Assembly (NCBI RefSeq): GCF_021646685.1
Contig: NZ_JAKJHW010000005.1
Coordinates: 1-64,000, forward strand
Reading direction: 5' to 3'
Length of the DNA stretch: 64,000 nucleotides
DNA from: Pseudalkalibacillus salsuginis
Lineage (GTDB): Bacteria; Bacillota; Bacilli; Bacillales; Fictibacillaceae
Shown here in pieces: positions 1-64,000 of this stretch. The notes beneath the pieces are model-generated. The model did no database searches. It was not told where the DNA came from and worked only from the letters and a program-made list of their open reading frames with translations. Position 1 is the first letter of the stretch, and each line of letters begins with the position of its first letter. The position numbers and the translations under genes were made by a program.

Positions 1-178
1 CTCATTAAATGTAAATCGAAATTGATTTTGGGTTCTTTTTAAAAAAGACCCGTTTCACGCTTGGCTTTTGTTCAGTTTTCAAAGAGCTGTATTGCCCATA
101 GATGGGCTGGCTTCGGTTCGTCACAGAACGTGACTTTTTTGCCGAAAATCATTATGTCGTTTTTGAGGCGACTTAAAT
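1..178 (-). promoter_or_regulatory. rRNA operon leader (minus strand)
   Basis: Read on the minus strand, this stretch has the signature of a Bacillus rRNA leader: a GCTCTTTGAAAACTGAACA motif at about 74-93, just before where a 16S gene would start. The 16S gene itself must lie left of base 1 and is not in the window. In B. subtilis rrnO also lies next to gyrA, which fits. The leader follows tandem promoters at 179-284. Confidence 0.75.
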
Positions 179-207
179 AATATAACATGTCGTGAAATAA
201 CCGTCAA
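179..207 (-). promoter_or_regulatory. rrn promoter P2
   Basis: On the minus strand: -35 TTGACG at 202-207, a 17-base spacer and -10 TATATT at 179-184. It is followed by an AAGTCGCC-like start region typical of Bacillus rRNA promoters. This is the promoter nearer to the rRNA leader. Confidence 0.75.
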
Positions 208-255
208 TAACTTTTTGAAATGTTTTTTCGAATTGCCAAAAGAGCAACGGTGATA

Positions 256-284
256 ACTATAACATGATTCAACATCTTCATCAA
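256..284 (-). promoter_or_regulatory. rrn promoter P1
   Basis: On the minus strand: -35 TTGATG at 279-284, a 17-base spacer and -10 TATAGT at 256-261. It lies 77 bases upstream of P2, the usual tandem arrangement of Bacillus rRNA promoters. Bases 285-521 hold no gene that I can see. Confidence 0.65.
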
Positions 285-521
285 CTAATATTTTAAATAA
301 AATAAATCAGGACCTCAATACTGTTTATACAGAGCACAAGAGTATAAAAAGGAAAGATATTCTTAACCAGGTCCATTTTGAAGTTTACAGTACAATTCAC
401 AGAGTGAAACGCAGATGGATGGGTTCACAAATGTATTTTCCAATGTTCAATTACACCTCACCGTTATTTTATTTTTAATTCCCTATACTTCTAAAAATCA
501 AACATAACTTTTACTATTCCC

Positions 522-730
522 AAGAAAAGCGCAAACGCCCTGATCAACCACGAAAGTCACTGCAAGTCTGCCGAGGAGGCTCGAACCTAACAAAGTACGG
601 TTCTGTGTGGGTAAACACTTCGACCTAAATCAATGTGTCGCCGCCGCAGGGGGACTGAAGTGATCCAAGTGGTTAGGCATTGGAGCTAGACATCACTTCA
701 CCGCAAACAAAATTTTTTTACTTTCTTATC
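522..730. repeat. Interspersed repeat family A, copy 1 (long form)
   Basis: It begins AAGAAAAGCG and ends CTTTCTTATC. Closely similar copies lie at 8313-8522, 9741-9895, 14650-14802, 25287-25494, 34631-34780 and 36294-36361. The long form has an inner block with two short inverted repeats (GAACC/GGTTC, and TTCGACC with a later GTGTCGA). No coding frame is conserved between copies. Confidence 0.9.
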
Positions 731-734
731 CTGT

Positions 735-765
735 AAAAAAGGGCTTATCCGGAATAGGATAAGCC
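735..765 (-). terminator. Terminator after the HD-GYP-like gene
   Basis: A 9-bp perfect stem, GGCTTATCC (742-750) with GGATAAGCC (757-765), is followed on the minus strand by a T run (735-740). It would end the leftward gyrase/HD-GYP transcription. Confidence 0.85.
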
Positions 766-844
766 TCGTGTTTTTTATTAAAGAGTTAAGGAATAGTTGG
801 TTTAAATTCAATATGGCCCCTTATAAAGGTATCCTCTCTTCTTT

Positions 845-1918
845 TTAGGTCAAAATGTTTTCTATAAAAAGATCTGTCCGTTTTGTTAATGCGATGATTT
901 CATCGCTTTCATCCATCTTCACCATTGGGCGTGTAAGTGAATGAGGATCAATGAAGACAATTTCCCCAACCTGGCCATTCGTAAGTTCCACTTTGGTTCC
1001 TACGGAAAAAGCAGATAATTCGTTTACTAAGATGTTCAAAATCTTCGGATCAAATTTTCCGAATTGATCCAATTGCATTTGCTCAAGTACTTTGAAAGGG
1101 GATTGCTTGGAGCGATAAAGTCGTTCAGAAGTCATTGCATGGAATACGTCAGCAATTGCGGCGATCCGGCTGTATTTGTTCAATTGACCGCCTCTAGTCC
1201 CTAACGGATATCCGCTCCCATCCTCGCGTTCATGGTGCTGTAATACGCTTAGAAGCACACTTTCCTTAATGCCCGTGATGCCTTTTAACATTTTATAACC
1301 GAGAATCGGATGTTGTTTTACTTCTTCATATTCTGCTTGACTAAGGGTCTCCTTCTTATTCATGATCTTAGGTTGAATTTTTGACATTCCGCAGTCTATA
1401 AGGGCACCGGCTAATGCAAGCTGGATGATATCCCCTTTGGAATAAGAAAGCTTTTTTGCTAAGAATGAGGAAATCAGACCGACAGATATCGCATGATGAT
1501 AGATATAATCCTGTATATTTAAAAAGTGATGCAATGAAAGGATGGTTTTTGGCTTTTCCAAAGCAATTTCAAGCAATGGAACGATTTCAAGGCGGATCGG
1601 ATAAAGATCGACGGCAGTCCCCGCCTGCCAGTTTGCAAATTGTTTTTTATATTGGTTGACGGCTTTCATATAGAAAGAGTGGAAATCTGTAAGTTTGGAG
1701 TTGTTCAAAAGACTTGTTGGATCCTTTTCCTCATTCTGTTTTTTACTGGATGATTTGATTGCTTTCACTTCAACTTCACTTATAAAAAAAGCTTTAAGAA
1801 CTGCAATATGCTCCTCAGTCAATTCCGTATCACGGGTCATGATTGGTCGACTCGTTAAGGAAAACACATCGTGACTTAATACTTCACCTGGATTTAGATT
1901 ATGTACCAGAACCTTCAA
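845..1918 (-). CDS. HD-GYP-like domain protein with altered HD motif
   Basis: A 357-residue protein. The C-terminal half (about residues 125-300) aligns with HD-GYP cyclic-di-GMP phosphodiesterases: QHPILGYKML, HHEREDGSGYP and ADVFHAMTSERLY are all present. Where the family has the metal-binding HD pair (LLHDIGK), this protein reads LIDCGMSK, so the histidine is lost. The N-terminal 100 residues are not recognised. It is therefore either a degenerate HD-GYP that binds rather than cleaves c-di-GMP, or one with changed metal binding. It lies downstream of gyrA behind its own Shine-Dalgarno sequence, with a terminator on each side. The fold is clear; activity is uncertain. Confidence 0.85.
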   Translation of the reverse strand: MKVLVHNLNPGEVLSHDVFSLTSRPIMTRDTELTEEHIAVLKAFFISEVEVKAIKSSSKKQNEEKDPTSLLNNSKLTDFHSFYMKAVNQYKKQFANWQAGTAVDLYPIRLEIVPLLEIALEKPKTILSLHHFLNIQDYIYHHAISVGLISSFLAKKLSYSKGDIIQLALAGALIDCGMSKIQPKIMNKKETLSQAEYEEVKQHPILGYKMLKGITGIKESVLLSVLQHHEREDGSGYPLGTRGGQLNKYSRIAAIADVFHAMTSERLYRSKQSPFKVLEQMQLDQFGKFDPKILNILVNELSAFSVGTKVELTNGQVGEIVFIDPHSLTRPMVKMDESDEIIALTKRTDLFIENILT

Positions 1919-2000
1919 TGGAACCCCCCTTTTTGGCGGTCAAGCGCCACTTTGTCAAAATTTCTCTCTAACCTTTTCTATGTATTGAAAATCAGAGTTC

Positions 2001-2031
2001 AAAAAACGGAGGAAAATTGAATTTCCTCCGT
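2001..2031 (-). terminator. gyrA terminator
   Basis: Stem ACGGAGGAAA with TTTCCTCCGT, followed on the minus strand by a T run (2001-2006). It lies immediately past the gyrA stop codon. Confidence 0.88.
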
Positions 2032-2037
2032 CATTTA

Positions 2038-4611
2038 TTACTCTTCGGTTGAATCTTCTTCATCTGGTAAGGAATCATCTTCATTATTTGTATCGGATGA
2101 TTCTTGTTCATCTTGAAGCAGTTCTTCAGATGTTTCTTGATCATCCGTTACTTCTTCTTCACCTTCGATGTCTTCACCATCGACTTTGTCTACAACGGCA
2201 ATCGTAGCAACATCGACACCTTCATTCAATCGGATCAGTCGGACACCTTGTGTGTTACGCCCATACTGGGAAATATCAGCTACTGCCATCCTGATCACGA
2301 TTCCTGTCGTCGTGATAATCATGATTTCCTGGTCTTCAGTGACAGTTTTAAGTGCAATCACCTTACCGTTTCGATCGGTGGTGTTGCTCGTACGCAAACC
2401 AACTCCACCACGAGACTGTACACGGTACTCTTCCATTGGCGTCCGCTTACCGAAACCTTTTTCCGTAACGATCATGATATCACGGTTTTCATCCTCATTA
2501 AGAAGTTCCATACCGATCACATAATCCTCATCACGTAAGGAGATTCCTTTCACACCAGTCGCTGTCCTACCCATGGAACGAACGTCCGTTTCATGGAATC
2601 TGACAGCCATACCACTGTTCGTACCGATGATGATATCCTTGTTCCCGTCTGTCAGCCTGACACCGATCAGTTCATCTTCTTCACGTAAATTGATGGCGAA
2701 AAGACCGCCGCGTCGAATGTTGGCAAAGGCTGAAAGAGGCGAGCGTTTACAAATCCCGTCCTTCGTACCAAAGAACAAGTACCAATCATCGACAAACTCT
2801 TCAACAGGGATGATCGCTGAAATTGATTCTCCCTTTTCAATTTGAAGAAGATTGATGATCGGAATTCCTTTCGCGGTTCTTCCGAGTTCAGGAATTTCAT
2901 ACCCTTTAAGACGGTACACTTTCCCAAGATTCGTAAAGAACAGGATCGTATTATGAGTATTGGTCGATAATAAATGTTCGACAAAGTCATCATCATTCGT
3001 TCCCATCCCTTGGATGCCGCGTCCTCCACGACGTTGTGCACGATAAGTGGATAAAGGCAGCCGTTTGACATAGCCGTTATGGGTCACAGTGATCGCAATT
3101 TGCTGGCGAGGGATGAGGTCTTCATCTTCTATTGCATTTTCACCGATTGTGATTTCTGTTCTTCGTTCATCATTGAACTTTTCTTTAATCTCGATAAGCT
3201 CAGCCCGGATGATTTCCAGGACCTTCTCTTCATCCGCCAAAATCGCTTTCAGTTCACCGATCAGCTTTATAAGCTCATTGTATTCATCTTCAATTTTATC
3301 GCGTTCTAATCCCGTGAGGCGTTGTAGACGCATATCGAGGATCGCTTGTGCCTGCTCATAGGATAGTGAAAATTGTTCCATCAACCCTTCACGAGCGATG
3401 TCTGTCGTACGTGATCCTCTAATGAGAGCGATGATTTCATCGATATGATCGAGTGCGATACGTAACCCTTCAAGTATGTGAGCACGAGCCTCGGCTTTTT
3501 TCAATTCGAAAATCGTACGCCGACGAATAACTTCCTGCTGGTGTTTCAAATAATAATAAAGACATTCCTTCAAATTAAGGACCTTCGGTTGACCGTCAAC
3601 AAGTGCTAACAGATTGATTCCGAAGCTTGTTTGAAGGGCTGTTTGTTTATACAAATTATTTAAAAGTACATTAGCATTGGCATCTTTTCGAACTTCGATG
3701 ACGATTCGCATACCATTACGGTCAGATTCGTCCCGGAGATCTGAAATCCCATCAATACGTTTATCCCGTACAAGCTCTGCAATTTTTTCAATGAGCTTCG
3801 CTTTGTTGACCTGATAGGGAATTTCGTTGACGATGATCGTTTTTCTGCCATTTTCTTTTTCTTCGATGTAAGCCTTGGCACGTGTCATGATCGAACCCCG
3901 ACCTGTCATATATGCACGTCGGATACCTTCGCGACCTAAAATTTCTCCCCCCGTAGGGAAATCAGGCCCCGGGATATATTCCATCAATCCAGGAATGTCG
4001 ATATCCGGATTTTTACTTAAAGCAAGAACTCCGTCAATGATTTCTCCAAGCTGGTGAGGTGGGATATTTGTCGCCATTCCGACAGCAATTCCTGCTGCAC
4101 CGTTTACAAGAAGGTTCGGAAAACGTCCAGGAAGGACAACCGGTTCATGTTCACTTCCATCATAGTTTTCCTTGTAGTCAATCGTATCCTTTTGGATGTC
4201 ACGGACCATTTCCATTGAAATTTTAGACATTCTCGCTTCTGTATAACGCATCGCAGCTGCTGCATCACCATCAACAGAACCGAAGTTACCGTGCCCATCG
4301 ATCAGCATATTACGGTAGTTGAAGTCTTGTGCCATACGTACCATCGCATCATAAACCGCTGAATCACCATGTGGATGATACTTACCGATTACTTCACCGA
4401 CGATACGTGCAGATTTTTTATATGCCTTGTCGGCTGTCATACCGAGGTCATTCATTGCATATAGGATACGTCGATGCACTGGCTTAAGTCCGTCCCTTAC
4501 ATCAGGAAGTGCACGGCTGACAATAACGCTCATCGCGTAATCCATGAACGATGTTCTTATTTCATCGCTTATATTGATTTCTTTCTTTCGAGATTGTTCG
4601 ATATCGGCCAT
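2038..4611 (-). CDS. gyrA: DNA gyrase subunit A
   Basis: Breaks and rejoins DNA in the A2B2 gyrase complex, introducing negative supercoils. The 857-residue protein has the N-terminal breakage-reunion domain, with the active tyrosine in [11 protein letters not shown], and a C-terminal beta-pinwheel with repeated GYxxR-like blades and QRRGGRG. The quinolone-determining segment reads [12 protein letters not shown], with the sensitive serine. The last 40 residues are a strongly acidic tail of Glu and Asp, common in Bacillaceae. The ATG is preceded by a GGAGG-like site (plus strand 4620-4625). It follows gyrB at a 60-base distance, as in B. subtilis. Confidence 0.98.
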
Positions 4612-4671
4612 TCCCGATTACCTCCAATTACACTTCATTTCTAACATGGTTTCTTTGATCACCTGTTGCGT

Positions 4672-6630
<1,959 letters not shown>

Positions 6631-6658
6631 TCAAATAATCGATATGAATCCTTGAAGT

Positions 6659-6925
6659 TTAGCGATTCAACAGTTTTTCGAAGTTTTGATTGATTCTAGC
6701 CCTTCTTTTAAGCGTAACAGACGACAATGGTGATAAATATACTTCTTCTGTTGTCAGGACAATGGATTTAATCAGTTCTGAATTGATTATTTCCAACTTA
6801 TCTTTGCGTTGGTGATAATCTAGAAATTCTTTCGTTTCTTCCGATCCTTTTGCAATCTCATAATCGAATATTGCCACAACGTCCCTAGCTTGTACGACGA
6901 CATTCTCTCCCAGATGAATAAACAG
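6659..6925 (-). CDS. remB: RemB/YaaB-like matrix regulator, apparent CTG start
   Basis: A small DUF370-type protein; in B. subtilis RemB takes part in activating matrix genes. The conserved N-terminus (FIHLGENVVV) is fully in frame upstream of the first GTG (6877), but no ATG, GTG or TTG precedes it. The only codon in the right place is CTG at 6925, six bases after AGGTGAG, which overlaps the recF stop. This gives an 88-residue protein, close to the 81 of B. subtilis. The C-terminus holds the family's YLSPLSSVTLKRRA block. A start at the internal GTG would remove the first 16 residues. The gene lies between recF and gyrB, as expected. Confidence 0.85.
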   Translation of the reverse strand: MFIHLGENVVVQARDVVAIFDYEIAKGSEETKEFLDYHQRKDKLEIINSELIKSIVLTTEEVYLSPLSSVTLKRRARINQNFEKLLNR

Positions 6926-6936
6926 GATTGCTCACC

Positions 6937-8058
6937 TCACTTTATTAACGTCGCTGTCCCATGTTCTACGTTAAAAAGGCTTGCACTCTTCAACGTTTCG
7001 TGTTCAATTCCATCCACGCTCGTAGTCGTGACGAAGGTTTGTACTTTCCCTTGGATCGTGTTCAATAGATGGGATTGCCGACTGTCATCAAGTTCTGATA
7101 ATACATCATCCAATAACAAAAGAGGGTATTCACCAACTTCAGATTTGATCAGATCTATTTCAGCTAGTTTCAAAGAGAGTGCCGTTGTTCGCTGTTGGCC
7201 TTGGGAACCGTATATCTGAACATCCTTTTCGTTCACATACAGCATGAGGTCATCACGATGGGGACCTGCCATCGTCGTTCCACGTTCCATCTCTTTCTCT
7301 TTGATTTTCGTGAATTTATCATTATACTCTTCTATCATTTTCGTCATATCCGCCGAATCTGATACCTGTACAGAGGATTTGTATTGTATTTCAAGTGATT
7401 CTTTCCCTTTTGTGATTCCTGAATGAATCGGTGATGCCCATTCTTGAAGCATTTTGAGGAATTGATGACGCTTCGAAACAATTTTTACTGCATATTCCAC
7501 AAGCTGCTCTGTCAATATATCCAGCATCATTTCCTGTTCACTTTTTCTGCGGCGTCCTAAATCGCGTAAAAGGTGATTCCTTTGTTGCAGGATCTTCTGG
7601 TACTGGCTTAAATGATGAAGATAGACTGGACTGATCTGGCCGATTTCCATATCGATAAAACGACGTCGCACCTGAGGGCTCCCTTTAACTAAGTTTAAAT
7701 CCTCAGGTGCAAACATGACGATGTTCAAAGCGCCGATATAGTCCGTTAATCTCCTCTGTTCAATATGGTTGTATTTAGCCTTCTTACCTTTTTGGCTAAT
7801 GACAATCTGTAAAGATAGTGGACCGTTCCTTTTTTGGATCCTACCTTCTATTTTACCATATTCACAGTCCCAACGTATCAATTCTTTATCCCTTGGTGTC
7901 CGATGGGATTTCGCGAACCCCAGTACATAGATCGCTTCCATAATATTCGTCTTTCCTTGGGCATTTTCGCCAATGAAGACATTAACTTGATCCTGAAAGC
8001 TTACTTCTTCACTTTTATAGTTTCGATAATTATTCAGCTGCAGTTCTTTTAAATGCAA
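6937..8058 (-). CDS. recF: DNA replication and repair protein RecF
   Basis: An SMC-like ATPase that helps load RecA at gaps and stalled forks. It shows Walker [10 protein letters not shown] near the N-terminus, the signature [16 protein letters not shown] and Walker [12 protein letters not shown] near the C-terminus. I choose the TTG at 8058 ([14 protein letters not shown], 373 residues), because the family starts there and GGGGG lies seven bases upstream. The open frame extends six codons further, to 8076, without homology. Its stop overlaps the remB ribosome site, which suggests translational coupling. Confidence 0.96.
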
Positions 8059-8072
8059 AGGGAAACCCCCAT

Positions 8073-8282
8073 TCAACGTGTTACGACAAATGTTCCTGTA
8101 TCTGGTATCGAAACGGTATCTCCTTCATAGAGCTTCCGTCCTCTTCGTTGTTCAAGTACATCGTTTACAAATACGTCATGTTCTGCCAAATACCATTTTA
8201 CCATGCCGCCAGATTGAATCACATCCGCTTGTTTCAATAATTGGCCAAGTGTAATGAATTCAGTAGTGATTTTGATTTCCAT
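8073..8282 (-). CDS. yaaA: S4-domain RNA-binding protein YaaA
   Basis: A 69-residue protein made almost entirely of one S4 RNA-binding domain ([15 protein letters not shown], then [20 protein letters not shown]). In the Bacillus origin region it sits between dnaN and recF, as here. The ATG at 8282 follows GGAGGAAGATGAG. A longer frame to 8405 exists only because it runs into the interspersed repeat at 8313-8522, so I reject that start. The stop lies 14 bases before the recF start. Confidence 0.93.
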
Positions 8283-8312
8283 CTCATCTTCCTCCAATTC
8301 ACTAGAAGTGTA

Positions 8313-8522
8313 AAGAAAAGCGCAAACGCCCTTGTTAACCACGAAGGTCACTGGAAGCCCGACGAGGAGGCTCGAACCAAACAAAGTTCGGTTCTGCGTG
8401 GGCAAACACTTCGACCTAAATCAATGTGTCGACCGCCGCAGGAGGACTGAAGTGATCCAAGTGGTTAGGCGGAGGAGCTAGACGTCACTTCATCGGAAAC
8501 AAAATTTTTATTCTTTCTTATC
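8313..8522. repeat. Interspersed repeat family A, copy 2 (long form)
   Basis: Same orientation and length class as the copy at 522-730, with most bases shared. It starts AAGAAAAGCG and ends CTTTCTTATC. It lies between the dnaN terminator and yaaA. Confidence 0.92.
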
Positions 8523-8532
8523 TTGCAAGAAA

Positions 8533-8563
8533 AGCTACTAGGACAATATTGTCTCTAGTAGCT
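8533..8563 (-). terminator. dnaN terminator
   Basis: A perfect 9-bp stem, AGCTACTAG (8533-8541) with CTAGTAGCT (8555-8563), is extended by an inner GACAAT/ATTGTC pairing. On the minus strand it is followed by TTTTCTT. Confidence 0.85.
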
Positions 8564-8570
8564 CTTTGGA

Positions 8571-9713
8571 TTAATAAGTACGAACCGGTAAAATCAGTTG
8601 CTTGATTGTGTTCCCATCAAGTGGGGTTAGTACGAATGGACGCATAGCCCCTGTAAATCGGATCAGTACTTCAGAACAATCCATTACTTTCAGGGCATCC
8701 ATCATATATTTTGCACTGAAAGAGATCTTTAATTCATCGCCTTCAAACGATTCTGTCGAAACATGTTCAAAAACTTTTCCGACTTCAGGTGAATTGGATG
8801 AAATTTCAACCTGACCGTTCTCCATTGTCGACAGCTTAACCACATTGTTCCTTCCCTCTTTTGCAAGTAGGGATGCCCGATCGATCGCCTGTAAAAACTC
8901 TTTTGTCGAAATGACCATTTCGGTTTTGCTGTCACTCGGAATCAGTTTAGATGTATCTGGATAATTCCCATCCAGTAATCTTGAGAAGAACAGGATGTTT
9001 TTAGCTTTGAATAATACTTGGCTTTCTGTAATCACAATATCAACCAATGCACTCGAATCATCCAGGATTTTGGATAACTCCGTCAAACTTTTACCAGGGA
9101 TGACGACATTTGGATGTTCAAGTTCATCGGTTGTCGATTCAACAGCTGCAACCCTTGAAGCCAATCTATGGCTGTCTGTAGCCACACAGTTCAATTCCCC
9201 CTCTAGGATATGCCAGTTTACACCTGTCAATATCGGGCGTGTTTCTGAGGTGGACACTGCAAAAACAGTCTGACGAATCAATGTCTTCAATAAGTCAGCT
9301 TGGATACTGAACTTGTCATTTTCCTGAACTTCAGGTAATCGAGGGTATTCTTGCGGATCCAGGCCATTAAGATTGAATTCTGAAGATCCAGAACGGATTC
9401 TCGTTCCGAAACGCTCAAAGACCTCTACTTCAACCTTTGAACCTGGTAACTTTTTTACGATTTCAGAGAAAAAACGTGCTTGTAAGACAATGCTCCCTGA
9501 TTTTTCAACTTCAACATGCTCATAGCCATCTTCTTCAACTGGTATGAATCTTTCAATAGAGATATCAGAGTCACTGCCTGTCAGTGTGACACCATCTTCA
9601 TGAGTTTCAATTTTAATCCCAGTAAGAATAGGAATAGTTGTACGAGTAGAAACAGCTTTCATTACATCTTGCACACTATCTACAAGCTGATCTCGGTTCA
9701 TTATGAATTTCAT
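8571..9713 (-). CDS. dnaN: DNA polymerase III beta subunit (sliding clamp)
   Basis: The clamp that holds replicative polymerase on DNA. The 380-residue protein has the three repeated clamp domains of the family: MKFIMNRDQLVDSVQDVMKAV at the start, ATDSHRLA in the middle and the C-terminal LTPLDGNTIKQLILPVRTY. The ATG is preceded by GAGGAGG. Between it and dnaA lie a family A repeat and one half of oriC. Confidence 0.98.
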   Translation of the reverse strand: MKFIMNRDQLVDSVQDVMKAVSTRTTIPILTGIKIETHEDGVTLTGSDSDISIERFIPVEEDGYEHVEVEKSGSIVLQARFFSEIVKKLPGSKVEVEVFERFGTRIRSGSSEFNLNGLDPQEYPRLPEVQENDKFSIQADLLKTLIRQTVFAVSTSETRPILTGVNWHILEGELNCVATDSHRLASRVAAVESTTDELEHPNVVIPGKSLTELSKILDDSSALVDIVITESQVLFKAKNILFFSRLLDGNYPDTSKLIPSDSKTEMVISTKEFLQAIDRASLLAKEGRNNVVKLSTMENGQVEISSNSPEVGKVFEHVSTESFEGDELKISFSAKYMMDALKVMDCSEVLIRFTGAMRPFVLTPLDGNTIKQLILPVRTY

Positions 9714-9740
9714 GAATTCTTTTCCTCCTCAGTTCCTGAT

Positions 9741-9895
9741 AAGAAAAGCGAAAACGCCTTGATCAGCCACGATGTCCACTGGAAGTTCGACGAGGGTGGT
9801 ACCGCCGCCGCAGGAGGACTGTAGTGATCCAAGTGGTTAGGTGTTGGATCTGGATATTTCTTCATCGTAACAAAAAATTTTCACACTTTCTTATC
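9741..9895. repeat. Interspersed repeat family A, copy 3 (short form)
   Basis: Begins AAGAAAAGCG and ends CTTTCTTATC, but lacks the roughly 60-base inner block of the long form. It is directly followed (about 9904-9946) by a reversed piece of family B (AGGCTGAGCC). Confidence 0.88.
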
Positions 9896-10085
9896 TTTTA
9901 ATGAAAACGCGGGCTTTGTCTAGCCTTTCTTGCAGGCTGAGCCTTCATTTCCCATTTATTCGATTCCTCGACTTTTCGTTGTGTCGATTCGGTTTCTTGC
10001 TAAAAGTCATACTTCTCTCACGCACAATAAATCGCTATTTTAACATTCATCTGAATCTACCAATATTCTGCAGCATATTATTCTT

Positions 10086-10225
10086 TAGTAATAATAAAAA
10101 ACTAGCAGTAATAATAGTAGGGGCTGTGAGTTTGTGGATAAGTCCCGATTTGTTTTTTCACCGGAGGTTGTCCACATGTGGATAGAATGTTGATAAAAGC
10201 GATTGTTGTGTTAAAGTTATGCACA
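10086..10225. other. oriC: oriC, dnaN-proximal part: DnaA-trio-like stretch and DnaA boxes
   Basis: DnaA boxes lie at 10133-10141 (perfect, reverse), 10168-10176 (TTGTCCACA), 10177-10185 (TGTGGATAG) and 10217-10225 (TTATGCACA). Just left of the first box is a G-rich GGGGC, then TAATAATAGTAG (10109-10120) and a second TAG/TAA run at 10086-10097, inside an AT-rich segment. This box, GC patch, trio order matches the basal unwinding system described in B. subtilis, so duplex opening probably starts here. Confidence 0.88.
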
Positions 10226-10239
10226 TTCGTTCACAGTTG

Positions 10240-11595
10240 CTAATTTTTCAATAAGTCTTGAATTTCTTTAACTTTGTTTTGAAGATGTTGATCGGTTGCT
10301 AATAATTTAGAGATCTTCTCATGGGCATGAATCACCGTCGTATGATCACGTCCACCGAATTCTTCCCCGATTTTAGGCAATGAAAAATCCGTCATTTCCC
10401 TTGAAAGGTACATTGCGATTTGTCTAGGAAATGCGACAGACTTTGTTCGTTTTTTCGCCTTGAAATCCTCCAAACGGATATTGAATTGCTCTCCAACCAT
10501 CTCTTGAATATCATGAATCGTCAAAGTTCGTGGTTTTGAAGACGGAATGATATCCTTCAATGCTTCTGCTGCGAGGTCGGCATTCATATCTTGATTGATA
10601 AGGGAAGAATACGCGACGACACGGATAAGTGCTCCTTCAAGTTCACGAATGTTGGTATCGATTTGATTAGCGATATAGAGCATCACTTCATTTGGGATAT
10701 CCAATCCCTCAGCTTTTGCTTTCTTGCGGAGGATCGCGATCCGAGTTTCCAGATCAGGCGGCGTGATATCCGTGATCAAACCCCATTCAAAACGTGAACG
10801 TAACCGATCTTCAAGAGTTGGTATTTCTTTAGGTGGCCGATCACTGGATATGACAATTTGTTTGCTTTCTTCATGCAATGCATTGAATGTATGGAAAAAT
10901 TCCTCCTGAGTTTGTTCTTTTCCGGCCAAAAATTGAATATCATCAATTAATAAAACGTCAACATTCCTAAACTTATTGCGAAAATCGACAGTTTTATTAT
11001 CCCGAATGGAATTGATGAATTCATTCGTAAACTTTTCAGAAGAAAGATAAACCACTTTTGCACTAGGTTTATGATCAATGACATAATGGCCGATCGCGTG
11101 CATCAAGTGTGTTTTACCAAGTCCAACCCCCCCATAAATGAATAAGGGGTTATAAGCTTTTGCCGGAGCTTCGGCTACCGCAAGTGAGGCAGCATGGGCA
11201 AACCGGTTTCCAGAACCGATGACAAACGTATCAAACGTATATTTCGGGTTCAACATGCTTTGGGTCAACTGTTCATCAGAAGCATCTGCTTCAGCCTTTG
11301 TTTTTTTCTTTGCAGCCAGGTCAAGATCAAGCTCTTCTTGTGTCTGGTTTTGAGGAATGATGAACTTTACTGCCAGTTTCGTCCCTGTAATTGTATCCAA
11401 GGTTTCTGAAATTAAATTCGAATATCTGGATTCTAACCAATCGCGAGCAAATTCGTTTGGGGCTGTAATAACAAGCGTATCATTCTGTAATGAATGGGCG
11501 GTTGTTGATTTCAGCCACGTTTCGAAACTAGGCTTGCTCAACTTCGTTTCGATTTCAGCAAGCGCTTTGTTCCATAAATCAGTGATATTTTCCAT
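10240..11595 (-). CDS. dnaA: Chromosomal replication initiator DnaA
   Basis: An ATP-dependent initiator that binds DnaA boxes and opens oriC. The 451-residue protein has N-terminal domain I ([15 protein letters not shown]), a variable linker, an AAA+ domain with Walker [11 protein letters not shown] and Walker [12 protein letters not shown], and the C-terminal helix-turn-helix with [15 protein letters not shown]. The ATG at 11595 follows AAGGAGGGTGAGG; an in-frame GTG two codons earlier overlaps that site and is less likely. A TATAAT on the minus strand at 11708-11713, beside DnaA boxes, may belong to an autoregulated promoter. Confidence 0.98.
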
Positions 11596-11748
11596 CCTCA
11601 CCCTCCTTTTTGTCGAAGAATTTTACGATCAAGTGAAGAGGTTGACCCATGTTTTGTGTCAGCCTCATTGTGTCGATTTCCGTACACAGCTATTGTGAAT
11701 AACATTTATTATAGTAGAAAAAGGGGTTATTTTCTGTATACACAAATT

Positions 11749-12011
11749 TGTGGACAAGCTTATACACAGAGGTGTAGGGATGTCCACATTTTTATCCACA
11801 AGGTGTGGATAAACTATTTATTCGAGGAAGTTTTGAACGAGTTAAAACACAATAATCATATCAAAAGGAGCCAGTAGTTGCAATGGGTTTTTTACGGTTA
11901 TCCACAATTACAACACCTTGTGGAAGATAGTTGTCCACAGCACTAGATTTTGTGTGTAATTTGTCGATAATAGGTGTGGACAGTGAAAAATGTGTCGAAA
12001 AATTATCCACA
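11749..12011. other. oriC: oriC, rpmH-proximal part: DnaA box cluster
   Basis: DnaA boxes, perfect or one base off, lie at 11749-11757, 11760-11768, 11792-11800, 11804-11812, 11898-11906, 11931-11939 and 12003-12011, with weaker ones at 11780-11788 and 11975-11983. They occupy the dnaA-rpmH interval in both orientations, like the incA/incB boxes of B. subtilis. They can titrate DnaA, support origin function and repress dnaA. Confidence 0.92.
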
Positions 12012-12221
12012 GAAGTTTCAACAGGATTTTTCAGCCGCTGTATAAGTCGTTATTGATCGACTTATAGCGGATCTGAGAAATGCATTCGCTTTTTTGTCTA
12101 GGGATGTTATTTTTCCTGGGAGGGGATGAAAAAAATGAATATTTGGAGCAGATCCAAACAAAGGTTAACAGAGTGCTGACTCATAAAAATGTCTATAGTA
12201 ATAGAAAGATTGTCCCTGAAC

Positions 12222-12250
12222 TTGACAGAAAGGTGAGATGTTCTTATAAT
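12222..12250 (+). promoter_or_regulatory. rpmH promoter
   Basis: Consensus -35 TTGACA (12222-12227), a 17-base spacer and consensus -10 TATAAT (12245-12250), 50 bases before rpmH. Confidence 0.88.
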
Positions 12251-12299
12251 TACTAGGACTGTCTAAATGTAATTGAAATCCTCAGAGGAGGTGTAATAA

Positions 12300-12434
12300 A
12301 TGAAACCTACATTTCAACCAAATAATCGTAAGCGTAAGAAAGTACACGGATTCCGTGCGCGCATGAGCACGAAAAATGGACGTAAAATTCTTGCTCGTCG
12401 CCGTCAAAAAGGAAGAAAAGTATTATCAGCCTAG
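12300..12434 (+). CDS. rpmH: 50S ribosomal protein L34
   Basis: A 44-residue basic protein of the large subunit. It begins [18 protein letters not shown] and ends [12 protein letters not shown], the full-length family pattern. AGAGGAGG lies upstream of the ATG at 12300. Its promoter is at 12222-12250 and a terminator follows directly, so rnpA may depend on readthrough or its own promoter. Confidence 0.97.
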
Positions 12435-12435
12435 G

Positions 12436-12461
12436 CCACTGGATAAACAGTGGTCTTTTTT
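12436..12461 (+). terminator. rpmH terminator or attenuator
   Basis: Stem CCACTG (12436-12441) with CAGTGG (12448-12453), then TCTTTTTT. The stem is only 6 bp, so partial readthrough into rnpA is plausible. Confidence 0.7.
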
Positions 12462-12557
12462 CACATGGATTTTATGATTTGGCTTTGCAAAAAATAAATA
12501 ATGAAAAATAACATAGCCTATTATTTAAAATGATGAGTAGTGTCGGAGTGAATCCGG

Positions 12558-12908
12558 ATGAAGAAAAAATATAGGATCAAAAAAAATGAAGAGTTCCAAG
12601 CTGTTTTCCGTAAGGGAGAATCGTTCGCAAATCGACAGTTTGTGATATATTACTTAAGGAAGCCTGATCAGGAGTATTTCAGATTAGGTTTATCGGTCAG
12701 TAAAAAAGTTGGAAACGCTGTAACTCGAAATAGGATCAAGCGTTATATCCGTGAAGCTTTCCACGAACTGGAAGAAAATATCAAGGATTCATATGATTAT
12801 GTGGTCATTGCAAGAAAACCTGCTTCCTCAATGGATTTTCATGAGGTAAAGAACAGTTTGATCCATGTGATGAAACGTTCTAGACTGATGGAAGGATTTA
12901 GAGGATGA
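12558..12908 (+). CDS. rnpA: Ribonuclease P protein component
   Basis: Protein subunit of RNase P, which trims the 5' leader of tRNA precursors with the RNA subunit. The 116 residues carry the family motif [20 protein letters not shown] (about residues 54-73) and an N-terminal [15 protein letters not shown] block. It lies between rpmH and yidD as usual, and its stop is four bases before the yidD start. Confidence 0.97.
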
Positions 12909-12912
12909 TGGT

Positions 12913-13158
12913 ATGAAATATATATTCATCGTATTGATACAATTTTATCGGAAATGCATTTCACCATTTACACCGCCTTCATGTCGATTTTACCCGACTT
13001 GTTCATCTTATGGTTTGGAAGCAGTCCAAAAACATGGTGCAATTATAGGGGGATGGCTGGCTATGAAGCGGATTTTGAAATGTCATCCATTTCATCCAGG
13101 GGGATACGATCCTGTACCTGAAAAGGAGAAGAAGGAACAGGAAGAACCTTTTTCATAG
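12913..13158 (+). CDS. yidD: Membrane protein insertion efficiency factor YidD
   Basis: An 81-residue protein with the family core: [32 protein letters not shown] and [17 protein letters not shown], with the paired cysteines. YidD is thought to help YidC-type insertases at the membrane face. It is tightly packed between rnpA and spoIIIJ, so the three are probably co-transcribed. Confidence 0.95.
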
Positions 13159-13188
13159 AAAGGTATCGTTGTAAGGAGGATTTAGCAA

Positions 13189-13965
13189 GTGAGAAAGAGA
13201 ATAGGCATATTAATTCCATCCATTTTAATGGTAATATTTCTAGCAGGGTGTTCCCTGAATGAACCGATCACGAAAGAAAGTACAGGTTTCTGGGACGAGT
13301 ATTTCGTTTATCCATTATCATGGTTGATCACAGAAGTATCAGATTTCTTTAATGAAAACTATGGACTTGGAATTGTCATCGTAACGTTGTTGATCAGAAC
13401 GGTCTTATTGCCACTCATGATCAAACAGACGAAAAGCTCGATTGCAATGCAGCAGGTTCAACCTGAGATCAAAGCTTTGCGAGAAAAATACAGTTCTAAA
13501 GATCAAAAGACCCAACAAAAGCTGCAACAAGAAACGATGCAGCTATTCCAGAAACACGGGGTCAATCCATTGGCTGGCTGTATGCCATTGATCATCCAAA
13601 TGCCGATTTTGTTAGGCTTTTACCATGCGATTATGCGTACAGAAGAAATAAAACATCATAACTTCCTATGGTTTGACCTTGGAAGCCCTGATCCAATCTA
13701 TTTATTGCCGTTGATTGCCGGTTTAACAACATACTTGCAACAGCGAATCATGATGGGTGGAACAAATAGCATGGAAGCCAACCCGCAGATGAAAATGCTG
13801 CTTTACATCATGCCGATCATGATCGTCGTATTTGCGATTACATTTCCAGCTGCACTTTCCCTATATTGGGTAGTCGGTAACATATTCATGATTGCACAAA
13901 CCTATTTTATTACACTTCCTATGAAAAATAAGGATAGTAATGGTACGGGGGGCGCGAAAAAGTGA
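13189..13965 (+). CDS. spoIIIJ: Membrane insertase YidC/SpoIIIJ
   Basis: An insertase for inner-membrane proteins; in B. subtilis it is needed for sigma-G activity in the forespore. The 258-residue protein starts with GTG after TAAGGAGG. It has a lipoprotein signal with LAGC (Cys21), then five membrane segments, with the conserved arginine near residue 70 ([12 protein letters not shown]) and [17 protein letters not shown]. The last codons overlap the jag start by four bases, implying coupled translation. Confidence 0.96.
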
Positions 13966-14582
13966 AGCAAGTCACGATAACGAGCAAGTCAGTAGAAGAA
14001 GCAGTAGAAGAAGCATTGGCTCAATTACGAGCATCCAAGGATAAAGTTGAAATTGAAATCATCGAAGAGTCTAAGAAAGGGTTTCTTGGACTAGGTGCTA
14101 AACCAGCAACAGTGAAAGTTACATTGAATGCAGACCCATTGGAGGAGGCTGTCCAATTCCTAAAGGAGGTAGCTTCTAAAATGGGAGTCGAAGTAGACGT
14201 CACCGTAAAAGAAGATGAAGAGGGTACGATTCTTGAAATGGCGAGTGAGAAGATTGCGATCCTGATTGGTAAACGTGGCCAGACATTGAACGCTCTGCAA
14301 TATCTCACAAACTTAGTTGCAAATAAATCTTCAGATGAATTCAAACGTATGATCTTAGATGCTGAAAACTACCGGGAGAGAAGGAAAGAAACTCTCGAAA
14401 AACTTGCTTATCGTTTAGCTTCCAAAGCGCTTAAAATCAATAAAAAGGTTTCCCTTGAGCCAATGCCTTCCATGGAACGGAAAGTCATCCACATGACATT
14501 GAAGTCGAACAGTAAAGTTCAGACTTCATCCGAAGGCAGTGAACCTCATCGAAGGGTCATCATCACCCCTACAAACGAATAA
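13962..14582 (+). CDS. jag: RNA-binding protein Jag/KhpB
   Basis: A 206-residue cytoplasmic protein with an N-terminal Jag domain (about 1-50, ending [11 protein letters not shown]), a KH domain ([14 protein letters not shown], near 105) and a C-terminal R3H domain ([13 protein letters not shown] onward). The family (Jag/EloR/KhpB) links RNA binding to cell elongation, and the gene is always next to spoIIIJ. It starts with a GTG overlapping spoIIIJ. Confidence 0.94.
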
Positions 14583-14601
14583 AAGTATGGATGGATTTCA
14601 A

Positions 14602-14645
14602 AAGTGTCCGGCATTCTCTACTAAAGGGAGCCGGGCACTTTTTTT
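14602..14645 (+). terminator. jag terminator
   Basis: Stem AAGTGTCCGGC with GCCGGGCACTT (14602-14640), then a T run to 14645. It ends the rnpA-yidD-spoIIIJ-jag unit. Confidence 0.88.
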
Positions 14646-14649
14646 AAAG

Positions 14650-14802
14650 GATAAGAAAGTGTAAAAATTTGTTTCAATGAAGAAATGTCTAGCTCAACCG
14701 CCCAACCACTTGGATCATTTCAGTCCTCCTGCAGCGGTCGACAGCCAGCACGTCGGACTTCCAGTGACCTTCGTGGTTAACTAGGACGTTTTCGCTTTTC
14801 TT
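14650..14802. repeat. Interspersed repeat family A, copy 4 (short form, inverted)
   Basis: Reads GATAAGAAAG to CGCTTTTCTT, the reverse of copies 1-3. It abuts the jag terminator. Confidence 0.9.
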
Positions 14803-14946
14803 TAAGGATTGTTTTCTTTTAGAAGGTTGTTGTATTGAAGAACCTTTAATTTGATAAGGTCAAAGATGGATAAAAGATTGTTTAAAATGATACGTGTTAA
14901 AAGATAAAGATTGATTCTTGAACGAGAAAGAACTAAACTAGTTAGT

Positions 14947-15043
14947 TGTGGATAATTCAAGAAAATCACGAAGAAACAGTTTGGAAATATCCACTGTGGA
15001 TAAATACTGATACAAGACCATAAAATGCAACGGATGTGGATAA
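14947..15043 (-). promoter_or_regulatory. DnaA-box cluster upstream of mnmE
   Basis: Three perfect DnaA boxes, all reading TGTGGATAA on the plus strand, lie at 14947-14955, 14995-15003 and 15035-15043, spaced 48 and 40 bases apart. They sit just before mnmE, about 3 kb outside oriC. They could titrate DnaA or let DnaA control mnmE-mnmG-rsmG. The rest of 14803-15138 holds no gene. Confidence 0.8.
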
Positions 15044-15138
15044 ACGTCTTAAGATGATTTATAGATACACGAAAGTATGCTATTCTATTGTGTTAGGAAG
15101 CATGAATCGGGAAACGATAAAGAAAAGAGGTGAAACCT

Positions 15139-16515
15139 ATGGAAGGAGACACGATAACGGCGATTTCGACACCGATGGGAGAAGCGGCAATTGCGATCGT
15201 CCGATTGAGCGGTGATCAAGCCCTTGAAATCGCAGACAAAATGTTCCGCGGTAAACAATTGCTGAAAGAGGTAGAAAGCCATACGATCCATTATGGTTAT
15301 ATCATTGACCCGGATACCAATGAAAAAGCAGAGGAAGTAATGGTGACAGTTATGAGGGGGCCTAAGACATTCACTCGTGAAGACGTGGTCGAAATCAACT
15401 GTCATGGAGGGCTTGTCTCAGTCAATCGCGTATTGGAAATCGCATTGAATAGCGGTGCCCGCCTGGCTGAACCTGGCGAGTTTACTAAACGTGCATTCCT
15501 AAACGGACGGATCGACTTATCACAAGCAGAAGCGGTGATGGACTTGATTCGAGCGAAAACGGATAGAGCCATGAATGTCGCCCTGAACCAGATGGAAGGC
15601 CGATTATCAAAACTTATCAAGAAACTTCGGCAAACTTTGCTTGAAACGGTAGCACACGTCGAAGTAAATATCGATTACCCGGAGTACGATGCAGAAGAAA
15701 TGACCAATCAGCTGTTAACCGAAAAATTAAGCTATGTAAAAAATGAAATCGAATCGCTGCTCCAAACTGCAGAGCAAGGAAAAATCTTGAGAGAAGGACT
15801 CTCTACAGTCATAATCGGAAGACCGAACGTCGGAAAATCTTCGTTGCTGAATAGTTTGGTACATGAGAACAAGGCGATTGTCACGGATATTCCGGGTACT
15901 ACGAGGGACGTGATTGAAGAGTATGTCAACGTGCGAGGTGTACCGTTAAAACTAGTCGATACGGCAGGGATTCGGGAAACCGAAGATATCGTTGAGCGGA
16001 TTGGAGTAGAACGTTCACGTCAGGTTTTGAAAGAGGCAGATCTTATCCTTTTGCTCCTTAACTATGGTGAAGCCTTGACAGAAGAGGACAGGAAGCTCTT
16101 TGAAGCGGTCCGTGGCATGGATGTTATCGTCATTGTCAATAAGACTGACTTGAACCAGGAGATTAATATGGACGAAGTACAGGAATTGGCGAAAGGTCAT
16201 CCGGTTGTTTCTACTTCAATAAAAGAGGAAGAAGGAATCGATGAGCTTGAAGAATCAATCAAAGAGCTCTTCTTCACTGGGAGTGTGGAAGCTGGAGATA
16301 TGACATACGTTTCGAATTCACGTCACATTTCACTCTTGAAGCAGGCGAAACGTTCGCTCCAGGATGCATTTACTGGGATCGAAGCTGGACTCCCAGTCGA
16401 TATGGTTCAAATTGATATTACTCGGACTTGGGAAATACTAGGAGAAATTATTGGGGATGCTGTATCAGAAAGCTTGATTGATCAGTTGTTCTCCCAATTC
16501 TGTCTCGGGAAATAA
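15139..16515 (+). CDS. mnmE: tRNA modification GTPase MnmE
   Basis: Works with MnmG to make 5-carboxymethylaminomethyl-uridine at the tRNA wobble base. The 458-residue protein has an N-terminal folate-binding domain ([23 protein letters not shown]), a helical domain and an inserted G domain: GRPNVGKSS (about 227-235), [16 protein letters not shown] and NKTD. It ends with the family's FCLGK cysteine motif. The ATG at 15139 fits the AGAGGTGA site; a GTG at 15130 is within it and rejected. mnmG follows 26 bases later. Confidence 0.97.
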
Positions 16516-16541
16516 TTTAGGAACAGTAGGAGGTTCCAACT

Positions 16542-18431
16542 ATGAAACGATATGATGCGGGCACGTTTGATGTCATTGTCGTAGGTGCAGGCCATGCAGG
16601 TGTAGAAGCAGCGTTAGCCTCTGCAAGGATGGGGGCGAAAACACTCGTTCTTACATTAAATCTGGATACGATTGCGTATATGCCATGTAATCCTTCTGTC
16701 GGTGGGCCTGCAAAAGGTATTGTCGTTCGTGAAATTGATGCGCTCGGTGGGGAAATGGCAAGAAACATTGATAAGACGCATATACAGATGAAAATGTTGA
16801 ATACTGGAAAAGGCCCAGCTGTACGAGCGTTGCGTGCACAAGCTGATAAATTTTTGTATCAAAATGAAATGAAAAAGACGATGGAACAAGAAGAAAATCT
16901 CACTCTCCGCCAGGGTATGGTTGAAGAGTTGATTATAGAAGACGGCGTTTGTAAGGGAGTAGTGACCAAAACAGGTTCCGCTTATTCCGCAAAAACTGTC
17001 GTCGTGACGACGGGAACCTATTTAAGAGGAAAAATCATCATCGGGGAACTTACGTATGAAAGCGGTCCGAACAACATGCAGCCTTCTATCAATCTTTCTC
17101 ATAATTTGAAAGAACTAGGATTCAATATGGTACGGTTCAAAACTGGTACACCGCCAAGGGTCAATTCCCATACGATCGATTACAGTAAAACGGAAATCCA
17201 GCCAGGTGATGATGTACCTCGCGCATTTTCGTATGAAACGACAGAATTCATCACGGATCAGATTCCATGCTGGTTGACCTATACAGGGGAAGTCACACAT
17301 GAGCTCATCAATAACAACCTTGAGCGTTCACCTATGTATTCAGGTATGATTGAAGGGACGGGACCTCGTTATTGTCCGTCTATTGAAGATAAAATCGTCC
17401 GTTTCAATGATAAACCACGTCACCAGATCTTCCTTGAGCCAGAAGGCAGGAATACTGAAGAGGTTTATGTCCAAGGCTTATCGACAAGCCTGCCTGAAGA
17501 TGTCCAACGGAATATGTTGAAATCCATTCCAGGACTTGAGAAAGCGGAGATGATGCGGGCAGGATATGCGATCGAATATGATGCAATCGTTCCGACGCAA
17601 CTTTGGCCATCACTTGAAACAAAACTCGTGGAAAACTTGTTTACTGCAGGGCAATTGAACGGAACGAGTGGATATGAAGAAGCCGCTGGACAGGGAATCA
17701 TGGCTGGAATCAATGCTGCCCTAAAGGCGAAAGGGGAAGATCCTGTCATTTTAGACCGTTCTGAAGCCTATATTGGTGTACTTATTGATGACCTTGTCAC
17801 AAAAGGGACGAATGAACCTTATCGTCTGCTGACTTCAAGAGCGGAATACCGTTTGTTACTCCGTCACGATAATGCAGACCTTCGCTTAACGGAAAAAGGG
17901 TATGAAATCGGATTGATCCCTGAAGAGCGCTATCATCGTTTTCTTTATAAAAAGGAGCAGATTGCCAAGGAAATCGATCGATTGGAACACACTTCCATCA
18001 AGACGGATGAAAATACCCAAATCATCCTTGAGAAAGCCGGAAGCAGTCCACTGAAAGAGCCAATGAGTGCAGCTTCACTTTTAAAAAGACCTGAGATCAC
18101 TTATGATGTTATTGCAGAGCTTGCACCTACGGAAGTTGAAATTCCAGAGATCGTTGGAGAGCAAGTTGAAATCCAGACGAAATATGCTGGTTATATCGAT
18201 AAACAACTGCAACAGGTTGAAAAGGTGAAGAAGATGGATGAAAAGAAAATCCCGGAAGATATCGATTATTTTGCGATCAATGGCCTTGCAAAAGAAGCAA
18301 AGCAAAAGCTGGCGGAGGTTCGTCCTTTATCAGTAGGGCAGGCATCTAGAGTATCTGGTGTCAATCCTTCGGATATTTCGATCCTTCTCGTTTATCTTGA
18401 ACAAGGGAAAATCGCTAAACTTGCAAATTAA
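16542..18431 (+). CDS. mnmG: tRNA uridine 5-carboxymethylaminomethyl enzyme MnmG
   Basis: FAD-dependent partner of MnmE. The 629-residue protein begins with the Rossmann motif [19 protein letters not shown] and carries the conserved [30 protein letters not shown] and [17 protein letters not shown] ribosome site AGTAGGAGG precedes the ATG. It lies in the mnmE-mnmG-rsmG order of the Firmicutes origin region. Confidence 0.98.
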
Positions 18432-18443
18432 CGGGGGACTCGC

Positions 18444-19157
18444 ATGAACAGTGAAAGGTTTCAAAAAATGCTGGAGGAGAAAGGAATCAGCCTTTCTCCT
18501 CAACAGCTTCACCAATTTGATACATACTTCAAGACATTAGTAGAGTGGAATGGAAAAATGAATCTCACTGCAATTACCAATGAAGAAGATGTTTATTTGA
18601 AACATTTCTATGATTCGATTTCTGCAGCATTTTACTTTGATTTCACTCGTATCAACAACATTTGTGATGTCGGTGCGGGTGCAGGGTTTCCAAGCATTCC
18701 GCTGAAAATTTGTTTTCCTCATCTTGATTTGGCGATTGTTGATTCTTTGAAAAAACGGATTACTTTCTTAGAGCATCTTTCTCAGGAAATAGGTTTGAAG
18801 GATGCCCACTTTTATCATGATCGTGCAGAAACCTTTTCAAGAAAGAAAGAGCATCGAGAACAGTATGCACTTGTGACTGCGCGTGCTGTGGCACGTATGT
18901 CCGTCCTTACAGAACTATGCATGCCGCTTGTCAGACAAGACGGTACTTTTTTAGCAATGAAAGCTGCGAGCGCGAAGGATGAACTGGAAGATGCGAAGCG
19001 GGCAATCGGACAATTAGGAGGCGAATTGGATAAGGTTGAAAAATTCTCGCTGCCGATTGAAAACAGTGAACGCAATCTAATTTTTGTCCGTAAACAAAAA
19101 TCGACACCGAAAAAATTCCCTAGGAAACCAGGCACGCCGAATCGAAATCCACTTTAG
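18444..19157 (+). CDS. rsmG: 16S rRNA G527 methyltransferase RsmG
   Basis: Methylates N7 of G527 in 16S rRNA using S-adenosylmethionine. The 237-residue protein shows the SAM-binding loop [16 protein letters not shown] (near residue 73), [19 protein letters not shown] upstream of it, and a basic C-terminus. It starts 12 bases after mnmG and is followed by a parS-like site. Confidence 0.96.
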
Positions 19158-19171
19158 TTTCACGTGGAACA
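19156..19171. promoter_or_regulatory. parS: parS site (14 of 16 bases)
   Basis: AGTTTCACGTGGAACA differs from the consensus TGTTTCACGTGAAACA at two positions. It lies at the rsmG 3' end, close to noc. Spo0J/ParB would load here to organise the origin. Confidence 0.8.
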
Positions 19172-19268
19172 AACAAATTTTGTCGGAATAAAGATGATGG
19201 TTACTAAAGGAAATGGGATTCAATCTGTAGAATGTTCTATATGGAGTTTGATAAAGGTGGTGTGAGAG

Positions 19269-20150
19269 ATGAAACATCCGTTTTCACGATTGTTTGGTTT
19301 AGGAGAAAAAACTTCAGAAGCTGAAGTGGAAGAGAGCTTGGCAGCAGAACAAGAAGAGTTCAGTGGAAACGAAGAAGTACTTCAAATACCTATCGGAGAG
19401 ATTGTGCCAAACCGATATCAACCACGTACGGTCTTTATAGACGAACGAATTGAGGAATTATCGCAAACGATCAAAACACACGGTATTATCCAGCCGATCG
19501 TTGTAAGAAGAAGTAACGGCCAATATGAGATCATCGCTGGTGAGCGGCGTTATCGTGCGGTTCAGAAGCTTGGCTGGCATTCAATCCCTGCAATTGTCAA
19601 AGAATTCAACGAATCACAAACGGCATCCATAGCGTTGATTGAGAATCTTCAGCGTGAAGAATTGTCAGCGATTGAGGAAGCAACGGCTTATGCGAAGCTG
19701 ATTGAAATCCATGGGCTGACCCAGGAGAGTCTTGCACAACGTCTAGGAAAGGGACAGTCTACAATTGCAAATAAGCTCCGTTTATTAAAGTTGCCTGATG
19801 CAGTTCAACATGCCCTTTTAAATAAAGAAATAACAGAGCGCCACGCCAGGGCACTCATATCGTTGAAAATACCGGAAAAACAAGAAAAGATCCTGGTTGA
19901 AATCAAAGAACGCAATCTGAATGTGAAGCAAACAGAAGAACGTATCAAACAACTTTTGGAATCAGGAGATACGGAAAAGAAGCGGAGAATGAAGCCAAAG
20001 CGAAAGTCTGTAAGTAAGGATACACGCCTGGCTTTGAATACGATCCGGCAATCGATCGATATGGTTCACCAGACAGGTTTGGCCATTGATACCGCTGAAG
20101 AGGATCATACTGATTATTACCAGATCACAATCAAAATCCCTAAAAAATAA
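19269..20150 (+). CDS. noc: Nucleoid occlusion protein Noc
   Basis: A ParB paralogue that binds DNA across the chromosome and prevents division over the nucleoid. The 293-residue protein has the membrane-targeting start [14 protein letters not shown] typical of Noc, then [26 protein letters not shown] and a helix-turn-helix ([23 protein letters not shown]). It is longer at the N-terminus than the Spo0J at 21300 and precedes soj-spo0J in the usual order, which separates the paralogues. Confidence 0.95.
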
Positions 20151-20165
20151 TAAGGATTGACGGAA

Positions 20166-20250
20166 AGAGCTTGTCTTTCGTTGCGATAAACCTCTCCCAG
20201 ACAATAATTTCAGGGCGATGAACAAACAACGACGGACAGCTCTTTTTTTG
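20166..20250 (+). terminator. noc terminator with a long loop
   Basis: The arms at 20166-20183 and 20227-20243 pair almost fully (AGAGC/GCTCT outside, TCGTTG/CAACGA inside) around a loop of over 40 bases, and are followed by TTTTTTT. The form is that of a terminator, though the loop is unusually long. Confidence 0.7.
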
Positions 20251-20545
20251 AACAAGGGGAGCCAGGATGGTACCTGATCAACAGCATTAGATTCACAAAC
20301 AGCTCTGTACTCTTCTTTGTAATTTAAGGGAGACAGTTGTTTTTCGCTTCATTTCAAAGTGAAAGCGTAACAAAATTCAGTCAATTATCGAAACTTATAA
20401 GAGTTTCTTTTTTTATGGCACTTTGAGAGAACTATGTTGTTCTTTTCATAGAGGATTTCGACAATTTCAAACAAAAAGTCCATTCCTCCTCATTTTTTCA
20501 TGATAAAATAAAAAACAAAGTAGTGTAGGTAAGGTAGGTGACATT
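20251..20545. other. Gene-free interval before soj
   Basis: No open frame or repeat of note. It must carry the soj promoter, but I find no clear consensus pair; TAAAAT at 20504-20509 could be a -10. Confidence 0.4.
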
Positions 20546-21307
20546 GTGGCGAAAGTCGTAGCGATTGCAAATCAAAAAGGCGGAGTTGGGAAAACAACCA
20601 CATCTGTGAACCTAGGTGCATGTTTGGCATATCTAGGAAAGAAAGTTTTACTCATTGATATTGACCCCCAGGGGAACGCCACAAGTGGAGTAGGTATAGA
20701 TAAAGGGGATATTGAACAGTGTATTTATGATGTTCTTGTAGATGATGTCGAGGCAAGTAACGTCGTGCAACAAACCAATGTAGAAGGGTTGTATGTCATT
20801 CCATCTTCTATACAGCTTGCTGGAGCAGAAATCGAACTGGTCCCAACGATTTCACGGGAAGTGCGTTTGAAACGAGCAATTGAACTAATTACGGATCAGT
20901 TTGACTACATAATCATTGATTGTCCGCCGTCATTAGGGCTTTTGACGATCAATTCATTGACAGCAGCTGACGCTGTCCTGATTCCTGTGCAATGTGAGTA
21001 CTATGCATTGGAAGGGTTGAGCCAATTACTTAATACAGTGAGGCTGGTCCAAAAACATTTGAATAAGCAACTGATGATTGAAGGAGTACTGCTTACGATG
21101 TTTGATGCCAGGACAAATCTGGGGATGCAAGTGATCGATGAAGTGAAGAAATATTTTCAAGAAAAAGTTTATAGGACTGTCATTCCTCGAAATATTCGTT
21201 TAAGTGAAGCACCTAGCCACGGGAAACCGATCATCATCTATGATCCAAAGTCCCGGGGAGCTGAAGTTTATTTAGACCTCGCAAAGGAAGTGATGAAGAA
21301 TGGCTAG
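20546..21307 (+). CDS. soj: Chromosome-partitioning ATPase Soj/ParA
   Basis: A Walker-type ATPase that acts with Spo0J on origin segregation and regulates DnaA. The 253-residue protein shows the deviant Walker A KGGVGKTTTSVNLG (residues 10 on), IDIDPQGNATSG and IIDCPPSLGLLTINSL. Start is GTG at 20546. Its end overlaps spo0J by eight bases, so the pair is translationally coupled. Confidence 0.97.
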   Translation: MAKVVAIANQKGGVGKTTTSVNLGACLAYLGKKVLLIDIDPQGNATSGVGIDKGDIEQCIYDVLVDDVEASNVVQQTNVEGLYVIPSSIQLAGAEIELVPTISREVRLKRAIELITDQFDYIIIDCPPSLGLLTINSLTAADAVLIPVQCEYYALEGLSQLLNTVRLVQKHLNKQLMIEGVLLTMFDARTNLGMQVIDEVKKYFQEKVYRTVIPRNIRLSEAPSHGKPIIIYDPKSRGAEVYLDLAKEVMKNG

Positions 21308-22148
21308 AGGATTAGGGAAAGGCTTCAATGCATTATTTCCCGCTAACGAATTAGAAACGGAACAAGAGATCCAAGAAATCGAATTAGGAGAAATCCGTCC
21401 GAATCCTTATCAACCAAGGAAAACATTTGATCAAAAAGCGATAGATGAATTAAAAGAATCCATAGAAACACATGGTATTCTCCAGCCAATCATCGTCCGG
21501 AAAACGATAAAGGGCTATGAAATCGTTGTAGGTGAACGCAGGTATCGTGCAGCAAAGGAAACAGGGCTTAAGAAGATCCCAGTCATTGTCAAAGAGTTGA
21601 ACGAGCAGAAGATGATGGAATTGGCCATGATTGAGAACCTGCAAAGGGAGGATTTAAACCCGATTGAAGAAGGACAAGCCTATGCAAGCTTGATGCAGGA
21701 ACTCGAACTCACTCAAGAACAATTAGCCCATCGGTTGGGGAAAAGCCGTCCTCATATCGCCAACCATTTAAGATTGTTGCAGCTGCCTTCATTGGTTCAA
21801 CAATTATTAGCGGAGAAAAAATTATCGATGGGGCATGGCAGGGCGTTACTTGCAGTAAAAAACAAAGCCAAAATCAGCCCACTTGTACAAAGGATCATAA
21901 AAGAAAACTTAAGTGTCCGGCAAGTGGAAACGATCATACAGCAAATGAATAAAAATGTTTCACGTGAAACAAAGAAACGAAAGCCTGAAAAAAATGTATT
22001 TGTAAAAGAGAAAGAGGAAACGTTACGAGAGCGTTTCGGCACCACCGTATCCATCAGACAAAACAAACGAAAAGGGAAGATTGAAATCGATTTCTTCTCA
22101 CAAGACGATCTAAACCGAATCTTAGAAATGCTGGAAGGGAAAGAGTAG
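21300..22148 (+). CDS. spo0J: Chromosome-partitioning protein Spo0J/ParB
   Basis: A CTP-dependent clamp that loads at parS and spreads. The 282-residue protein has IRPNPYQPRKTF, the CTP-binding GERRYRAAKETG and ENLQREDLNPIEEGQAY, then the parS-reading helix-turn-helix (TQEQLAHRLGKSRPHIANHLRLL) and a dimerising C-terminus. A perfect parS lies inside the gene, as in B. subtilis. Confidence 0.97.
   Translation: MARGLGKGFNALFPANELETEQEIQEIELGEIRPNPYQPRKTFDQKAIDELKESIETHGILQPIIVRKTIKGYEIVVGERRYRAAKETGLKKIPVIVKELNEQKMMELAMIENLQREDLNPIEEGQAYASLMQELELTQEQLAHRLGKSRPHIANHLRLLQLPSLVQQLLAEKKLSMGHGRALLAVKNKAKISPLVQRIIKENLSVRQVETIIQQMNKNVSRETKKRKPEKNVFVKEKEETLRERFGTTVSIRQNKRKGKIEIDFFSQDDLNRILEMLEGKE
21956..21971. 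promoter_or_regulatory. parS: parS site (perfect)
   Basis: TGTTTCACGTGAAACA, identical to the B. subtilis consensus palindrome, lies inside spo0J. Confidence 0.97.
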
Positions 22149-22155
22149 AAACGGG

Positions 22156-22176
22156 CCATCTTAGAGATGGTTTTTT
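22156..22176 (+). terminator. spo0J terminator
   Basis: Short stem CCATC/GATGG followed by TTTTTTC, eight bases past the spo0J stop. Confidence 0.7.
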
Positions 22177-22319
22177 CTTTTACAGGAGCCATTGTTGCGG
22201 ATCGTACGCGAAAAGGGACTGAATTTCGCAACTACCGAAGGAAAAAGGAAGGACACAAAAGTTTTTTTCTTTAGGGTTAGATAGTTGAAATGTAGATAAA
22301 GAGGGAAGTGGGGGGCACC

Positions 22320-23054
22320 ATGGTTTTACTCGGAACCATCGTAAATGGTTTAGCAATTGTAGTTGGAACAGCACTCGGACTCATTTTCACTAAAATTCCA
22401 GAAAGTACAAAAACAACTGTTTTACAGGCGATGGGCCTTGCAGTTGTTCTTTTAGGGGTGAAAATGGGGTTTGAAAGCAATCATATTCTTCTTGTCATCC
22501 TTAGTCTGGCCATTGGAGGGGTGATTGGCGAAAGTTTGCGCATGGATGATCATTTGAATCGGTTAGGTTCGTGGATTGAAAAGAAAGCTGGAGCTAAAAA
22601 AGAGGGAAGTGTAGCGAAGGCTTTCGTGACAGCGACAATGGTTTTCGTAATTGGGGCACTTTCAGTCGTAGGAGCTTTAGACAGTGGACTACGGCTCGAT
22701 CATGAAGTGCTCTATACAAAATCCTTGCTTGATGCTTTTATTTCAATGATTTTCACGACTACCATGGGATTCGGTGTCATATTTTCTGCGATCCCTGTCG
22801 TTTTGTACCAGGGAGTGATCGCACTTCTTGCTACGCAAATCCAGAATCTGTTTGATCCAGATCAGCTTCAAACCTTGATTACTGAATTAACGGCAACTGG
22901 GGGGATTTTGATTTGTGCAATCGGTCTCAATTTGTTGAAGGTGATGCACATCAAGGTTCTGAATCTCTTACCAAGCTTGCTTGTGGCTGCAATCCTAGTG
23001 TATCTCCTCCAATACAAACAATCCTTTTTGAATCTTTTTTCTTCTATTTTTTAA
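22320..23054 (+). CDS. DUF554 family membrane protein
   Basis: A hydrophobic protein of 244 residues with about seven membrane segments and the DUF554 pattern: an N-terminal GTIVNGLAIVVGTALG, a central FVIGALSVVGALDSGL and FDAF-like segments. Function is unknown; a transporter role is often assumed. I choose the ATG at 22320, preceded by GGGGGG; the open frame could begin at a GTG at 22308, but that start has no usable ribosome site. It is followed by a bidirectional terminator. Confidence 0.88.
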   Translation: MVLLGTIVNGLAIVVGTALGLIFTKIPESTKTTVLQAMGLAVVLLGVKMGFESNHILLVILSLAIGGVIGESLRMDDHLNRLGSWIEKKAGAKKEGSVAKAFVTATMVFVIGALSVVGALDSGLRLDHEVLYTKSLLDAFISMIFTTTMGFGVIFSAIPVVLYQGVIALLATQIQNLFDPDQLQTLITELTATGGILICAIGLNLLKVMHIKVLNLLPSLLVAAILVYLLQYKQSFLNLFSSIF

Positions 23055-23199
23055 TGCTGCTAAAGGTAGGTGTTGACAGCAGAAAATTGCTTTTGCGAAA
23101 TTCACGATACTATTGCGGGAAAAGTGGACAAGGTAAGACCTTAAAAGAAGAACAAGCGATTTTTTAAAAAAAACACCCGTTTATGTAAATAGAACAAGA

Positions 23200-23233
23200 A
23201 AGGGTGCTGATTCCGAGTCAGCACCCTTTTTTA
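23200..23233. terminator. Bidirectional terminator between DUF554 gene and yyaC
   Basis: Perfect stem AAGGGTGCTGA with TCAGCACCCTT (23200-23228), with a T run on the right and an A-rich left flank. It serves two converging genes. Confidence 0.9.
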
Positions 23234-23236
23234 TGC

Positions 23237-23857
23237 TCATTGTAATTCAGCAAGATCTTTCGTGAAGGTTGCTTCAGCGGCAGGCCGTTTTTGGAAGCTG
23301 TTCCTTACACTTGCTAAATAGATCCCCTCTGCAATCAGATCTGCCATTTTCATCACTAAATTCAACCGGGTGTTTTGGAGGACAAAATACTCCATGAATC
23401 CACTGACATTTACAATTCCCGTAAGATGGATTTCCCCAACAGGTGGTAATTGCTTCTTGACTGCTGCCCCAGGTTTGACGGGCCCTTCACCTAATGACAC
23501 CATTCCAACACTGCTTAATTTGCCAAGACAGGCATCGATTCCGATAATGAAAGGATTAATATGGCTATTCCTGATTTCCTCTAATCGTTCTTCAAGATTG
23601 ACTGCGTGCACCGGCTCTTCGAGGGTTCCATACACTTCATATTGAGGGGAGTGTTTCGCTTTCAGTTTTGTACCGACAAGGGGTCCTAATGAATCTCCAG
23701 TTGAACGATCGGTTCCAATACATACAATTACAATCGGTCTAGATGGAGGAAGAAGCTTGGTTAGATTACGGGTGACTTCTTGAATCGCATCCTGGTCTTC
23801 ATGATGGATTTTATATTGAAACGGTTTTTTTGAAAGTAATCTCCGTTTTAGATTCAT
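23237..23857 (-). CDS. yyaC: Sporulation-associated protein YyaC (DUF1256)
   Basis: A 206-residue protein of the YyaC family, related in fold to the germination protease GPR. Visible marks are IVCIGTDRSTGDSLGPLVG (about residues 44-62) and PFIIGIDACLG. B. subtilis yyaC is a sporulation gene in the same neighbourhood. It is the only core gene on the minus strand between dnaA and rlmH. Confidence 0.92.
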   Translation of the reverse strand: MNLKRRLLSKKPFQYKIHHEDQDAIQEVTRNLTKLLPPSRPIVIVCIGTDRSTGDSLGPLVGTKLKAKHSPQYEVYGTLEEPVHAVNLEERLEEIRNSHINPFIIGIDACLGKLSSVGMVSLGEGPVKPGAAVKKQLPPVGEIHLTGIVNVSGFMEYFVLQNTRLNLVMKMADLIAEGIYLASVRNSFQKRPAAEATFTKDLAELQ

Positions 23858-23955
23858 AGGACCCTCTCCTTTGTAATAGTAGTATCAGTATACGGATAAA
23901 ATTTGGACTCTATACATAAATCCGATAAATACTAAACGTTAGGGAGGATAAAGAA

Positions 23956-24975
23956 TTGGTGCGATCAGGATTACAATGGATGTTCCTAATCTTGGGAACC
24001 GTCATAGGAGCAGGATATGCCTCAGGAAGAGAACTGTGGCAATTTTTTGGCCAAGAAAGTGTACTTGCTATCGTGTTGTTTTCCCTATTGTTCAGTTTTT
24101 GTTGTTACGTAATCATGTCCATCGGTTTTAAGGAAAAGACGATTCACTACCGTCCAGTATTGGAAAAATTGATTGGGACTCGAGCAAGTGGTGTATTTGA
24201 TCTTTTGATCATACTGTATTTGTTTTCCACCACTGTTGTCATGCTGGCTGGTGGTGGAGCGACCTTGCATACATTTCGGGTTCCCTATTGGATCGGTGTT
24301 TTATTCATCGTAACCTTGCTTGTCTTATTATTCTTTTGGGATGTGGAAGGAATGATCTCCATGAACGCGTTCGTCATTCCGATTCTGGTCATCCTGTTAT
24401 TATTCGTCTTGTTTCTATTCACTAAGAACCATATGGCTCAGTTCCCGATTGATCTGCGTCACCAATCCAATTGGCCCTCAGCCTTTACGTTTACCGCCCT
24501 CAACATTTTACCTCTCGTTGCAGTGTTATCTGCGGTAGGGGACCAGATCCGTTATAAGGGAGAAATACTCATTGCAAGCATAGGAAGCGGGGTTGTACTA
24601 GGCGGAATCTCGCTTTTGTATAACCAATCATTGATTTCCATTGCGAATGAAATCATGCTTTATGAAATCCCATTGTTTGCGATATTAAAGCATTACCCGT
24701 ATTTCTGGGTATTGATCATGTCTATCCTGCTATGGATTGCAATCTATACGACAGCAGCTTCAGGTGTCTTCGGAATCATTTCGAGATTCCGGGATAAAAC
24801 TTCGATGCCGTTCTGGCTGATGAGTGCGGTTTTGTTGCTTATTATGATGCCATTGACGATTTTTGGATTTTCGACTCTTATAGCGGTCTTATACCCGATT
24901 TATGGAATCCTTAACCTCTACATTTTAGCAGCGATCCTTCTCCAACCGTTCATGAGCCGAGCAGAAAAAACGTAA
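23956..24975 (+). CDS. YkvI-like membrane transporter
   Basis: A 339-residue integral membrane protein with about ten hydrophobic segments and a start pattern LILGTVIGAGYASGRELWQFFG, typical of the YkvI group within the sodium symporter/amino acid permease superfamily. The substrate is unknown. Start is TTG at 23956 (eight bases after AGGGAGG) or the adjacent GTG at 23959. It lies divergent from yyaC across a gap of about 100 bases. Confidence 0.82.
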   Translation: MVRSGLQWMFLILGTVIGAGYASGRELWQFFGQESVLAIVLFSLLFSFCCYVIMSIGFKEKTIHYRPVLEKLIGTRASGVFDLLIILYLFSTTVVMLAGGGATLHTFRVPYWIGVLFIVTLLVLLFFWDVEGMISMNAFVIPILVILLLFVLFLFTKNHMAQFPIDLRHQSNWPSAFTFTALNILPLVAVLSAVGDQIRYKGEILIASIGSGVVLGGISLLYNQSLISIANEIMLYEIPLFAILKHYPYFWVLIMSILLWIAIYTTAASGVFGIISRFRDKTSMPFWLMSAVLLLIMMPLTIFGFSTLIAVLYPIYGILNLYILAAILLQPFMSRAEKT

Positions 24976-25058
24976 GGCGATCACCTTCAAAGCACCTTGC
25001 GTACAGGTCGTATCCTTTGTAATATAGAGATACGGATAATGAATGGAGGGCAGATGCT

Positions 25059-25259
25059 ATGAGCCAGACAAAAGAGTTTGAGCTTCATGATATTGTCGAA
25101 ATGAAAAAACCTCACCCATGCGGGGAAAATCGCTGGAAAGTGATCCGGTTAGGTGCTGACATACGAATTAAATGTATGGGATGCGAACATAGTGTCTTGC
25201 TTCCGAGAAGGGAATTCGTTCGAAAGTTGAAAAAAGTCCTTACAGATCATAAAGAGTAA
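25059..25259 (+). CDS. yyzM: DUF951 protein (YyzM-like)
   Basis: A 66-residue protein of the DUF951 family, with HDIVEMKKPHPCGENRWKVIRLGADIRIKCMGCEH. The two cysteine motifs suggest metal binding. It usually sits just before ychF in Bacillales, as here. Function is unknown. Confidence 0.9.
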   Translation: MSQTKEFELHDIVEMKKPHPCGENRWKVIRLGADIRIKCMGCEHSVLLPRREFVRKLKKVLTDHKE

Positions 25260-25286
25260 GCCCAGGAGGCTTGCTCTTTATTTTAA

Positions 25287-25494
25287 GATAAGAAAGTATT
25301 AAGTTTTGTTGCGGTGAAGCAATGTCTAGCTCCAACGCCCAGCCACTTGGATCACTTCAGGCCTCCTGTGGCGGTCAACACATTGATTTAGGTCGAAGTG
25401 TTTGCCCGCGCAGAACCGAACTTTGTTTAGTTCGAGACTCTTCGTCGGACTTCCAGTGACCTTCGTGGCTGGTCAGGGCGTTTGCGCTTTTCTT
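25287..25494. repeat. Interspersed repeat family A, copy 5 (long form, inverted)
   Basis: Reads GATAAGAAAG to CGCTTTTCTT and includes the inner block seen in copies 1 and 2, in reverse orientation. It fills most of the yyzM-ychF interval. Confidence 0.92.
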
Positions 25495-25499
25495 GTGGA

Positions 25500-25515
25500 T
25501 GTTTCACGTGGAACA
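25500..25515. promoter_or_regulatory. parS: parS site (15 of 16 bases)
   Basis: TGTTTCACGTGGAACA has one mismatch to consensus. It lies five bases beyond a family A repeat and upstream of ychF. Confidence 0.88.
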
Positions 25516-25648
25516 TAAGGATGAATGAGTTCTTTTTTTAGATTAGTAATGTAATAGAAACGGCGTGTCCACGCTTGTCTTTTTCTGCACTTCTCTCTAT
25601 AATTGGAAAGGATGTATAACAGGTGGACAATTAAAGGAGTGTATATAG

Positions 25649-26746
25649 ATGGCTTTAACAACTGGGATCGTCGGATTGCCGAACGTAGGAAAATCCACTT
25701 TATTCAATGCGATCACACAAGCTGGAGCAGAAAGTGCAAACTACCCGTTTTGTACAATCGATCCGAACGTGGGTATTGTAGATGTTCCTGATCATCGGTT
25801 GCAAAAACTCACTGAACTGGTGAACCCGAAGAAAACAATACCAACACATTTTGAATTCACGGATATTGCTGGAATCGTAAAAGGTGCAAGTAAGGGAGAG
25901 GGACTTGGGAATCAATTCTTGTCCCATATTCGTCAAGTCGATGCGATTTCTCATGTCGTCCGTTGTTTTGAAGATGATAATATCACCCATGTTTCCGGGA
26001 AAGTAGATCCGATTGATGATATCGAAACAATCAACCTTGAGTTGATCTTTGCAGATATGGAAACCGTAGATAAGCGGATCACACGTGTTGAAAAGCTTGC
26101 GCGTCAAAAAGATAAGGAAGCTTCCTATGAATTTGAAGTCCTTTCAAAATTGAAGGAAGCGTTTGAAGCTGAGAAGCCTGCACGAAGCGTAGAATTGACA
26201 AAAGAGGAGAGAAAACTCGTTCATGGTCTTCATCTCCTCACTATGAAACCAGTCCTCTATGTGGCAAATGTCGGAGAAGACGATTTATTGGAGGGTGGAA
26301 ATGAACTCGTTGAACGTGTAAAAGAATACGCGGTAAACGAAAAAGCAGAAGTGATCGTGATCAGTGCGAAGGTTGAATCTGAAATTGCTGAACTTGATGG
26401 CGAAGAGAAACAAGCTTTCTTAGAAGAGCTCGGAATTGAAGAGAGCGGATTGGATCAGTTAATCCGTGCAGCGTACAATTTATTAGGTCTGGCCACCTAC
26501 TTTACAGCCGGAGAACAGGAAGTAAGGGCTTGGACATTCCGTCAAGGGACGAAAGCTCCTCAAGCAGCAGGCATCATCCATACCGATTTCGAACGCGGAT
26601 TCATCCGTGCAGAAGTGGTGTCTTATGATGATCTAGTAAATGCTGGTTCGATGGCTGTTGCACGTGAAAATGGAAAAGTAAGATTAGAGGGTAAAGAATA
26701 TGTAGTCAAGGATGGAGACGTCATTCACTTCCGGTTTAACGTGTAA
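25649..26746 (+). CDS. ychF: Redox-regulated ATPase YchF
   Basis: An Obg-family P-loop protein that hydrolyses ATP rather than GTP and associates with ribosomes. The 365-residue protein begins ALTTGIVGLPNVGKSTLFNA, has DIAGIVKGASKGEGLGNQFL, an NVGE motif in place of NKxD, and a C-terminal TGS domain (about 280-365, FRQGTKAPQAAGIIHTDFE). Length and motifs are complete. Confidence 0.97.
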   Translation: MALTTGIVGLPNVGKSTLFNAITQAGAESANYPFCTIDPNVGIVDVPDHRLQKLTELVNPKKTIPTHFEFTDIAGIVKGASKGEGLGNQFLSHIRQVDAISHVVRCFEDDNITHVSGKVDPIDDIETINLELIFADMETVDKRITRVEKLARQKDKEASYEFEVLSKLKEAFEAEKPARSVELTKEERKLVHGLHLLTMKPVLYVANVGEDDLLEGGNELVERVKEYAVNEKAEVIVISAKVESEIAELDGEEKQAFLEELGIEESGLDQLIRAAYNLLGLATYFTAGEQEVRAWTFRQGTKAPQAAGIIHTDFERGFIRAEVVSYDDLVNAGSMAVARENGKVRLEGKEYVVKDGDVIHFRFNV

Positions 26747-26776
26747 ATCCATCTGTTATTGACTGGTCAATATAGG

Positions 26777-26838
26777 GCAGACCAACTCCGAACTTACGCC
26801 TGAATGTCGCGTCGGAGTGGTTTGCTCATTTTTTACAT
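26777..26838 (+). terminator. ychF terminator
   Basis: Long stem GCAGACCAACTCCGA with TCGGAGTGGTTTGC (26777-26825), then CATTTTTT. Confidence 0.85.
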
Positions 26839-26840
26839 TT

Positions 26841-26914
26841 AAAGAAAGTATAAAATACTTTCTTCAATATAAGTGCAACTAAGGCTCAGCCTGCGCTAAA
26901 GGCTTGGCCTTGCC
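26841..26914. repeat. Interspersed repeat family B, copy 1
   Basis: Holds AAAGAAAGTATAAAATACTT followed by AAGTGCAACTAAGGCTCAGC. Related stretches lie at 34524-34630 and 38698-38765 and, reversed, at about 9904-9946. Bases 26915-27047 show no gene. Confidence 0.75.
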
Positions 26915-27047
26915 AGTTCCGCTAATCCAGCAAACCGGGAATAATTTTTAGAAAATAAGATTTCTGCCGTCCTCTAAAAAGTTCACAATCGTTTTCCAGT
27001 TAGAAATGAATAAAAATGTGTAACGTCATGAAATCACTAATCTTCCC

Positions 27048-27076
27048 TTGTTATAGCTTGGACTTTTTGCTATAAT
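27048..27076 (+). promoter_or_regulatory. rpsF operon promoter
   Basis: A perfect -10 TATAAT (27071-27076) with TTGTTA (27048-27053) 17 bases upstream. Confidence 0.75.
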
Positions 27077-27112
27077 GAGTCGGTGTGAGTTATTATTGTT
27101 TAGATAATTGAC

Positions 27113-27147
27113 TCTCCTTGCTTTTACAAGAGTAAAAGCCGCTAAGA
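27113..27147 (+). promoter_or_regulatory. Putative S6:S18 leader hairpin
   Basis: CTTTTAC pairs with GTAAAAG around AAGA, with an unpaired CCG on the 3' side and CTT/AAG pairing outside. A hairpin with a CCG bulge before rpsF is the known S6:S18-binding autoregulatory leader in many bacteria. I have only the shape and position to go on. Confidence 0.55.
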
Positions 27148-27166
27148 CCAAAAGGAGGTGACCGGA

Positions 27167-27457
27167 ATGCGTAGATATGAAATCATGTATATTCTGCGCC
27201 CGAATCTAGAAGAGGAAGCTCAAAAGGCAACAGCTGAAAAAGCTCAAAACATCCTCACTGATAACGGTGCTGAAATCGAAAAAGTTGATGCAATGGGTAA
27301 GCGTCGTCTTGCTTATGAAATTAATGATTTCCGTGATGGCTACTATACAGTTCTTTATGTAAAGGCTGAAAGTGATGCTATCAATGAATTCGACCGTCTA
27401 ATGAAGATCGACGATAACGTTCTTCGTTTTATGACAATTGTAAACGAACAGCAGTAA
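27167..27457 (+). CDS. rpsF: 30S ribosomal protein S6
   Basis: A 96-residue small-subunit protein, MRRYEIMYILRPNLEEEAQ to NDNVLRFMTIV. I choose the ATG at 27167, which follows AAAGGAGGTGA. A GTG at 27158 lies inside that site. First gene of the rpsF-ssb-rpsR operon, behind a possible S6:S18 control hairpin. Confidence 0.97.
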   Translation: MRRYEIMYILRPNLEEEAQKATAEKAQNILTDNGAEIEKVDAMGKRRLAYEINDFRDGYYTVLYVKAESDAINEFDRLMKIDDNVLRFMTIVNEQQ

Positions 27458-27474
27458 TTTAAGGAGTGGTTCTG

Positions 27475-28008
27475 TTGATCAACCGCATTATTCTTGTCGG
27501 CCGGCTAACGAAAGATCCGGAGCTGCGTTACACACCGAATGGCGTGGCCGTAGCGAATTTCACATTGGCGGTTAACCGTCCTTTCACGAACCAACAAGGG
27601 GATCGTGAAGCGGATTTTATCAATATCGTCGTATGGCGCAGGCAAGCAGAAAACGCAGCTAATTTCCTGAAGAAAGGAAGTTTGGCAGGCGTTGATGGCC
27701 GTTTGCAAACAAGATCTTACGATAATAATGAAGGTCGTCGAGTGTACGTAACCGAAGTAATGGCAGAAAGTGTTCAATTCCTTGAACCTAAGGGATCCGG
27801 ATCTGGATCAGGTTCTTCTAACCAGGGGGGATACCGGGATCAAGATAATCCTTTCGCTGGTCAAGGAAGCCAAGGAGGAGGCTACGGAAATTCTGGGAAT
27901 CAGAATTTCGGCGGTGGCAATCAGAACCGTAAAAACGACTCTAATGATGATCCTTTTGCAAATGATGGTAAACCTATCGACATCTCAGATGACGATTTAC
28001 CGTTCTGA
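27475..28008 (+). CDS. ssb: Single-stranded DNA-binding protein
   Basis: A 177-residue protein with an OB fold ([20 protein letters not shown] to [10 protein letters not shown]), a Gly/Asn/Gln-rich linker and the acidic tip DISDDDLPF, which recruits partner proteins. Start is the TTG at 27475, eight bases after AAGGAG and matching the family N-terminus. A longer frame from 27466 places the ribosome site inside the gene. Confidence 0.97.
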
Positions 28009-28064
28009 TGGACATCAACGATAATATATGAACGACTGACAACATATGAAAAGGAGGGTTATGC

Positions 28065-28292
28065 ATGCCTCGTCCAGGACGTAGAAAGCGTAAAAAGGTT
28101 TGTTTTTTCACAGTAAACCAAATCACTTATATCGACTACAAAGATGTTGATCTTCTTAAGCGTTTCGTTTCCGAGCGTGGAAAAATTCTTCCACGTCGTG
28201 TAACTGGAACTTCTGCGAAGTACCAACGTCAATTGACTAGAGCAATCAAGCGTGCCCGTCAAATGGCATTGCTTCCATACTCAGCTGAGTAA
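28065..28292 (+). CDS. rpsR: 30S ribosomal protein S18
   Basis: A 75-residue protein containing [20 protein letters not shown] and [13 protein letters not shown], the S18 signature. It binds S6, and its gene closes the rpsF operon. AAGGAGGG precedes the ATG. A terminator follows ten bases later. Confidence 0.97.
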
Positions 28293-28301
28293 AAAGAAAA
28301 A

Positions 28302-28333
28302 AGCAGTAGGGTTCAATATCCTATTGCTTTTTT
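28302..28333 (+). terminator. rpsR terminator
   Basis: Stem AGCAGTAGG (28302-28310) with CCTATTGCT (28320-28328), then a T run. Confidence 0.88.
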
Positions 28334-28885
28334 ATATTGGAAATAAATTCGCCGATTGACATTCTCAGTCCTGGTGTTTCTAGATGGTTTTATCTTAAAG
28401 CGATATTCGAGATACACCTGTAGAAAAAGCGAGCAGACGAGCAAGGAGCCTTCGGGAACCCCTGTATGATGAATACTATCAGACAGGCCGAACAGATCAA
28501 AAAATGTGCTTAAGTCCTCAACACTTGTCCAAACAGACTTGTCCGTATTACATACTATGTAGTGTGAGTCAGCTAATCGTTCGTGGAATGGATGCCCTCA
28601 TTCTCCTTTAATGAACCCTCATCCGAACACTCCAGTGTAGAGGTCCTCCATCGCTTGACACACGATGATCATTTTACTCGGCTTCCAGGAACATGATTCT
28701 ATTAGCTGCTCCATGGTAATCATGAATTATTCAAGCATATCCGAAGGACTGCGTCCAATTTTGGGCAAGTCCTTTTTACATTTATCGGCTCCGATACATG
28801 ATTAAAATTAATTTAAAGGATATAACGGGTAGGTATGGAAAGTATCTTGTTATAGATTTCTTTTAAAAAAGGATTGATGATAGAA
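28334..28885. other. Unexplained 550-base interval
   Basis: I recognise no gene here. On the minus strand, roughly 28610 down to 28310, one frame stays open for about 100 codons but has no start, and two in-frame stops separate it from a further open stretch above it. A hairpin with T run (AGGACT ... AGTCCT then TTTTT, about 28745-28778) lies on the plus strand before the peptidase gene. It could be a terminator of a leader RNA or of a lost gene. Confidence 0.4.
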
Positions 28886-29581
28886 ATGGACACACAAATC
28901 ATTGCCATGGGCGGCGGCGGTTTTTCGATGGAGCCTGATCATTTACTGCTCGACCGTTACATTTTGGATCAAGCACGTTCAGAAAAACCTAAAGTGTGCT
29001 TTCTTCCGACAGCAAGCGGTGATGCAGACGGGTATATCGAGAGATTCCTCCGGGCGTTTGAAAATCTTCCATGCCAGCCTACCTATTTATCGCTTTACAG
29101 ACCTCCACATTCGCTTGAGTCATTTGTGCTGGACCAAGATATCATTTATGTCGGTGGAGGGAACACGAAGAATCTGCTTGCACTCTGGAAAGAATGGGGA
29201 TTGGATGCGATTCTGTACCGTGCTTGGAAGAAAGGTGTCATATTAGCAGGATTGAGCGCTGGTTCTATTTGTTGGTTCGAACAAGGACTTACGGATTCCT
29301 ATCCGGGAAAAATTTCACCGATTACATGCTTAGGTTTCTTGAATGGAAGCAACTGCCCCCATTATGATGGAGAAGAAGCCCGCCGCCCTGCCTACCATCG
29401 TTATTTAATGGACCGTAGTATTAAAGAAGGGATGGCTGCTGATGATGGCGTAGCACTTCATTATATGAATGGAAGACTGGAAAGAATCGTATCATCAAGA
29501 AAGGACGCTTCAGCTTATTGCTTGAAACTGAAGGACGGCCGTGTTCATGAAGAAAGGATAAATCCACTTTTTCTCGGCTAA
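28886..29581 (+). CDS. Peptidase E-like (S51) hydrolase
   Basis: A 231-residue protein of the class I glutamine amidotransferase-like fold. The nucleophile serine lies in AGLSAGSICWF (about residues 124-134), preceded by YVGGGNTKNLL, as in dipeptidase E and B. subtilis YgaJ. It probably cleaves Asp-X dipeptides, but the substrate is not shown by sequence. I favour the ATG at 28886 (MDTQIIAMGGGG), because AAAGGA is too close to the ATG at 28877. This gene is not part of the usual origin block, so it is likely an insertion between rpsR and yybS. Confidence 0.87.
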   Translation: MDTQIIAMGGGGFSMEPDHLLLDRYILDQARSEKPKVCFLPTASGDADGYIERFLRAFENLPCQPTYLSLYRPPHSLESFVLDQDIIYVGGGNTKNLLALWKEWGLDAILYRAWKKGVILAGLSAGSICWFEQGLTDSYPGKISPITCLGFLNGSNCPHYDGEEARRPAYHRYLMDRSIKEGMAADDGVALHYMNGRLERIVSSRKDASAYCLKLKDGRVHEERINPLFLG

Positions 29582-29719
29582 TATGGAAATAAGGGATCAT
29601 ATGGAATGGGAGGAAAAATTCCTTTTCAGGAGTTTTAACGAGTGAATAATTATGTTTGAACCAAAACATAGAAACCCATACAATAGAAAAGGATTTAAAG
29701 TTGCAGATGAGGTGACATC

Positions 29720-30655
29720 GTGAATCAAACTAGAGCTTTAACAGAGGGGGCTATACTCGCATCCCTGTATGCTGTATTATTTCTTATAACACTTTTCGTA
29801 CCGGTATTATCCTTATTTACGATTTTTTTACTATCCTTGCCTTTTGCGATTTATACGGTACGGCATGGTGTGAAGAAGAGTCTCATTTTTATAATGACTA
29901 CAATTGTATTATCCGTTATTTTAGGGACCGTGGCAGCACTCAATATTCCAATTTTGTTCGGCTCCGTTGGAGTAGTCATGGGACATCTTTACCGGAAAAA
30001 AATATCTTCATTCGGCCTTTTAGCAGGAACGGCATTAACATATTTAGCAAATTTCATACTGATCTATGTGATTAGTATCCTTTTTTTAGATATCAATCTA
30101 ATTGATGCAATGAACCAATCGATTGAAAAAACCATTGCACTTACAGAAAATATCAGCGGTGCTATGGGTGGAGATGCTGAGACTACCATACAGCAATTGA
30201 GGGATCTGATTGAAGTTGTTCCATACCTTATTCCTGGATTATTGGTCATCCTCTCAGTGCTTTTTTCATTCGCATCCATTTTTGTAACAAACCTATTGAT
30301 GAAGCGCTTTAAGGTTGATGTTCCACATTGGGAACCTTTCCGTAATTGGTCATTCCCTAAGAGCATCATCTGGTATTACCTTGCTGTGATTTTACTTCAA
30401 TTGACGAATCCGGAACAAGGAACAGCTCTTTATATCATTACGATGAACTTATATATTGTCTTGGAAATGATCCTTGCCATCCAAGGGTTGGCGTTCATCT
30501 ATTTCTATTTCTGGGTGAAGAAAAAAGGGAAGACGATACCGGTACTCATTACGATCAGTCTGTTTATCATACCAGTGGGATTACATGTTGTACGTATCTT
30601 AGGTATAATTGATTTAGGATTTGATTTAAGGAAGCGGATTAAGCCTGAAGCGTAG
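29720..30655 (+). CDS. yybS: DUF2232 membrane protein YybS
   Basis: A 311-residue membrane protein with about eight hydrophobic helices and the DUF2232 start ALTEGAILASLYAVLFLITL. It precedes gdpP in most Bacillales. Function is unknown; some predictions class it with energy-coupling transport proteins. Starts with GTG after GAGGTGA. Confidence 0.92.
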   Translation: MNQTRALTEGAILASLYAVLFLITLFVPVLSLFTIFLLSLPFAIYTVRHGVKKSLIFIMTTIVLSVILGTVAALNIPILFGSVGVVMGHLYRKKISSFGLLAGTALTYLANFILIYVISILFLDINLIDAMNQSIEKTIALTENISGAMGGDAETTIQQLRDLIEVVPYLIPGLLVILSVLFSFASIFVTNLLMKRFKVDVPHWEPFRNWSFPKSIIWYYLAVILLQLTNPEQGTALYIITMNLYIVLEMILAIQGLAFIYFYFWVKKKGKTIPVLITISLFIIPVGLHVVRILGIIDLGFDLRKRIKPEA

Positions 30656-30667
30656 GAGCTGACCATC

Positions 30668-32641
30668 ATGCCGAAGTTCTTTGAAAAGAGATGGCAGGAA
30701 TTACATATTCTCTTATTACTTGTAATTTTAGCTATATTCATAGGAATCATCGCCTACTATAATTGGATAATGGGGATCGTCGCTTTTTTCATACTTGGAG
30801 TGACGGTATATTTTGCATTGATAAAGGAAATCGAATTCCGGTCGAATATAGAGGATTATATTTCTACGCTTTCACACCGGGTGAAAAAAGTAGGGGAAGA
30901 AGCCCTGATGGAAATGCCGATCGGGATCATCCTCTATGATGACCAATATAGAATTGAATGGACAAATCCTTATTTGACCACAATCATAGAGCAAGAATCC
31001 TTTATCGGCAACTCCCTCAATTTGATTTCTGAAGAGCTTATCCCTTTCATCAGAGGAGAAGAAAAAGAAGAAATCATCAAGGTGAATAAACGGAAATACC
31101 GTGTTTATTTAAAAAGGGAAGAACGATTGCTATATTTTTCGGATGTCACCGAACAAGTTGAAGTGGAAAGGCTTTATGATGAAGAACAGACAGTCATCGG
31201 GCTCATCTTTCTGGATAATTATGATGAAGTGACACAAGGAATGGATGATCAAGTTCGAAGTAACATCAATAGCAAAGTGACCTCCATATTGAACCAATGG
31301 GCGACCGATTATGGTATTTTCTTAAAACGGACGTCCTCAGACCGGTTTATTGCTGTATTGAATCAACGGATCTTAGCAGAACTGGAAAAGACTAAATTTG
31401 CTCTGTTGGATGAAGTACGTGATCTCACATCTAAACAGAACATCCCGTTGACCTTAAGTATCGGACTTGGAAGCGGCTCGGCTATGCTGCCTGAACTTGG
31501 ACACCTGGCTCAATCCAGCCTGGATCTTGCTTTAGGCCGTGGCGGTGATCAGGTCGCCATCAAGCAGACGAACGGGAAAGTACGTTTCTATGGTGGGAAA
31601 ACGAATCCGATGGAGAAACGGACCCGTGTCCGTGCACGAGTGATTTCACATGCCCTTACAGAGCTTGTGTTGGATAGTGACCAGGTGATTGTCATGGGCC
31701 ATAAAAACCCTGATATGGATGCCCTAGGAGCCTGTATCGGTATATTGAAAGTGGCCAGCATAAACGATAAGCCATGCAGTGTTGTGCTCGATCAGAATGA
31801 CATTGATATCGGTATACAACGATTGCTTGATGAAATCAAAGAGAAGGAAGAGCTTTGGGAGCATTTCGTTACGCCTGAGGAAGCACTGGAACGCGCAACT
31901 CCAAATACACTGCTGGTTGTGGTGGATACACATAAGCCATCGCTTGTGATTGAAGAACGATTAGTCAATAAGTTGGAAAAAGTGATCGTCATCGATCACC
32001 ACCGCCGTGGTGAAGAGTTCATCGATGATCCGGTACTTGTATATATGGAGCCTTATGCCTCATCAACCGCAGAACTTGTTACCGAATTACTAGAATATCA
32101 ACCCAAACTCAGAAAAATGGAAATTCTTGAGGCAACGGCTTTATTAGCCGGCATTATCGTAGATACGAAGAGTTTCACTTTACGTACAGGATCCAGGACA
32201 TTCGATGCAGCTTCTTATTTACGATCTCATGGAGCGGATACGATTCTTGTACAGAAGTTCCTTAAAGAAGATATCGATCGTTATGTAAAACGTTCAAGGT
32301 TGATTGAGAATTCCCATATCTACAAAGGCGGTATTGCGATCGCTAAAGGAGATGAAGATGAAGAGTTCGGCCAAGTGCTCATCGCTCAAGCAGCTGATAC
32401 GCTTTTATCGATGTCTGGAGTTCTTGCATCGTTTGTGATTTCGAAGCGGATTGATGATAAAATCAGTATAAGTGCCCGATCGCTCGGTGATGTGAATGTC
32501 CAGTTGATTATGGAAAGATTGAATGGTGGCGGTCACTTGACGAATGCAGCGGCTCAATTGGAAGATGTTACGATTGAAGAAGCAGAACGACAATTGAAGG
32601 AAATTATAGATCAATATTTTGAAGGGGGAGACGAGAATTGA
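30668..32641 (+). CDS. gdpP: Cyclic-di-AMP phosphodiesterase GdpP
   Basis: Hydrolyses c-di-AMP to pApA at the membrane. The 657-residue protein has two N-terminal membrane helices (about 10-55), a PAS-like domain, a degenerate GGDEF domain (about 170-300), then DHH ([12 protein letters not shown] and VIDHHRRG) and DHHA1 ([10 protein letters not shown]) domains. All phosphodiesterase metal ligands appear intact. It overlaps rplI by four bases. Confidence 0.97.
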
Positions 32642-33084
32642 AAGTTATCTTTATTAAAGATGTAAAAGGTAAAGGAAAACAAGGTGAAGTGAAGAACGTT
32701 TCGGAAGGATACGCACGCAATTATCTATTTCCGAATAATCTCGCAAAGGAAGCGAATAAAGGCAACCTTAAAACACTTGAGAAAAAGAAAGAAAGCGAAA
32801 AGAAGCAGGCAGAAGAAGAACGTCTCGAAGCTGTTAAACTCAAGGATGAGCTTGAAAAACTCACCATTGAACTTTCGACTAAAGCAGGTGAGGGTGGGCG
32901 CTTATTCGGCTCGATTACAAGCAAGCAAATTGCTGCTGAACTGAAGGGAAAAGGCTATAAGGTTGATAAGCGAAAGATCGAGCTTTCCGACCCGATCCGT
33001 TCGTTAGGTTATACGAATGTACCTATTAAACTACACCCAGATGTAACCGCAACATTGAAAGTCCATGTGTCAGAAGAGAAATAA
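32638..33084 (+). CDS. rplI: 50S ribosomal protein L9
   Basis: A 148-residue two-domain protein: [20 protein letters not shown] with [12 protein letters not shown] at the N-terminus, a long connecting helix, and a C-terminal domain. It starts with TTG overlapping the gdpP stop, after AAGGGGGAG. Confidence 0.97.
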
Positions 33085-33107
33085 TAGAATGAAAAGGAGG
33101 AAAGGCT

Positions 33108-34472
33108 ATGAGTGATCTTTTTTCAGATCGGATCCCTCCTCATAATATTGAAGCAGAGCAGGCAGTCCTAGGGGCTGTCTTTCTAGAGCCTGAATCGTTG
33201 ACGACAGCAACAGAACTCCTGATGCCTGAAGATTTTTACCGTGCAGCTCATCAACGCATTTTTTCTGTTATGGTCGATTTGACAGATAAAGGGGAGCCTA
33301 TTGACCTAGTAACGGTCACATCGGAATTACAGGATCGTAAGCTTCTAGAGGAAGTAGGCGGGGTATCTTATTTAAGTGACCTTGCCAATTCAGTACCAAC
33401 AGCTGCGAATATCGAATATTATGGGCAAATCGTGGAAGAAAAGTCGTTGCTCAGAAGATTGATCCGCACGGCAACAGATATTGCAGCAAACGGTTATTCT
33501 CGTGAAGATGAAGTAGAACAAATTCTAAATGAAGCTGAAAAGAATATTCTAGCAGTTGCACAAAGAAAAAATACCGGTGTTTTCAAATCGATTAAAGATG
33601 TTCTCGTTCAAGCCTACGATAATATTGAAATTCTCCAAAATAAAAAAGGAGACATCACCGGGATCCCGACTGGCTTTGTTGAACTGGATCGGATAACGGC
33701 TGGCTTCCAGCGAAATGACTTGATCATCGTTGCAGCCCGTCCATCAGTCGGTAAAACAGCCTTTGCATTGAATATTGCACAAAATGTAGCTACCAAAACA
33801 GATGAGAATGTAGCGATTTTCAGTTTGGAGATGGGAGCAGAGCAGCTTGTCATGCGTATGCTTTGTGCAGAAGGCAATATCGATGCACAGCGCCTCCGAA
33901 CAGGAGATCTGCAGCCTGAAGACTGGCAAAAGCTGACGATGGCAATGGGCAGCCTTTCGAACGCCGGTATCTATATTGATGACACGCCAGGTGTGCGTGT
34001 CAGTGATATTCGGGCGAAATGTCGTCGTTTAAAGCAAGAAAAAGGACTTGGTATGATCTTGATCGACTATATGCAACTGATTCTGGGAAATGGAAAGCCA
34101 GGGGAGAACCGTCAGCAGGAAGTATCTGAAATTTCCCGTTCATTGAAAGGGCTCGCACGTGAACTGGAAGTGCCGGTCATTTCACTTTCACAGCTATCCC
34201 GAGGAGTAGAATCACGACAGGATAAACGACCGATGATGTCTGATATCCGTGAATCAGGAAGTATCGAGCAGGACGCAGATATCATCGCCTTCCTATATCG
34301 GGATGATTATTATGATAAAGAAAGTGAAAATAAAGATATCATTGAGATTATCATAGCAAAGCAACGTAATGGCCCAGTCGGAACCGTCGAGCTTGCTTTC
34401 GTTAAAGAATATAACAAGTTTGTCAATTTAGAACGACGGTTTAATGAGAATGAAATGCCGCCTGGCGCATAG
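33108..34472 (+). CDS. dnaC: Replicative DNA helicase (DnaB-type)
   Basis: Hexameric fork helicase, named DnaC in B. subtilis. The 454-residue protein has the N-terminal primase-binding domain (PHNIEAEQAVLGAVF) and a RecA-like domain with Walker A ARPSVGKTAFALN, Walker B MILIDYMQLI and SQLSRGVESR. It follows rplI as usual. Confidence 0.97.
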   Translation: MSDLFSDRIPPHNIEAEQAVLGAVFLEPESLTTATELLMPEDFYRAAHQRIFSVMVDLTDKGEPIDLVTVTSELQDRKLLEEVGGVSYLSDLANSVPTAANIEYYGQIVEEKSLLRRLIRTATDIAANGYSREDEVEQILNEAEKNILAVAQRKNTGVFKSIKDVLVQAYDNIEILQNKKGDITGIPTGFVELDRITAGFQRNDLIIVAARPSVGKTAFALNIAQNVATKTDENVAIFSLEMGAEQLVMRMLCAEGNIDAQRLRTGDLQPEDWQKLTMAMGSLSNAGIYIDDTPGVRVSDIRAKCRRLKQEKGLGMILIDYMQLILGNGKPGENRQQEVSEISRSLKGLARELEVPVISLSQLSRGVESRQDKRPMMSDIRESGSIEQDADIIAFLYRDDYYDKESENKDIIEIIIAKQRNGPVGTVELAFVKEYNKFVNLERRFNENEMPPGA

Positions 34473-34474
34473 GG

Positions 34475-34519
34475 GGCTGTCCCAATAGTGTCAGACACTT
34501 TAGGGACAGCCTCTTTTTT
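34475..34519 (+). terminator. dnaC terminator
   Basis: Perfect 9-bp stem GGCTGTCCC (34475-34483) with GGGACAGCC (34503-34511), then TCTTTTTT. Confidence 0.9.
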
Positions 34520-34523
34520 CACG

Positions 34524-34630
34524 TTAGGAAAGTATAACCTTTCTACATGAAGTAAGTTCGACGTAGAGGAAAAGCTTTACGAACCAAGTACAAGGGCAAC
34601 TAAGGCTCAGCCTGCGCTTAAGGCGCAAAG
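34524..34630. repeat. Interspersed repeat family B, copy 2
   Basis: AGGAAAGTATAACCTTTCT, then GCAACTAAGGCTCAGCCTGC, shared with the copy at 26841-26914. It directly abuts a family A copy on its right. Confidence 0.75.
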
Positions 34631-34780
34631 GATAAAAAGTATAAAAATTTTGGTTGCGGTGAAGAATATCTAGCTCCACCACCAACCACTTGGATCACTT
34701 CAGACCTCCTGCGGCAGCACCAGCCTCCTCGTCGGACTTCCAGTGACCTTCGTGGTTAACCAGGCGTTTCCGCTTTTCTT
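34631..34780. repeat. Interspersed repeat family A, copy 6 (short form, inverted)
   Basis: Starts GATAAAAAGT and ends CGCTTTTCTT, containing CCACTTGGATCACTTCAG and TTCCAGTGACCTTCGTGG, as in the other copies. Confidence 0.9.
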
Positions 34781-34818
34781 ATACAATATAGCAGGGTTTG
34801 AAAATTTTGGTTGAGTGA

Positions 34819-36243
<1,425 letters not shown>

Positions 36244-36251
36244 ATTGATTA

Positions 36252-36288
36252 ACCCAGGTATCGAAGGCGATATCTGGGTCTTTTTTTT
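36252..36288 (+). terminator. purA terminator
   Basis: Stem ACCCAGGTATC with GATATCTGGGT (36252-36279), then a run of eight T. Confidence 0.9.
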
Positions 36289-36293
36289 AAAAG

Positions 36294-36361
36294 GATAAGA
36301 AAGCCTCCTCGTTGGACTTCTAGTGACCTTCGTGGCTAACCAGGGCGTTCCCGCTTTTCTT
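36294..36361. repeat. Interspersed repeat family A, copy 7 (internally deleted)
   Basis: Only GATAAGAAAG joined to the last 60 bases (CCTCCTCGTTGGACTTC to CGCTTTTCTT) remains. The ends are kept while the middle is lost. Confidence 0.85.
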
Positions 36362-36408
36362 GTATTATAATTCAGCGTAAGCCGATAATATCATTACAAC
36401 GATTCTCA

Positions 36409-36437
36409 TTGAAATTTAATAGATTACATGATACTAT
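36409..36437 (+). promoter_or_regulatory. Promoter for the tRNA pair
   Basis: TTGAAA (36409-36414), a 17-base spacer and TACTAT (36432-36437), about 95 bases before tRNA-Asp. Confidence 0.6.
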
Positions 36438-36531
36438 TTACTTTGTCGGTCAAAAGATAAACAGAGGGAATATTCATAGGACCTGTGGTAGAGTCCACCA
36501 TGGTTCACCATTTACTACGAGAAACTAGCTT

Positions 36532-36607
36532 GGACCCGTGGTGTAGGGGTTAACATGCCTGCCTGTCACGCAGGAGATCGCCGGTTCAAATCCGGTCGGG
36601 TCCGCCA
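36532..36607 (+). tRNA. tRNA-Asp (GTC)
   Basis: 76 bases with a full cloverleaf: acceptor GGACCCG/CGGGTCC, anticodon GTC in CTGTCAC, T arm GGTTCAAATCC and encoded CCA. Confidence 0.98.
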
Positions 36608-36709
36608 TCTATATGTTCAGTTCAACGCTGGATCATCAGCGAGCTATCCGATACATTAACCTCCTCGCATAAGGGATAGGGAATGAGAACAAATTTAATA
36701 CATCCACAT

Positions 36710-36785
<76 letters not shown>

Positions 36786-36789
36786 TCAT

Positions 36790-36816
36790 GCATGACTTAG
36801 AAATCATGCTTTTTTT
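36790..36816 (+). terminator. Terminator after tRNA-Phe
   Basis: Stem GCATGA (36790-36795) with TCATGC (36804-36809), then a run of T. Confidence 0.85.
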
Positions 36817-36878
36817 ATGCCGTTTTTTAGGATTAAATCCCTATATACCCAAATAAATGGAAAACCTTTTACAACAAC

Positions 36879-36895
36879 AATACAGTTTCATTACA
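36879..36895 (-). promoter_or_regulatory. Possible WalR box
   Basis: On the minus strand TGTAAT-GAAAC-TGTATT fits the WalR direct repeat TGTWAH-N5-TGTWAH at 11 of 12 defined positions. It lies about 140 bases before the M23 peptidase gene, a type of gene often under WalR, though its orientation points away from the gene. Confidence 0.35.
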
Positions 36896-37033
36896 AAACG
36901 ATGTAATATATTGTCGGATAATTTGGACTTATGATACCGTTTATATCGGTGTCATCTCTATAAATAGACTAAAAGTCACAATGATATCTAACCAATTATG
37001 TTGCAGAATACATAGTAGGAGGGGACAAAAGTT

Positions 37034-38536
37034 TTGGGTATGGGGAAGAGTAGGTTAAATAGAGCCATGGGAAAAAGCAGGGTAAAAACGGCCAGGCTCT
37101 GGAGAATACAAAAAATAACAGTATTGACCGTTCTAGTAATTATACTGGGATCGTTAGGCTTCACGGCCACTACACAAGCTTCAGATGATCGCTTTGAACT
37201 GATCAAAACAGTTTATCATGTGTATGTGGGCGGGGAAAATATCGGTCTAGTGAATGAGAAGAGTTTTGTGGAAGACATTAAAAAAGATATCCAGGTGAAA
37301 GCTGAAGATCGTTTCAAGAATGTAGAGCTGGTTATTAATGAAACTGTGGAGTACGTTCCTGAAAGAATCTTCAATCCGGAGATCAATCATCCATCAGTCA
37401 AGCAAAAGCTTGAGGACCGTCTTACGATCGGTATACAAGGTGTAAAACTGTCATTCGGTGGAAAAACACTCGGCTATTTCAAGAACGAAGAAGCAGCTGA
37501 GGAAGTACTCCGCGAGTTAAAGCTAATATATACAGACGGACAAACACTTGATCAATTAGAAGAAAGCGGATCGAATAAAAAAGAGACTGAAGAAATTGAA
37601 GAAGAGGATGGTAAGAAAGAAGATAAAGTTTTAAGTATATCTTTTGATGAAAAGGTAGATATTGAACCATCGAAAGTGCAAGCTGAAGATCTTACAGAAC
37701 TTAAAGATGCTTTATCCAAATTCAAAAAGGGTACCTTGGAAACACAAAAACATGAAGTGAAAAAAGGTGAAACAATCAAATCGATCGTAAAGAAGTATGA
37801 CCTGAACCAGGAAAAGTTATATGAATTGAATCCTAAGCTCAATAAAGACGATAAATTGAAGGAAGGGCAAGAACTGGTTGTATTGGCATATGAGCCCTAT
37901 GCACAAGTGATTGTCAAAGAAAGATTGACCAAGGAATATACGATCGATCATAAAACAGAAGTCAAAAATGACGATTCAATGCTAAAAGGTAAAACAAAAA
38001 TAGACCAAAAAGGTAAAGATGGTAAGAAAGCTGTCCAATATACCATTACCAAAACAAATGGAAAAGTGACTAAAGAAGAAGTTTTGAATGAGGAAATCCT
38101 TTCTAAACCAGTCAAGGAAATCAAGCATAAAGGGACGAAGGTCATCCCATCACGCGGGACCGGCTCCTTCCAATGGCCTGCAGTTGGTGGTTATGTGTCC
38201 AGCTATAAAGGCCAACGCTGGGGCAGGGCCCATAAAGGAATCGATATCGCACGCCCAAGCGAGCGCTCAATCCTGGCAGCAGATAATGGAAAAGTTATAT
38301 CCGCAGGCTATACAACAAGCGGATATGGGAATAAAATTGAAATAAACCATAATAACGGATTTAAAACGGTATATGCGCATCTTGCTTCGATCAGTGTCTC
38401 ACCTGGACAAACTGTCAAAAAAGGACAAAAGATCGGTGTCATGGGTTCTACAGGAAATTCAACGGGTGTGCACCTGCACTTTGAACTTTATAAGAACGGT
38501 GCGCTGCAAAATCCTTTGAATTATGTAAGCCAATAA
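37034..38536 (+). CDS. Cell-wall M23 endopeptidase with LysM and G5 domains
   Basis: A 500-residue exported peptidoglycan hydrolase. It has a membrane or signal segment (about 28-48), a middle region with an acidic linker near 178-200, a LysM-like motif (HEVKKGETIKSIVKKYDL, about 238-282), a G5-like domain (about 290-365) and a C-terminal M23 domain with HKGIDIA and HLHFEL, the zinc ligands. Start is TTG at 37034, ten bases after GGAGGGG; an ATG at 37040 is less well spaced. The walRK operon follows, and WalRK often controls such enzymes. Confidence 0.92.
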   Translation: MGMGKSRLNRAMGKSRVKTARLWRIQKITVLTVLVIILGSLGFTATTQASDDRFELIKTVYHVYVGGENIGLVNEKSFVEDIKKDIQVKAEDRFKNVELVINETVEYVPERIFNPEINHPSVKQKLEDRLTIGIQGVKLSFGGKTLGYFKNEEAAEEVLRELKLIYTDGQTLDQLEESGSNKKETEEIEEEDGKKEDKVLSISFDEKVDIEPSKVQAEDLTELKDALSKFKKGTLETQKHEVKKGETIKSIVKKYDLNQEKLYELNPKLNKDDKLKEGQELVVLAYEPYAQVIVKERLTKEYTIDHKTEVKNDDSMLKGKTKIDQKGKDGKKAVQYTITKTNGKVTKEEVLNEEILSKPVKEIKHKGTKVIPSRGTGSFQWPAVGGYVSSYKGQRWGRAHKGIDIARPSERSILAADNGKVISAGYTTSGYGNKIEINHNNGFKTVYAHLASISVSPGQTVKKGQKIGVMGSTGNSTGVHLHFELYKNGALQNPLNYVSQ

Positions 38537-38542
38537 TCAGAT

Positions 38543-38575
38543 ACCTCTGGCAGGTCATTCCTGCTGGAGGTTTTT
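38543..38575 (+). terminator. M23 gene terminator
   Basis: Stem ACCTC-GCAGG with CCTGC-GAGGT (38543-38571), then TTTTT. Confidence 0.85.
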
Positions 38576-38697
38576 CTATAATGGGGTATTACACCTGCAG
38601 ATTTCCTCATATCGACATAGTGTGGTAAAATAAGTGAAAACTATGAAAACGAAGTTTAAAAATATACATCCTATTGAATTGGTTTTAACGCGCACTT

Positions 38698-38765
38698 AAA
38701 GAAGGTATAAATTTCTTCTTCAGTATAAGTGCAACCATGTAAGGCTAAGCCTTCACAAGGCTTGG
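38698..38765. repeat. Interspersed repeat family B, copy 3
   Basis: AAAGAAGGTATAAATTTCTT, then ATAAGTGCAACC and AAGGCTAAGCCTT, resembling the copies at 26841 and 34524. It is immediately upstream of walR. Confidence 0.7.
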
Positions 38766-38806
38766 TAAAACCCAAGTTTTTCTTTATATGAAAAGGAGAC
38801 CAGGAT

Positions 38807-39514
38807 ATGGATAAGAAAATTTTAGTCGTTGATGATGAGAAACCGATCGCCGATATTTTGCAATTTAATCTTGAAAAAGAAGGATTCACCGTCATTTGTG
38901 CTTACGACGGTGCAACTGCGCTTGAAAAAGCAGAAGAGGAAATGCCGGACATGATTTTGCTCGATATCATGCTGCCACAAAAGGATGGTATGGAAGTATG
39001 CCGTGAAATCCGTAAGAAATATGACATGCCGATCATCATGTTGACAGCTAAAGATTCAGAAATTGACAAAGTTCTAGGCTTAGAGCTTGGTGCAGATGAT
39101 TATGTGACAAAACCATTCAGTACTCGAGAACTTATTGCTCGTGTGAAAGCGAATATGCGCCGTCATCAACAAGAGGGTGAGCGGGAAGGTCTTGATGGCA
39201 CAAGCGAAATCAAGATCGGCGCTTTGACAATACATCCCGAGGCTTATCTTGTGACAAAGCGGGGAGAAACCATTGAGTTGACTCATCGTGAGTTTGAATT
39301 GCTTCATTATATGGCCAAGCATATCGGGCAGGTCATGACCCGTGAACATTTGCTTCAAACTGTATGGGGATATGACTATTTTGGTGATGTACGTACAGTA
39401 GACGTAACAGTACGTCGTTTAAGAGAAAAAGTGGAGGACAACCCTAGTCACCCAATGTGGATCATTACAAGACGGGGAGTAGGGTATTATCTAAGAAATC
39501 CAGACCAGGAGTAA
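38807..39514 (+). CDS. walR: Response regulator WalR
   Basis: An OmpR-type regulator of cell-wall hydrolase genes, essential in many Firmicutes. The 235-residue protein has a receiver domain with the phosphorylated aspartate at 53 ([11 protein letters not shown]) and K at TKPFS, and a winged helix ending [24 protein letters not shown] precedes the ATG. First gene of the six-gene wal operon. Confidence 0.98.
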
Positions 39515-39518
39515 TTCA

Positions 39519-41345
39519 ATGGAAAAGGTTGGCTTCTTTAAATCAATACATTTTAAGTTTGTTGTGGTTTATATACTTCTTATCATAATCGCCATGCAAG
39601 TCATTGGCGTTCTTTTTATGGAGCGGCAAGAAGATAAATTGAAGGGTAACTTCACAAAGAATGTTGATGAAAATGCTGACATGATAGAAGTTAATTTAGA
39701 AGGAGAACTAGAAAAGATCATTAAAGATACAGAGAAAGAAGAATCTTATCAAAATTTGACCTCTTTAATAAGAGACTTGTCCTATTCCGATATGGACCGT
39801 TTGTTAGTTGTTAACCTCGATCAACAGATTATAGCAGCCAGTGATGAGAGTTTGGTCGGCAGGAAAACTTCTGATAATATGATTTCGATTTCCCAGGCTC
39901 TATTAGGTTCACCGACGAACGATATTTTTCAGAAAAAAGTCGGGGATCAACTTGTCCGTACTTATGTCGTTGCAAAACCAATCCAGACCCCTAGTGGTCA
40001 AGTCTTAGGTGCCTTATATATTGAAGCATCCATTGAGGAAATATATGAATTGTCGCGGACACTCAACGAAATTCTTGCAAATGCGACAATTATTGCCCTG
40101 GCAATAACCGCATTACTAGGCATAATTCTCGCAAGAACAATCACCCGCCCGTTAGCTGATATGCAGAAGCAGGCACAAGTCATGGCGAGGGGAGACTTCA
40201 CCCGTAAAGTGCGTGTCTATGATAGGGACGAAATTGGCCAGTTGGCTGCATCTTTTAATGATCTGACAAACAAGCTGCAGGAAGCGAATGAAATTACCGA
40301 AAGTGAACGTACGAAGCTTCGTTCGGTCCTTTCTTATATGACAGATGGCGTCATTGCAACTGACCGTGAGGGTTATATCATTCTAATGAATGACCGTGCA
40401 GAGGAAATGTTGTCTTTATCACGCCATGAAGCGATGGGCTTGTTTTTACCAGAAATTTTAGGTTTAGAACAAGATTTTTCTATTGACCAGCTTGAAGAAT
40501 CACCGAGTTCATTGATTTTAGACTATAGCTCAAAAGAAGTGCCTTTTATTATCCGGGCAAGTTTCTCTGTGATCCAGAAGGATGATGGTCCGGTGAATGG
40601 GATGATTACCGTTTTGCACGACGTAACAGAACAAGAACAAATTGAGAAAGAACGCAGGGAGTTCGTATCTAACGTATCTCATGAACTTAGGACCCCATTG
40701 ACGACAATGAGAAGTTACTTGGAAGCCTTGGCAGAAGGTGCCTGGCAGGATGAAAATCTCGCACCGAAGTTCTTGAACGTCACACAGACAGAGACAGAAC
40801 GGATGATCCGTCTAGTAACAGATTTACTCCAATTATCAAAAATGGATAATAAAGACTATCAGTTAAACTTCCGGAAGGTTAATTTGACGGAGATGATGCA
40901 ACAAGTCATCGATCGGTTTGAGATGTCAAAAAGTGAAAAAATCTCATTTGAAAAGCATTTATACAATAAACCACTGCCTGTAAGGATAGATCCAGATAAA
41001 ATCATTCAAGTGTTGGATAATATCATCTCAAACGCATTGAAATATTCTCCAGACGGCGGTAAAGTCACCTTCAACCTTATAAAAGAAGCGACCAATGTCC
41101 ATATCAGCATAAAAGATGAGGGCGTTGGAATTCCGAAGCAAAACCTTACAAAAATCTTTGAACGATTCTATCGTGTCGATAAGGCGAGGTCACGAGAAAT
41201 TGGCGGTACAGGTCTTGGACTTGCGATCGCGAGTGAGGTCGTCAAGGCGCATAACGGGGAAATCTGGGCAGAAAGTGAGTTTGGAAAAGGCACGACGATT
41301 CATGTGAAGCTTCCGACTCATCAAACCAGGGAGGAAAGAGTGTAA
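39519..41345 (+). CDS. walK: Sensor histidine kinase WalK
   Basis: Membrane kinase partner of WalR. The 608-residue protein has two membrane segments (about 12-32 and 185-205) around an extracellular PAS-like sensor, then HAMP, a cytoplasmic PAS domain, HisKA with the phospho-acceptor His388 (SHELRTPLTTM), and the ATPase motifs NIISNALKYSPDGG, DEGVGIP and GGTGLGLAI. It overlaps yycH by one base. Confidence 0.98.
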   Translation: MEKVGFFKSIHFKFVVVYILLIIIAMQVIGVLFMERQEDKLKGNFTKNVDENADMIEVNLEGELEKIIKDTEKEESYQNLTSLIRDLSYSDMDRLLVVNLDQQIIAASDESLVGRKTSDNMISISQALLGSPTNDIFQKKVGDQLVRTYVVAKPIQTPSGQVLGALYIEASIEEIYELSRTLNEILANATIIALAITALLGIILARTITRPLADMQKQAQVMARGDFTRKVRVYDRDEIGQLAASFNDLTNKLQEANEITESERTKLRSVLSYMTDGVIATDREGYIILMNDRAEEMLSLSRHEAMGLFLPEILGLEQDFSIDQLEESPSSLILDYSSKEVPFIIRASFSVIQKDDGPVNGMITVLHDVTEQEQIEKERREFVSNVSHELRTPLTTMRSYLEALAEGAWQDENLAPKFLNVTQTETERMIRLVTDLLQLSKMDNKDYQLNFRKVNLTEMMQQVIDRFEMSKSEKISFEKHLYNKPLPVRIDPDKIIQVLDNIISNALKYSPDGGKVTFNLIKEATNVHISIKDEGVGIPKQNLTKIFERFYRVDKARSREIGGTGLGLAIASEVVKAHNGEIWAESEFGKGTTIHVKLPTHQTREERV

Positions 41346-42754
41346 TGTTATGGAAGCGATTCATCCGTCCATTGAAAAAATTCTATACGACCATTTGGGA
41401 CAATATTGAAAAACTGAAGTCAGTATTGTTGACTCTTCTTATCGCACTTAGTATTTTCCTGACTTACAGCCTATGGACATTTACCCCGAATAACAATGTC
41501 CTGGAGGATGAGACGACGATCGAGACGAAAATCCCTGATGGAAAAAAGGAAAAGCTTTCGAACATCATCCAGCCTTGGCAAGTAATCATACATCATGATT
41601 CAAAGCACTACTGGTCCTATTCAACGGATCAAGATACAGTTTATAATAAGTTGCAAAGTGCTTTGCTGATCGGGAACGACCAAATCGATTATAATGAAAG
41701 GATTCAAACAGAAGGGATTGATATCACCTATCCTACCGGCATACCGGTCAGTGTACTTAAAGAAACGTTCAAATTCAGTAATGACACCCCTTTTAAGAAT
41801 TATGAGGGGAATGTAGAACGGTTGAGGGTTCATAATGATGATGGTCAATGGAAAATACAGTTCATTTTCGAAGCTGAAGAAATTGGTGAAGGGACAGATG
41901 AACATAGGGATCCGGTCGTCTTTCAATATGAGATCTCGGATAAATCCACCAATGCATTGATTGAAATGATGGTAACGTCAAAAAATACGGTGGAAGTCGA
42001 TGAGTATGAGTTTGAAGGTAATACCTTTTACTTACCAATTGAAAAAATGAATGTCGATACCTACTATTACTCGACAAGTGAGGTTGACATCAGCTTATTT
42101 GTAAAAGCTCTCCTGCCTCCTGGTTGGGCTAAAAGGAAGACGGACAACAAAGTTTTTTATGCTGAACCAAAGAGTCAAATCACTTATCTTCAAGACTCCA
42201 AAGAACTTACTTATATCAATCGGAACAGCCATGATGAATTGCCAAGGCAAAATGCCATCATTCAAAGTCTGGATTGGATCAATAATCATGCTGGGTGGAC
42301 AAATACATACCACCTTTATCATTACGATGATTCCTCTTTAAACACCGATACAGACAGCCATCAGAAGGAAATTTCTTATCGAATGATCATGAACGGGCTT
42401 CCGATCATGGACGATAGCATTGGGCAGATTTCATTAAAATGGATGACGAATCAAGCCAGCGAATATAACCGTTCACTAGTCTATTTGAGAGAAAAAATTT
42501 ATACACAGGACTCTTCCACAACTTTGGCAAAAGGTGCAGATGTCATCCAAGCTTTATCGGAGCTTTCCGATGCCAACAGTGTATCAGATATCACAATCGG
42601 TTATACACTCAAGCTTGATCTTGAAAGTGATAATCCAGGTATAGGCAATACGTTATTTTTAGAACCAGCTTGGTACTACAAGAACCGATCATGGACAACC
42701 TGGAGAAAAGTAGATTTTGAATCGATAGAGCCGATCAAGAATAAGGGAGGGTAA
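41345..42754 (+). CDS. yycH: WalK regulatory protein YycH
   Basis: A 469-residue protein with a short cytoplasmic start, one membrane helix (about 23-45, VLLTLLIALSIFLTYSLW) and an extracellular part. YycH and YycI bind WalK and restrain it in B. subtilis. Identification rests on position between walK and yycI, topology and length; motifs are weak. Confidence 0.93.
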   Translation: MLWKRFIRPLKKFYTTIWDNIEKLKSVLLTLLIALSIFLTYSLWTFTPNNNVLEDETTIETKIPDGKKEKLSNIIQPWQVIIHHDSKHYWSYSTDQDTVYNKLQSALLIGNDQIDYNERIQTEGIDITYPTGIPVSVLKETFKFSNDTPFKNYEGNVERLRVHNDDGQWKIQFIFEAEEIGEGTDEHRDPVVFQYEISDKSTNALIEMMVTSKNTVEVDEYEFEGNTFYLPIEKMNVDTYYYSTSEVDISLFVKALLPPGWAKRKTDNKVFYAEPKSQITYLQDSKELTYINRNSHDELPRQNAIIQSLDWINNHAGWTNTYHLYHYDDSSLNTDTDSHQKEISYRMIMNGLPIMDDSIGQISLKWMTNQASEYNRSLVYLREKIYTQDSSTTLAKGADVIQALSELSDANSVSDITIGYTLKLDLESDNPGIGNTLFLEPAWYYKNRSWTTWRKVDFESIEPIKNKGG

Positions 42755-42756
42755 GA

Positions 42757-43566
42757 ATGGACTGGAAGAATATCAAAACCATCTTCATATTTAGTTTTCT
42801 TATTCTGAATTTCTATCTTGGTTCGGAACTATATGAAAAGGAGTATCCGGATTTTGCTACCCTTAAAGAAGAAACTTTAAAAAAGTTGGATATCGAATAT
42901 AACGAAAAATTACCAACGATAGACCCGGACCTCCCCCTTGTCAGTGGGACATCTACAAAGTTCACAGACAAAGCGGCAGAAGAATTTACGAAAAAGAACG
43001 ACAACCAGGAAGTCAATGTCCTGGCCAACCAGATCATTTATTCAATATTGAAGGAACCGGTCCCTCTTTCAACGGACAGTGATAATCAAGCCGAACTTGA
43101 AACCTTTGTTGAAGAATATGTTCCAAATCATGAAAAATATGAATATTGGAAGCATGATGAGAAGCGAAATCTATATTTATTCAGACAGCATAAAGGGGAA
43201 GTTCCCTTCTATTTCAGTGACTATGTTACTGAAAAGAATCTAACTGGATTGATTGAGATATCTACGAACAAAGAAGATAAGATCACTAGTTATAAGTTGA
43301 CATCAATGGATATAACTGAACTGGATACTGACGATAAATTGATTACAGCTGAGGATGCGCTGTTAGTTCAGAACATACCTCCTGGAACTACTTTGCTAGA
43401 CATTGATCTAGTCTACTTTACATTGATTATGAATGAAGGGTGGAAGGTGTTTGTACCAAGCTGGCATATCGTTACTGAAGACCAAGAGCTGATGGTAGAT
43501 GCGACTGATTCCTCTGTCATTACCCTTGATAGTTATAAAGATGAAGTTGAAGAAAGTGAGGAATAA
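42757..43566 (+). CDS. yycI: WalK regulatory protein YycI
   Basis: A 269-residue protein with one N-terminal membrane helix ([22 protein letters not shown], about 4-25) and an extracellular domain, starting two bases after yycH. It pairs with YycH in control of WalK. Its terminal codons supply the ribosome site of walJ. Confidence 0.93.
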
Positions 43567-43567
43567 C

Positions 43568-44356
43568 GTGAAGTTTAGTGTTTTGGCTAGTGGAAGTACT
43601 GGGAACGCATGTTATGTTGAAACGGAAAAAAGCCGTCTGCTTGTTGATGTCGGTTTAAGCGGAAAGAAAATGGAGGCTTTGTTCAAAAAAATAAACCGAG
43701 ATCCACAGTTTCTCGATGGTATCCTCGTAACCCATGAGCATAGTGATCATATTAAAGGATTGGGGATATTATCACGACGTTACAAGCTGCCGATCTATGC
43801 CAATGAAAAAACATGGATTGCTATGGAAAACCAAATCGGCAAAATACCGACTGATCTGAAGTTCCATTTTGAATGCGATCGAGTACAATCCTTCGGCGAT
43901 TTGGATGTTGAGTCCTTTGGTGTATCCCATGATGCAGCCTCGCCTCAATTTTATGTGTTTCACCAAGGGGATAAGAAGCTGACCCTTGCCACTGATATGG
44001 GTTATGTCAGTGATCGGATCAAAGGGACAGTTAAAGATTCGGATATGATTATCTTTGAATCGAATCATGATATCGATATGTTGATGATGGGGAGATACCC
44101 ATGGAACATCAAGCGTCGTATACTGGGTGATCATGGCCATGTTTCTAATGAAGACGCTGGTGAAGCCCTGGCTGAAATCATTGGTGACAAAACACGTCGT
44201 ATTTATCTGGCCCATCTGAGCAAGGATAACAATATGAAAGATCTGGCAAGAATGTCGGTTCAGCAAACCTTAGAGAATCGCGGATTTGAAATCGGTGAAA
44301 AGGTAGCTCTATATGATACGGATGCAGAAGTTCCGACAGAACTCATAACGGTTTAG
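43568..44356 (+). CDS. walJ: Metallo-beta-lactamase-fold hydrolase WalJ/YycJ
   Basis: A 262-residue protein with the fold's THEHSDH motif (about residues 56-62) and ATDMGYVSD. The family is thought to act as a 5'-3' DNA exonuclease linked to repair and to co-ordination of division with replication. Start is GTG at 43568 ([13 protein letters not shown]), behind GAGGA. A frame open further upstream overlaps yycI in another phase and is not used. Confidence 0.95.
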
Positions 44357-44498
44357 AGAAACAGGTTTCAAAACTGTCAGTTACGGTAATATAGTATGTG
44401 GTTTATAAATGTCAAAAATCACCCATATTCCGAAGTCTGACGGTTTTTTTTGTCTATAATGGGCATAACAAAGATAACTGAAAGGGATGATGAGATAA

Positions 44499-45698
44499 AT
44501 GGGTTACTATGATCAAGATCCTCGTAATCCTCAAAGACCAAAGGGGAACAAATCAAAAGGTTTTTTAATGGGTTTGACAGGTGTCTTACTGGGAGCTCTT
44601 CTCGTTATTTTCGCCACTGATTTCGGGTTATTTTCAGATATGGAATTAAACCCGAACAAGAACGCTGCAGGGGATACCGAACAAAATGTAACAAATGAAA
44701 CGGTAAACGTAGATGTCAATACAGCTATCACAGAAGCTGTCGAAAAGGCACAAGGCTCTGTCGTCGAAGTCGAAAATATACAAAAATCAAGTATGTTTTC
44801 ACAGGACGGTCAAGCTGGTGTCGGCTCTGGGGTCATTTATAAAAAAGAGGGCGGGAAGGCTTTCATCGTCACAAACCATCATGTTGTTGCAAACGCCGCA
44901 CAATTGGAGGTTGCCCTTGTTGATGGTACGAAATTAGAGGCAAAACTGCTCGGTTCTGACCAAATCATGGATCTGGCTGTATTACAAGTTGACGGAAGTA
45001 AAATCGATGAAGTTGCTGAGTTTGGCAGTTCCAGCAATTTAAAACCTGGAGAACCCGCTATTGCTATCGGAAACCCTCTAGGAAACTTTCCTGGTACAGT
45101 CACACAAGGAATCGTCAGTGCCGCTGATCGGACGATTGGAGTTGACCCTAACAAAGATGGTCAACCAGATTGGCAGGCTGAAGTGATCCAAACAGATGCA
45201 GCGATCAACCCTGGTAACAGCGGGGGTGCTCTTATCAACATTAAGGGCCAGGTCATTGGCATCAACTCAATGAAAATAGCAGAACAGGCCGTAGAAGGAA
45301 TCGGATTTGCCATTCCATCTGATATTGCCCGGCCGATCATTGAAGATCTTGAGAAGCAGGGAAAAGTCATGCGGCCATATATGGGAGTTGAAATTGTACC
45401 GCTTTCCCAAGTATCGAACTATCACAGGCAACAAACCTTGAAAATTCCGAATGATGTAACTCAGGGAGTTGTCATAATGGGAGTTGAATCGACATCGCCA
45501 GCAGCTAGTGCCGGCTTGAAGGAATTCGATGTCATTGTCGAGCTTGATGGCAAGAAGGTCAATTCACCAGCTGAATTAAGAAAACATCTTTATACAAATA
45601 AAGAAATCGGAGATGAATTGGAAATAACGTATTATCATGAAGGGGAAAAGAAGACGGCAACAATGAAATTAGGAGAATCAAAAGGTTCGGGAGAGTAA
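44499..45698 (+). CDS. htrC: HtrA-like membrane-anchored serine protease
   Basis: A 399-residue DegP/HtrA family protease anchored by one N-terminal helix (about 24-46). The catalytic triad is visible in VTNHHVV, MDLAVLQV and NPGNSGGAL, followed by a PDZ domain (about 300-390). In B. subtilis the wal operon also ends with an HtrA paralogue (YycK/HtrC). A TATAAT at 44455-44460 may give separate transcription. Confidence 0.95.
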   Translation: MGYYDQDPRNPQRPKGNKSKGFLMGLTGVLLGALLVIFATDFGLFSDMELNPNKNAAGDTEQNVTNETVNVDVNTAITEAVEKAQGSVVEVENIQKSSMFSQDGQAGVGSGVIYKKEGGKAFIVTNHHVVANAAQLEVALVDGTKLEAKLLGSDQIMDLAVLQVDGSKIDEVAEFGSSSNLKPGEPAIAIGNPLGNFPGTVTQGIVSAADRTIGVDPNKDGQPDWQAEVIQTDAAINPGNSGGALINIKGQVIGINSMKIAEQAVEGIGFAIPSDIARPIIEDLEKQGKVMRPYMGVEIVPLSQVSNYHRQQTLKIPNDVTQGVVIMGVESTSPAASAGLKEFDVIVELDGKKVNSPAELRKHLYTNKEIGDELEITYYHEGEKKTATMKLGESKGSGE

Positions 45699-45782
45699 TC
45701 ATCACTCTCCCTTTTTCATGTCGAAATAACAGATATGCTACACTATGAATAGGTGAACAATGGAAAAGGAAGTGGACCAAAA

Positions 45783-45941
45783 GTGATCGTTTGCTGTAAA
45801 GAACATGTAGAACTGGCTTTGGAAGTCATCGTTGATGAATATGAAACAGCTCCTGAAATGAAAGAACTCACAGAGGCAGAGAAGTTATCCACAATCTGTG
45901 AATATTGCAAAAATAACGCCATATATATGGTATCAAACTAA
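45783..45941 (+). CDS. CxxH/CxxC small protein (YyzF-like)
   Basis: A 52-residue protein with CCKEHVELALEVIVDEYETAPEM and CEYCKNNAIYMV, the pattern of a small family found next to rlmH in Bacillales. The cysteines suggest metal binding. I choose GTG at 45783, which matches the family start and follows AAGGAAG; an upstream GTG at 45753 would add ten unrelated residues. A perfect DnaA box lies inside the gene. Confidence 0.85.
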   Translation: MIVCCKEHVELALEVIVDEYETAPEMKELTEAEKLSTICEYCKNNAIYMVSN

Positions 45942-46020
45942 TGTTCCTATACAGAATGTGGATAGAAAATGTGTATATGTGGATAAAATTTGTGGATAAC
46001 GTGTTTACAGAGGTGGACAA
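45885..46020. promoter_or_regulatory. DnaA-box cluster upstream of rlmH
   Basis: Boxes lie at 45885-45893 (TTATCCACA), 45957-45965 (TGTGGATAG), 45978-45986 and 45991-45999 (both TGTGGATAA), with GGTGGACAA at 46012-46020. In B. subtilis a DnaA-binding cluster is known near yydA, the rlmH gene, so this looks conserved. Confidence 0.82.
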
Positions 46021-46023
46021 CCT

Positions 46024-46503
46024 GTGAATATACAAATCGTCACTGTAGGTAAGTTGAAAGAGAAGTATTTGAAACAAGGGATTTCAGAGTATGTAAAACG
46101 GATTGGCCCCTATGCCAAAATAGAAGTAATCGAGGTTTCTGATGAGAAGGCGCCAGAGCAACTAAGTGGGAGTGAGATGGAGCAGGTAAAGAATGCAGAA
46201 GGCTCACGTCTCCTTGCAAAAATCGGTCAAGATGTCCATGTCATAGCACTTGCGATTGAAGGGAAACAAAAGACATCTGAGGAGCTTGCCAGGAATTTAG
46301 ATCAGCTCGCTACTTATGGAAAATCAAAAATAGCCTTCGTGATCGGAGGTTCTTTAGGGTTGAGTGAAGCAGTCTTAAAACGATCGAATGAACAGCTATC
46401 CTTTTCCAAAATGACCTTCCCCCATCAACTCATGCGCTTGATTCTGGTGGAACAGATCTACAGAGCATTCAAAATCAATCGCGGTGAACCGTACCACAAA
46501 TAG
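46024..46503 (+). CDS. rlmH: 23S rRNA pseudouridine-1915 N3-methyltransferase RlmH
   Basis: A SPOUT methyltransferase that modifies pseudouridine 1915 on the assembled 70S ribosome. The 159-residue protein starts with GTG, has [15 protein letters not shown] and ends [11 protein letters not shown]. The 3' end is the attachment site used by SCC elements in staphylococci. Here it is intact and forms the left boundary of the island. Confidence 0.98.
46482..46496 (+). repeat. Left attachment repeat (attL) in rlmH
   Basis: CGGTGAACCGTACCA, identical to 62959-62973, with codon phase kept. See the right copy. Confidence 0.82.
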
Positions 46504-47255
46504 AGGCAAAAAAAGTTGAAGATAAGGTGGCATTTTCTCCTTTGAATCGAGAGTAGAGGAGGATTTTTCCTTTGTATTATCTGATTCAAGGTACAGTGTA
46601 TGGATAAGTGTAAATGACTTAGAAAGATTGACTTCAGAAAAATCAAACACAAGTTCAATTTTATCAACAGTTCGAGAACGACCATCGGACAGTTTGATGA
46701 TTATCTTATTTAGTAAAAAGAGTTGCTTTTTCTTCTCTCTCGAACACTGTGGGAATACTTGAACATACTTTTCTAATAAATGCCTAACCACGTCGGGTGG
46801 AATAACTTTCGAGTCTGATGAACTTAATTGAATACTGAGTTCATTTTTCTTTTGTTCTAAGTCACCTTTCGACTTAGCCAACTTCTGTAACCGTTCCTGT
46901 AATATGGAAACAAGGAAGAAATTTTGTTCAAATGCTTCCATATATTTTTCCTGTATAGTATTGGCTTCTTTAGCTCTGTTTCAATACTCTCTAACTGCTC
47001 TTTTAGTTTCACATTAGATTGAACTGTGTCTTTATTAATATTTTCTATGCTTTGACTTAAGCCAGCTGAATCGTTCAAGAACTCTGTTATACGATTAATG
47101 ACAGCATCTTCTGAATCGTAGGCTTTAATTGAATTCGCTTTACAGACAGATGATCCTTTGTTGTGAAATACACCACATACATAATAGCGATGTTTTCGTT
47201 TGCTTCCATAAGCATGGACACTTGGTGGATTCATCGCAGGTCTAACAGCTATCAC
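46504..47255 (-). pseudogene. Decayed large serine recombinase (C-terminal part)
   Basis: On the minus strand, residues such as KHRYYVCGVFHNKGSSVCKANSI match the zinc-ribbon domain of large serine recombinases (Ccr or phage integrase type), and a long coiled-coil-like stretch follows. The first cysteine pair has degraded. A one-base deletion near 46941-46965 (ELKK then, in the next frame, NTIQEKYMEAFEQNFF) splits the frame. The catalytic N-terminal resolvase domain is absent. The shifted frame runs through attL into the antisense of rlmH (to 46396). This is the likely remnant of the island's own integrase. Confidence 0.82.
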
Positions 47256-47562
47256 AACGGTCTTAATTTTAAGCTTATTCTCTGGAGTTCTTCCGGGATT
47301 ATAATAGAAGAAAGAGTACTTGGCTTTTAAAAAAATAGGTTCTTTTTGTGCATTTGGAGTATGTAAAATTCCTGGAATTCATAAGGAACATTCTTGTGTA
47401 CTTTTACGATACAAAGGGATTAAGGCTTGTCTAAAATGTTGTCACTGAGTTGATTTAGGTTTGAATCTACTGATTTATAGATTTATTTTCTAGTATAGGT
47501 AAACTATTCTCCATGAGACCACTATTCAGATCATATCGAGTACGTCTTGAAACTCATTTAGA
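47256..47562. other. Gene-free interval upstream of the recombinase remnant
   Basis: Past the zinc-ribbon part the minus strand soon loses any likeness to recombinase. Nothing else is recognised. Confidence 0.4.
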
Positions 47563-47605
47563 AGAAGACAACTAATCCTAATGGGGAGTTGTCTTCTTAT
47601 TTTTT
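47563..47605. terminator. Terminator-like hairpin
   Basis: Perfect 11-bp stem AGAAGACAACT (47563-47573) with AGTTGTCTTCT (47587-47597), then TATTTTTT. No gene is now left upstream on the plus strand to use it, which suggests a lost gene. Confidence 0.8.
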
Positions 47606-47720
47606 GTAACAGATAGGCAAAACCGTGTTAAATGTGTGCCAGTGCATCGTCCTGTTGAGTTTTATTAGATGTAGTCAGTCAACTGTTTCAGATTATTAAT
47701 ATTATTTTTTTGCATTTAAT

Positions 47721-47760
47721 TTTCGTTTCATTTTCGTTTTTATTTAATATTTATTGAAAA
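47721..47760 (-). promoter_or_regulatory. Candidate DeoR-type operator, first copy
   Basis: On the minus strand, AAATAAAAACGAAAATGAAA. Similar A-rich direct repeats occur at 53341-53370, 56711-56733 and 56861-56898, each before a transcription unit of the island. Confidence 0.4.
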
Positions 47761-47803
47761 TAAATTATTTTTATCGAAATGTTTTATTTATTATTATTTT
47801 ATG

Positions 47804-47831
47804 TTGACAAAATAATAATAATTGATAAAAT
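47804..47831 (+). promoter_or_regulatory. Promoter of the first catabolic unit
   Basis: TTGACA (47804-47809), a 16-base spacer and TAAAAT (47826-47831), in very AT-rich DNA. Confidence 0.65.
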
Positions 47832-47847
47832 TAAGAAAAGAAAGATA

Positions 47848-47862
47848 ATGAAAGCGTTTGCG
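47848..47862 (+). promoter_or_regulatory. cre-like site (CcpA)
   Basis: ATGAAAGCGTTTGCG fits the cre consensus WTGNAANCGNWNNCW except at the last base. It lies 17 bases past the -10, where bound CcpA would block transcription when preferred sugars are present. Confidence 0.6.
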
Positions 47863-47914
47863 ATTATGTTTAATTCAAGAAAATATTAAAACTATCAAAT
47901 AAGGAGGGAAATGT

Positions 47915-48751
47915 GTGCAAATTAAATTCGGATGTCATGGATCTACTTGGGAACTAGATTATGATAAGGAATGTGATTATCTAGACCGAATAATGAATAC
48001 CGTTAAGATTGCTGGCTTTAAAGGCATTGATGTGCAAGTAGCGCTGTTAGGAAGATATAAAAATCAACCTGAAAGACTTAAAGAGGAACTTGCTAAGAGA
48101 AAAATCGAGCTGGCTGCTTTAACTGTTCCGTTTACATGGGAAGGGGAAAATGAATCTGCTGAAGAAAAAGAACACGCAGATTATTACATAAATTTTTTGA
48201 AACACTTCTCTGGTGCTGTGATGAATGTGCCGTCCAGAGTAGGACCAAATAGAGATCATTTGTTAAAAAGGCAAAAAGAAATTATTAATTGTGTTAATTC
48301 CCTTGGAAAACGTGCATTTGAAAATGGTGTGGTCGCATCTTTCCATCCAGCATCACCCAAAACCTCTTATTTTAGAATAAAAGAAGATTACGATGTACTT
48401 TTTGAGGAAATAGACCGAAGATATGTTGGATACACACCAGATGCAGGTCATATTATGGCTGGCGGAATGAATCCTGTCGAGATTATAAGAGATAATTTAT
48501 CAATTATAAAACATGTTCATTTTAAAGATTGCTCAGTTACATTTAAATGGAGAAAAATGGGTACGGGTGATATCGATTTCCCGACTATTGTTGAAACACT
48601 TCAAAACTATAATTATAAGGGTTGGATCATGGTGGAAGAGGAAACAGATGAAGCTGCCCAAGAACCTGACAAAGTAATTCACGATGTGGGTGAATATGTT
48701 CAAAGTCATTTGGTACCGATTACAACAGGGGTAAGGAACAGTGCCAAATAA
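47915..48751 (+). CDS. Xylose-isomerase-like TIM-barrel enzyme
   Basis: A 278-residue protein of the sugar phosphate isomerase/epimerase superfamily (AP endonuclease 2 fold). Likely metal ligands lie in SFHPASPKTS, TPDAGHIMAGG, HVHFKDC and the C-terminal WIMVEEET. The superfamily includes isomerases, epimerases, dehydratases such as IolE, and some sugar-acid decarboxylases. The position ahead of a carboxylate importer, PdxA and DhaKL suggests an early step on a sugar acid, perhaps decarboxylation of a 3-oxo acid to a ketose. The exact reaction cannot be read from sequence. GTG start after AAGGAGGG. Confidence 0.8.
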   Translation: MQIKFGCHGSTWELDYDKECDYLDRIMNTVKIAGFKGIDVQVALLGRYKNQPERLKEELAKRKIELAALTVPFTWEGENESAEEKEHADYYINFLKHFSGAVMNVPSRVGPNRDHLLKRQKEIINCVNSLGKRAFENGVVASFHPASPKTSYFRIKEDYDVLFEEIDRRYVGYTPDAGHIMAGGMNPVEIIRDNLSIIKHVHFKDCSVTFKWRKMGTGDIDFPTIVETLQNYNYKGWIMVEEETDEAAQEPDKVIHDVGEYVQSHLVPITTGVRNSAK

Positions 48752-49063
48752 ATTGATTCCCTCCTTACTTATACCATAAATTTATTTTAAGGAATTCATT
48801 TATCTAATGCAGTTTTGGATAGAAATAGTGAATTGTATGGAGATAAGTTATTGAAAATGAAGTTAATGTTGCCATTGAAGTTCGAAGTAGAGTTAGTGAA
48901 GAATGTAGTTTAGTCGAAAAGATTGTGAGAAGTATCCAGAAATCAGTTTTAAGCAATTTGGAATTGCGTAATCTTAATTATAGTAAGAATTAGGAATAGG
49001 GCTTAATAGTAGATTATGATTACGTGAAAAAATATTTTATAAACTTTATAAAGGGGGATTAAG
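48752..49063. other. Interval with a possible gene fragment
   Basis: About 310 bases without a complete gene. From about 48852 to 48992 one plus frame is open and ends ELRNLNYSKN-stop, resembling the tail of a lost gene that I do not recognise. Nothing like a strong terminator is seen, so tctC may be cotranscribed. Confidence 0.35.
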
Positions 49064-50044
49064 ATGAGAGTAAAAATGAACATCAGTATTCTATTTCTTG
49101 GACTGGTTTTAATCTTGGCTGCATGCGGTGGAGGATCTGAGCAATCTGGAGGAGAGGCATCCACTAATTATCCAGAAAGAAAGATAGAAGTACTTGTAGG
49201 TCACGGAGCTGGTGGTGGTACTGACTTATTCGCAAGAGCAGTAGTAAAAGAATTAGAAGAAATCTTAGACGTTAACATTAACGTTGTAAACCAAGAAGGT
49301 GGAGCTGGAGTTATTGCTGCACAAAATGCTTTTAACGCACCTGCTGATGGTTATACCTTAGTAGGAGACGCGGCATTTCCTATTACAACTGCAGCTGGAA
49401 CTAATAAACATGGCTTAGATGACTTTGTTCCAATCGCTCGTTTCCAAAGTGATACTTATGGTTTATGGGTAAACCCTGCAAAATTTGATAGTATTGACGA
49501 TTTTATTCAAGCAGCGAAAGATAATCCTGGAAAAATCACTGTTGGTGGAACTGGATCTATGGGGATGGATGAGATAACAGTATTCCAACTTGGTCAAGTG
49601 GCAGGAGTTGAATTAAGCTTTGTTCCGATGGAAGGTTCAGGTGAAATGCACTCGGGTGTTATTGGAGGTCATTTAGATGCAATGGTAGACGAGTTTGGTC
49701 CAACAAAAGCATTGTATGAGGATGGTTCGATAAAACCACTAGTAGTGTTTGCTGAGGAAAGATTAGAACAATTTCCAGATCTGCCAACGACTGTGGAGAA
49801 GGGTTGGGATATAACAGATGGAAATGAGCGTGGTTTCTATATTAAAAAAGGGACAGATCCAGAGATTATTAAAATTCTAGAAGGTGCGATGAAAAAAGCT
49901 TATGACTCAGAAGAATATCAAAAATTGGAAGAAGAAAGCTATTTACATCTAAGAGAAGGTTGGTTAAATTCTAAAGAATTTACAACAAGAACAGAAGAAT
50001 TAATTGAAAAATATAAAGCTGTTATGGAAGAACTTCAAAAATAA
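49064..50044 (+). CDS. Tripartite tricarboxylate transporter substrate-binding lipoprotein (TctC)
   Basis: A 326-residue extracytoplasmic receptor. It has a lipoprotein signal with LILAACGGG (Cys about residue 21), then the Bug/TctC pattern: YPERKIEVLVGHGAGGGTDLFARA, GGAGVIAAQNAFNAPADGYTL and GTGSMGMDEITVFQL. The family binds carboxylates such as citrate, tartrate and sugar acids. It is followed by tctB and tctA; the three proteins form one importer. ATG at 49064 behind AAAGGGGGA. Confidence 0.93.
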   Translation: MRVKMNISILFLGLVLILAACGGGSEQSGGEASTNYPERKIEVLVGHGAGGGTDLFARAVVKELEEILDVNINVVNQEGGAGVIAAQNAFNAPADGYTLVGDAAFPITTAAGTNKHGLDDFVPIARFQSDTYGLWVNPAKFDSIDDFIQAAKDNPGKITVGGTGSMGMDEITVFQLGQVAGVELSFVPMEGSGEMHSGVIGGHLDAMVDEFGPTKALYEDGSIKPLVVFAEERLEQFPDLPTTVEKGWDITDGNERGFYIKKGTDPEIIKILEGAMKKAYDSEEYQKLEEESYLHLREGWLNSKEFTTRTEELIEKYKAVMEELQK

Positions 50045-50109
50045 ATATTGAAAAGTAGGAGGATCATTCAATCTCTCCTACTTTCTTCTTAAAAGTAGGA
50101 GGGATAAGA

Positions 50110-50628
50110 GTGAGCAATGTAATGAAAGACTATATATTTTATAGCATTGTCATTCTATTTGCTTTGTTTTTTTTAGTTATGACTCCGCAAATTAAAATAA
50201 CAAATGGAACTTTTATTATTGGTCCTAGGCATTGGCCTTATATATTACTAACATTAATGTTGATTTTGGCCATATTTGGAATTGTTAAAAGTTACATTTT
50301 AGCTAAAAAATCAAAATCAATAGAATCTAAGGATCATGAAGATAAAATTGAACCAGAAAGAACGTTTTTTAAATTATCAATACCTATGATTTCCTTAGTA
50401 TTGGTGATTTTATATGTGCTTTTACTTAATGCTATTGGGTTTATTATTTCTACACTCCTATTTTTATATGGAATTTCACTTCTACTTGGACAAAAGAAAC
50501 AACTATATTCTATTATCTTCGCAGTTCTAACTACAGTAGTATTTATCGGATTGTTTTCTGTCTTATTATCCATTCCTTTACCACGAGGACTAGGTATATT
50601 TAGACAGTTAAGCTTGCTATTCTATTAG
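50110..50628 (+). CDS. Tripartite tricarboxylate transporter small membrane subunit (TctB)
   Basis: A 172-residue protein with four hydrophobic segments (about 8-26, 42-62, 95-120 and 130-155), a charged loop between the second and third, and a closing PRGLGIF motif, as usual for TctB. GTG start after AGGAGG. Its sequence is poorly conserved in the family, so position between tctC and tctA is the main support. Confidence 0.88.
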   Translation: MSNVMKDYIFYSIVILFALFFLVMTPQIKITNGTFIIGPRHWPYILLTLMLILAIFGIVKSYILAKKSKSIESKDHEDKIEPERTFFKLSIPMISLVLVILYVLLLNAIGFIISTLLFLYGISLLLGQKKQLYSIIFAVLTTVVFIGLFSVLLSIPLPRGLGIFRQLSLLFY

Positions 50629-50648
50629 AGATTAGGAGGGTGGATTCC

Positions 50649-52160
50649 ATGTTTGATTATTTAATTACTGGCATACTGAATATAGTCACTGATCCAATGA
50701 ATATAACAATGCTACTTATTGCGATTGTAATTGGATACATTGGAGGTGCTATTCCTGGGGTAAGTGGAACGATGTTAGTGGTCATTATGTTACCAGTAAC
50801 ATATGCACTTGAACCAACAGCTGCTTTTATATTACTTACAGGTATATACGCAATTACAGCATTTTCTGGAGCAATTAGTGCAATATTACTTAGAACACCG
50901 GGCACACCTGAAGCGGTTGTAACAACCTTTGATGGATATCCAATGGCGCAGCAAGGAAATCCGGGGCGTGCACTAGGGATTGCAATCTTTTGTTCAGTCA
51001 CAGGAGGAGTTATTGGAACATTATGCTTAATTACAATCACTCCTGCTCTTGCAAACGTGGCCTTATCCTTTTCCTCTCCTGAATACTTTGCTTTAACGGT
51101 TTTGGGTCTAACTGTAGTTGCTTCCCTTAGCGGAAAAGAATTAGCTAAGGGGTTGATTGGGGTATTATTTGGATTAATGATATCAGTAATTGGTATGGAT
51201 CCTTTAACTGGAACTTTACGTTATACATTCGATGCAACAGTCTTAACTTCAGGAATTGATTTAATACCAGTTATTATTGGACTGTTTGCATTATCAGAAT
51301 TTCTTAAGAAAACAAAGGACAGTCATGTTGTACAAGAAACTATTTCAAATGTAAAGACAAAAATCTTTGAAATAGAGATTTTCAAAAAAATAAAAGGAAC
51401 AATGGCAAGATCAAGCATTATCGGAGTATTTATTGGTATATTACCTGGAGTAGGCGCTACCACAGCTTCTATGCTTAGTTATAGTGAAGCAGTAAGGTGG
51501 GCAAAAGATGAGGAGAAGGCAAGTTATGGGAAAGGGAATCCAAAGGGGATTGCCGCATCGGAAACTTCGAATAATGCTGCAGCTATGGGAACTTTAGTAC
51601 CATTACTTTCATTAGGTATTCCTGGTGGCGCTACAGCTGCTGTCTTGTTAGGAGCTTTTATTTTACATGGCATGCAGCCTGGTCCAATGCTATTTAAAAC
51701 AGAACCAGAACTAATGTATACGATTTTTGCAGGTTTGTTATTGGCAAATATTGCGATGTTAGTAGTCTCTAAACCTTTTATCAAACTATTTCAAAGAATA
51801 GTGAATGTTCCTTATCATGTTTTGGGGCCACTAGTTGTAGTATTTTGTGTAATCGGAACCTATACAGTAAGGAATAACTATTTTGATATTTTAATAATGA
51901 TCTTATTTGGAATTATAGGATATATCCTTGAAAAATATAAATTTCCATTAGCGACAATTATATTAGGGGTTGTATTAGGCCCACTTACAGAAAGTGAATT
52001 TCGCCGCTCAATCCAAATGGCAAATGGCGACTTTTCAATCTTTTTTACCCGTCCTATTAGTTTAATATTAATCATTATTTCTGTATTAATGTTATTTTAT
52101 CCAATGATTAACGACTATATTAAAAAGCGAAAATTACAAAAAATAAATATTTCAGCGTAG
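50649..52160 (+). CDS. Tripartite tricarboxylate transporter large membrane subunit (TctA)
   Basis: A 503-residue permease with about 11-12 membrane segments. Family motifs are IGYIGGAIPGVSGTMLVV, PGTPEAVVTTFDGYPMAQQG, GVFIGILPGVGATTASMLSY and ASETSNNAAAMGTLVPLLSLGIPGG. It uses the ion gradient to move the ligand delivered by TctC. ATG at 50649, nine bases past AGGAGGG; the frame opens at 50640 inside that site. Confidence 0.95.
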   Translation: MFDYLITGILNIVTDPMNITMLLIAIVIGYIGGAIPGVSGTMLVVIMLPVTYALEPTAAFILLTGIYAITAFSGAISAILLRTPGTPEAVVTTFDGYPMAQQGNPGRALGIAIFCSVTGGVIGTLCLITITPALANVALSFSSPEYFALTVLGLTVVASLSGKELAKGLIGVLFGLMISVIGMDPLTGTLRYTFDATVLTSGIDLIPVIIGLFALSEFLKKTKDSHVVQETISNVKTKIFEIEIFKKIKGTMARSSIIGVFIGILPGVGATTASMLSYSEAVRWAKDEEKASYGKGNPKGIAASETSNNAAAMGTLVPLLSLGIPGGATAAVLLGAFILHGMQPGPMLFKTEPELMYTIFAGLLLANIAMLVVSKPFIKLFQRIVNVPYHVLGPLVVVFCVIGTYTVRNNYFDILIMILFGIIGYILEKYKFPLATIILGVVLGPLTESEFRRSIQMANGDFSIFFTRPISLILIIISVLMLFYPMINDYIKKRKLQKINISA

Positions 52161-52181
52161 TAGATTGAAGGAGGAATTATT

Positions 52182-53180
52182 GTGAGTAAACCTACAATTG
52201 GATTGTTATATGGTGATGCAGCAGGTGTTGGACCAGAGATCGTGGCAAAAGCTTTATCAAACAAAGAAATATTAGATTCAGCTACTTGGATCTTAATTGG
52301 TGATGAAAGAGTTTTTAAACGCGGTGCAAATACAGTAGGAAAGGAATTCAACTATCAAAAAGTGGAGAATATTGACGATGTAAAGCCAGAAGATTCTTCT
52401 TTATGGCTAATAGATACAAAAAGTACTAATCCTGATGAAATTGAAATGGGTGTACTTTTAGTTGAATCAGGAAAGGCAGCTGGTGATAACCTTATGTTTG
52501 CATTGAATCTTGCAAAAGAAAAGAAACTTGATGGTCTATCGTATGCTCCGATGAATAAAAGTGCTCTATTTAAAGGAGGTTACGAATTTAAGGATGATAT
52601 TCATTTAGTAGCTTCAGTTTTTGGTCTTGAAGCCGGTTTTAGTGAAGTAAATGTAATGAATGATGTTTGGTTTACACGTGTTACTTCCCACATTCCTTTG
52701 AAGGAAGTTGCAGAAAATATTACAAAACAAAGTGTTCTAGATAGTATTTATTTTACTAATAAAATAGTATCCAAAGCGGGGATTACTCCTAAAATAGCTA
52801 TTGCAGGACTAAACCCACATGCTGGGGATGATGGGTTATTGGGAGATGAAGAAAATGAAGTTATATCTCCAGCTATTGAAGAGGCTAAAAAGAATGGCGT
52901 TGATGCTTTCGGACCATTTCCTGCTGATACGATATTCTTGAGATTGGACAAAGAAGACTATAATTGTTTATTGGCTATGTACCATGACCAAGCTCAAATC
53001 GGTATGAAAACAATGGGATTCAATAAAGGCGTTACAATTAGTGGAGGACTTCCAATCGTTATAACAACTGCTGCTCATGGTACGGCTTTTGATATAGCTG
53101 GAAAAGGCATAGCAGATCCAGGTGCATTTGAACAAGCGTTAAAGCTTGGTGTGCAATTAATTAATAATGGATATAAATAA
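52182..53180 (+). CDS. PdxA-like dehydrogenase (4-hydroxythreonine-4-phosphate dehydrogenase family)
   Basis: A 332-residue NAD-dependent oxidative decarboxylase family member. It shows GDAAGVGPEIVAKAL, PMNKSAL, GLNPHAGDDGLLGDEE and the metal ligands of MYHDQAQIG, and ends THGTAFDI-like (AAHGTAFDIAGKGIADP). PdxA2 enzymes act on 4-phospho-threonate or 4-phospho-erythronate in C4 sugar-acid pathways. No pyridoxine genes are near, so a catabolic role is likely. No DUF1537 kinase, the usual partner of PdxA2, is present. GTG start after GGAGG. It ends the first unit. Confidence 0.9.
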   Translation: MSKPTIGLLYGDAAGVGPEIVAKALSNKEILDSATWILIGDERVFKRGANTVGKEFNYQKVENIDDVKPEDSSLWLIDTKSTNPDEIEMGVLLVESGKAAGDNLMFALNLAKEKKLDGLSYAPMNKSALFKGGYEFKDDIHLVASVFGLEAGFSEVNVMNDVWFTRVTSHIPLKEVAENITKQSVLDSIYFTNKIVSKAGITPKIAIAGLNPHAGDDGLLGDEENEVISPAIEEAKKNGVDAFGPFPADTIFLRLDKEDYNCLLAMYHDQAQIGMKTMGFNKGVTISGGLPIVITTAAHGTAFDIAGKGIADPGAFEQALKLGVQLINNGYK

Positions 53181-53199
53181 TATTTTTTAATAATGGGGG

Positions 53200-53241
53200 A
53201 GTGTCTAGTCAGTATTATAGTGACTATTAGGCACTTTTTTT
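53200..53241 (+). terminator. Terminator after the pdxA-like gene
   Basis: Stem AGTGTCTAGTCA with TGACTATTAGGCACT (53200-53235), then TTTTTT. Confidence 0.82.
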
Positions 53242-53340
53242 CTATTAAATTGGAAAAATGATATTTTTATAGAGACTAATGATGTTAATAGAAATTATGA
53301 ATTGTAAATTGACAGAAAATATATAAAAGATTAAAATAAA

Positions 53341-53370
53341 AAATGAAAGTAAATAAAAATAAATAAAATA
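53341..53370 (+). promoter_or_regulatory. Candidate DeoR-type operator, second copy
   Basis: AAATGAAAGTAAATAAAAAT with further AAATAAAATA, before dhaK. It resembles the copies beside the DeoR gene. Confidence 0.4.
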
Positions 53371-53407
53371 TATCAAAAATTCGAGTGGGTATAAGGAGGA
53401 TTGGCAA

Positions 53408-54424
53408 GTGAAGAAGATTATAAACAATCCCGGTCATGTTGTTCAAGAAGCAATTGAAGGATATATGTGCGCTTTTAAAGACTCAATAACAAAAGTTGAA
53501 AATGTAAACGGAATTATACGTAAAGACCTTAAAGAAAAAGTTGCGATCGTATCAGGTGGCGGAAGTGGACATGAGCCATTATTTTTGGGGTTTGTAGGTG
53601 AGGGTCTTGCTGATGGGGTGGCCATTGGAAATGTATTTGCAGCACCAACACCCAATACTGTTCAGCATGTAGCAAAAGCAGTGAATCGAGGAAAAGGTGT
53701 TTTATTCGTATATGGGAACTATGCGGGTGATGTTCTTAATTTTGATATGGCATCCGAGTTGTTAGAGTTTGATGATATCCAAACTAAAACCGTTTTAGTG
53801 ACAGATGATGTGGCTTCTGCTCCAGCGGAACGAAAAGGTGACCGTAGAGGGATTGCAGGAGATGTATTTGTTCTCAAGATTGCAGGCGCAGCTTCTGAGA
53901 AAGGTTGGTCATTAGATGAAGTAACACGTGTAACTCAAAAGGCGGCAGATCAAACATTTTCCATTGGTGTAGCCACAGCACCAGGTACAATTCCTGGAGA
54001 AACAGAACCTCCATTTGTGTTAGGTGATGATGAGATTGAATTTGGAATGGGGATCCATGGAGAACCAGGACTGAAACGTACGAAATTAATGAGTGCGGAT
54101 GAACTTACAGATGAGCTAGCAGAAAAATTATTAGAAGAAAGCAATATACAACCAGGTGATGAAGTGGCTGTTTATGTAAACGGTTTAGGTTCTACTACAT
54201 TATTAGAGTTGCTTATTGTTAATCGTAGAGTTGCCCAATTATTAAACAAAAAAAAGATTGATATTTATGATATGGACGTAAACAGTTACTGTACAACGCA
54301 AGAAATGGGTGGGTTTTCAATTACGTTATTAAAATTAGATGTCGAGTTAAAAGAGTTATATGATGCTCCTGCAAGCGCACCCTATTATAAAAAAACACAA
54401 AAGATCAGAGAGGGTGTTAAATAA
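53408..54424 (+). CDS. dhaK: Dihydroxyacetone-type kinase subunit DhaK
   Basis: Substrate-binding subunit of a two-part ketose kinase. The 338-residue protein has VSGGGSGHEPLFLGFVG, NYAGDVLNFDMA, DDVAS and GIHGEPGL; the histidine of the last forms the covalent bond to the keto group (about residue 219). Homologues phosphorylate dihydroxyacetone or, in tetritol pathways, erythrulose. The neighbouring ketotetrose isomerases favour erythrulose. GTG start after AAGGAGG. It overlaps dhaL by one base. Confidence 0.93.
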   Translation: MKKIINNPGHVVQEAIEGYMCAFKDSITKVENVNGIIRKDLKEKVAIVSGGGSGHEPLFLGFVGEGLADGVAIGNVFAAPTPNTVQHVAKAVNRGKGVLFVYGNYAGDVLNFDMASELLEFDDIQTKTVLVTDDVASAPAERKGDRRGIAGDVFVLKIAGAASEKGWSLDEVTRVTQKAADQTFSIGVATAPGTIPGETEPPFVLGDDEIEFGMGIHGEPGLKRTKLMSADELTDELAEKLLEESNIQPGDEVAVYVNGLGSTTLLELLIVNRRVAQLLNKKKIDIYDMDVNSYCTTQEMGGFSITLLKLDVELKELYDAPASAPYYKKTQKIREGVK

Positions 54425-55086
54425 TGTCAATTGAAACTGCAAACAGTATTACAGCGAGTCAAGTAAAAGATATGTTTTTATATGTAGGTGAAAAGGTAAT
54501 TGAAAGTAAACCTCTCCTAACAAAAATTGATAGCGCTATCGGTGACGGAGATCATGGTATTGGTATGTCTGTTGGATTTACGAAGGCAGCAGAAAATCTG
54601 AAGGCAAATGAATTCACAACGGTAAATGATGTTTTTAAAACAGTGGGTATGTCAATGATTTCATCAATGGGTGGAGCATCAGGGGTAATATTTGGGACAA
54701 TGTTTGTTGGAGGGATAAAAGGTTTAGAGCCAAAGACTTCTTTAGATTTACAATTATTGGCTAGTATTTACGATAAGGCTCTAGAAGCAATAAAGCTCCG
54801 TGGTAAGGCGGATTTGGGAGACAAAACAATGATTGACGCATTTCAACCTGTGGTTGAAACTTTGAAAGTTTGTGCTAATAAAAATGAGAGTTTAGTAGAA
54901 GGGCTTAAACAAGCAGAAATTGCAGCTCTCCAAGGCGTTGAAAATACAAAGGATTATGTTGCAAAGTTTGGAAGGGCAAAATCATTAGGCGAAAGAGCGA
55001 TTGGGCATCAGGATGCTGGTGCTACAACTGTTTCGATCATCATTAAATCAATGAAGGAATGGTTAGAAGGACAAGGCAATGAGTAA
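54424..55086 (+). CDS. dhaL: Dihydroxyacetone-type kinase subunit DhaL
   Basis: Nucleotide-binding subunit of the kinase. The 220-residue all-helical protein has the metal and ADP-binding IGDGDHGIGM near residue 40, MGGASGVIFGTMF, GDKTMIDA and a closing HQDAGATTVSIII. No DhaM phosphotransferase subunit is encoded in the island, so the pair may use ATP rather than PTS phosphate. It overlaps the TPI-like gene by eight bases. Confidence 0.93.
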   Translation: MSIETANSITASQVKDMFLYVGEKVIESKPLLTKIDSAIGDGDHGIGMSVGFTKAAENLKANEFTTVNDVFKTVGMSMISSMGGASGVIFGTMFVGGIKGLEPKTSLDLQLLASIYDKALEAIKLRGKADLGDKTMIDAFQPVVETLKVCANKNESLVEGLKQAEIAALQGVENTKDYVAKFGRAKSLGERAIGHQDAGATTVSIIIKSMKEWLEGQGNE

Positions 55087-55852
55087 GATTTGGGTTGGAA
55101 CTAACTGGAAAATGACAAAAACAATTGGAGAAGGAATTTCATACACAAAGGAACTTAAACAAGTAGCAAATGAATTAACTTCGAATATTGAGTTATTTAT
55201 TATTCCTTCCTTTACAGCTTTAGTTGATATAAAGAAAGAAGTTGCGGAAACAAGGATAAAACTTGGTGCGCAAAATATGCATTGGGAAGATAAAGGAGCA
55301 TATACAGGTGAAATTTCACCAAGAATGTTGAATGAAATAGGGATAGACCTGGTTGAATTAGGTCACTCAGAGCGAAGACAATATTACAATGAAAACGATT
55401 CAGATATTAATAAAAAAGTAGTTTCTGCATTAAAGCATGGGATGAAGCCGCTGGTTTGTATTGGTGAAGAGATTGAACAAAAAAATAACTTCATTTCTTT
55501 TGAAATACTTGCTGCACAGTTAAAAGTATGCCTAAAAGGGTTATCTGAAGAAGATGCTAAACAGGTTCTAGTCGCTTATGAACCTGTTTGGGCAATTGGT
55601 GAAAAAGGAATTCCTGCTGATTCTAATTATGTGGGGGAGGTTCATACCTTTTTACGTCACACATTAGTTGAAATGTTCCTGGAAAGTGGGTATGAAATAC
55701 CATTATTATACGGCGGAAGTGTTAATTTAGATAATTTCTTAAAATATATTAATCACCAAGATGTAAATGGTCTTTTTGTCGGAAGAACTGCTTGGGATTT
55801 GGAAACCTTTACAGTTCTGTTACATGAGCTTGAGAAGCATCTTTATAGTTGA
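55079..55852 (+). CDS. Triosephosphate-isomerase-like protein, probable ketotetrose-phosphate isomerase
   Basis: A 257-residue TIM barrel with the catalytic residues of triosephosphate isomerase: TNWKM, GHSERRQ and YEPVWAIG. Two segments depart from glycolytic TPI: the phosphate-gripping loop reads GEKGIPAD rather than GTGKTAT, and the last motif is LFVGRTAWDLETF rather than a VGGASL form. Comparable second TPI copies next to RpiB and DhaK-like genes convert L-erythrulose 1-phosphate to D-erythrulose 4-phosphate (LerI, and EryH/TpiA2 in Brucella). That role is my preferred reading, not proven. It overlaps dhaL. Confidence 0.85.
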   Translation: MSKIWVGTNWKMTKTIGEGISYTKELKQVANELTSNIELFIIPSFTALVDIKKEVAETRIKLGAQNMHWEDKGAYTGEISPRMLNEIGIDLVELGHSERRQYYNENDSDINKKVVSALKHGMKPLVCIGEEIEQKNNFISFEILAAQLKVCLKGLSEEDAKQVLVAYEPVWAIGEKGIPADSNYVGEVHTFLRHTLVEMFLESGYEIPLLYGGSVNLDNFLKYINHQDVNGLFVGRTAWDLETFTVLLHELEKHLYS

Positions 55853-55858
55853 TAATAA

Positions 55859-55889
55859 AACAAAGATACTCCTAAGGAGCATCCTTGTT
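55859..55889. terminator. Bidirectional terminator between the TPI-like gene and deoR
   Basis: Stem AACAAAGAT (55859-55867) with ATCCTTGTT (55881-55889), with TCTTTT to the right and AAAA to the left, between two converging genes. Confidence 0.75.
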
Positions 55890-55910
55890 CTTTTGTTAGT
55901 ATAGCGGGTC

Positions 55911-56681
55911 TTAAAATACTTTTATATTATGATTAGACAATTCTTTAAGAAGTGAATCATCAAATTTTTTGTCAGTAATAATTGTGTCAATTTTTTCGCA
56001 TGTAGCAAAAGTAGCTATTGAGCTTGTTCCTATTTTTGTATAATCTACCATTCCAACAACTTTATTAGCCTTTTCAACCATTATCCTTTTTAACTCTACT
56101 TCATAGACATTAAAGTCTGTTAGTCCTTCTTCAATAGAGAATCCACTTGCTGATGTAAACATGGTGTCTATATTGATTTTATTTAAAATACTTGTTCCTA
56201 GTGATCCTTCAAGTGCCATCGACCCCATTCTTGCCATCCCACCTATTAAGATGACATTAATTCCAGGATTCTCTTTCAACTCGATAGCAGTTGATATTCC
56301 GTTTGTTACAACGGTGATATGTAAGTTGGATTCTCTTAATAACCTTGCCAATTCGAGGGCGGTTGTACTCGCATCTAGTAATATACAATCTTTTTGCTCA
56401 ATAAGCTGGACAGCTTTTTGGGCAATAATTATTTTTGAATCACGGTTTTTCTTTTCACGTTCAGAAAAACTTTTCTTTGATGATGAAAAATCTTCATTTA
56501 AAACAGCTCCACCATGCGTCCGGGTTAATAGGCCTTCTTCTTCTAGAACGTTTAAATCCGTTCTTAATGTAGCTTCGGAAACATTAACACCTTTTGCTAA
56601 ATCTTTAACCGTAACTCGTTTTTTTTCTTCGAGTAAATTTAAAATTAATTGTCTTCTTTCGCTAGCAAATAATTTATCCAT
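55911..56681 (-). CDS. DeoR-family transcriptional regulator
   Basis: A 256-residue repressor type. The N-terminal helix-turn-helix reads KDLAKGVNVSEATLRTDLNVLEEEGLLTRTHGGAV, the DeoR signature; the C-terminal sugar-phosphate sensor has LLDASTTALELARLL and TSASGFSIEEGLTD. Such regulators usually release DNA when they bind a phosphorylated sugar, here perhaps a ketotetrose phosphate. I start it at 56681 (MDKLFASERR) after AGAGGG; a frame open to 56741 crosses the candidate operator. Confidence 0.93.
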   Translation of the reverse strand: MDKLFASERRQLILNLLEEKKRVTVKDLAKGVNVSEATLRTDLNVLEEEGLLTRTHGGAVLNEDFSSSKKSFSEREKKNRDSKIIIAQKAVQLIEQKDCILLDASTTALELARLLRESNLHITVVTNGISTAIELKENPGINVILIGGMARMGSMALEGSLGTSILNKINIDTMFTSASGFSIEEGLTDFNVYEVELKRIMVEKANKVVGMVDYTKIGTSSIATFATCEKIDTIITDKKFDDSLLKELSNHNIKVF

Positions 56682-56710
56682 TTTAATCCCTCTTTTATTA
56701 GCCAATTGAA

Positions 56711-56733
56711 TGTAAATGAAAATAAAAATAATT
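56711..56733 (+). promoter_or_regulatory. Candidate DeoR-type operator, third copy
   Basis: TGTAAATGAAAATAAAAATA, 30 bases upstream of the deoR start. It fits autoregulation. Confidence 0.45.
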
Positions 56734-56860
56734 AAAAACAAGGTAAGTTATATATCCTTATTTATAATTATAATTCAATTTTAATCAATAGATCTCGAGA
56801 TAGCAAGCGTATACTATATTTAATTTTATAGAATGTATTTATATTCACCTTAAAAACAAA

Positions 56861-56898
56861 AGTAAATGAAAATAAATATTGAAAAATAAAAATAAATG
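56861..56898 (+). promoter_or_regulatory. Candidate DeoR-type operator, fourth copy
   Basis: AGTAAATGAAAATAAATATT followed by a second GAAAAATAAAAATAAATG, before rpiB. It shares GTAAATGAAAATAAA with the copy at 56711. Confidence 0.45.
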
Positions 56899-56968
56899 TA
56901 ATAGAATGATGGTAGTTAAAAAATATAATACAAAGCTTTTTTGCAAACAAATGAAAGGGGATGCGAAA

Positions 56969-57445
56969 ATGAAAATTGGAATTGGATGCGATCACAATGC
57001 ATTTGATTTAAAAGAGGTATTAAAAAGATTTATTGAGAAGTCAGGTAACGAAGTCGAGGATTATGGTTGCTATTCAAAAAGTGCAATTGATTACCCTGAT
57101 GTAGCGTTGAAAGTAGCTGAAGGAGTAAGTAATAAGGTTGTAGAAAGAGGGATTTTACTTTGTGGTACAGGAATTGGTATGTGTATAGTTGCCAACAAGT
57201 ATCCAGGTATCAGAGCAGCTCAAACCCATGATGTTTATTCCGCTGAAAGAGCACAATTAAGTAATGATGCTCAAATTATTACGATAGGCTCCCAAGTTGT
57301 TGGGGAAGAACTTGCAAAAAAGATTGTTTCAGCTTATTTAAATTCCCATTGGGCTGGTGGTTCTCAACGTAAAGTAGATAGAATTGTTGGAATAGAAAAA
57401 GAGTTTTATACGGGTAAGGAAGATTCCTCTAGCACTTGCAGTTAA
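56969..57445 (+). CDS. rpiB: RpiB-type sugar-phosphate isomerase
   Basis: A 158-residue protein of the RpiB/LacAB family: KIGIGCDHNAFDLKEVL, DYPDVALKVAEGV and ERGILLCGTGIGMCIVANK, whose cysteine is catalytic. Members act on ribose 5-phosphate or, in tetritol pathways, convert D-erythrulose 4-phosphate to D-erythrose 4-phosphate (DerI/EryI). The gene context favours the latter. Start ATG at 56969 after AAAGGGGATG; a longer frame from 56879 overlaps the operator region. Confidence 0.93.
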   Translation: MKIGIGCDHNAFDLKEVLKRFIEKSGNEVEDYGCYSKSAIDYPDVALKVAEGVSNKVVERGILLCGTGIGMCIVANKYPGIRAAQTHDVYSAERAQLSNDAQIITIGSQVVGEELAKKIVSAYLNSHWAGGSQRKVDRIVGIEKEFYTGKEDSSSTCS

Positions 57446-57508
57446 GTTTTTTATAATAACGAAACTTATAACATTACTTATAAGTAGTTTAAAAGGGAGG
57501 ATGCTCCA

Positions 57509-58450
57509 ATGAATCAATTAATATATGATTTTTTACATGTTACAGAATCAGCAGCTCTTGCATCATTGCCATGGGTTGGAACTGGAAATAAATTTGAAGC
57601 TGATAGAGCCGCAACAAACTCCATGAGAAACCTATTGAATAAGATACAAATGGATGGTGTCGTCGTAATTGGTGAAGGTGAAATTGATGAATCTCCCATG
57701 CTCTACATTGGTGAAAGAGTAGGAGCAGGGACAGGTCTAAAAGTTGATTTAGCAGTAGATCCAATTGACGGAACCACGTCTACTTCGAAGGGGCAAAATG
57801 ATGCTATTACAGTAATTGCCGCTGCACCAAAAGGAACATTACTTCACGCACCAGATATGTATATGGAAAAAATAGCGACTGGACCAAAGGCAGCGGGCAA
57901 AATTGATATAAATGCAACAATTGAAGACAATTTGTATGCGGTTGCAAAAGCAAGTGAAAAGCAACTAAATGAGTTGACAGTCATTATCCAGGATCGAGAA
58001 AGACATCAGAAGTGGATAGAAATCATTCGAAGCATGGGTGCAAAGACATACTTGTTTGAAGATGGTGATGTTATTCCTGCGATATCTACATGTATTGATT
58101 CATTGAATATTGATTTGTTTGTTGGTATTGGAGGTGCTCCCGAAGGTGTTTTAGCAGCAGTTGGGATCAAAAGCTTAGGTGGAGATATGCAAGCAAGGCT
58201 TTTACCTAGTACAGAAGAGGAATATGACAGATGTAAAAGTATGGGGATTGAGGATCCGAATCAAGCATTAAGACTTGAACAATTAGTAGGTACGGATAAT
58301 TGTGCTTTTATAGCAACCGGTATTACAAGTAATATGTTGCTAAAAGGGATTCGAAGTGATCAAAAAAAATACATTACTCATTCAATGGTGATAAGTGGAT
58401 TAGATAAAAATTTACGGTGTACGGAAACGGTACATCTTATAAATAGTTAA
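57509..58450 (+). CDS. glpX: Class II fructose-1,6-bisphosphatase (GlpX)
   Basis: A 313-residue metal-dependent phosphatase with GEGEIDESPMLYIGE, DPIDGTTSTSKG and GIGGAPEGVLAA. GlpX enzymes remove phosphate from fructose 1,6-bisphosphate, and some from sedoheptulose 1,7-bisphosphate. With an erythrose 4-phosphate source, aldolase plus this enzyme could make sedoheptulose 7-phosphate. It lies between rpiB and the transketolase gene on one strand. Confidence 0.94.
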   Translation: MNQLIYDFLHVTESAALASLPWVGTGNKFEADRAATNSMRNLLNKIQMDGVVVIGEGEIDESPMLYIGERVGAGTGLKVDLAVDPIDGTTSTSKGQNDAITVIAAAPKGTLLHAPDMYMEKIATGPKAAGKIDINATIEDNLYAVAKASEKQLNELTVIIQDRERHQKWIEIIRSMGAKTYLFEDGDVIPAISTCIDSLNIDLFVGIGGAPEGVLAAVGIKSLGGDMQARLLPSTEEEYDRCKSMGIEDPNQALRLEQLVGTDNCAFIATGITSNMLLKGIRSDQKKYITHSMVISGLDKNLRCTETVHLINS

Positions 58451-58533
58451 GTTTTATTTATCTAGGTTGAGTAGGAAAATTTAAATTTTCTAAAAGAAAG
58501 AGATAATATATGCTTTTGCAAGGAGGAATCAAT

Positions 58534-60540
58534 ATGATTAGAGAAAAGTTGGATATTGATCAGTTATCTATTCAAACAATTAGAACGCTCTCTATTGATG
58601 CAATTGAAAATGTAGGATCTGGTCATCCTGGTATGCCAATGGGTGCAGCGCCGATGGCGTATACGCTTTGGACAAAGTTTATGAATTATAATCCGAGCAA
58701 TCCGAATTGGTTTAATCGTGATCGCTTTGTTTTATCAGCTGGTCATGGTTCGATGTTATTGTATAGCTTACTTCATTTAACTGGATATGACGTTTCATTA
58801 GATGATCTGAAAAATTTCCGTCAATGGGGAAGTAAAACTCCAGGGCATCCTGAGTTTGGTCATACACCAGGTATCGATGCAACAACAGGTCCGTTAGGGC
58901 AAGGTATTGCAATGGCAGTAGGAATGGCTATGGCTGAGAGACACTTAGCTTCAACTTATAACCGAAAAAGCTTAAATGTGATTGATCACTTTACATACAG
59001 CATTTGTGGAGACGGAGATTTAATGGAAGGTGTGTCAGCAGAAGCTGCTTCATTAGCTGGTCATCTTAAACTAGGAAAATTAATTGTTTTATATGACTCA
59101 AACGATATTTCACTTGATGGTGATCTTAATTTGTCGTTTAGTGAAAATGTTGAAGACCGTTTTAAAGCTTATAACTGGCAAGTCATTCGAGTTGAAGATG
59201 GCAATGATTTAGAGGCGATCGCAAGAGCAATTACAGAGGCAAAAGCAAACACAGAACAGCCGACGTTGATTGAAGTGAAAACAGTGATTGGATACGGGTC
59301 TCCAAACAAAGCTGGAAGATCTACTTCACACGGTTCTCCTCTTGGAAAAGAAGAAATTAAACTAGTTAAAGAACATTATAAATGGAATTATAGTGAAAAT
59401 TTTTATGTGCCAGAAGAAGTGAAATTATATTTTGCTGAAATAAAGAAATCCTCGGAATTAAAAGAACAGACTTGGAATGAACTATTTTCAATATACGAAA
59501 AATTATATCCAAGTCTTGCGAAGGAATTAAAAATAGCCATTTATGGAGAGCTTCCAGATGGGTGGGATGCTGCTATTCCTTCTTATAAGGTTGGAGAAGA
59601 TAAGTTAGCGACTCGTGCGTCAAGTGGAGAAGTTTTAAATGCAATTTCAAAACATACACCTCAACTCTTGGGGGGATCAGCAGATCTAGCATCATCAAAT
59701 AAAACTCTATTAAAAGGAGAGGAAAACTTTAGTAGTGCAAGTTATAGCGGCCGTAATATATGGTTTGGGGTTCGTGAATTTGGAATGGGTGCAGCCGTAA
59801 ATGGAATGGCATTGCATGGTGGCGTAAAAGTCTTTGGTGCCACATTCTTTGTTTTCTCAGACTACTTACGTCCCGCTATCCGCCTATCAGCTTTAATGAA
59901 GCTACCTGTTACATATGTCTTTACACATGATAGTATTGCGGTCGGTGAGGATGGACCAACACATGAACCGATAGAACAATTAGCATCGTTACGCTGCATG
60001 CCGGGCTTATCTACAATTAGACCAGCTGATGGGAATGAGACAGCTGCTGCTTGGAAGCTTGCAATAGAGAGTACCAATGAACCGACAGTTCTTGTTTTAA
60101 CTAGACAAGATTTACCGACCCTTGTTGATTCTGAAAAGGCATATGAAGGCGTGAAGAAAGGTGCATATGTTATTTCGGAAGCAAATGGAGAAAGAAGCGG
60201 CCTTCTATTAGCTTCTGGATCTGAAGTGTCTCTAGCGGTTGAAGCCCAAAAGGCACTGGAGAAAGAAGGTATTTATGTATCAGTAATTAGTATGCCGAGT
60301 TGGGATCGTTTTGAAAAACAACCGAAACCATATCAAGAAAGTGTGGTTCCAAAACATGTTAGAGCACGTCTAGGAATTGAAATGGGTGCATCCCTTGGTT
60401 GGAGCAAATATATTGGCGATCATGGAGCTGTATTAACCATAGACCAATTTGGAGCATCAGCACCTGGTGAAAAACTTATCGATGAATATGGCTTTACAGT
60501 AGTGAATGTCATTTCTCAATTTAAAAGCCTTCTTAAATAA
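58534..60540 (+). CDS. tkt: Transketolase
   Basis: A thiamine-diphosphate enzyme moving two-carbon units between sugar phosphates. The 668-residue protein has [20 protein letters not shown], the cofactor motif [29 protein letters not shown] and [19 protein letters not shown]. Start ATG at 58534 after AAGGAGGA. A second, island-borne copy would fit catabolism of erythrose 4-phosphate. A terminator follows. Confidence 0.96.
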
Positions 60541-60604
60541 TGTCTAACGTATTGTGAGTAAGTGAATCAAAAAGTGAAAAAACCAGCAAGATAACTCTTT
60601 TTTT

Positions 60605-60636
60605 GTAGCAGAATTACCCAATAGGAATTCTGCTAC
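60605..60636 (+). terminator. Terminator after tkt
   Basis: Perfect 11-bp stem GTAGCAGAATT with AATTCTGCTAC (60605-60636). T runs occur on both sides (TTTTTTT before, TGTTTT after). Confidence 0.82.
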
Positions 60637-60683
60637 TGTTTTAATCAACATAACTCTCATAAGGGAAAAGGCTAGGTGACAAC

Positions 60684-61316
60684 ATGTTTCATACAATTGA
60701 AGAAGCATTACAAGATTTGAAAAACGGGAAAGTTATTATTATTTGTGATGATGAAGATCGTGAGAACGAAGGTGATATTATGTCATTGGCAGAATACTCA
60801 ACACCTGAAGTAATCAATTTCATGGCTACTCATGGACGAGGGTTAATCTGTACACCTATATCAAAACAACTAGCTGAAAATTTTGAGCTAGACCTCATGG
60901 TTAGACAGGATAACAATACAGATGTGCATCGTACCGCTTTTACAATTAGTATTGATTATAAGACAACAACAACAGGTATTAGTTCTCTAGAACGTTCTGA
61001 TACGATCCGAGCATTGTTACGAGAGGATGTAACCCCATCTGATTTTCGCCGTCCTGGCCATGTCTTTCCATTAATTGCGAAAGAAGGAGGAGTTCTAAGT
61101 CGACCCGGTCATACAGAAGCAGCCGTTGATTTAGCAAGATTGGCTGGTGAAAAGCCAGCTGGTGTGATTTGTGAAATTATGAAAGAAGACGGAATGATGG
61201 CACGTGTACCAGATTTAATAAAGATATCAAATAAATTTCAATTAAAGATGATTACGATAAAAGACTTAGTTACATATCGTCGAAAACAACAAAGCGCAAC
61301 AATGATTGAGAAGTGA
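60684..61316 (+). CDS. ribB: 3,4-dihydroxy-2-butanone-4-phosphate synthase (RibB-like)
   Basis: A 210-residue stand-alone RibB. The family enzyme turns ribulose 5-phosphate into 3,4-dihydroxy-2-butanone 4-phosphate and formate for riboflavin. [27 protein letters not shown] and [10 protein letters not shown] are kept; the usual TTGISAxDR reads [10 protein letters not shown], an Asp-to-Glu change. No GTP cyclohydrolase II domain and no FMN riboswitch are seen, and no other rib genes are near. It may supply riboflavin precursor, or act on a related sugar phosphate in this pathway. Confidence 0.92.
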
Positions 61317-62000
61317 ATTTTGTTAATCTTTTGGTTGAAGTTTTTAGAGAAAGGGAATCCATTTCTATTTCGCGAATATCTGCGAACCTCCTCATTCGTA
61401 CCTCGCTACAGGTCTTCTCAACAAGTTTTTCGGAGGTAACATATTTTTCATATTTGTGTAGGGACGAGGTTTTCAAAACATTATATTTTCAGAAAAAGGA
61501 TAAAGTTCAACTGAAGGAAACAGGAAGTGATGGGTTTATTGTCCTTGGCGGTATGGTCCCTCTATTGTACAGACCTATGTTATTGAGGTAGTCGGACGGT
61601 GTTCAAGGTATATCGCGATTTGGTCAGGTGTGTATCTAGTAGCAGAAAAAAATATTCCAGAAACTGAAGCAAGATGTTGACGTTTTTAATGACGAATTCT
61701 GCAAGGGAATGAATGAGGGGAAAAATTCACAGTACTTTATTAGTTTCTGAAGGTGTGGGAAAAGCAGAACGAAAAGAGTTAGTAAAGTATTCAGCAGAAA
61801 ACAAATTTAGAGACAAAAGTAACGATTGGTGGACATCTCCAACGCGGGGTTCCCCAAGTGTATACGACCGAATGGAAGCCGAATGGCTGCAAAAGCTGTG
61901 GACTTATAACTAGAAGGGAAGCAGATATTTTGCTTGGCTTTAGTTTGCTCGTTTGGATCCTACATGAATGAATGCCTTAGGAAAAGTTGAATTGATCACA
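61317..62000 (+). pseudogene. Decayed region with unrecognised gene remnants
   Basis: About 700 bases between ribB and the transaldolase gene, broken into short frames. A frame at 61713-61913 ends with a well-formed tail (WWTSPTRGSPSVYDRMEAEW), and 61590-61680 in another frame reads GVYLVAEKNIPETEARC. They look like pieces of one or two lost genes. I cannot assign a family. Confidence 0.4.
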
Positions 62001-62042
62001 ACATCTATCGATTAAAAAAATAAAAATTGGAGGAGTAAGAAG

Positions 62043-62708
62043 ATGAAATTTTTTGTTGATACTGCAAATCTTGAAGATATTCAAAAAGCATATAAAATTG
62101 GTGTATTATCAGGTGTCACTACAAATCCTTCCTTAGTAGCTAAAGAAAGAATAAAATTTGAAAATCGAATCGCGGAAATTTGCCAATTAGTTCCAGATAT
62201 TGAGTCTGTTTCTGCAGAAGTAACTCCTAATGCTGTAATGGCTGATGAAATGATTGCAGAAGCTGAGGAATTGATTAAAATTAACAATGGTGATAAGAAA
62301 ATAACAATTAAGCTTCCAATGACTTTACAAGGATTAGAAGCTTGTAGATATCTCACGAAAAAGGGTGTTAAAACTAATGTAACCCTTATCTTTACGGTAA
62401 ATCAAGCTCTTTTAGCTGCACGAGCTGGGGCAACCTATGTTTCCCCATTTTTAGGTAGATTAGATGATATTTCTGAAGATGGAGTTCAATTAGTCACGAA
62501 AATTGCTGAGTTATTCCACTTGCAAAAGATCGATTCACAAATTATTGCGGCTTCCGTTCGTCATCCTGATCACGTTACACGTGTAGCATTAGCTGGTGCT
62601 AATATTGCGACTATTCCATTCAATGTAATTGAACAAATTTCAAGGCATCCATTAACAGATCAAGGGATTGATAAATTTGCAGCAGACTGGAAAAAGGTAT
62701 CACAATAA
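62043..62708 (+). CDS. tal: Transaldolase (small, TalC/FSA type)
   Basis: A 221-residue protein of the short transaldolase class: MKFFVDTANLEDIQKAYKIG, GVTTNPSLVAKE, the Schiff-base lysine in ITIKLPMT and VSPFLGRLDDI. It moves a dihydroxyacetone unit between sugar phosphates; some relatives are fructose-6-phosphate aldolases. TTGGAGGAG precedes the ATG. With tkt it completes a route from erythrose 4-phosphate to central metabolism. Confidence 0.94.
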   Translation: MKFFVDTANLEDIQKAYKIGVLSGVTTNPSLVAKERIKFENRIAEICQLVPDIESVSAEVTPNAVMADEMIAEAEELIKINNGDKKITIKLPMTLQGLEACRYLTKKGVKTNVTLIFTVNQALLAARAGATYVSPFLGRLDDISEDGVQLVTKIAELFHLQKIDSQIIAASVRHPDHVTRVALAGANIATIPFNVIEQISRHPLTDQGIDKFAADWKKVSQ

Positions 62709-62902
62709 TAAATGAGTTTTAAGTGGCTTAATGCTATTTTGGAGTTAAGGTAAACACCACTAAATCATACTATCTGCCATCACCAATCAAGCCATTTAGA
62801 GTACGGAAACATCGTAATGAAACAAGAGAAGTGGCAGAAATCCTCTAAATAAGCATAAAAAAAGTATGTATAAGTAAAACGAATTAATGTAGATCAAACT
62901 AT

Positions 62903-62942
62903 AAAAAGGCACCGGTAAGATCAGTTTACCAATGCCTTTTTT
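62903..62942 (+). terminator. Terminator at the right end of the island
   Basis: Stem AAAAGGCA-GGTAA with TTACC-TGCCTTTT (62903-62940), then TTTTG. It closes the tal unit 17 bases before the right attachment repeat. Confidence 0.82.
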
Positions 62943-62958
62943 GCCTCTTAAATAACCA

Positions 62959-62973
62959 CGGTGAACCGTACCA
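62959..62973 (+). repeat. Right attachment repeat (attR), rlmH-like end
   Basis: CGGTGAACCGTACCA, identical to 46482-46496 in rlmH. The next bases keep the same frame: GGTGAACCGTACCATAGGTAA reads GEPYHR-stop, matching GEPYHK-stop of RlmH. It marks the right edge of the integrated island. Bases 62974-63246 hold no gene that I recognise. Confidence 0.82.
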
Positions 62974-63246
62974 TAGGTAAATGAGGTTTTTGATTGAACC
63001 CTGATAAGGTAAGTAGCTAAATATCAAAAATGTATGAATCCTCCTAAAGTGTAACCGGATCAGTATTGTCATTTAGTAAAAGCAGGAACCAATTGGTGTG
63101 TTTGTTATAGATCTATATTTTTTGCGTAAAAAATATAGAAAGGGTCTCTGATAATCTAGAATAGACAGATCACCTGATTCAGGTGTATATGCCCCCTATC
63201 CAATCAACAATTAACTTTACGTATTAATAGAAATGAATTAATATGT

Positions 63247-63267
63247 AAATAGTAATCGTTACGATTT
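63247..63267. promoter_or_regulatory. Zur-like operator
   Basis: TAGTAATCGTTACGA, flanked by AAA and TTT, matches the B. subtilis Zur box TCGTAATNATTACGA except at two bases. It is 20 bases upstream of the lipoprotein start. Fur and PerR boxes fit less well. Confidence 0.55.
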
Positions 63268-63286
63268 AGGGTTAGGGGAGATTTAA

Positions 63287-64000
63287 ATGATGAACCGAAA
63301 CTTATTTTTCTGCTTATGTATAGCAATCGTTCTTTCTGCATGTTCAAATTCCACCACGAATAATGCTGAATTTGATAGAGCTGATGGAGAAGATGAAACA
63401 GTAAAATTAATAGATGATATGGGAACAGAGCTAGTGTTCAACTCAACACCAGAACGAATCGGTTGTTTGACAGAAATATGTGTAGACACGTTAAAGCAAT
63501 TGGGACTCACTCCTGCTGCTGTAGCAGGTGATGGTATTACAAGTGAACCCGAATTTTTCGGTAATGAAGCAACTTCAATTCCAACAATAGGAGGTTCTTT
63601 TTTTGAACCGAATGTGGAAGATATCTTTCTGCAAGAGCTTGATCTCGTAATCGGCTTAGGTGGGGTTCACGAGAACATCAGAGAGGCACTAGGAGATAAG
63701 ATTCCATTGTATATTGTATCACCAGAGACGTATGAGGATTCGATCCAATTTGTAATGGCCTTAGGACAGGCCCTTGATAAAGAGGCTGAAGCCGAACAGG
63801 CAGTTCAATCATTTAAAACGCATTTTGAAACACAAATTAATCGTGTAACTGAAAAACGAACAGCCCTTATTATGTATGGATCTGACACTAATTTTGGTAT
63901 AGATACGCAAACATCTGTTGTTGGTTCTATGATAAAGAAAATTGCTAACTATCCTTGGAAGACCGATAATGGTGACGGTGGTCATAGTAGTGGGAGTGCA
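63287..64000 (+). CDS. Metal-complex ABC transporter substrate-binding lipoprotein, partial
   Basis: The first 238 codons of a protein cut by the window end. The signal is CLCIAIVLSACSNS with a lipobox SAC; then DDMGTELVFNSTPERIGCL and a run typical of the FepB/BtuF class III binding proteins, which carry siderophores, haem or cobalamin. A Zur-like operator suggests a zinc-responsive system instead. ATG ATG at 63287 follows AGGGGAG. It lies outside the island, to the right of attR. Confidence 0.88.
   Translation, partial: MMNRNLFFCLCIAIVLSACSNSTTNNAEFDRADGEDETVKLIDDMGTELVFNSTPERIGCLTEICVDTLKQLGLTPAAVAGDGITSEPEFFGNEATSIPTIGGSFFEPNVEDIFLQELDLVIGLGGVHENIREALGDKIPLYIVSPETYEDSIQFVMALGQALDKEAEAEQAVQSFKTHFETQINRVTEKRTALIMYGSDTNFGIDTQTSVVGSMIKKIANYPWKTDNGDGGHSSGSA

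Follow-up and report, generated by a model that had tools for sequence, protein, structure and literature searches.

The rlmH site owes its prominence to methicillin resistance, and the MRSA cassette is moved by a relative of the recombinase considered here. Islands with large serine recombinases have been found in many Bacillota, most of them downstream of rlmH; according to the part of that report available to us, their second ends were located by similarity to the final ~12 bp of rlmH, tandem composites occur, and for three of the islands an empty site is known (PMC10061031). Bacillus cereus and Geobacillus vulcani appear among the hosts of SCC-like islands at rlmH in the accessible portion of a second report, which also states that CcrAB requires GA as the central dinucleotide (PMC10581047), and an enterococcal cassette chromosome has been described (PMC6222049, available in part). 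The earlier note expected a metabolic island at this site in a spore-former to widen the known range of the insertion site; it does not, as the available parts of two of these reports already cover Bacillus, Geobacillus, Paenibacillus, and other genera as hosts of cassettes at rlmH (PMC10061031, PMC10581047). Since rlmH islands with Ccr-related recombinases have been published in Bacillota, the element described below belongs to a known kind: cassettes at rlmH in spore-formers are already known, and what is new here is a clear further example with unusual cargo.

We analyzed a 64,000-nucleotide stretch of the Pseudalkalibacillus salsuginis genome (the window). It carries a complete rlmH on the + strand (46024..46503; SPOUT_MTase, E 3.7e-60), whose product ends in GEPYHK-stop, and the 15-mer CGGTGAACCGTACCA occurs twice on the same strand, at 46482-46496 in the 3' end of rlmH (the attL core) and at 62959-62973 (the attR core), with no match in 100 dinucleotide shuffles. 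As the earlier note had read it, the right copy translates as an rlmH C-terminus, GEPYHR-stop, so that the second island end matches the rlmH tail, as in the published Bacillota islands. The sequence AGAGGCAAAAAA is found at both inner ends in inverted orientation, at 46502..46513 on the + strand and at 62937..62948 on the – strand, equally far from the core GA; a same-offset run of this length was seen in 1 of 200,000 random stretch pairs from the island. Because both ends carry this inverted sequence at the same distance from the core, the two ends, joined, are by their sequence a serine-recombinase att dyad, with presumed crossover dinucleotides at 46486-46487 and 62963-62964. Reading outward from the core GA, the left element end begins AACCGTACCACAAATAGAGGCAAAAAA, and the right end, when reverse-complemented, is CACCGTGGTTATTTAAGAGGCAAAAAA. 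The element proper spans 46487-62963 (16477 bp). From position 46001 on, G+C content is 0.338-0.386 over nine 2-kb bins, lower than the 0.384-0.441 of the 23 preceding bins, in line with the AT richness noticed previously.

Beside the left repeat, on the – strand, we identified what is left of a CcrB-like large serine recombinase gene, its final ~266 codons (46447..47225), split over two frames that correspond to residues 396-571 (46447-46968; 74% identity) and 306-394 (46971-47225; 72% identity) of P0001, an intact 571-aa recombinase from a congeneric genome (G001). One of the remnant open reading frames matches Zn_ribbon_recom (E 3.3e-5, 24.6 bits), just below the curated cut-off of 25.3, and the remnant's reading frame continues into the rlmH tail, where the intact P0001 gene likewise has its 3' end. 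These matches bear out the suggestion that a serine recombinase remnant lies beside the left repeat. Residues 1-300 of P0001, which include the invariant Y10, R12, V13, and S14, the serine being presumably catalytic, have no match anywhere in the island at E 1 or better, and we found no other P0001 relative in the window's genome at E 1e-60. With the catalytic half of its recombinase apparently lost, the element would be unable to move itself. The earlier note called it immobile for this reason; the absence of autonomous mobility stands, but both att ends look intact and "not self-mobile" is therefore the better description.

P0001 itself contains Resolvase, Recombinase, and zinc-ribbon domains, and among NCBIfam models it scores highest with CcrB (398 bits), CcrC (338 bits), XisF (161 bits), and CcrA (141 bits), all under cut-off (900 bits for CcrB and for CcrC, 700 bits for CcrA). 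The CcrB model is matched by all 14 aligned members of the P0001 clade at E 1e-30 or better; its cut-off is passed in 9 of 398 genomes of the class, and none of 14 control genomes matches. A quick tree was built from 59 chosen rows; six of its branches were flagged as long, and the order of clades in it is unsure. In this tree the P0001 clade has a support of 100 and clusters with true CcrB as well as two further clades that frequently occur at rlmH. The Paenibacillus pinistramenti element treated in the available part of the Bacillota report (VAWG01000004; PMC10061031) falls in a neighboring recombinase clade (L161).

The clade is widespread and is closely tied to rlmH. A P0001 relative at E 1e-90 or better was present in 51 of 397 genomes drawn from the order, and an rlmH match lay within the locus for 27 of 31 tested recombinase loci. 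We also scanned 79 named loci taken from the best 80 of 508 matches; the two sets overlap, L083 and L126 lying on contigs of equal length, and are thus not independent. Within these best 80 matches, the recombinase 3' end lay inside the rlmH tail in 25 of the 27 loci at least 65% identical, which come from many Bacillales genera, while 25 of the 52 more distant loci ended at most 400 nt from an rlmH end and 27 did not. The left end TAGAGGCA was invariant in all 25 close rlmH loci, and a left end is common to the window and these loci; in 23 of the 25, no right end was found within sequence reaching at most ~11.7 kb from rlmH, nor was one found within 39.8 kb for the intact relative in G001. 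Right ends of the window's type do occur in Bacillus niameyensis (L135) and Ureibacillus manganicus (L142), 16 nt from GA, and in a congener (L081), 15 nt from GA. Arms placed 16 nt from a GA core offer a sharp criterion for recognizing cassette ends from sequence, one that holds in many genera. The cargo of relatives at this site differs from that in the window: at rlmH, the G001 relative is accompanied by a TmtA-like protein, a type II restriction enzyme and methyltransferase, a SIR2 protein, and DUF1643, which we take to be an SCC gene, and the relative in G006 by a type I restriction system.

Taken together with the cargo described below, these features make us confident, on the strength of sequence comparison, that 46487-62963 is an integrated cassette-chromosome element with a catabolic cargo and without a functional recombinase gene, much as the earlier note had proposed when it described an SCC-like island with both attachment repeats. 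In the history that we infer, a CcrB-like recombinase, whose gene occupied the left end of the element and ran 3' into rlmH, would have catalyzed integration by joining the rlmH tail to a circular att site in which GCCTC and GAGGC arms flank a central GA, each at a distance of 16 nt; attL and attR would be the products, sharing a core of 15 bp. The catalytic half of the recombinase would have been lost later, with both element ends retained. The empty site implied by this history would have rlmH joined directly to TAGGTAAATGAGGTTTTT. The element resembles SCC and SCCmec in its insertion at the 3' end of rlmH, its direct repeats and inverted end repeats with GA at the dyad center, and its CcrB-related recombinase, and the DUF1643 gene of the G001 relative adds to the likeness. 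Unlike in SCC, the recombinase falls under the CcrB cut-off, is single, and sits at the element edge with its 3' end in rlmH, and the window lacks a ccr complex: the island holds a remnant only, with no CcrA/CcrB or CcrC gene above model cut-offs, and neither a helicase nor other ccr-complex genes were among the Pfam matches of the island ORFs scanned. The rlmH target, the att repeats with dyad symmetry, and the variable cargo are shared with the Enterococcus cassette, which, according to the available part of its description, has a ccrAB pair (PMC6222049), whereas we found no such pair in the window but one broken CcrB-like gene. With the islands covered in the accessible part of PMC10061031 it has in common the position downstream of rlmH, the adjoining Ccr-related recombinase (here a remnant), the second end in an rlmH tail, and, probably, a tandem composite site; it differs from them in its broken recombinase, its catabolic cargo, and the lack of a recognized polymerase-SSB or helicase gene among Pfam matches of island ORFs. 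Counting against the cassette reading are a further 5.8 kb seen in comparison with G004 (see below), the small number of right ends found, and the CcrB score of P0001, 398 vs. 900 bits.

The cargo, judged accessory from the outset and supported as such by our comparisons, is probably a near-complete catabolic operon for a sugar acid. On the + strand it begins with an IolE-like xylose-isomerase-type TIM barrel (47915..48751; AP_endonuc_2, E 9.2e-23; IolE model 90.5 bits, cut-off 290) and a decayed second TIM-barrel gene (48705..48960; tblastn pieces, best E 2.5e-11). Domain matches then identify, still on the + strand, a tripartite tricarboxylate-type (TTT) transporter, TctC, TctB, and TctA (49064..52160), followed by a PdxA2-like dehydrogenase (52182..53180; PdxA, E 4.9e-85) whose PDB relatives include D-threonate 4-phosphate dehydrogenase. 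Domain and model matches point to + strand genes for DhaK and DhaL-type kinase subunits (53408..55086) and a triosephosphate-isomerase-type isomerase (55079..55852), and a DeoR-family regulator (55911..56741, domain match) is encoded on the – strand. An RpiB-type isomerase (56969..57445, + strand, with the start chosen by domain; longest ORF from 56879; LacAB_rpiB, E 5.7e-50; DerI model 143.5 bits, cut-off 240) precedes three + strand genes assigned by domain match, namely a GlpX-type fructose-bisphosphatase (57509..58450), a transketolase (58510..60540), and a RibB-type DHBP synthase (60684..61316). The last gene encodes an enzyme of the transaldolase/fructose-6-phosphate aldolase family (62043..62708, + strand; domain and model matches). 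In the window's copy of the cluster, two genes have decayed or are of doubtful status. One piece of the decayed gene at 61531..61913 (+ strand) perhaps derives from a phosphofructokinase (PFK, E 0.043; PDB phosphofructokinase, E 0.022); its second piece has no phosphofructokinase match, and we did not adopt that identity.

Apionate and erythritol catabolism runs through erythrulose phosphate. As in these pathways, the island pairs a DhaK-type kinase and TIM- and RpiB-type isomerases with a TIM-barrel enzyme; it departs from them in its TTT transporter, its PdxA2-like enzyme, and its own transketolase, aldolase, and GlpX, and its RpiB scores below the DerI cut-off (143.5 vs. 240 bits). DhaK, DhaL, RpiB, and a TIM barrel recur across the related clusters that we compared (eight of those in the 12 other genomes with the cargo marker gene), and a TIM-type isomerase is present in five of the eight. 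Set against known pathways, this recurring set suggests a four-carbon ketose that would end as erythrose 4-phosphate. Our prediction for both route and substrate, which falls somewhat short of being probable, is that the cargo would import a sugar acid and convert it to a four-carbon ketose, which the DhaKL kinase and the TIM-/RpiB-type isomerases would turn into erythrose 4-phosphate for transketolase, aldolase, and GlpX. We did not recognize this gene set as a pathway among the literature matches listed. More generally, a literature search that mostly lay outside subscription journals returned no report of this catabolic cargo or of this recombinase clade among the matches listed. Macrococcus cassettes were covered among those matches, and none concerned this recombinase clade by title.

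The distribution of the cargo was examined through its marker gene, which is present in 13 of 397 genomes of the order, the window's included. Nine of the 12 others carry it on a contig other than that of rlmH, and in the remaining three (G352, G335, and G323) it lies at least 295 kb from rlmH by contig coordinates. G352, from another family of the same order, carries a collinear set of these genes whose proteins are 76-92% identical to those of the window, with the second TIM-barrel gene complete (312 aa) and RibB absent, at 0.62 Mb of a contig whose rlmH stands at 4.28 Mb. The block homologous with G352 (47756-62692) stays inside the element ends and stops short of them, and we found no att core in a 36-kb stretch of sequence at the G352 copy. 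Both observations would fit an alternative history in which the cluster entered between pre-existing cassette ends, by homologous recombination or with another mobile element, and never traveled with this recombinase. We regard this as unlikely, if worth keeping in view, since the shared block extends over nearly everything from the recombinase remnant to the right end, and the two element ends belong to one class. Phage integrases are related to the recombinase, which raises the prospect of a prophage or prophage remnant using a large serine integrase at rlmH; this is very improbable, as no phage structural family is among the Pfam matches of the island genes, and the 15 phage relatives listed, out of 1157 records, all show 30-33% identity, the three used in the quick tree falling outside the recombinase clade. 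We reject almost outright the idea that the repeat arose by chance next to a catabolic operon that is unrelated to it and native to the lineage, given the shuffles and the AGAGGCAAAAAA dyad on the one hand and, on the other, a marker gene that matches 1 of 34 family genomes, its own, with no match in the other 33; the cluster is thus not conserved throughout the genus.

Returning to the integrated cassette element, we found that the sequence right of its attR resembles the terminus of a cassette of a second class. The bases TAAATGAGGTTTTT (62978..62991, + strand), which we read as the left end of that class, also follow attR in Ureibacillus manganicus. Among 130 distinct rlmH downstream contexts, a set enriched for recombinase loci and including the window's own, 40 have a TAGAGGCA-type end and six have exactly these 14 bases after rlmH; an inverted form of TAAATGAGGTTTTT precedes a core in L078. 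This resemblance suggests that the rlmH site here is probably a tandem composite of cassettes, in which the element would be followed on its right by a second cassette or at least by the end of one. In the closest genome, G004, rlmH is uninterrupted and runs straight into sequence that here starts at ~C17:68.8 kb, which leaves, besides the island, a further 5.8 kb that this element alone cannot explain; a second cassette end right of attR would help to explain that junction. The stretch from 62974 to 68.8 kb encodes a FecB/FecCD-type iron transporter, a methyltransferase, and a MarR regulator. In G007, sequence ~1 kb past rlmH matches C17 from 75.2 kb on. We also considered a decayed right end of a second cassette near C17:72833, where the signal was too weak to claim one.

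A near-complete catabolic operon thus appears to reside as a cassette at a site best known for methicillin resistance, and a passenger with both ends and no recombinase would provide a natural test of mobilization in trans. One could speculate, and we do so with some doubt, that the Bacillales rlmH tail may be a shared dock for several cassette families with differing ends (TAGAGGCAAAAA, TAAATGAGGTTTTT, TAAGGGTAAAA, TAACGGCAA, and TAAGCACA) around one GA core, and that these families may stack, leave core arrays at places other than rlmH, and harbor as passengers entire catabolic operons that, lacking a recombinase of their own, could be moved in trans by one matched to their end class.

The core pattern, with at most one mismatch, occurs at 25 places in the genus, with all eight of the genomes searched represented, some of the single-mismatch places having no visible cassette end, and a reversed control gave none. 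The window's genome contains a third exact copy of CGGTGAACCGTACCA on another contig (C13:478607), and the right end seen in the window also occurs there in an array, again 16 nt from GA. Similar left flanks in G004 and G007 had led us to suspect a conserved secondary chromosomal site at this copy, a reading that we dropped because the G004 similarity extends over only 76 bp and the G007 piece has no match; the C13 copy is more likely the end of another element.

A second remnant of the recombinase end present in the window, 205 bp long and 85% identical to it, was found on another contig of the same genome (C13), where it forms the terminus of an array away from rlmH. This array comprises three att cores in a row (C13:473.8-478.6 kb; positions 3819, 6329 and 8609 of locus L022). 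YaaC-like ORFs lie between the cores, as does a segment with MarR and aldo/keto-reductase genes, both assigned by eye.

In genome G006 (L019), the TAGAGGCA-class left end recurs 8.1 kb downstream of rlmH, with a type I restriction system in between, an arrangement that is apparently another tandem array. In locus L020 of the closest genome, G004 (contig C133, 6.9 kb), what by eye appears to be a sucrose/fructose PTS and kinase operon lies between part of an rlmH tail and a further core, and looks like a second metabolic cassette. The window's own catabolic cluster includes a stand-alone RibB-type enzyme (60684-61316), for which we found no counterpart in the related cluster of G352, a genome from another family.

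Within a distant recombinase clade, four elements (L151, L153, L157 and L165) each show two full-length rlmH genes 4.2-4.8 kb apart, the second perhaps representing a target copy carried by the element. In G014 (L051, 7571-10894), where we found no rlmH in the 4.7-kb locus tested, two large serine recombinases of 506 and 577 aa stand in tandem, a pair resembling the CcrAB arrangement.
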